In this document: positions 1 through 21,117 of the stretch, in pieces | Numbering within the stretch: the first letter of the stretch is position 1 | Layout: each line of letters starts with the position of its first letter | DNA from: a virus | Length of the DNA: 21,117 bases | IMG/VR virus record: IMGVR_UViG_3300022939_000179 | Span: 1-21,117 of that record | Reading direction: 5' to 3' (one strand) | Notes under the pieces: generated by a model | Told to the model about the DNA's origin: nothing | The model's database searches: none | Seen by the model: the letters and a program-made list of their open reading frames with translations, nothing else | Made by a program: the position numbers and the translations under genes

Positions 1-366
1 AATGCTGTCAGTCGAAAACACTGTGTTTGAAAAAACTCCACGCACCGGAACGAAGCGGGAGGTAGCGGAGAATCCGCGAAGCGGTTTGCGATAGCAAAGC
101 GGTTAAAGCAGATTTTTACGTGATGTCGACGTAGGTAGGGGAAAGGTCAGAGCCCTACAAACAGGTGTATAAACAAAACAACCTACTTCCAAGTCTTGGC
201 TGTGACGAACTCACATGATGTTCAAGATTAGATGGAACCGTAAACAGGTTCCGTCTGACTGAAACAATCTACATGATGCTAAATTGCTTCGCAATTATCT
301 TTCATATATAAAAGAAATAAATGTGTTTGAGCGATAGCGATAACACAGATGAACGCAGTTCATCTA
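1..366. other. Intergenic region rich in mini-hairpins, no convincing gene
   Basis: No ORF with phage-like codon use is seen on either strand. The first 110 bases are G+C-rich compared with the rest and repeat AGCGG four times. Perfect short inverted repeats are dense. They are GCGGA-GAA-TCCGC (65-77), the overlapping alternative CCGC-GAA-GCGG (74-84), TTTGC-GATA-GCAAA (85-98), a 12-bp stem at 228-239/247-258, AATTGC-TTC-GCAATT (282-296), TGTGTT/AACACA (322-327/342-347) and GATGAAC-GCA-GTTCATC (348-364). The last one lies directly beyond the stop codon of the leftward gene and could mark its transcript end, but it has no T-run. Loops of the GNA or GNNA type recur. The function is unknown. Confidence 0.6.
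131..298 (+). ncRNA. Candidate structured RNA (unnamed)
   Basis: This stretch can fold as several helices on the plus strand. An outer GTAG/CTAC pair (131-134/183-186) encloses GTAGGG/CCCTAC (135-140/153-158). TGTGA/TCACA (201-205/211-215) follows. A 12-bp stem (228-239 with 247-258, 7-nt loop) contains two G-T positions that would be G-U pairs only in plus-strand RNA. AATTGC/GCAATT (282-296) comes last. ACATGATG is repeated at 213-220 and 271-278. No tRNA cloverleaf or known RNA family was recognised and no clear promoter was seen, so this is a weak call based on folding potential alone. Confidence 0.25.
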
Positions 367-1442
367 CTAGTATATAGGATTACCAGTTTTCTTAGACATT
401 TCTGCGTTATTCTTGATTAATTCGAATATGAATTTTCTTTGTACAGGAGTAAGATTGTATGCTTCTGTAATGGAAACGCTTCCACGCATATACCAACATA
501 CATCGACTAGATCTTTTTCTAGTGTGCTGTACTCATCATCATAACGTTTGATTAATTGGGTAATTTGGTCAGGCGATTGACATTGTTTTACTTCAATGCG
601 AAAAAACTTGCTTGATTGAACACCATTGGGACTTCAAAGTCTTTTGGCGCTCCTTCCTCGATTAGGTTTTGTGGAACTACTACTTTTTGTGGTGGAAGAT
701 CAAATAACTCTCTTCTTTGTTGCATTTGATCTCTAATAATATCAAACTCTTTTACTGCTAGAGAATTTAAAAACTCTTTAATAGCAACAGCATTGTATTC
801 AAACTCACCGTCTGGTGTTTCGATTGCTTTGATTTGTTTTGCAATAATATCAACGTTCATATCACTAATGCTTTCAAATAACTGTGTCATTTGGCCTTTA
901 CGTTCTGCTAAAGGTCTATCATTATCACGCATTAGAGAAATAAACTTCTGTGTTTCGTAGTTTTGCTGTTCGTAAATGTTTTGATCTTGAAACTTTAATG
1001 GTGCTGTGTGTAGTGTTAGTTCACCGTATTTTACAATAGGTTCCCATACTTTGCCATTAAAACTGTCCAACATACTTACTAGGTCAACTTCAATTTCTAG
1101 ATCTTCGTTTTCCACTCTTGGCACTGGAACAGTCATTTTCATTTTTTCACCATAGGTTGCGATTCTAATCGCAATTAGGATTGCATCTAGATCAATTAAT
1201 GGAATTTCCCATGGATCATCAATTAGTGGTATACAATTTTTAATGCAGGCGTGTACGCTTTCACCGTTCATAAGTGCATCTGGTGTGCGTAGAATTAATT
1301 CATCCTTTGCTGTCATACTAAGCACTGGCAATTCGCCTGTACCTGTTTTTTCAGTAGGATTATTAGCATAGAACTGACCACCGCTGGGCAATCTAAGGTA
1401 GATCTTTGGTTGTCTACTGTACGATTTTAAAAGTTCTGACAC
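367..1442 (-). CDS. Predicted -1 frameshift fusion of gp26-like protein with a gp51-like C-terminal extension
   Basis: The gp26-like frame stops at 588-590. The -1 frame is open from 633 down to the TAG at 367-369, yet it has no in-frame ATG, GTG or TTG until the Met inside CWYMRGS, so it lacks its own start. At 600-606 the minus strand reads T-TTT-TTC, in phase with the gp26 frame as X-XXY-YYZ, 9 bases before the zero-frame stop. Slippage there replaces the last three residues (ALK) with a 77-residue extension starting RIEVKQCQSPDQI and ending KKTGNPIY. The fusion is 358 residues. The layout matches the lambda G/GT type tail-assembly chaperone arrangement, where a -1 shift gives a minor long form. 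T4 also has genes 26 and 51 next to each other. The extension's gp51 identity is from memory of family style and is tentative. Confidence 0.7.
588..1442 (-). CDS. gp26-like baseplate hub / tail assembly protein (zero-frame product)
   Basis: This 284-residue protein resembles the T4 gp26 group (T4 baseplate protein family), a baseplate-hub or tail-assembly factor not necessarily kept in the virion. The N-terminus carries a short beta segment (IYLRLPSGG) and LPVLSMTAKDELILRTPDALMNG. The middle has IDLDAILIAIRIATYGEKM, typical of the family, and the C-terminal half is helical. Translation starts at GTG (1440-1442), with GGAG 11 bases upstream, from an exact T4 late promoter at 1492-1499. T4 gp26 is about 208 residues, so this one is longer. 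It lies head-to-head with the tape-measure-like gene, fitting a chaperone for that protein. A slippery heptamer near its end probably makes a longer minor form. Confidence 0.7.
   Translation of the reverse strand: MSELLKSYSRQPKIYLRLPSGGQFYANNPTEKTGTGELPVLSMTAKDELILRTPDALMNGESVHACIKNCIPLIDDPWEIPLIDLDAILIAIRIATYGEKMKMTVPVPRVENEDLEIEVDLVSMLDSFNGKVWEPIVKYGELTLHTAPLKFQDQNIYEQQNYETQKFISLMRDNDRPLAERKGQMTQLFESISDMNVDIIAKQIKAIETPDGEFEYNAVAIKEFLNSLAVKEFDIIRDQMQQRRELFDLPPQKVVVPQNLIEEGAPKDFEVPMVFNQASFFALK
600..606 (-). promoter_or_regulatory. Slippery heptamer TTTTTTC for -1 frameshifting
   Basis: The minus strand reads T-TTT-TTC with codons AGT|TTT|TTC in the gp26 frame, a canonical X-XXY-YYZ site where both Phe tRNAs can re-pair one base back. 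One base downstream a weak stem CATTG/CAATG with an 8-nt loop spans the zero-frame stop and might act as a stimulator. A Shine-Dalgarno-like AGGAAGGAG lies about 45 bases upstream. The site is supported mainly by the start-less -1 frame that follows it. Confidence 0.7.
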
Positions 1443-1456
1443 TGGTTTTTAATCTC

Positions 1457-1464
1457 CATAAATA
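1457..1464 (+). promoter_or_regulatory. Probable late promoter CATAAATA for the tape-measure/portal unit
   Basis: CATAAATA matches the relaxed NATAAATA late motif. Transcription would start near 1470, about 65 bases before the ATG at 1536. It faces the leftward promoter at 1492-1499, so the two transcripts would overlap by some 15 bases. Confidence 0.45.
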
Positions 1465-1491
1465 AAAGTATACAATAATATGTAGTATGTT

Positions 1492-1499
1492 TATTTATA
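1492..1499 (-). promoter_or_regulatory. T4-type late promoter TATAAATA for the leftward gp26-like gene
   Basis: The minus strand has an exact match to the T4 late-promoter consensus. With T4 spacing the start would be near 1486, giving a leader of about 44 bases before the GTG start. This is the only exact 8/8 match noted; the rightward units use variants. Confidence 0.75.
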
Positions 1500-1535
1500 T
1501 ACGCAGTTTATTCAGAATTTAGATTTGAGAACAGA

Positions 1536-3842
1536 ATGGATGAATTAATTGAATATCTTAAAAGTTTGGGTGGCGGAAAAGGCCCTGCTTCCAATGCTTC
1601 TATAGAAAGCCTTGCAAGGGCACTAGGAGTACAGGTTTCTGCAGGTGATGCAACAGTAATCAGTAGCAAAAAGTCCTTTGATGGTTGGGTTGGTAGTATT
1701 GTTAAAGGAATTAATGTTGCAGACAAACTTACTAACAAATTTGGTAGTATGGTTGAATCAGTTGTTGACTTTTCTAAAGAACAACGTAAAGCCACACAAG
1801 TAGTAAAAGATTTTAGCAGTGTTATTCCAATCATGAAGGGTCTAGGTGTTGCGGCAAGTTCTATTATTAGTGTGCTTGACGACAACATGAAATCGTTCCA
1901 GAGTATGACAGGCGCTGGTGTTTATGCTGGAAAAAGATTTAATATGCTCAGTCGTGATGCGGCCGCATTAGGTATTGATCTTGAAAAGTTTACTACAAAT
2001 ATTCAATCAGCAAGTGGAGATATTGCTAGATTAGGCAAAGGTGGATTAGACTTTGCAGTAGAAGAAAGTAAACGAGCCTTTGAAGCAAACGCAGAATCAT
2101 TAATGAAGTATGGATATAGTTTTGAAGAATCTAGTGAAAAGTTTTTCTCGTTTTTAAATCAAAACAGTTATGCAATGCGTTTGTATGGCAAAGAGAATGT
2201 TGATCTAACCAAAGGAGCAAAATCATACAGTGTGTATTTGAAACGCCTAGCAGAACTAACAGGTGATCAAGTTGATGAAGCAGAAGATCAAATCAAAAAG
2301 GCTAGAGCAAATAATGTGTACAACGCATTTCTACAAACAATTCAAGACCCTGCTACTAGAGCCAAATATGATGCTATTGTAGCGGCATATGGACAAATGT
2401 ATGGCGACGAAGGGCGTGAAAAAGCAATGGCCGTAATTGCAGGATTTGAACCTATGACCAAAGGTGCTCAACAACTTGGTGCCATGGTGCAAGGCCTAGA
2501 TGGTGATTTACGAATGCATAGACAATATGCAAACAACAGTGCTGAGAATATGGATCAATTTACAAGTACATTGTTTGGCGATGTAGCGGCACGTAGTAGA
2601 GGATTGCAAGAAACATATGGCCAACCAGGAATGATGAAAACTATGTTAGCGGCATCGTTCCAAGGAGCAGATCTACCACTACAAAGCATATACGGTGCTA
2701 TGCTAAAGGGAACAAAGTCACAAGAAGAAATTAATGAGATTTTAGGCAGGAATGTTGATGACCAAAACAACAATCTAAATGAAATGGCCAAAATGAATAA
2801 AAACATTCGTGATACACGTTTGTTAATTGCAGAAGAACTAGTAGAACAATTAGGCGATACAACTTATATGAGTTTTATCATTAAAGAAATTAACTCTAAT
2901 TTAGAAAACTTTAATGATGCAATGAAAGCACTATTACAAGCACAAGGTTCAACATCAGCAGGAGACACAGCGTCAGGCAAAACAGACGAAACCACGGCAA
3001 CAAAAGAAGCCATTGAAAACACAATGGATGATGGTATTCTTAAAAATATTGCAAACATTTTAGAAGATATTAGAGACGCATTTTCAAGATTGTTCGGTAA
3101 AGAAGGTGTTGCGGCGGCATTTGATAAAAAAGCACTAGCAAATATACAAAAAGAACTTGCAATAGGATTGCAAAATGGCGGTACGGCTGATATAAGTCAA
3201 AACAAAGCAGTACAAGATGTATTTCAAATGTTTCTTGCTCAAACAGGATCTCAACAAGAGGCTCAACGTTTAACATTAGAAGCACTTAGAAATACGGCAC
3301 TAAATCCAGCAGTAGGATATGGCGGTGGCAAAGAAATGGCTGACATGGTACAACAAGGTATTGCTAGTGGAAAAATTAAAACGTTTGCTGGCGGTACTGG
3401 AGGTTTTGGCAGTTTATTCCAAAACTTTGGTAAAGGTCAACTTTCAGTGCTTCATAACGAAGAAGCAGTTATTCCTAAAGATTCACCATTAGGTGGAATG
3501 CTTAATATGATGCAAGGTGATTTAGGAAATCTTAAACAAAATATGTTTACTGCTGATGGAAAAATGAATGTTTCTGGAATGATATCGTCTGCACAGGAAA
3601 TGGGCAAGAAATATGACACTTATGCAAAAGAAAATGAAGGTGCTATTAAAGACCAAAGCCGCGGTTTGGTAAAATCTATGACCAATTTGACTGATGCAGA
3701 TCTTGACAGGATGGAGAAAGAGAGTGTAAAATCAAATAATACTGTGAGTTCTGGCACATCGGTAAATACAATGTCAGGCGGCAAAATGGACGAATTGATA
3801 AGAATTAATAAACAAATGTTAGCAGAATTGAGAAATATGTAA
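1536..3842 (+). CDS. Tape-measure-like tail protein
   Basis: This 768-residue, mostly helical protein fits a tail-length ruler threaded inside the tail tube. The C-terminal part has the signature often seen in phage tape measures: a Gly/Phe-rich FAGGTGGFGSLFQNFGKG followed by LHNEEAVIPKDSPLGGML (about residues 618-650). Residues 120-170 (MTGAGVYAGKRFNMLSRDAA) and long amphipathic helices from 170 to 470 also fit. A Ser/Thr/Gly linker lies near residues 470-490. T4 gp29, the T4 ruler, is about 590 residues, so a longer tail is possible. No good ribosome site precedes the ATG. Its stop shares one base with the next ATG (TAATG), so it is translationally coupled to the portal gene. The predicted chaperone gene next door supports the call. 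A different tail or baseplate structural role is the alternative. Confidence 0.65.
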   Translation: MDELIEYLKSLGGGKGPASNASIESLARALGVQVSAGDATVISSKKSFDGWVGSIVKGINVADKLTNKFGSMVESVVDFSKEQRKATQVVKDFSSVIPIMKGLGVAASSIISVLDDNMKSFQSMTGAGVYAGKRFNMLSRDAAALGIDLEKFTTNIQSASGDIARLGKGGLDFAVEESKRAFEANAESLMKYGYSFEESSEKFFSFLNQNSYAMRLYGKENVDLTKGAKSYSVYLKRLAELTGDQVDEAEDQIKKARANNVYNAFLQTIQDPATRAKYDAIVAAYGQMYGDEGREKAMAVIAGFEPMTKGAQQLGAMVQGLDGDLRMHRQYANNSAENMDQFTSTLFGDVAARSRGLQETYGQPGMMKTMLAASFQGADLPLQSIYGAMLKGTKSQEEINEILGRNVDDQNNNLNEMAKMNKNIRDTRLLIAEELVEQLGDTTYMSFIIKEINSNLENFNDAMKALLQAQGSTSAGDTASGKTDETTATKEAIENTMDDGILKNIANILEDIRDAFSRLFGKEGVAAAFDKKALANIQKELAIGLQNGGTADISQNKAVQDVFQMFLAQTGSQQEAQRLTLEALRNTALNPAVGYGGGKEMADMVQQGIASGKIKTFAGGTGGFGSLFQNFGKGQLSVLHNEEAVIPKDSPLGGMLNMMQGDLGNLKQNMFTADGKMNVSGMISSAQEMGKKYDTYAKENEGAIKDQSRGLVKSMTNLTDADLDRMEKESVKSNNTVSSGTSVNTMSGGKMDELIRINKQMLAELRNM

Positions 3843-5575
3843 TGAGTTGGAAAAGATACTTCACAGATTATACACCTAAAGACACTTCAGGACAAACTAG
3901 TCCTATTCCAGGATCAGGCGGAGCCGGTCCTGCACGTACCAACTATTCATCATTTCTTCCTGATGTTTATACAGGTCATCCAAATCGTATTGAACGCTAT
4001 GGTCAGTACGAAACAATGGACATGGACAGTGAAGTAAATGCGGCACTGGATATTCTTGCTGAATTTTGTTCACAGAAAAATCCAGAAAACAACACGCCTT
4101 TTAAAATTAACTACAAAAAACAAGGTACTAGTACAGAAACTAAAGTACTAAAAGGTTATCTACAACAGTGGGCAGACCTAAATAATTTTGAAAGACGTAT
4201 TTTTAAAATTGTACGTAATGTATTCAAATACGGTGATGCATTTTTTGTACGTGATCCAGAAACATTTAAGTGGATGCACGTTGACCCTGCAAAACTAGAC
4301 AAGATTATTGTAAACGAAAGTGAAGGCAAAGAGCCTGAGCAATATGTAGTTAGAGATATTAATCCTAATTTTCAAAATTTATCAGTGACACAAATTGATG
4401 CTAAGTCAACTAATTCACAAGTTGAGTATACTACTGCTGGCGGTTCACTTGGTAGAGGTTATGTAGGTGGTGCTAATACTAATTCAGGCACACGTTTTGA
4501 AAATAACCTAAACCAGTTTGCCATTGATGCGGCACATTTTGTACATATCAGTTTAAGTGAAGGACTAGATAGAAACTTTCCATTTGGTAATTCACTATTA
4601 GAATCAGTTTTTAAAGTTTACAAACAAAAAGAGTTATTAGAAGATGCGATTATTATCTATCGTGTACAAAGAGCACCTGAAAGACGTGTGTTCTATATTG
4701 ACGTAGGTAATATGCCAACACACCTTGCTATGGGATTTGTTGAAAGAGTTAAAAATGAAATTAACCAAAGACGTATTCCAAGTACTTCAGGTGGCGGCAC
4801 CAATGTAATTGATGCTAGTTTCAATCCGCTGTCTATCAATGAGGACTACTTCTTTCCACAAACGGCTGAAGGTAGAGGTTCTAAGGTTGAAACATTGCCC
4901 GGTGGTACTAACCTAGGTGAAATTGATGACTTGAAATTCTTTACTAATAAACTATTCCGTGGTTTACGTATTCCAAGTTCTTATCTACCAACAGGTGCAG
5001 ATGACAGTGCTTCACAATATAATGACGGTAGAGTTGGCACAGCATACATTCAAGAGTTAAGATTTAACAAATATTGCGAACGTTTACAAAACTTAATGGC
5101 ATTTATCTTTGATAAAGAGTTTAAAATGTATCTAAATGCTAAAGGTGTAAACATTGATAACGATTTATTTGATCTAGTATTCCAACCTCCAATGAACTTT
5201 GCTTCATACAGACAAAGTGAAATGGATAATGCAAGGGTTAACACATTTGCTTCATTACAAGAAATTCCATATATGAGTAAACGTTTTGCACTTAAACGTT
5301 TCTTAGGACTAACACCTGAAGAAATGGCAGAGAATGAATCACTATGGAAAGAAGAAAACGGTGATCAAATTCCAAACAATGAAAGTGCAAGTATGGAAAT
5401 GAGAGGTGCAGGAGTCACAGCAGGCGGAATTGCTAGTGATATAGATAATCTTGGTGATGCATCACCAGATGCAGAAGCACCACCACCAGCAGAAGAAGGC
5501 GGAGATACTACTCCAGCAGGCGGAGGCGAAGGCGGAGCAACACCACCACCACCAGGCGGCACTCCAGGCGCATAG
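3842..5575 (+). CDS. Portal vertex protein gp20
   Basis: This 577-residue protein is the T4-like portal, the 12-subunit ring at the capsid vertex through which DNA is packaged and to which the neck attaches. Family features include the N-terminal RIERYGQYETMDMDSEVNAALDILAEFC split over residues 50-80, the EYSTAGG-like EYTTAGGSLGRG stretch (about 197-208), the DAAHFVHISLSEGLDRNFPFG region (about 229-250), IYRVQRAPERRVFYIDVGNMP (about 278-298), and FFTNKLFRGLRIPSSYLP with the following DDSASQYNDGRVGTAYIQELRF. The last 45 residues are a low-complexity Pro/Gly/Glu/Ala tail rather than the usual end. The length is slightly above T4 gp20 (524). Position directly before the prohead core and protease genes agrees. 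Confidence 0.93.
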   Translation: MSWKRYFTDYTPKDTSGQTSPIPGSGGAGPARTNYSSFLPDVYTGHPNRIERYGQYETMDMDSEVNAALDILAEFCSQKNPENNTPFKINYKKQGTSTETKVLKGYLQQWADLNNFERRIFKIVRNVFKYGDAFFVRDPETFKWMHVDPAKLDKIIVNESEGKEPEQYVVRDINPNFQNLSVTQIDAKSTNSQVEYTTAGGSLGRGYVGGANTNSGTRFENNLNQFAIDAAHFVHISLSEGLDRNFPFGNSLLESVFKVYKQKELLEDAIIIYRVQRAPERRVFYIDVGNMPTHLAMGFVERVKNEINQRRIPSTSGGGTNVIDASFNPLSINEDYFFPQTAEGRGSKVETLPGGTNLGEIDDLKFFTNKLFRGLRIPSSYLPTGADDSASQYNDGRVGTAYIQELRFNKYCERLQNLMAFIFDKEFKMYLNAKGVNIDNDLFDLVFQPPMNFASYRQSEMDNARVNTFASLQEIPYMSKRFALKRFLGLTPEEMAENESLWKEENGDQIPNNESASMEMRGAGVTAGGIASDIDNLGDASPDAEAPPPAEEGGDTTPAGGGEGGATPPPPGGTPGA

Positions 5576-5577
5576 AA

Positions 5578-5585
5578 GGTAAATA
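5578..5585 (+). promoter_or_regulatory. Late-like promoter GGTAAATA placed for a leaderless start
   Basis: TAAATA is followed by exactly five bases (GTTTT) and then the ATG at 5591. In T4 late promoters the motif spans -13 to -6, so the transcript would begin on the A of ATG. An AGAAGG further upstream (about 11 bases before the ATG) could serve as a ribosome site for read-through transcripts. Confidence 0.45.
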
Positions 5586-5590
5586 GTTTT

Positions 5591-5839
5591 ATGTTGTTAA
5601 AAGAATTCTTTTATTTTGATACTGACGGTAATAAATTTACTACCGATAACAGATACGATGCTGAAAGAGATATTTCAGTGGTCCGTTCTGATGATACAAG
5701 AAAAACAAGATTAAAACTTTCACAAATTAATCAAATTAGACGTACAGCAGAAGCACGTGAACTTGAACACGCAAAAGATGTTGAGTTTGTAAAAACAATG
5801 TACGGTCAACCACCAGCAGACCAGGCTACAGGCCTTTAA
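5591..5839 (+). CDS. Small conserved head-cluster protein, possible prohead core (gp67/gp68 position)
   Basis: This 82-residue charged protein begins MLLKEFFYFDTDGNKF and has DTRKTRLKLSQINQIRR (about residues 34-50) followed by a charged helix. Similar small proteins with a TRKTRLTLxQIN core sit after the portal in marine T4-like phages. In T4 this slot holds prohead core genes 67 and 68, but T4 gp67 is very acidic and this one is not, so the role is uncertain. It lies 15 bases after the portal stop, and its ATG follows a TAAATA motif by 5 bases. Confidence 0.6.
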   Translation: MLLKEFFYFDTDGNKFTTDNRYDAERDISVVRSDDTRKTRLKLSQINQIRRTAEARELEHAKDVEFVKTMYGQPPADQATGL

Positions 5840-5850
5840 TTTTTATTTCG

Positions 5851-5858
5851 TTTAAATA
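5851..5858 (+). promoter_or_regulatory. Late-like promoter TTTAAATA placed for a leaderless start
   Basis: TTTAAATA, then five bases (TTACA), then the ATG at 5864. There is no Shine-Dalgarno sequence in the 24-base gap after the previous stop. This is the same geometry as at 5578 and 10421. Confidence 0.55.
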
Positions 5859-5863
5859 TTACA

Positions 5864-6451
5864 ATGCACAGAACAGGCTTTGTAATAGGGAACGGAACGT
5901 CCCGCAAAAAATTTGATCTTAATAAACTTGTTGATAAAGGTATAATGTATGCCTGCAATGCCGTTTATCGCGAGTTTTTACCCAACGTATTAATAGCAGT
6001 TGACCCTAAGATGGTACATGAAATAGTTGCTAAACGAGCACAATTCGACACAGAAGTATGGACCAACTATAACAAAGCATACGAAACATATGTTGGTTTA
6101 AATTACTTTAATCCGAGCAAAGGATGGAGCAGTGGACCAACAGCATTGAATAAAGCCTGCACTGATGGCTGTCAAACTATCTATATTTTAGGGTTTGATT
6201 ATGTTGGTTTAGAAGGCGGTAAGCGAGTAAACAACATTTATGCAGGATCACCCAACTACAAAGGCGCACACGAGCCTGCAACCTACTATGGAAACTGGTT
6301 AAGACAAACAGAAACCATACTAAAAGCACACTCTAGCACTAGTTTTGTACGTGTTATAACAAAGAAATGTTATAATCCTAACAATTTTGCACCGTATAGC
6401 AACTACAAAACTATCACTTATAAAGAATTCGAAAACATATTAGATAAGTAA
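5864..6451 (+). CDS. DUF115 / GT42-like predicted transferase (possible moron gene)
   Basis: This 195-residue protein starts with a nucleotide-binding-like GFVIGNGTSRKKFDL (about 5-20), then CNAVYREFLPNVLIAVDPKM (about 31-50), and a central GWSSGPTALNKACTDGCQTI leading to YILGFDYVGL (about 85-116). That order (GNGxS, N-x-x-Y, SG-x-x-AL, I-Y-x-LGFDY) resembles the DUF115/MptE-like Rossmann family and the CST-type GT42 sialyltransferases. A role in glycan or nucleotide-sugar chemistry is therefore possible, but no activity can be assigned. It interrupts the head cluster with its own late-like promoter and a terminator just after it, the layout of an added 'moron' unit. Similar proteins occur in marine T4-like phages. 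Confidence 0.5.
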   Translation: MHRTGFVIGNGTSRKKFDLNKLVDKGIMYACNAVYREFLPNVLIAVDPKMVHEIVAKRAQFDTEVWTNYNKAYETYVGLNYFNPSKGWSSGPTALNKACTDGCQTIYILGFDYVGLEGGKRVNNIYAGSPNYKGAHEPATYYGNWLRQTETILKAHSSTSFVRVITKKCYNPNNFAPYSNYKTITYKEFENILDK

Positions 6452-6485
6452 TATTGATAAAACTAGCGTTTTTCGGCCTATTTGT

Positions 6486-6506
6486 ACCGGTAAAACTGGT
6501 TTTTTT
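6486..6506 (+). terminator. Rho-independent terminator after the DUF115-like gene
   Basis: ACCGGT-AAA-ACTGGT forms a 6-bp stem (one G-U) followed by an unbroken T-run (6500-6506). It ends the upstream unit 35 bases after its stop codon. Confidence 0.75.
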
Positions 6507-6513
6507 GTAAATA
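6506..6513 (+). promoter_or_regulatory. Possible late promoter TGTAAATA for the core-protease-scaffold-capsid unit
   Basis: TGTAAATA directly follows the T-run of the terminator. Transcription would begin near 6519, about 40 bases before the ATG at 6559, which has a good AAAGGAG ribosome site. The G at the second position departs from NATAAATA, so this is tentative. Confidence 0.35.
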
Positions 6514-6558
6514 TATTATGACAGCCTTGCCAATTAACAAACTAAAGGAGATAAGAAG

Positions 6559-7428
6559 ATGTCTGATAAAACTAAATTTGAACAGTTATTAGACTTGCTT
6601 GTCAACGAAGAGCAGGATAAAGCCGAGTCTTTATTCCATGATATCGTTGTAGAGAAGTCAAAAGAAATTTATCAAGGATTAATTGAATCTGATGAATCAG
6701 AAAAGGAAGACGAAGTTGAAGAGTCTACTGAAGAAAAAGAAGATGAAGTAGAGGAATCAGTTGAGGAAGTTGCTGAAGCATCAGACGATGAAGAAGAACA
6801 AACAGATGAGTCATTTGACGAAGAATCAGTTGAAGAAGTAGGCGGAGATGCCGCTGACGACATGATTGATGACGTTGAAGCAGGTGACGAACCTGAAATG
6901 GATATGGGTGATGAAGAAGATCACCACGCTGACATGGGTGGAAACGAAGAACTTGAAGATCGTGTTGTTGACTTAGAAGACGCACTTGATGATCTTAAAG
7001 CAGAATTTGAAGCCATGATGGGCGACAACGGCGGAGAAGAAGGTGAAGACGAAGCACCTGAAGCCGACGAAGAAGAATCAGAAGAAGCCGAAGAAGCAAT
7101 TGAAGCACCATTTGAAGCAACAGAAGAAGATGGTGAAGAAGTTGAAGAGGGTGCAAAAAGTAAATCCGCTGGCGAAACCATGAGAGAATATGTTGAAAAG
7201 GTTTCTGCACCATCGAATTCAGAAGGCGCTGATAACACTACGAGTCCTGTAGCATCGAAAGGTGGTAAAGACTCAGGTGCTAATGGTAAAAACATTGCAC
7301 AAAGTGGTGAAGAAAAGGGCGGTAGTGCTCCAAAAGTTAAGGACATGGGAAAATCTTTCGAGAATGAACCAGGTGCTAACGCGGGGGACTCTTTTAAGAA
7401 AGCATCTGCACCAAAGAGTGCTGAATAA
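6559..7428 (+). CDS. Acidic prohead core protein
   Basis: This 289-residue protein has a short helical N-terminus (FEQLLDLLVNEEQDKAESLF, about 8-27; then VEKSKEIYQGLI). A long Glu/Asp-rich region (about 44-200) follows, broken by a coiled-coil-like segment ELEDRVVDLEDALDDLKAEF (about 131-150). The tail is Gly/Ser/Lys/Ala-rich and probably disordered. Acidic proteins upstream of gene 21 are internal core components of T4-like proheads (T4 gp67 is the classic example) that are degraded by gp21 during maturation, and that role is inferred here from position and composition. AAAGGAG precedes the ATG. The gene is followed by gp21, gp22 and gp23 with 15-19 base gaps, each with a strong ribosome site, so the four look like one operon. 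Confidence 0.65.
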   Translation: MSDKTKFEQLLDLLVNEEQDKAESLFHDIVVEKSKEIYQGLIESDESEKEDEVEESTEEKEDEVEESVEEVAEASDDEEEQTDESFDEESVEEVGGDAADDMIDDVEAGDEPEMDMGDEEDHHADMGGNEELEDRVVDLEDALDDLKAEFEAMMGDNGGEEGEDEAPEADEEESEEAEEAIEAPFEATEEDGEEVEEGAKSKSAGETMREYVEKVSAPSNSEGADNTTSPVASKGGKDSGANGKNIAQSGEEKGGSAPKVKDMGKSFENEPGANAGDSFKKASAPKSAE

Positions 7429-7447
7429 TTGTTAAGGAGAAAGCCAC

Positions 7448-8074
7448 ATGGCTTACTTACGTGAGAATTTGACATTCGACCAAGCACAGGTCACCCTTGA
7501 GTCAAAGGGAGATGGAGATAGCAAGGATCTCTATCTTAAAGGCATCTGTATTCAGGGTGGTGTCAAAAACGCTAACCAGCGTGTGTACCCTGTTTCCGAG
7601 ATAGGCAACGCTGTTAAAACACTCAAGGATCAAATCTCAGGCGGTTATTCTGTACTAGGTGAAGTAGATCACCCAGATGATTTGAAAGTAAATTTGGATC
7701 GTGTATCGCATATGATTACTGATATGTGGATGGATGGTCCTAACGGGTTTGGCAAGATGAAAATCTTGCCGACTCCCATGGGTAAACTAGTTGAAACTAT
7801 GTTGCAAAGCGGAGTTAAACTAGGTGTATCCAGCAGGGGTAGTGGAAATGTTAACGAGTCTAACGGCGAAGTTAGCGATTTCGAAATTATCACGGTAGAC
7901 GTGGTAGCACAACCTAGTGCCCCAGGTGCATATCCTACACCAATCTATGAACACATCATGAATACACGAGGTGGTTATAGTGCGTTTAGGACTGCGTCAG
8001 AGGTACAACAAGATGCTAAAGCACAAAAGTATCTTAAAGAAGCAATGCTAAGAGTCATTAAAGGCTTGAAGTAA
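7448..8074 (+). CDS. Prohead core protease gp21
   Basis: This 208-residue serine protease belongs to the T4 gp21 family (herpesvirus-assemblin fold, MEROPS S78-type). It cleaves scaffold, core and capsid proteins inside the prohead before DNA packaging. Visible hallmarks are GEVDHPDD with the predicted catalytic His75, and GVSSRGSG with the nucleophile Ser in the SS pair at 128-129. Asp144 or Asp151 in the following strand could complete the triad. N-terminal NANQRVYP (about 41-48) is also family-typical. Its length matches T4 gp21 (212). TAAGGAG sits 8 bases before the ATG. Confidence 0.93.
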   Translation: MAYLRENLTFDQAQVTLESKGDGDSKDLYLKGICIQGGVKNANQRVYPVSEIGNAVKTLKDQISGGYSVLGEVDHPDDLKVNLDRVSHMITDMWMDGPNGFGKMKILPTPMGKLVETMLQSGVKLGVSSRGSGNVNESNGEVSDFEIITVDVVAQPSAPGAYPTPIYEHIMNTRGGYSAFRTASEVQQDAKAQKYLKEAMLRVIKGLK

Positions 8075-8090
8075 TATTAGGAGAAACACG

Positions 8091-9176
8091 ATGAGTGATG
8101 TTTTTAATAAACTTTTTGAAACTGGAATTATCAGTGAAGAGGTCAAAGACCAAATTACTGGTGCTTGGGACGAAAAGATTAAAGAACACCGTGATAGTGT
8201 GACTGCTGAACTACGTGAAGAATTTGCAAATCGCTACGAGCATGACAAACAAAACATGGTTGAAGCAATTGATCGCATGGTTTCCGAGCGTTTGGAATCA
8301 GAAATTTCTGAGTTTTCTGAAGATAAGAAGGCACTTGCAGAAGCAAGAGTTGAATATAAGAAGAAAGTTTCAGAGCATTCTGAGAAATTGCAAGAGTTTA
8401 TGCTCAAGCAATTGACCAAAGAAATTGCAGAGTTAAATGAAGACCGTCAAAAAGTCACAGAAAACTTTGTAAAACTCGAAGACTTTGTAGTTAAAGCACT
8501 TGCAAAAGAAATCAACGAGTTTGCAGTTGACAAAAGAGATCTTGCTGAAACTAAGGTTAAACTTGTTAAAGAAGCAAAATCAAAATTCAATGAACTTAAA
8601 TCTAAGTTTGTTGCTAAGTCCGCTAAAGTGGTTGAGGACGCTGTTAACACTAAGTTGGCAGAAGAAATCAAACAACTCAAAGAAGACATCACGGCTTCTA
8701 GAGAAAACCACTTTGGTAGAAAAATCTTCGAAGCGTTTGCTAATGAATATGGTTCATCTTACTTAAATGAGAAATCAGAAACTGCGAAGTTAATGAAACT
8801 TGTTTCAGAGAAAGACGAAGCGTTAGCAGAGGCTAAGAAAGCCATCACAGAGAAGGAAACTCTTGTTGAGTCTAAGGAAGCAGAAATTACTGCGGCTAAA
8901 GACAAAGCAGAAAGAGTAGCAGTGATGAATGAGTTGCTATCTCCATTGGGTAAAGACAAAAAAGAAATTATGTCTGAACTTTTGGAGTCGGTGCAAACTA
9001 ATAAGTTGCACACAGCGTTTGAGAAGTATCTACCAGCAGTGATGGAAGATAAGGCTCCAAAAGTTAAAAAGGCGTTAAACGAAGGCGTTGAAATCACAGG
9101 CAATAAAGAAAACACAATTAAGGAAGATACTACTTCAAACTTAATTGAACTCCGCAGATTAGCGGGATTAAACTAA
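8091..9176 (+). CDS. Scaffolding (prohead core) protein gp22
   Basis: This 361-residue, highly charged coiled-coil protein forms the internal scaffold of the prohead and is removed by gp21. It is helical almost throughout. A 29-residue tandem repeat is visible at residues 100-128 and 129-157 (consensus L-x-x-F-x-x-K-x-L-x-KEI-x-E), with a weaker copy before it (about 67-90). HFGRKIFEAF (about 207-216) and the C-terminal LIELRRLAGL are characteristic of T4-like scaffolds. T4 gp22 is 269 residues, so this one is longer, in keeping with the added repeats. AGGAG precedes the ATG; it lies 16 bases after gp21 and 17 bases before gp23. Confidence 0.88.
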   Translation: MSDVFNKLFETGIISEEVKDQITGAWDEKIKEHRDSVTAELREEFANRYEHDKQNMVEAIDRMVSERLESEISEFSEDKKALAEARVEYKKKVSEHSEKLQEFMLKQLTKEIAELNEDRQKVTENFVKLEDFVVKALAKEINEFAVDKRDLAETKVKLVKEAKSKFNELKSKFVAKSAKVVEDAVNTKLAEEIKQLKEDITASRENHFGRKIFEAFANEYGSSYLNEKSETAKLMKLVSEKDEALAEAKKAITEKETLVESKEAEITAAKDKAERVAVMNELLSPLGKDKKEIMSELLESVQTNKLHTAFEKYLPAVMEDKAPKVKKALNEGVEITGNKENTIKEDTTSNLIELRRLAGLN

Positions 9177-9193
9177 AAAGGAGAGACAAAAAA

Positions 9194-10366
9194 ATGTCAG
9201 AAAATATCAACAACAACTGGCAGGAAACCAAAGAAGCACTTTTAGAAGGCCTTCAAGGTTCTAAAAAAGGTGTTATGGATGTCACTCTCGAGAACACTCG
9301 CAAGTATCTCGCTGAGGCGGCAACCGCTGGGGCAACTTCCGCAGGGAACGTAGCAACTCTAAACAGAGTTATCCTTCCAGTAATTAGACGTGTTATGCCA
9401 ACTACAATCGCTAACGAGATTGTTGGTGTACAACCAATGACTGGACCTGTAGCACAGATCCACACACTAAGAGTACGTTATGCTGAAACTTTCGATTCTG
9501 CAACAGCAGGCGAAGAAGCACTTTCACCATTTAAAATTGCTGAAGGTTATTCAGGTAATGCAACTACTAATGCGGCAGATGCGACTGCAACATTAGAAGG
9601 TTCTGCAGGTAAAAAGTTAAGCATTCAAATCTTAAAACAAGCAGTAGAAGCGAAAACTCGTAAACTATCTGCTCGTTGGACATTTGAAGCGGCTCAAGAT
9701 GCTCAAGCACAGCAAGGCATCGACGTAGAGGCTGAAATCATGGCGGCTTTAGCACAAGAAATTACTGCTGAAATCGATCAAGAGATCATCCAATCACTTC
9801 GTTCATTAGCATCAGTTGAAGAAACTTACGACCAAGCAGGCGTAAGTGGTACTGCAACTTTCGTTGGTGACGAACACGCGGCTTTAGCAGTTCAAATTAA
9901 CAGAGTTGCTAACAAAATTGCTCAACGTACACGTAGAGGCGCAGGAAACTTTGCAGTGGTTTCAAACCAAGCATTGACAATCCTACAGTCTGCTACAACT
10001 TCTGCGTTCGCAAGAACAACTGAAGGTACTTTTGAAGGCCCAACAAACACTAAGTATGTTGGTACTTTAAATAACTCTATGAGAGTTTACGTTGACGCTT
10101 ACTTGGCTGATTCAGGTCAAGATGCTAACCAAGTGCTTGTTGGATATAAAGGTTCATCAGAAGCAGATGCGGCGGCATTCTACTGCCCATACATTCCGCT
10201 AATGTCTTCAGGTGTTGTTTTAGATCCATCAACTTTCGAACCAGTTGTGTCATTTATGACTAGATATGGTTATGTAGAGTTGACAAACACTGCATCTTCA
10301 CTAGGTAATGCGGCTGACTACCTTGGTAAAGTACAAATTACTTCTGCCAACGTATCATTCTCTTAA
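9194..10366 (+). CDS. Major capsid protein gp23
   Basis: This 390-residue T4-like (HK97-fold) capsid protein forms the hexamers of the head. Recognisable family stretches are LNRVILPVIRRVMPTTIANE (about 56-75), VGVQPMTGPVAQIHTLRVRY (about 77-96), a MAALAQEITAEIDQEII helix (about 179-195), and VLVGYKGSSEADAAAFYCPYIPL towards the end, closing with FMTRYGYVEL. T4 gp21 cleaves after L/I-x-E. A good match is LAE at 39-41 followed by AATAG, with LLE at 16-18 as a second, which would remove a roughly 41-residue N-terminal delta domain. AAAGGAGAG precedes the ATG and a strong terminator follows the stop. It is shorter than T4 gp23 (521), as usual in marine relatives. Confidence 0.94.
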   Translation: MSENINNNWQETKEALLEGLQGSKKGVMDVTLENTRKYLAEAATAGATSAGNVATLNRVILPVIRRVMPTTIANEIVGVQPMTGPVAQIHTLRVRYAETFDSATAGEEALSPFKIAEGYSGNATTNAADATATLEGSAGKKLSIQILKQAVEAKTRKLSARWTFEAAQDAQAQQGIDVEAEIMAALAQEITAEIDQEIIQSLRSLASVEETYDQAGVSGTATFVGDEHAALAVQINRVANKIAQRTRRGAGNFAVVSNQALTILQSATTSAFARTTEGTFEGPTNTKYVGTLNNSMRVYVDAYLADSGQDANQVLVGYKGSSEADAAAFYCPYIPLMSSGVVLDPSTFEPVVSFMTRYGYVELTNTASSLGNAADYLGKVQITSANVSFS

Positions 10367-10385
10367 TATCTAGTATTAGAGGAAT

Positions 10386-10417
10386 TAAAAAGGGCGGCTT
10401 AGGTCGCCCTTTTTTTA
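10386..10417 (+). terminator. Strong terminator after the major capsid gene
   Basis: AAAAAGGGCG pairs with CGCCCTTTTT around the loop GCTTAGGT, giving up to 10 bp with a G+C-rich core, followed by a T-run. It lies about 20 bases past the gp23 stop and directly before the next promoter motif. Confidence 0.9.
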
Positions 10418-10420
10418 CGA

Positions 10421-10428
10421 CTTAAATA
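10421..10428 (+). promoter_or_regulatory. Late-like promoter CTTAAATA placed for a leaderless start
   Basis: GACTTAAATA, then five bases (CAGTT), then the ATG at 10434. It directly follows the capsid terminator, so this unit needs its own promoter. There is no Shine-Dalgarno sequence before the ATG. The geometry is the same as at 5851. Confidence 0.6.
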
Positions 10429-10433
10429 CAGTT

Positions 10434-10709
10434 ATGAAAGAATTAGAAATTTCATTAGACTGGAAAGACATTGAACAAGAACTTAGAGAGTTAACTAAGA
10501 CTGCTCCTGAGTTTAAATTTAATGTTATTAAGTTTTGTTCAAGCATAGGAAGAGAAGTTAGAAAACTATCTGATATAGAAATAGAAATCCGTAGAAGACC
10601 AACAGACAGTTTACAACTTAAACACAAAGAAAAAGCACGTGAAATAAACGATGCAATAAAATTGTTCTCACAAACACACTTATTACACCTGTTTAGCAGG
10701 GTTGACTAA
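10434..10709 (+). CDS. Small helical protein of unknown function
   Basis: This 91-residue protein, MKELEISLDWKDIEQEL onward, is charged and predicted helical, with no signal peptide or membrane segment. It carries a basic RRRP (residues 53-56) and two Leu/His-rich turns near the end. The family was not recognised. Isolation between a terminator and the next promoter makes it a single-gene unit, and the ATG is placed where the transcript should begin, implying leaderless translation. Its stop codon overlaps the GACTAAATA promoter of the next gene. Confidence 0.65.
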   Translation: MKELEISLDWKDIEQELRELTKTAPEFKFNVIKFCSSIGREVRKLSDIEIEIRRRPTDSLQLKHKEKAREINDAIKLFSQTHLLHLFSRVD

Positions 10710-10712
10710 ATA
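10705..10712 (+). promoter_or_regulatory. Late-like promoter ACTAAATA (GACTAAATA copy 1)
   Basis: The 9-mer GACTAAATA overlaps the stop codon of the preceding gene. The predicted start near 10718 gives a leader of about 97 bases before the ATG at 10815. The same 9-mer precedes two more structural genes (11318 and 13166). Confidence 0.6.
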
Positions 10713-10717
10713 CATTG

Positions 10718-10814
10718 TCAGATATGTTCCATTTGAAGTAATGGACTTATGCAGTATTAAACCCACTGCGTACCGGATAGAACCCGGATCGGACTTCTAA
10801 AAAGGAGAAAACAA
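10718..10814 (+). promoter_or_regulatory. Structured mRNA leader 1
   Basis: The leader contains TCCAT/ATGGA (728-732/741-745 after 10,000), GCAGT/ACTGC (10751-10755/10765-10769) enclosing TTAAACCC, and CCGG/CCGG (10773-10776/10784-10787), then AAAAAGGAG before the ATG. The core AACCCACTGCGTA (10760-10772) lies at the same distance from the promoter as a matching core in the leader before 13279, with equivalent hairpins. The function is unknown; it could control stability or translation. Confidence 0.45.
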
Positions 10815-11261
10815 ATGGGTAGACCACTTAATAAAAGATACTTCGGCGAACCTACTGCGGGCGGAAATGAAATCAAAGTTGATTTTCACAACGGCACTAG
10901 TGTAGTTGAAGGACATATTGTAAAACAAAAAGGTAGCAAAAAGTTTGTAGTAGCAGAAATTGGTGCTTCAGACACTGAATACACTTGTACATTAACAACT
11001 GGTAAACTAATGTCAGCACTAGCGGCTGGTGAAATGGGTATCACGTTTAAAATGGACGATTCTGAAACTTATCAAGTTTCTAAAATTTCAGGTCGTAAAG
11101 CAACACTAGTTGCTCCAGACGGTACAGGTTCTAACGCATATGATGGTAAGTCAGTGCCATGGAACTTTAGCACATCACTAGTAGATGGCGCGGCACAAGT
11201 TGAAGAGGCTGGTGACGATGACGCGGCTGGTGTTGATGACGACGATTTTACTAACGCATAA
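10815..11261 (+). CDS. Conserved MGRPLNKRYFG virion-type protein
   Basis: This 148-residue protein has an N-terminal MGRPLNKRYFGEP, found on many small structural-region proteins of marine T4-like phages. A beta-rich body follows (VEGHIVKQKGSKKFVVAEI, MGITFKMDDSETYQV), then a very acidic tail (EEAGDDDAAGVDDDDF). A small capsid decoration or other virion protein is plausible because it follows the capsid operon and has its own late promoter, strong AAGGAG ribosome site and long leader. No function is established from sequence. A terminator follows. Confidence 0.6.
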   Translation: MGRPLNKRYFGEPTAGGNEIKVDFHNGTSVVEGHIVKQKGSKKFVVAEIGASDTEYTCTLTTGKLMSALAAGEMGITFKMDDSETYQVSKISGRKATLVAPDGTGSNAYDGKSVPWNFSTSLVDGAAQVEEAGDDDAAGVDDDDFTNA

Positions 11262-11286
11262 TCGTAGTTTTTACCAAAACTTGGAG

Positions 11287-11312
11287 AGAGGGCAAATTCG
11301 CTTTGCCCTTTT
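11287..11312 (+). terminator. Terminator after the MGRPLNKRYFG gene
   Basis: AGGGCAAA/TTTGCCCT forms an 8-bp stem around TTCGC, extendable by G-U pairs, followed by TTTTCTCTT. The next promoter starts six bases later. Confidence 0.85.
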
Positions 11313-11318
11313 CTCTTG

Positions 11319-11326
11319 ACTAAATA
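11319..11326 (+). promoter_or_regulatory. Late-like promoter ACTAAATA (GACTAAATA copy 2)
   Basis: GACTAAATA lies directly downstream of the terminator. Transcription would start near 11332, giving a short leader of about 24 bases with AGGA 10 bases before the ATG at 11356. Confidence 0.6.
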
Positions 11327-11355
11327 ACACTATACTTGTATAGGATTCTAATAGA

Positions 11356-12285
11356 ATGGCAACTGATGTTTTAAAACTCACTGGTGACTACAAAATTACT
11401 ACCGTAAGTGCGGGAGAAATCACCCTCAATACGGGCAATAGAAAAGGTACTACAAGAGTCACAGGTAATCTTATTGTTGAAGGTACTACAACTAGTGTAG
11501 ATACTGAAGAACTTGCAATTGAAGATGCTATCATTACGTTAAACAAAAATGAAACAGGAAATGGTGTTTCACTTGGACAAAGCGGTATTGATATTGAAAG
11601 AGGAACTGCTGATAACGCAACTATTCTTTGGGATGATACACTAAGTTATACTAGACCAAACGGTGGTACTGGCGAAGGTATTTTTACGTTTAAAGTTGGT
11701 TCAGGATTAGCCGCAATTAGAACTAATCATATTAGTACAACAGGCGACGATATTGTTTTCTTAGGCACAAATGCTCCTAACGCAAAACTAAGTGTTAGAG
11801 GTACTACTAATTATGAAACAGGCTTAACTGATGACGATATTCCAAACGTAAGATATGTTAATAACGCTTTCCAAACTATTAATATTCCACAAATTCAAGC
11901 AGATAACACAATCTTTAAAGCAGAAGACATACAAGAAGGCGATGCTGTATCTAGACTGTTAGGTAAAATTGATAATGTCACAAGAGTAGACATTAGACGT
12001 GATATCATGACATTTGGTGATTTAGAGTTTGATGGTACAACTATTAGACCTACTAATACTAACGAAGATTTAGTTTTACAGTCAAACGGTAGCGGAAATG
12101 TAGTTGTTGACGAGGTGTTAACATTACCTACTGCAAGTGCTACTCCTACTGGTGTTGCAGGGCGTTTAAAAGTCTATGTTGATTCAGAAGGATTCGGTGG
12201 AACTGGCCTATTTTTTGTAAATAACAGTACTAGTGGAGAGGTGACAAGTAAACGAAAAGCCATGCTAATGAGCATGATATTTTAG
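11356..12285 (+). CDS. Fibre-like structural protein
   Basis: This 309-residue, Thr/Gly/Asn-rich beta-type protein begins MATDVLKLTGDYKITT, then GTTRVTGNLIVEGTTTSVDT (about 31-50) and ELAIEDAIITLNKNE. That series is common in marine phage fibre and chaperone-like appendage proteins. Near the C-terminus are TIRPTNTNEDLVLQSNGSGN (about 227-250) and a LPTASATPTGVAGRLKVYV module (about 257-278). Both are variants of repeats found in the 1228-residue fibre at 13279. It ends in a basic KRKAMLMSMIF. It probably forms part of a tail or whisker fibre, but this is not certain. It leads a run of three closely spaced genes. Confidence 0.6.
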   Translation: MATDVLKLTGDYKITTVSAGEITLNTGNRKGTTRVTGNLIVEGTTTSVDTEELAIEDAIITLNKNETGNGVSLGQSGIDIERGTADNATILWDDTLSYTRPNGGTGEGIFTFKVGSGLAAIRTNHISTTGDDIVFLGTNAPNAKLSVRGTTNYETGLTDDDIPNVRYVNNAFQTINIPQIQADNTIFKAEDIQEGDAVSRLLGKIDNVTRVDIRRDIMTFGDLEFDGTTIRPTNTNEDLVLQSNGSGNVVVDEVLTLPTASATPTGVAGRLKVYVDSEGFGGTGLFFVNNSTSGEVTSKRKAMLMSMIF

Positions 12286-12294
12286 GATAAAGAT

Positions 12295-12639
12295 ATGGCA
12301 ATAACGAATAGTTTTATAGATGCAACATTAACAACAGTATACACATCTACAGGTGAAAATGCTATTACTAGTATGATTTTCTGTAATTATGCTGATGCAG
12401 ATAACATTCCAGGTGATAATATTCTAACTGATGCTGACACATATCTTGACGTACACGTTGTACAATCAGGACAAAGTGCAACTGATGTTAACAAAATTTT
12501 ACATCAGTTAAAAGTTCCAGCAGGTGAAACTTTTATCATGGATACTGAAAAGTTTGTAATGGAGTCGGGTGACAAAATCATTTGTCAAACAACATCTCCA
12601 GCAACTATTTCAGTCACTATTTCAACAATAGCGGTGTAA
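12295..12639 (+). CDS. Small beta-rich virion-type protein
   Basis: This 114-residue protein starts 9 bases after the previous stop with AGGATAAAG as ribosome site. The sequence alternates short beta strands (TLTTVYTSTGENAITSMIFCN, DTYLDVHVVQ, HQLKVPAGETFIMDTEKFVM, ISVTISTIAV) and has no signal peptide. It is the same size and pattern as the protein at 16975 (a strand-turn order ending in VLDEYHTLQISSSY there), so the two may be distant paralogues of a single jelly-roll-like subunit. Such proteins accompany fibre genes in marine T4-like phages, but the function is unknown. Confidence 0.55.
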   Translation: MAITNSFIDATLTTVYTSTGENAITSMIFCNYADADNIPGDNILTDADTYLDVHVVQSGQSATDVNKILHQLKVPAGETFIMDTEKFVMESGDKIICQTTSPATISVTISTIAV

Positions 12640-12643
12640 TAAT

Positions 12644-13132
12644 ATGCGTTTTGTAAAACAACAACAGATTAACAGAAAAATGATAGTTGACAAATCAGTG
12701 TTTGTTGACATTGACGGCTCTGTAAGTTTCCAAGGTGCTGTTGGTGGTTTACAACTTGGTACTGGTGATACTAGCCAACGTAGTGGCGCACCTGTTAACG
12801 GAACAATTCGTTATAATAGTCAAATTAATGAGATTGAAGCATATATTAATAATGCTTGGGAAACAATTAGATCTGATCGTCCAGGAAACATTCAAGTTCA
12901 AAACTTAGGAACTGGCGATGCCTCTGAAACACAATTTGGTGTACTAAGTCCATCACCAGCCGCGGCTGAGAATGTACTTGTACTTGTTGAAAACGTTGTG
13001 CAAATTGCAGGTGTAAACTATACTATGACTGTTGATGTTAACGGCAACAAATATATTAAGTTTGATTCTCCTGTTCCTTTAGGTAAAGACGTCACCGTTA
13101 TACACGGCTTCGACGGTAGTATCGTAGGTTAA
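12644..13132 (+). CDS. Structural protein with NG-x-x-RYN fibre module
   Basis: This 162-residue protein starts 4 bases after the previous stop with only a weak GGTG ribosome site, suggesting coupling. Residues about 37-70 (LGTGDTSQRSGAPVNGTIRY, then EIEAYINNAWETI) match the module ending marine phage fibres, where NG-x-x-RYN is followed by E-x-Y and a Trp. Two further copies lie in the 1228-residue fibre. The C-terminal half (NVLVLVENVVQIAGVNYTM, then KYIKFDSPVPLGKDVTVIHG) looks like a compact beta domain. It is a probable tail or fibre component; the exact part is unknown. Confidence 0.6.
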   Translation: MRFVKQQQINRKMIVDKSVFVDIDGSVSFQGAVGGLQLGTGDTSQRSGAPVNGTIRYNSQINEIEAYINNAWETIRSDRPGNIQVQNLGTGDASETQFGVLSPSPAAAENVLVLVENVVQIAGVNYTMTVDVNGNKYIKFDSPVPLGKDVTVIHGFDGSIVG

Positions 13133-13166
13133 TTTTAACTACATACTTACGGTTTTTCCAATAAAG

Positions 13167-13174
13167 ACTAAATA
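13167..13174 (+). promoter_or_regulatory. Late-like promoter ACTAAATA (GACTAAATA copy 3)
   Basis: GACTAAATA lies in the 146-base gap before the large fibre gene. The predicted start near 13180 gives a leader of about 99 bases, nearly the same as that before 10815. Confidence 0.6.
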
Positions 13175-13179
13175 CTATT

Positions 13180-13278
13180 AATGCAAACTTGACCGTTTAG
13201 GTTTGCAGGACAAACAGTGGTTAACCCGCTATGTAAGGTGGTTAGAGGCACAGGATGCCCGGTTTATAGGAGAACACA
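13180..13278 (+). promoter_or_regulatory. Structured mRNA leader 2
   Basis: Hairpins are GCAAAC/GTTTGC (13183-13188/13201-13206), AGTGG/CCGCT with one G-U (13216-13220/13226-13230) enclosing TTAAC, and GGCA/TGCC (13247-13250/13256-13259), then TAGGAG before the ATG. The core AACCCGCTATGTA (13223-13235) corresponds to AACCCACTGCGTA in leader 1, 56-57 bases from the promoter in both. Confidence 0.45.
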
Positions 13279-16200
13279 ATGGCCGTCGGTCGTATTTCGG
13301 GTCCGTTGTTAAAGGCAAATCTGCTCCGTAATGGTGTGGACTTGGCGTTTGAAACGGATTTATTATATTTGGATGTTAACAATGGTCGCATTGGTATCAA
13401 AAAGACCAATCCTTCCTATGAACTAGATGTAAACGGTACAGTACAAGTCACAGACTGGATTGCAACAAATTCAGCAACAACAGGTAATTTAACTTTTCAA
13501 GGAAACACAATTAGTAGTACACTAGGTACTATTGAACTTACACCTTCAGGTGGTGATCCTGTAATTTACCATTCAAGAATTCAAGTTGATTCATTAGAAA
13601 TGAATGACAACACTATCAGTACAATTGATAGTAATGCTCCTATCGAACTTGCTCCTAATGGAACAGGTACTATTGAACTATTAGGAAACACAAACGTCAC
13701 AGGAAACTTATATGCAACTGGCAATATTACTGCTGGCGGAAATATTAATTTAGGTGATGCTGACACAGACACTGTTAATTTTAAAGCAGATGTTGTTTCA
13801 AATATTATTCCAGATGCTGATCAAATTTACACACTAGGTACTCCTAGCAAACGTTGGAAAACACTAAACTCTAGACAAGCAAATATTGATAATATTCAAA
13901 TTACAGATTCAACAATTGAAACTATTGACAGTAATGCAGATTTAACTATTCGTGCTAACGGAACAGGTAAAGTAAGAATTGAAAACTTGCTTTTAAATGA
14001 AGAAGGTCAGACATTATTTGTGACACAAAACGGTGACGACGCAGAAGAAGGCACTAGTATTGACAGTGCATTTGCAACAATCAAACACGCTTTGAGTCAA
14101 GCAAGTTCAGGTGATATTATTAAAGTTTCTGCAGGAATTTATACAGAAGAATTTCCACTAGTAGTACCAGCAGGAGTCACAGTAGACGGCGCAGGCTTAC
14201 GTGCAACTGTTGTTAGTCCAACTGTTGCAACAGAAGATTTAGATTGTTTTCACTTAAACAGTGCTACAACTATTCAACATTTAGCAATTAAAAATATGAA
14301 GTATAACTCGTCAAACGACACAGGTTATGCTTTTAGTTTTGATCCTGCTGGATCATTAAGTGTTCCATTGCAATCACCATATATAATAAACTGTACAGTA
14401 TTAAACAAAGGTACTACAACTAGTGCTAGTGATCCTTATGGTTTTGATAGTGGAGATGCAGGACGTGGTGCAAAAATTGATGGTAGTTTAGTTTCTGCAA
14501 GTTCAATTGAAGCGGCAATGTTGTTTAATGATACTACTTTCTTTGTACCAAATTCCGTTGGTTTGTATATGACTAATGGTGCAAGATGTGAGTGGTTAAA
14601 CAGTTTTGTTTATTTTGCTGACAAAGGCATTGTTGGCGAATCAGGTAGTGCTGGTAGAGGCGGCGACGGAAAAACTATTGTTGATTTATCGGGATACACA
14701 GGAACGTTTAATGTCACCGACACAGTCACTTTAACATCAGAAGACGGATCAACAGTACTAGCACAAGGTACTATTGAATCAAAAGAAACAGTTGACGGCA
14801 GATTAAGATTAACATTTGATGGTAAAGTTTCAGGTTGGTCTACAACAACTGATAGAAAAAGTAAAACTATTAACCTAACAGGAAATAGTTCTTTAAGTAC
14901 TACACAGAAAAAGTTTGGTACAGCAAGTTTATACCTAGATGGCACAGGTGATTATGCAAGTGTGCCTAGTTCAAATGATTTTGGATTTGGAGAAGGAAAC
15001 TTTACAGTTGAAGGCTTCTTTAGATTTGACGGAGTCACAGGAACACAATACTTGTTTGATATGAGAACAGAAGCAAGTGATAATGCAATTAGTGTTTATA
15101 CTAACGGTGCTAATGTAAGAGTTGCTGTTGCTGGTAGTGATGTTATTACTGGAACAGATGTACTACTAACAAACACTTGGTACCATATTGCTGTTTCTAG
15201 ATCAAACGATGGAACAAAATTGTTTGTTAACGGAAATCAAGACGGATCAACATATAGTGATACAAACAACTATGGTACAGCAAGAATGTTTGGTATTGGT
15301 GGCGACTATAATAACACAAACTTGTTTACAGGATATGTAGACGAACTAAGAGTCACTAAAGGTTTACCAAGATATTTGTCAGGTTTTTCAACACCAACAG
15401 CAGAGTTTGTTGGAGATAGCACAACAGTATTTTTAACACACTTTAATGGTGCAAATGCTAGTACAACAGTCACAGAAGATGTAGCAGTTCAAGTTGATAT
15501 TTCTTCTTCAAGTGGTGGTAGTGCAACAGGCATTGAATTTATTGATCTTAAACAATTTGGTGCTGAACTAAGAGCAATTGGTAGTGCAAACGTTTACGGA
15601 AATCAAGGTGTTATTGCAGACGGCGACGGTGTTCTCCTAAGATTGATCAATCATAACTTTGGATACGTAGGCGTTGGAAAGAATTTAGAAAATGATGTTT
15701 CTAGAGTAATTCAAGCAAACGAAATTACTGAAACAAACAACGGTAAAGTATTATTCAGTTCAATTGACCAAAGCGGTGACTTTAGAGTTGGTAATGCATT
15801 TACTGTTGACCAAGAAACAGGAAACGTCACATTTGAAGCAGAAAGTTTTGATATTAGTTCATTATCTGGTTTAACATTTACTGACGGTGGAAATACAACT
15901 ATTGTAGATCCTAGCAGAGTTGAAACAGGAAATATTAGAATTAGTGGTAATCAAATCATTACTACAAGCGGTGACTTAACAATTAATCCAGATGGATCAT
16001 CAGATGTTGTAATTGACGGAAACTTAGTGATTAATGGCGGATTTAATGAAATCCGTGACCAAGATGGTGATACTAAAGTAAACGTTGAAACTACACTTGG
16101 TGCAGACAATGATGTTATTACTTTTGATGTTGCAGGAACAACTATTGCTTATATCGATAGTGATGGTTTACAAACAACATCATTTATTTCAGACGAAGTT

Positions 16201-16965
16201 AAATTAATTAACAACTCTGTACAAACATTTAGAAACGATACTAATTTAGAAATTTTTGCACACGGCGACGGATATGTAGACTTTAACAGTGATGATGCTA
16301 TTAAACTTCCTGCAGGTACAACTGCTCAAAGACCGGGCACACCTGTTAATGGTATGTTTAGATATAACACAAGTTCAAACGTATTTGAATTATATGCAGA
16401 CGGATTTTGGAATGCAGTTGGTGGTAGTGTAAGTGGTGTTGTTGACCAAGACTTAGACACTTATATCACAGCAGAATTAACACAAGGTAATGACGACGAT
16501 ACATTTAGATTTTATAATGGCGCGGCAGGACTAACAGCAGATTTAAATGCAACACGTTTTAATACTGACACAATTCACGTTAATACACTTAGTACAGAGG
16601 CTACAGATGCAGATTTAACTATTGCTCCAAACGGTACAGGTAAAGTAGTAATTGGAGATGTAGAGTGGGATCAGGGCACAAATACGATAACTAATGTAGT
16701 AAGTGATTCACAGATTAACTTTGCTGGAACAGACGAAGGATATGTGGATTTTAATGGAACATATGGTCTTAAGTTTCCAGTAGGTGATAACAACAATAGA
16801 CCAGTGTCTAATCTTGCTGTAGGTTTAACAAGATATAACACTCAGCAGAGTAGATTAGAAGTGTGGGATGGTAGTGTATGGGCATCTGTTGTTGGACAAC
16901 AGGGTGGTATTACATTCCAAGAAGCGGAAGAACTATCATTCTTAAACGCATTAATATATGGATAG
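13279..16965 (+). CDS. Large fibre protein with beta-helix and inserted LamG-like domain
   Basis: This 1228-residue protein begins with MAVGRISGPLLKANLLRNGV and LLYLDVNNGRIGI, a conserved N-terminus of large marine T4-like virion proteins. Residues 60-245 carry repeats of the type DSNADLTIRANGTGKVRIEN. From about 251 (GDDAEEGTSIDSAFATIKHA) a DUF1565/pectin-lyase-like right-handed beta-helix runs to about 470. At about 529-725 lies a LamG/concanavalin-like jelly roll (FGTASLYLDGTGDYASVPSS, WYHIAVSRSNDGTKLFVNG, GYVDELRVTKGLPRY), a likely carbohydrate-binding insertion. The conserved FGAELRAIGSANVYGNQG segment (about 757-774) resumes after it. The C-terminus has two NG-x-x-RYN-type modules (about 1021 and 1182). 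A tail fibre or adhesin role is inferred. GGAG precedes the ATG. Confidence 0.8.
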   Translation: MAVGRISGPLLKANLLRNGVDLAFETDLLYLDVNNGRIGIKKTNPSYELDVNGTVQVTDWIATNSATTGNLTFQGNTISSTLGTIELTPSGGDPVIYHSRIQVDSLEMNDNTISTIDSNAPIELAPNGTGTIELLGNTNVTGNLYATGNITAGGNINLGDADTDTVNFKADVVSNIIPDADQIYTLGTPSKRWKTLNSRQANIDNIQITDSTIETIDSNADLTIRANGTGKVRIENLLLNEEGQTLFVTQNGDDAEEGTSIDSAFATIKHALSQASSGDIIKVSAGIYTEEFPLVVPAGVTVDGAGLRATVVSPTVATEDLDCFHLNSATTIQHLAIKNMKYNSSNDTGYAFSFDPAGSLSVPLQSPYIINCTVLNKGTTTSASDPYGFDSGDAGRGAKIDGSLVSASSIEAAMLFNDTTFFVPNSVGLYMTNGARCEWLNSFVYFADKGIVGESGSAGRGGDGKTIVDLSGYTGTFNVTDTVTLTSEDGSTVLAQGTIESKETVDGRLRLTFDGKVSGWSTTTDRKSKTINLTGNSSLSTTQKKFGTASLYLDGTGDYASVPSSNDFGFGEGNFTVEGFFRFDGVTGTQYLFDMRTEASDNAISVYTNGANVRVAVAGSDVITGTDVLLTNTWYHIAVSRSNDGTKLFVNGNQDGSTYSDTNNYGTARMFGIGGDYNNTNLFTGYVDELRVTKGLPRYLSGFSTPTAEFVGDSTTVFLTHFNGANASTTVTEDVAVQVDISSSSGGSATGIEFIDLKQFGAELRAIGSANVYGNQGVIADGDGVLLRLINHNFGYVGVGKNLENDVSRVIQANEITETNNGKVLFSSIDQSGDFRVGNAFTVDQETGNVTFEAESFDISSLSGLTFTDGGNTTIVDPSRVETGNIRISGNQIITTSGDLTINPDGSSDVVIDGNLVINGGFNEIRDQDGDTKVNVETTLGADNDVITFDVAGTTIAYIDSDGLQTTSFISDEVKLINNSVQTFRNDTNLEIFAHGDGYVDFNSDDAIKLPAGTTAQRPGTPVNGMFRYNTSSNVFELYADGFWNAVGGSVSGVVDQDLDTYITAELTQGNDDDTFRFYNGAAGLTADLNATRFNTDTIHVNTLSTEATDADLTIAPNGTGKVVIGDVEWDQGTNTITNVVSDSQINFAGTDEGYVDFNGTYGLKFPVGDNNNRPVSNLAVGLTRYNTQQSRLEVWDGSVWASVVGQQGGITFQEAEELSFLNALIYG

Positions 16966-16974
16966 AGAAAATAG

Positions 16975-17304
16975 ATGGCAACGATATTAAAAAATGCAAT
17001 TATAAAAGACGTAGGTCAATTACCAATTGATGCGATCAATGTTCCTGTTAATAGAAAAGTTGTAATTATGGGCATTTCACTAGCAAATACAAAAGATAGT
17101 ACAGTGTTAGGAAGTGTTATGGTTAAAGACGCAGGTAGTGTTGTAGCATATTACGCAAAAGATGTTCCAATACCACCAAACGGATCACTAAGAGCATTAA
17201 ATGGTAGTGAGAAATTAGTACTAGATGAATATCATACTTTACAAATTTCGTCAAGTTATGCAGATAGCGTTGACGCAGTAATAAGTTATGCGGAACAAAC
17301 TTAA
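16975..17304 (+). CDS. Small beta-rich virion-type protein
   Basis: This 109-residue protein starts 9 bases after the fibre stop (MATILKNAIIKDVGQLPIDA). It alternates strands and turns (KVVIMGISLANTKDSTVLGS, VVAYYAKDVPIPPNGSLRAL, EKLVLDEYHTLQISSSY, VDAVISYAEQT) with no signal or membrane segment. The size and pattern echo the protein at 12295. Similar short proteins sit between fibre genes in marine T4-like phages. It may be a fibre-associated subunit, but no function is known. The ribosome site is weak (GAGAAAA), so coupling to the fibre gene is likely. Confidence 0.55.
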   Translation: MATILKNAIIKDVGQLPIDAINVPVNRKVVIMGISLANTKDSTVLGSVMVKDAGSVVAYYAKDVPIPPNGSLRALNGSEKLVLDEYHTLQISSSYADSVDAVISYAEQT

Positions 17305-17316
17305 TAGGAGATAACG

Positions 17317-17664
17317 ATGGCAAATTATATCGGCGGAAATATGGAACAACTAATAGATGGTATGAATACCAGATACTTCTATGGTTTAAGAAAACTAGAC
17401 GACGGTACAATTTACCTTGCTATTGTTGACCAATTAAATCCAAATGATCAAATTGAAATTAACGTTCCTGGTAATAGTGCAGAGAACTATAACGATTTTG
17501 ATATTGGACAAGACTTTTTTGAAGGTAGAGATGTAAACCACGAAAAGGTTTATAACAACTTAAAATATGAACAATACAGATGGGATTACCAAAAGATTAA
17601 TTACTACATCAACGAAGATGGAAATTTAGTCGCAAGAGTAAATCAACCATATGATTACAGTTAA
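17317..17664 (+). CDS. Conserved small virion-type protein
   Basis: This 115-residue protein, MANYIGGNMEQLIDGMNTRY onward, has a good ribosome site (AGGAGATAACG) 12 bases after the preceding stop. It contains FYGLRKLDDGTIYLAIVDQL (about 20-39), an acidic middle, and an aromatic C-terminal region (YEQYRWDYQKINYYINEDG, about 84-102). The type occurs next to large adhesin genes of marine T4-like phages. The function is unknown; position suggests a tail or fibre component. GTTAAATA overlaps its stop codon and could be a late promoter for the next gene, but the gap to that ATG is 14 bases, so this is doubtful. Confidence 0.55.
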   Translation: MANYIGGNMEQLIDGMNTRYFYGLRKLDDGTIYLAIVDQLNPNDQIEINVPGNSAENYNDFDIGQDFFEGRDVNHEKVYNNLKYEQYRWDYQKINYYINEDGNLVARVNQPYDYS

Positions 17665-17681
17665 ATATAGGTGAGAAATAA

Positions 17682-20600
17682 ATGGCACAGTTTAAACTAG
17701 ACAGATTTACTTACAAATACAGAGGCGATTGGGCGCCTGATGTCGCATATGCACTAGATGACATTGTGACAGTTAATGGTAATGTTTACTTCTGTACAGC
17801 GGCACACACATCACAAGATGATTTTTATGGCGACTTTTTATATGACTTTACATATCCAGAGCCATATAGTGCACCAAACGGTGTTGATGACGAATTTAAC
17901 CTATCTGCAAATGCTGGCGGTCAAAATACAACAGTAGACGGAACAGGAATTGACTTTACAGTCACACGAAGCGGTAAGAAATATTCTGTGACACTTGTTG
18001 CTGGTGGTAGAAACTATGTTGCTAAAGAATATTTTGTAATTCCAGGCGATCAAGTAGGCGGCGTCCGCGGAGTAAATGATGCAACAGTCACAGTAGCCAC
18101 AGTTGATAATGCATACGAAGGTGCGTTAGTTGTACCTGGTGTAGTTCAAAGTTTAGAAGTTAGCGGTACTCCTGCTACTACTAGATGGGAAATTATGTCT
18201 GAAGGATATAGTTGGCAGGGTGCATGGCAAAACAGTACTTCAGTAAGTTCAATTGATCCTGAAACCGGAAACAATGTTATTACTATTACGCCTAAACTAT
18301 ATTACATAAACGATTTAGTAGAACGAGGCGGCATAATTTACCGTTGTACACAAGGACACCAGGCACTAACAGATGCTGATTTTGGTCACGCAAATAACAT
18401 TAGATTTTGGACAACTCACGTATTTGGATCTCATTGGTCTGGAGATTGGGTTGGATTTACACCATATCAAGTCGGTGATGTTGTTAGAGCCGGCGGTTCA
18501 ACTTGGAGATGTACAACTGCACACACTTCAGGAACAAATGCCGAAGGACTAGCAGGCGATCAAGGATATTGGGAAAGAATAGTCACAGGTGATGATTGGT
18601 TAAACGAATGGGCACCTGCAACAAATTATAAACCACAAGACATTGTTCGTTATGGAGGATATGTTTATAGAGCAAATGCTCAACACACTTCAACAAGTAA
18701 TTTTGAAAACGAAGTAGACGTAGAAGGTTGGTGGGATTTAGTTGTTCCTGGTATTGAATACAAAGGTCTCTGGACAGCACCAACAGCACACGTTCAAGGC
18801 GGAACACCAAACACAATTAAATGGAAAGTTGGTGATATGGTTAGGCATAGTCAAGCAATTTATGTTTGTAATGCTACACATACTGTCACAGGCACTGACG
18901 AGGAAACTGATGATCCGTTATTTAGAGACACAGAATCTTATTGGAATTTATATGTTGCAGGAATGGCATATGAAGAACAATGGAACGCAGATACAAATTA
19001 CCAACCCGGTGATATTGTTGAATATGGTGGATATACATACTATTGTAAAACGTTCCATACTAATAAAGTTCCTTCAGTAGAAGTAAATGATTGGGAACTT
19101 TTAAGTGAATGGTATAATTTTAAAAATGATTGGTCTGCGGTACAACCTTATAAAGTAGGTGATGTTGTAAGAAATCACGGTTATTTGTACTGGGCAGTTA
19201 TCGACAACGTTGGTAGTAAACCAGACAGCGGTATTAAAACAGATGTTAGTATTACATTTGGAACAGCCTTTAATTGGGACGGAGTCACAACACCAAATAA
19301 AACTTATACACGTGGCACTACATTAATTTTAGATCAATCGCATAGTTCAAACGATTCTCATCCAATTTATCCAGCAGATACAACAGACGGATTCTTAAAT
19401 GTAGCAGATGGTGGTAATGAATTATTTACTGGAGTGCAAACAACTTATATTTTAGATGACGAAATTGTAGCAAGTTTAGAAGATTATAATTCAGGATTTA
19501 ATACAGCAACAGTTAGACAAGTTATTGTTAAACTTGAACCTGATTGTCCAGATGCAATTTATTTTGCAGATTATAATAACACAGGATCAAGTGGTGTTCA
19601 AGTAATTTCAGTTAGTGGAACATCTAATTGGGATTTATTAATGCCTGGTGTTTCTTTTAAAGGACCTTGGAATGATTTTGATGCAGACTCTACACTTAAT
19701 GCATACGAATTAGGCGACATTGTACTTTGGGCAGGAACTGCTTATCAGTGTATTAGAAGACATGATGCTAATAGTGCTAATAGTAGACCGGATCAAGATA
19801 CAAGAAAAACTATTCCAGTATACTGGAAAGTATACGTACAAGGTATTAGAACAAACGTACTTGCAAGACCTGGCGATATTAAAACTTACAGTGCAGGATC
19901 AAATGAGCGTTTAGAAATTGGTGACCTAGGAACTGTACTTAAAGGTTTACCACAAACAAATGCAGACTCAAGTTTAGGACAAGGTCCACAATGGGATCTT
20001 TTAGGAGATTCTAAAAATAATTTTTATGTAGCACTTGACGGTGTTGACGAAGCAACACGCGGCGCCACAAAACAAAATCCGTTTAGAACTGTTAAGTATG
20101 CACTAGATCACATTGCAGGTGATACAGTAAACAGAACACCAGCAACAGTATTTGTTTCAACTGGTGAATTTAAAGAAATATTACCTTTAAAAATTCCTGC
20201 TAATGTTGCAGTAGTTGGAGATGAATTAAGATCAACTAGAATTGTTCCGGCCGCAGGATACGAAGGAACAGATATGTTCCACGTAAAGAATGGTTGTGGT
20301 ATTAGAAATTGTACTCTACAAGGCCTTGTAGGAACTATGAGTGCTGTTAACGAGTTTGGCACTAAACGTCCAGTAGGAGGACATCCTGCGTTTGTTAGTT
20401 TAGATCCAGGAACAGGTCCAAGTGATAGTAATGTGTGGGTCACATCTAAATCTACTTATGTGCAAAATGTCACAACATTTGGTACTAATTGTGTAGGAAT
20501 GAAAATTGACGGTGGGTTGCATTTAGGTGGTAATAAATCTATTGTTGCTAACGACTTTACACAAGTAATAAGTGGCGGTATTGGTATTTGGGTCACTAAC

Positions 20601-21117
20601 GGTGCATTATCAGAACTTGTATCAGTGTTTACATATTATTGTCATATTGGATACTTGTCTGAAGCAGGCGGAAAGATTCGTGCTACAAACGGAAACAACT
20701 CATACGGTGATTACGGTTCTGTTGCTGAAGGGTATGACTTATTAGAAACACCAATTACAGCAAATGTAAACAACAGAGATAATGACGCAACAGTATCAAA
20801 CGTATTAACAGATTTAGACAACGAAATTTATTTGTTTGGTTATGCACACGCTGGACAAAATTATACAAGTGCAGATATTGATGCATTTTCAGGTACTGGT
20901 TCTAACTTAGAAGCAGAATTTAAAGAATTTAGAAACAAATCACTATCACAAGTTAGAATGCTTGATCCGGGTGATTCATCTACACCTGGTGGTTCAGGAT
21001 TTAGTATTACTACAGGTCAGTCACAAGGTGGAACAGGTTCTACACTTTTATTAAGTGCAACTGATACTGTTGAAGATAGTAGTGGTGTTTATGATGGCAA
21101 GCGTATTTTTATTACGC
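17682..21117 (+). CDS. Very large adhesin-like virion protein with chitin-binding-like repeats (3' end outside window)
   Basis: The frame is open from the ATG at 17682 (AGGTGAG upstream) to the window end: 1145 codons, incomplete. Residues 13-520 carry seven repeats of the CBM5/12 (ChtBD3) type, W-x(5-8)-Y-x-x-GD-I/V-V-x-x-G-x-x-Y-x-C-x-x-x-H-T, for example WNADTNYQPGDIVEYGGYTY. Residues about 521-645 hold a different beta domain (YTRGTTLILDQSHSSNDSHP, then PDAIYFADYNNTGSSG), and an eighth repeat follows (about 650-705). From about 781 (FYVALDGVDEATRGATKQNP) a DUF1565-like beta-helix begins and runs past residue 1000. This order points to a glycan-binding tail or fibre protein on the virion surface. 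Only the 3' part is missing; no frameshift was seen. Confidence 0.85.
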   Translation, partial: MAQFKLDRFTYKYRGDWAPDVAYALDDIVTVNGNVYFCTAAHTSQDDFYGDFLYDFTYPEPYSAPNGVDDEFNLSANAGGQNTTVDGTGIDFTVTRSGKKYSVTLVAGGRNYVAKEYFVIPGDQVGGVRGVNDATVTVATVDNAYEGALVVPGVVQSLEVSGTPATTRWEIMSEGYSWQGAWQNSTSVSSIDPETGNNVITITPKLYYINDLVERGGIIYRCTQGHQALTDADFGHANNIRFWTTHVFGSHWSGDWVGFTPYQVGDVVRAGGSTWRCTTAHTSGTNAEGLAGDQGYWERIVTGDDWLNEWAPATNYKPQDIVRYGGYVYRANAQHTSTSNFENEVDVEGWWDLVVPGIEYKGLWTAPTAHVQGGTPNTIKWKVGDMVRHSQAIYVCNATHTVTGTDEETDDPLFRDTESYWNLYVAGMAYEEQWNADTNYQPGDIVEYGGYTYYCKTFHTNKVPSVEVNDWELLSEWYNFKNDWSAVQPYKVGDVVRNHGYLYWAVIDNVGSKPDSGIKTDVSITFGTAFNWDGVTTPNKTYTRGTTLILDQSHSSNDSHPIYPADTTDGFLNVADGGNELFTGVQTTYILDDEIVASLEDYNSGFNTATVRQVIVKLEPDCPDAIYFADYNNTGSSGVQVISVSGTSNWDLLMPGVSFKGPWNDFDADSTLNAYELGDIVLWAGTAYQCIRRHDANSANSRPDQDTRKTIPVYWKVYVQGIRTNVLARPGDIKTYSAGSNERLEIGDLGTVLKGLPQTNADSSLGQGPQWDLLGDSKNNFYVALDGVDEATRGATKQNPFRTVKYALDHIAGDTVNRTPATVFVSTGEFKEILPLKIPANVAVVGDELRSTRIVPAAGYEGTDMFHVKNGCGIRNCTLQGLVGTMSAVNEFGTKRPVGGHPAFVSLDPGTGPSDSNVWVTSKSTYVQNVTTFGTNCVGMKIDGGLHLGGNKSIVANDFTQVISGGIGIWVTNGALSELVSVFTYYCHIGYLSEAGGKIRATNGNNSYGDYGSVAEGYDLLETPITANVNNRDNDATVSNVLTDLDNEIYLFGYAHAGQNYTSADIDAFSGTGSNLEAEFKEFRNKSLSQVRMLDPGDSSTPGGSGFSITTGQSQGGTGSTLLLSATDTVEDSSGVYDGKRIFIT

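Follow-up and report, generated by a model that had tools for sequence, protein, structure and literature searches.

Loss of the short palindromes AGCT, GCWGC and GTWAC from the genome of a T4-like phage is consistent with elimination of Type II restriction sites

Double-stranded DNA phages have been reported to show observed/expected ratios below 0.1 for short Type II palindromes, with elimination complete or almost complete in about one tenth of the genomes, and the sites lost from phage genomes are described as those of orthodox Type II systems (Rusinov et al., 2018, PMC6286503). In a bacterium, a solitary endonuclease of the PacI type is reported to be tolerated without a methyltransferase since the genome lacks its site (PMC3488263). 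The DNA analyzed here (hereafter the window) is a viral stretch of 21,117 nucleotides from which AGCT, GCWGC and GTWAC are missing, and these missing words are a strong case of the elimination already described in the part of the survey by Rusinov et al. (2018, PMC6286503) drawn on here, sharing with it an observed/expected ratio below 0.1 for short palindromes and complete loss. Unlike the cases in that part of the survey, the window and its close relatives combine words missing from the whole clade with a private missing word per sub-lineage, and a neighboring nuclease locus is a possible agent. Moreover, elimination was measured here against Markov and codon nulls, unlike the Burge measure used in PMC6286503. 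What is new is the lineage-private turnover of missing words, and a gene, g191, that lies beside a hypervariable slot. As far as the PacI report describes it (PMC3488263), the likeness is that of a methyltransferase-free endonuclease in a site-free genome, as proposed below for g191 and the slot genes; the PacI case concerns a bacterium and a known, tested enzyme, whereas here phages, candidate proteins and an inferred specificity are involved.

Among cultured phages, XacN1 and GAP32 are distant relatives by capsid and portal, and their whole genomes also give zero counts (XacN1, GATC 0/1441 and CCWGG 0/677; GAP32, GCGC 0/255). They differ from the window in the words concerned, in their known hosts and in lacking many six-letter words besides, too many for self-encoded enzymes.

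The window carries genes assigned to a baseplate hub (588..1442, minus strand; phrog_150, E 5.1e-10) and, on the plus strand, to a portal (3842..5575; phrog_213, E 1.4e-114), a head maturation protease (7448..8074; phrog_207, E 1.7e-56), a major head protein (9194..10366; phrog_138, E 1.8e-99) and a baseplate wedge or tail protein (13279..16965; phrog_13163). The plus-strand gene at the scaffold position (8091..9176; 361 aa; phrog_10922, function unknown) served to build the tree of relatives, and the long records G031-G044 were reached via relatives of the phrog_13163 gene.

An exact recount over positions 1 to 21,117 (both strands, 37.6% G+C) gave zero for AGCT, GCAGC, GCTGC, GTAAC and GTTAC, bearing out the preliminary description of this DNA, whose hand estimates of roughly 70 AGCT, 45 GTWAC and 15 GCWGC lie close to the 71, 44 and 16 computed under independence. 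The sister words it had called common (about 40 GTSAC and more than 20 GCSGC) occur 45 and 39 times, and the other words it had seen are all present (GATC 68, GTAC 95, CCGG 14, GGWCC 10, GANTC 54, GTTAAC 12). A second-order Markov model predicts 46.8 AGCT, 24.0 GCWGC and 55.8 GTWAC against zero observed for each. When synonymous codons were shuffled in 17 genes (5,447 codons, 1,000 runs), the means were 58.2 for AGCT (sd 6.1, min 40), 24.9 for GCWGC (sd 2.2, min 17) and 39.1 for GTWAC (sd 4.4, min 25), again with none observed, while control words stayed near expectation (GATC 52 vs 47.2, TGCA 103 vs 106.3); neither null explains the absence. Codon choice follows the same gap, as had been noticed: the Val codon preceding Thr is GTC or GTG in 21/21 pairs, yet GTT and GTA make up 316 of all 380 Val codons, and the Ala codon preceding Ala is GCG or GCC in all 28 pairs (26 had been located before), yet 368 of the 442 Ala codons are GCA or GCT. 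A scan of the window for 4- and 5-letter words with at most two degenerate inner positions returned as near-absent only the three words, words containing AGCT, and AGCYC (1 vs 15.5 expected), and it listed no near-absent non-palindromic word unrelated to the three. All three are short palindromes, as Type II sites are.

The window corresponds to bases 81431-102547, minus strand, of a longer record, G031 (181,867 bases; identity 99.986%), in which observed/expected counts were 0/422 for AGCT, 0/179 for GCWGC and 0/475 for GTWAC. The rest of the genome, where a return to expected frequencies would have spoken against the early proposal, thus holds none of the three words, and RCATGY, YGCGCR and RCGCGY are likewise at zero. 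Both in the window and in G031 the ratios lie below 0.1 with more than 15 sites expected, the threshold used for site elimination.

Comparison with related phages, which the preliminary description had recommended, separated the three words: loss of AGCT and GCWGC is clade-wide, both being absent from 73 of 78 close records (window counted in), and loss of GTWAC is confined to the lineage of the window. Other sub-lineages have ACWGT, CTNAG or GCGC as their private missing word. These private words cluster on the tree, where all labels need 8 changes vs 16.6 in shuffles, a value as low being reached in 0 of 200. GTWAC is abundant in near relatives (49 in L001, 73 in L002); in the alignment with L001, which is 82-87% identical, 44 GTWAC sites could be compared and none is kept, against 41-67% of control words. 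Of these sites 26 were lost by one change, through many substitution types that hit all five positions. GTWAC was lost after the split from L001, and the complete loss beside the retained controls, together with the mixed substitutions, argues for selection and not for mutation bias.

Selection against Type II specificities is well supported, since composition, codon and lineage controls leave the absence unexplained. The earlier proposal is supported in part: selection against restriction specificities is upheld, but the idea that the three words may form the fingerprint of one host is not, since AGCT and GCWGC follow the clade, GTWAC follows one lineage and G031 lacks at least three more words. 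The missing words would be cleavage sites lost mostly through synonymous substitutions, and the agent of this strong purifying selection would be Type II restriction endonucleases encountered by the T4-like phage; we infer both the Type II nature of the agent and its owner. AGCT and GCWGC, missing throughout the clade, would most likely reflect restriction-modification systems common among the hosts, and both motifs are among those reported as methylated in a freshwater lake community (PMC6329791), so such specificities do exist. The private GTWAC may answer an endonuclease acting on the window lineage alone, for which a host system is somewhat more likely than a slot nuclease of the phage itself. 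In the literature searched, GTWAC appeared in two papers, both judged unrelated from their listed text, and in none as the target of a restriction system; neither GTWAC nor ACWGT is known to us as a specificity. Taken as a whole, site removal under Type II restriction, with the clade words owed to hosts and one word private, is the explanation that we consider probable. In keeping with it, Vibrio phage 2.275.O, which has 7-deazaguanine pathway genes, showed no near-absent palindrome in 41 kb scanned. Host systems alone, on the other hand, would not lead one to expect a further finding: within a nuclease-rich slot the GTWAC-less lineage has a gene of its own, and so has the GCGC-less lineage.

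These slot genes bear on a second explanation, possible though doubtful, in which Type II-like endonucleases without cognate methyltransferases are encoded by the phage and aimed at the DNA of the host or of rival phages; a site-free genome would then be safe, and the private word would be the specificity of the slot gene adjoining g191. Both g191 (G031 145503-146078), a conserved gene for a predicted PD-(D/E)xK nuclease, and the hypervariable slot lie outside the window. D64, E74 and K76 are invariant in 15 g191 sequences, and in the predicted model (pLDDT 86.5) strands fall at 63-66 and 72-77; a conserved D and (D/E)xK on core strands point to the PD-(D/E)xK fold and to a candidate nuclease. 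The nine best rows of VIA-align for this model are all restriction endonucleases, including NaeI (Z 10.4, rmsd 3.4, 138 aligned), 3ndh (Z 9.4, rmsd 4.3, 165 aligned) and DpnI (Z 8.3, rmsd 3.9, 130 aligned); Foldseek gave no PDB match under 0.001. Values of dN/dS are 0.02-0.27 for g191 and 0.166 for the 250-aa slot gene against its 70% homologue. Furthermore, methyltransferases of PF01555 were absent in 22/22 records and those of PF02086 or PF00145 in 13/13; however, PADLOC matched restriction-methyltransferase models of Type I (2.4e-7), Type IIG (1.1e-5) and Type IV (4.9e-11) singly and weakly in G031, which may therefore have a methyltransferase domain.

The slot gene of 272 aa (G031 146075-146893) occurs in four records, all with GTWAC at zero, and that of 250 aa in two, among them G036, both with GCGC at zero. 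Where the slot is empty (L430, L432-L434), the contigs, which are short, show no private missing word. Each gene-word match, however, amounts to one lineage. The CTNAG-less relatives are represented by structural contigs, and L440, which has one CTNAG, stops within the slot. No library names either gene, and the model of the 272-aa protein is worthless (pLDDT 34.9). No relatives of the two slot genes were found in phages and plasmids, nor of g191 by tblastn at E 1, and none of the 272-aa gene or g191 was confirmed in genome contigs. L442 shares its slot gene, at 92% identity, with a record devoid of ACWGT, but itself contains this word (10 vs 13.9 expected). The view of g191 as sole cause of AGCT loss is not supported: G053 lacks AGCT (0/423) without g191 and G061 has 28 AGCT despite a homologue; G053 also lacks RCASTGY (0/103), and no nuclease was spotted by eye among its private genes. 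Within the clade, no word separates g191 carriers from non-carriers beyond words missing in both.

Cyanophages offer a similar layout. The cultured phage S-SM1, the sole carrier of a g191 homologue in the phage collection searched at E 0.01 (28% over 83 aa), lacks GTAC (0/258, counted over 90 of 174 kb), which S-SSM7, S-ShM2, Syn19 and ACG-2014j keep, whereas CCGG is missing in S-SM1, Syn19, S-SSM7 and S-ShM2 and kept in ACG-2014j (37/34). Against this support for phage-borne solitary enzymes, S-SM1 also carries a dam-like methyltransferase elsewhere, and its host strain differs from those of S-SSM7, S-ShM2 and Syn19 (none is given for ACG-2014j). Syn19 was discarded as a solitary RsaI carrier, since a methyltransferase gene adjoins, and the same holds for ACG-2014j.

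From these observations we tentatively propose that T4-like phages may carry an exchangeable solitary-endonuclease cassette, g191 plus a slot gene, in which self would be recognized by the total absence of the cut word, not by modification; each newly acquired slot gene would force a rapid genome-wide purge, here of GTWAC, which would make the gene at G031 146075-146893 the bearer of a new specificity. Were the endonuclease encoded by the phage, it would represent a new means by which a virus distinguishes its DNA from that of the host, and the missing word would predict the specificity of an uncharacterized nuclease. The relatives are similar enough for the purging of short words to be followed at lineage resolution (which sites went, by which changes, on which branch), so that a private missing word may be read as a trace of the cutting enzyme that a lineage encountered most recently.

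Ownership of the enzymes by competing phages, infecting the same cells and equipped with complete restriction-modification pairs, is very unlikely, although such pairs do occur, as in Syn19 and ACG-2014j, which keep GTAC beside an RsaI endonuclease and its adjacent methyltransferase, with S-SM1 lacking the word. It is highly improbable that the pattern stems from base composition, from codon pairs, from a biased mutation process or from faulty assembly: codon pairs do influence word counts, but the Markov and codon-shuffle nulls rule out a codon-pair or composition effect, near relatives are rich in GTWAC, the mixed substitutions rule out mutation bias or deamination, and records from many metagenomes agree on the missing words.

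Two further searches touched on the relatives. The HinP1I family gave no match in 17 records, and the same model matched no control genome, hence the result is uninformative. Thymidylate synthase/hydroxymethylase was rejected as the reason why some relatives need no avoidance, for no clean pattern emerged: the family was absent in 13/13 clade and related records, whereas of 22 further records 14 carried it, some of these being isolates that do show avoidance.

The preliminary description held that AGCT, GCWGC and GTWAC are missing from the window, and all three counts were indeed 0, against independence expectations of 71, 16 and 44 and second-order Markov expectations of 46.8, 24.0 and 55.8, respectively. 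The sister words were common, as had been claimed (GTSAC, 45; GCSGC, 39), and further palindromes occur in the window. The proposed codon-based null failed to explain the absence: when synonymous codons were permuted in 17 genes (1,000 runs), mean counts were 58.2, 24.9 and 39.1, no run fell below 40, 17 and 25, and the control words GATC and TGCA agreed with expectation. The codon bending reported earlier was also recovered, since GTT and GTA were avoided in 21 of 21 Val-Thr pairs, and GCA and GCT in 28 of 28 Ala-Ala pairs. The window's own record consists of these 21,117 bases only; the stretch is present, with 3 mismatches and no gap, in a 181,867-base phage record (G031), where the absence held genome-wide (0 against 422, 179 and 475 expected). 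Additional words at zero in G031 were RCATGY, YGCGCR and RCGCGY (188, 52 and 37 expected), and loss of RCATGY fits the partial shortage of CATG in the window (29 vs. 64 expected). The best reading of the missing words is selection by restriction enzymes, a known kind of phenomenon that is here complete, layered and fast-changing.

In the alignment of the window with locus L001 (82–87% identity), none of the 44 aligned GTWAC sites of L001 was retained, while control words were kept in 19/35 (GATC), 29/56 (GTAC), 33/75 (TGCA), 17/41 (ACGT) and 14/21 (GCSGC) cases. A single change removed 26 of the 44 sites; the removing changes affected all five positions and included many substitution types. 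The aligned part holds 31 GTSAC, up from 16. GTWAC was lost through selection against the word, not through one mutational process.

The window genes form a T4-like head and baseplate block, and the closest cultured relatives are large T4-like phages (capsid protein identity ≤70%, portal ≤52%). Within the head block, a 195-aa gene (window 5864-6451) weakly matched phrog_4603, a family of alpha-2,3-sialyltransferases (E 8e-6). Among 89 records entered, 78 (including the window) carry the 361-aa scaffold-position gene (window 8091..9176) at 70% identity or more. AGCT and GCWGC were both missing in 73 of these 78 (704,885 bases, a total in which certain loci overlap because they come from a single record); the exceptions had one site each (L334, L341, L370), four sites (L339) or 29 AGCT (L372). 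Of the 64 records with a length of 4 kb or more, 61 had neither word. GTWAC was also missing in four of the 61 (window, L317, L325, L320), ACWGT in five and GCGC in three (called only in records of at least 9 kb); CTNAG was at 0 or 1 in three, and 46 presented no loss of these four words. In the tree of the scaffold-position gene, the GTWAC-less group was a single branch (support 100/97), as was the CTNAG group, represented there by two rows; two changes each were needed for ACWGT and GCGC, owing to L372 and L362, respectively, the latter too short to call. Absence of AGCT and GCWGC belongs to the clade, and that of GTWAC to the window's lineage. Since GTWAC is normal or raised in the closest relatives outside the group (49 in L001, 73 in L002), its loss is recent on this branch. 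Locus L372 (10.3 kb) has its scaffold-position gene among ACWGT-less records but carries 29 AGCT and 9 GCWGC, and is perhaps a chimera or recombinant.

GTWAC loss could have been imposed either by a host enzyme or by the phage's own nuclease. A lead for the latter, as agent of losing words private to one sub-lineage, is the slot between an AAA-ATPase gene and the 191-aa gene g191, where G031 and the GCGC-less record G036 differ. The slot holds a 272-aa gene in G031, and an HNH plus a 250-aa gene in G036 and L452; elsewhere in the clade it is empty (L430, L432-L434) or contains an HNH gene, a gene of 205 or 199 aa, genes of 370+119 or 375+119 aa, or a 74-aa and HNH pair. In L442 and L445 a gene of 179-181 aa occupies this place, and g191 is missing. 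GIY-YIG and catalytic assignments of slot genes are presumptive, made by eye. At this place g191 was not found in L453-L508, where some contigs end earlier and L457 and L458 have ~1.1 kb of other sequence; in L492 a homologue (37%) lies elsewhere.

In g191, D, E and K are invariant and the gene is under purifying selection. Its structure was predicted confidently, and the nine best VIA-align rows were all restriction endonucleases; Foldseek alone, against PDB, returned nothing under 0.001. Methyltransferases of three Pfam families were searched for and none was found; weak PADLOC matches to restriction-methyltransferase models exist. The four records in which the 272-aa gene was found all lack GTWAC, and the two with the 250-aa gene both lack GCGC; the latter gene's 70% homologue in L452 accompanies 0 GCGC in 4,423 bases, too short to tell. 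None of the libraries searched contained a relative of the 272-aa protein, whose predicted model was worthless. Several observations weigh against the phage's own nucleases: record G053 has no g191, yet AGCT is at 0/423 and RCASTGY at 0/103 (observed/expected, as in the fractions below), and inspection of its private genes by eye showed no nuclease; a g191 homologue is present in G061, which still has 28 AGCT; L442 keeps ACWGT (10 vs. 13.9 expected) although its slot gene shares 92% identity with the one in ACWGT-less L445; and every gene-word match represents one lineage. Neither GTWAC nor ACWGT is known as a common specificity.

The best g191 match in the viral structure library was a protein of cyanophage S-SM1, most likely SSM1_072, judged by its 170 aa (28% identity to g191 over 83 residues). 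The neighbours of SSM1_072 are a helicase gene and one of hypothetical function, a dam-like methyltransferase being encoded elsewhere in S-SM1; searched at E 0.01, it matched no other phage record. GTAC, the RsaI site, was at 0/258 in S-SM1 (90 of 174 kb) and was kept in S-SSM7 (94/150) and S-ShM2 (145/180; 40 kb each), Syn19 (161/306) and ACG-2014j (82/190). CCGG was missing in stretches of the Synechococcus phages S-SM1, Syn19, S-SSM7 and S-ShM2, and ACG-2014j has it (37/34). Among these cyanophages, as in the window's clade, missing words shared by several members are joined by a private one; S-SM1's host strain, however, differs from that of S-SSM7, S-ShM2 or Syn19, which weakens the case for the phage's own enzyme. 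AGCT was strongly reduced in three of these four Synechococcus phages (L542-L545, L547, L548).

According to published work, about one tenth of viral genomes have eliminated host Type II sites (PMC6286503); other literature was also drawn on (PMC6329791, PMC4730716, PMC8594841, PMC7824862, PMC3488263). In our comparison, at least one palindrome was at ≤6% of expectation in 51 of 238 sequences (≥4 kb; window and overlapping stretches counted). Ten cultured relatives were scanned over 33-42 kb stretches, in which CCWGG was missing in XacN1, Atu_ph07 and SCTP-2, GATC also in XacN1, and GCGC in GAP32, XaC1, RaK2 and 121Q; Phosso lacked AGCGCT alone (0/11), and PA5oct AGTACT (0/13) and nearly GGSCC (1/10). 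The stretch of Vibrio phage 2.275.O scanned had no near-absent palindrome; 7-deazaguanine pathway genes adjoin its head genes (L250 36945-40978). Over whole records, XacN1 had GATC 0/1441 and CCWGG 0/677 (L279-L298), and GAP32 GCGC 0/255 (L259-L276), many six-letter palindromes being at 0 in both; so many words at zero point to host systems. Further relatives nearly lacked CTAG (0/39, L471; 0/27, L485), ACGT (0/35, L506), CATG (0/16, L456) or TGCA (1/27, L468).

Other genes were noticed. Three tandem cysteine-/glycine-rich proteins (~280-290 aa) are encoded in the tail region of locus L082 (11876-14472), with G031 orthologues at 68364-71000. A carbamoyltransferase-like protein (by eye; 604-605 aa; L082 17260-19074, G031 63766-65583), whose gene adjoins a glycosyltransferase-like gene, had no homologue in records G011 or G013. 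At G031 141396-142073 lies a ThyX-type thymidylate synthase-like gene (by eye), no PF00303 being found there, and one protein of the G031 replication region (alignment A3 members) matches the PADLOC dCTPase model (E 1.6e-25).
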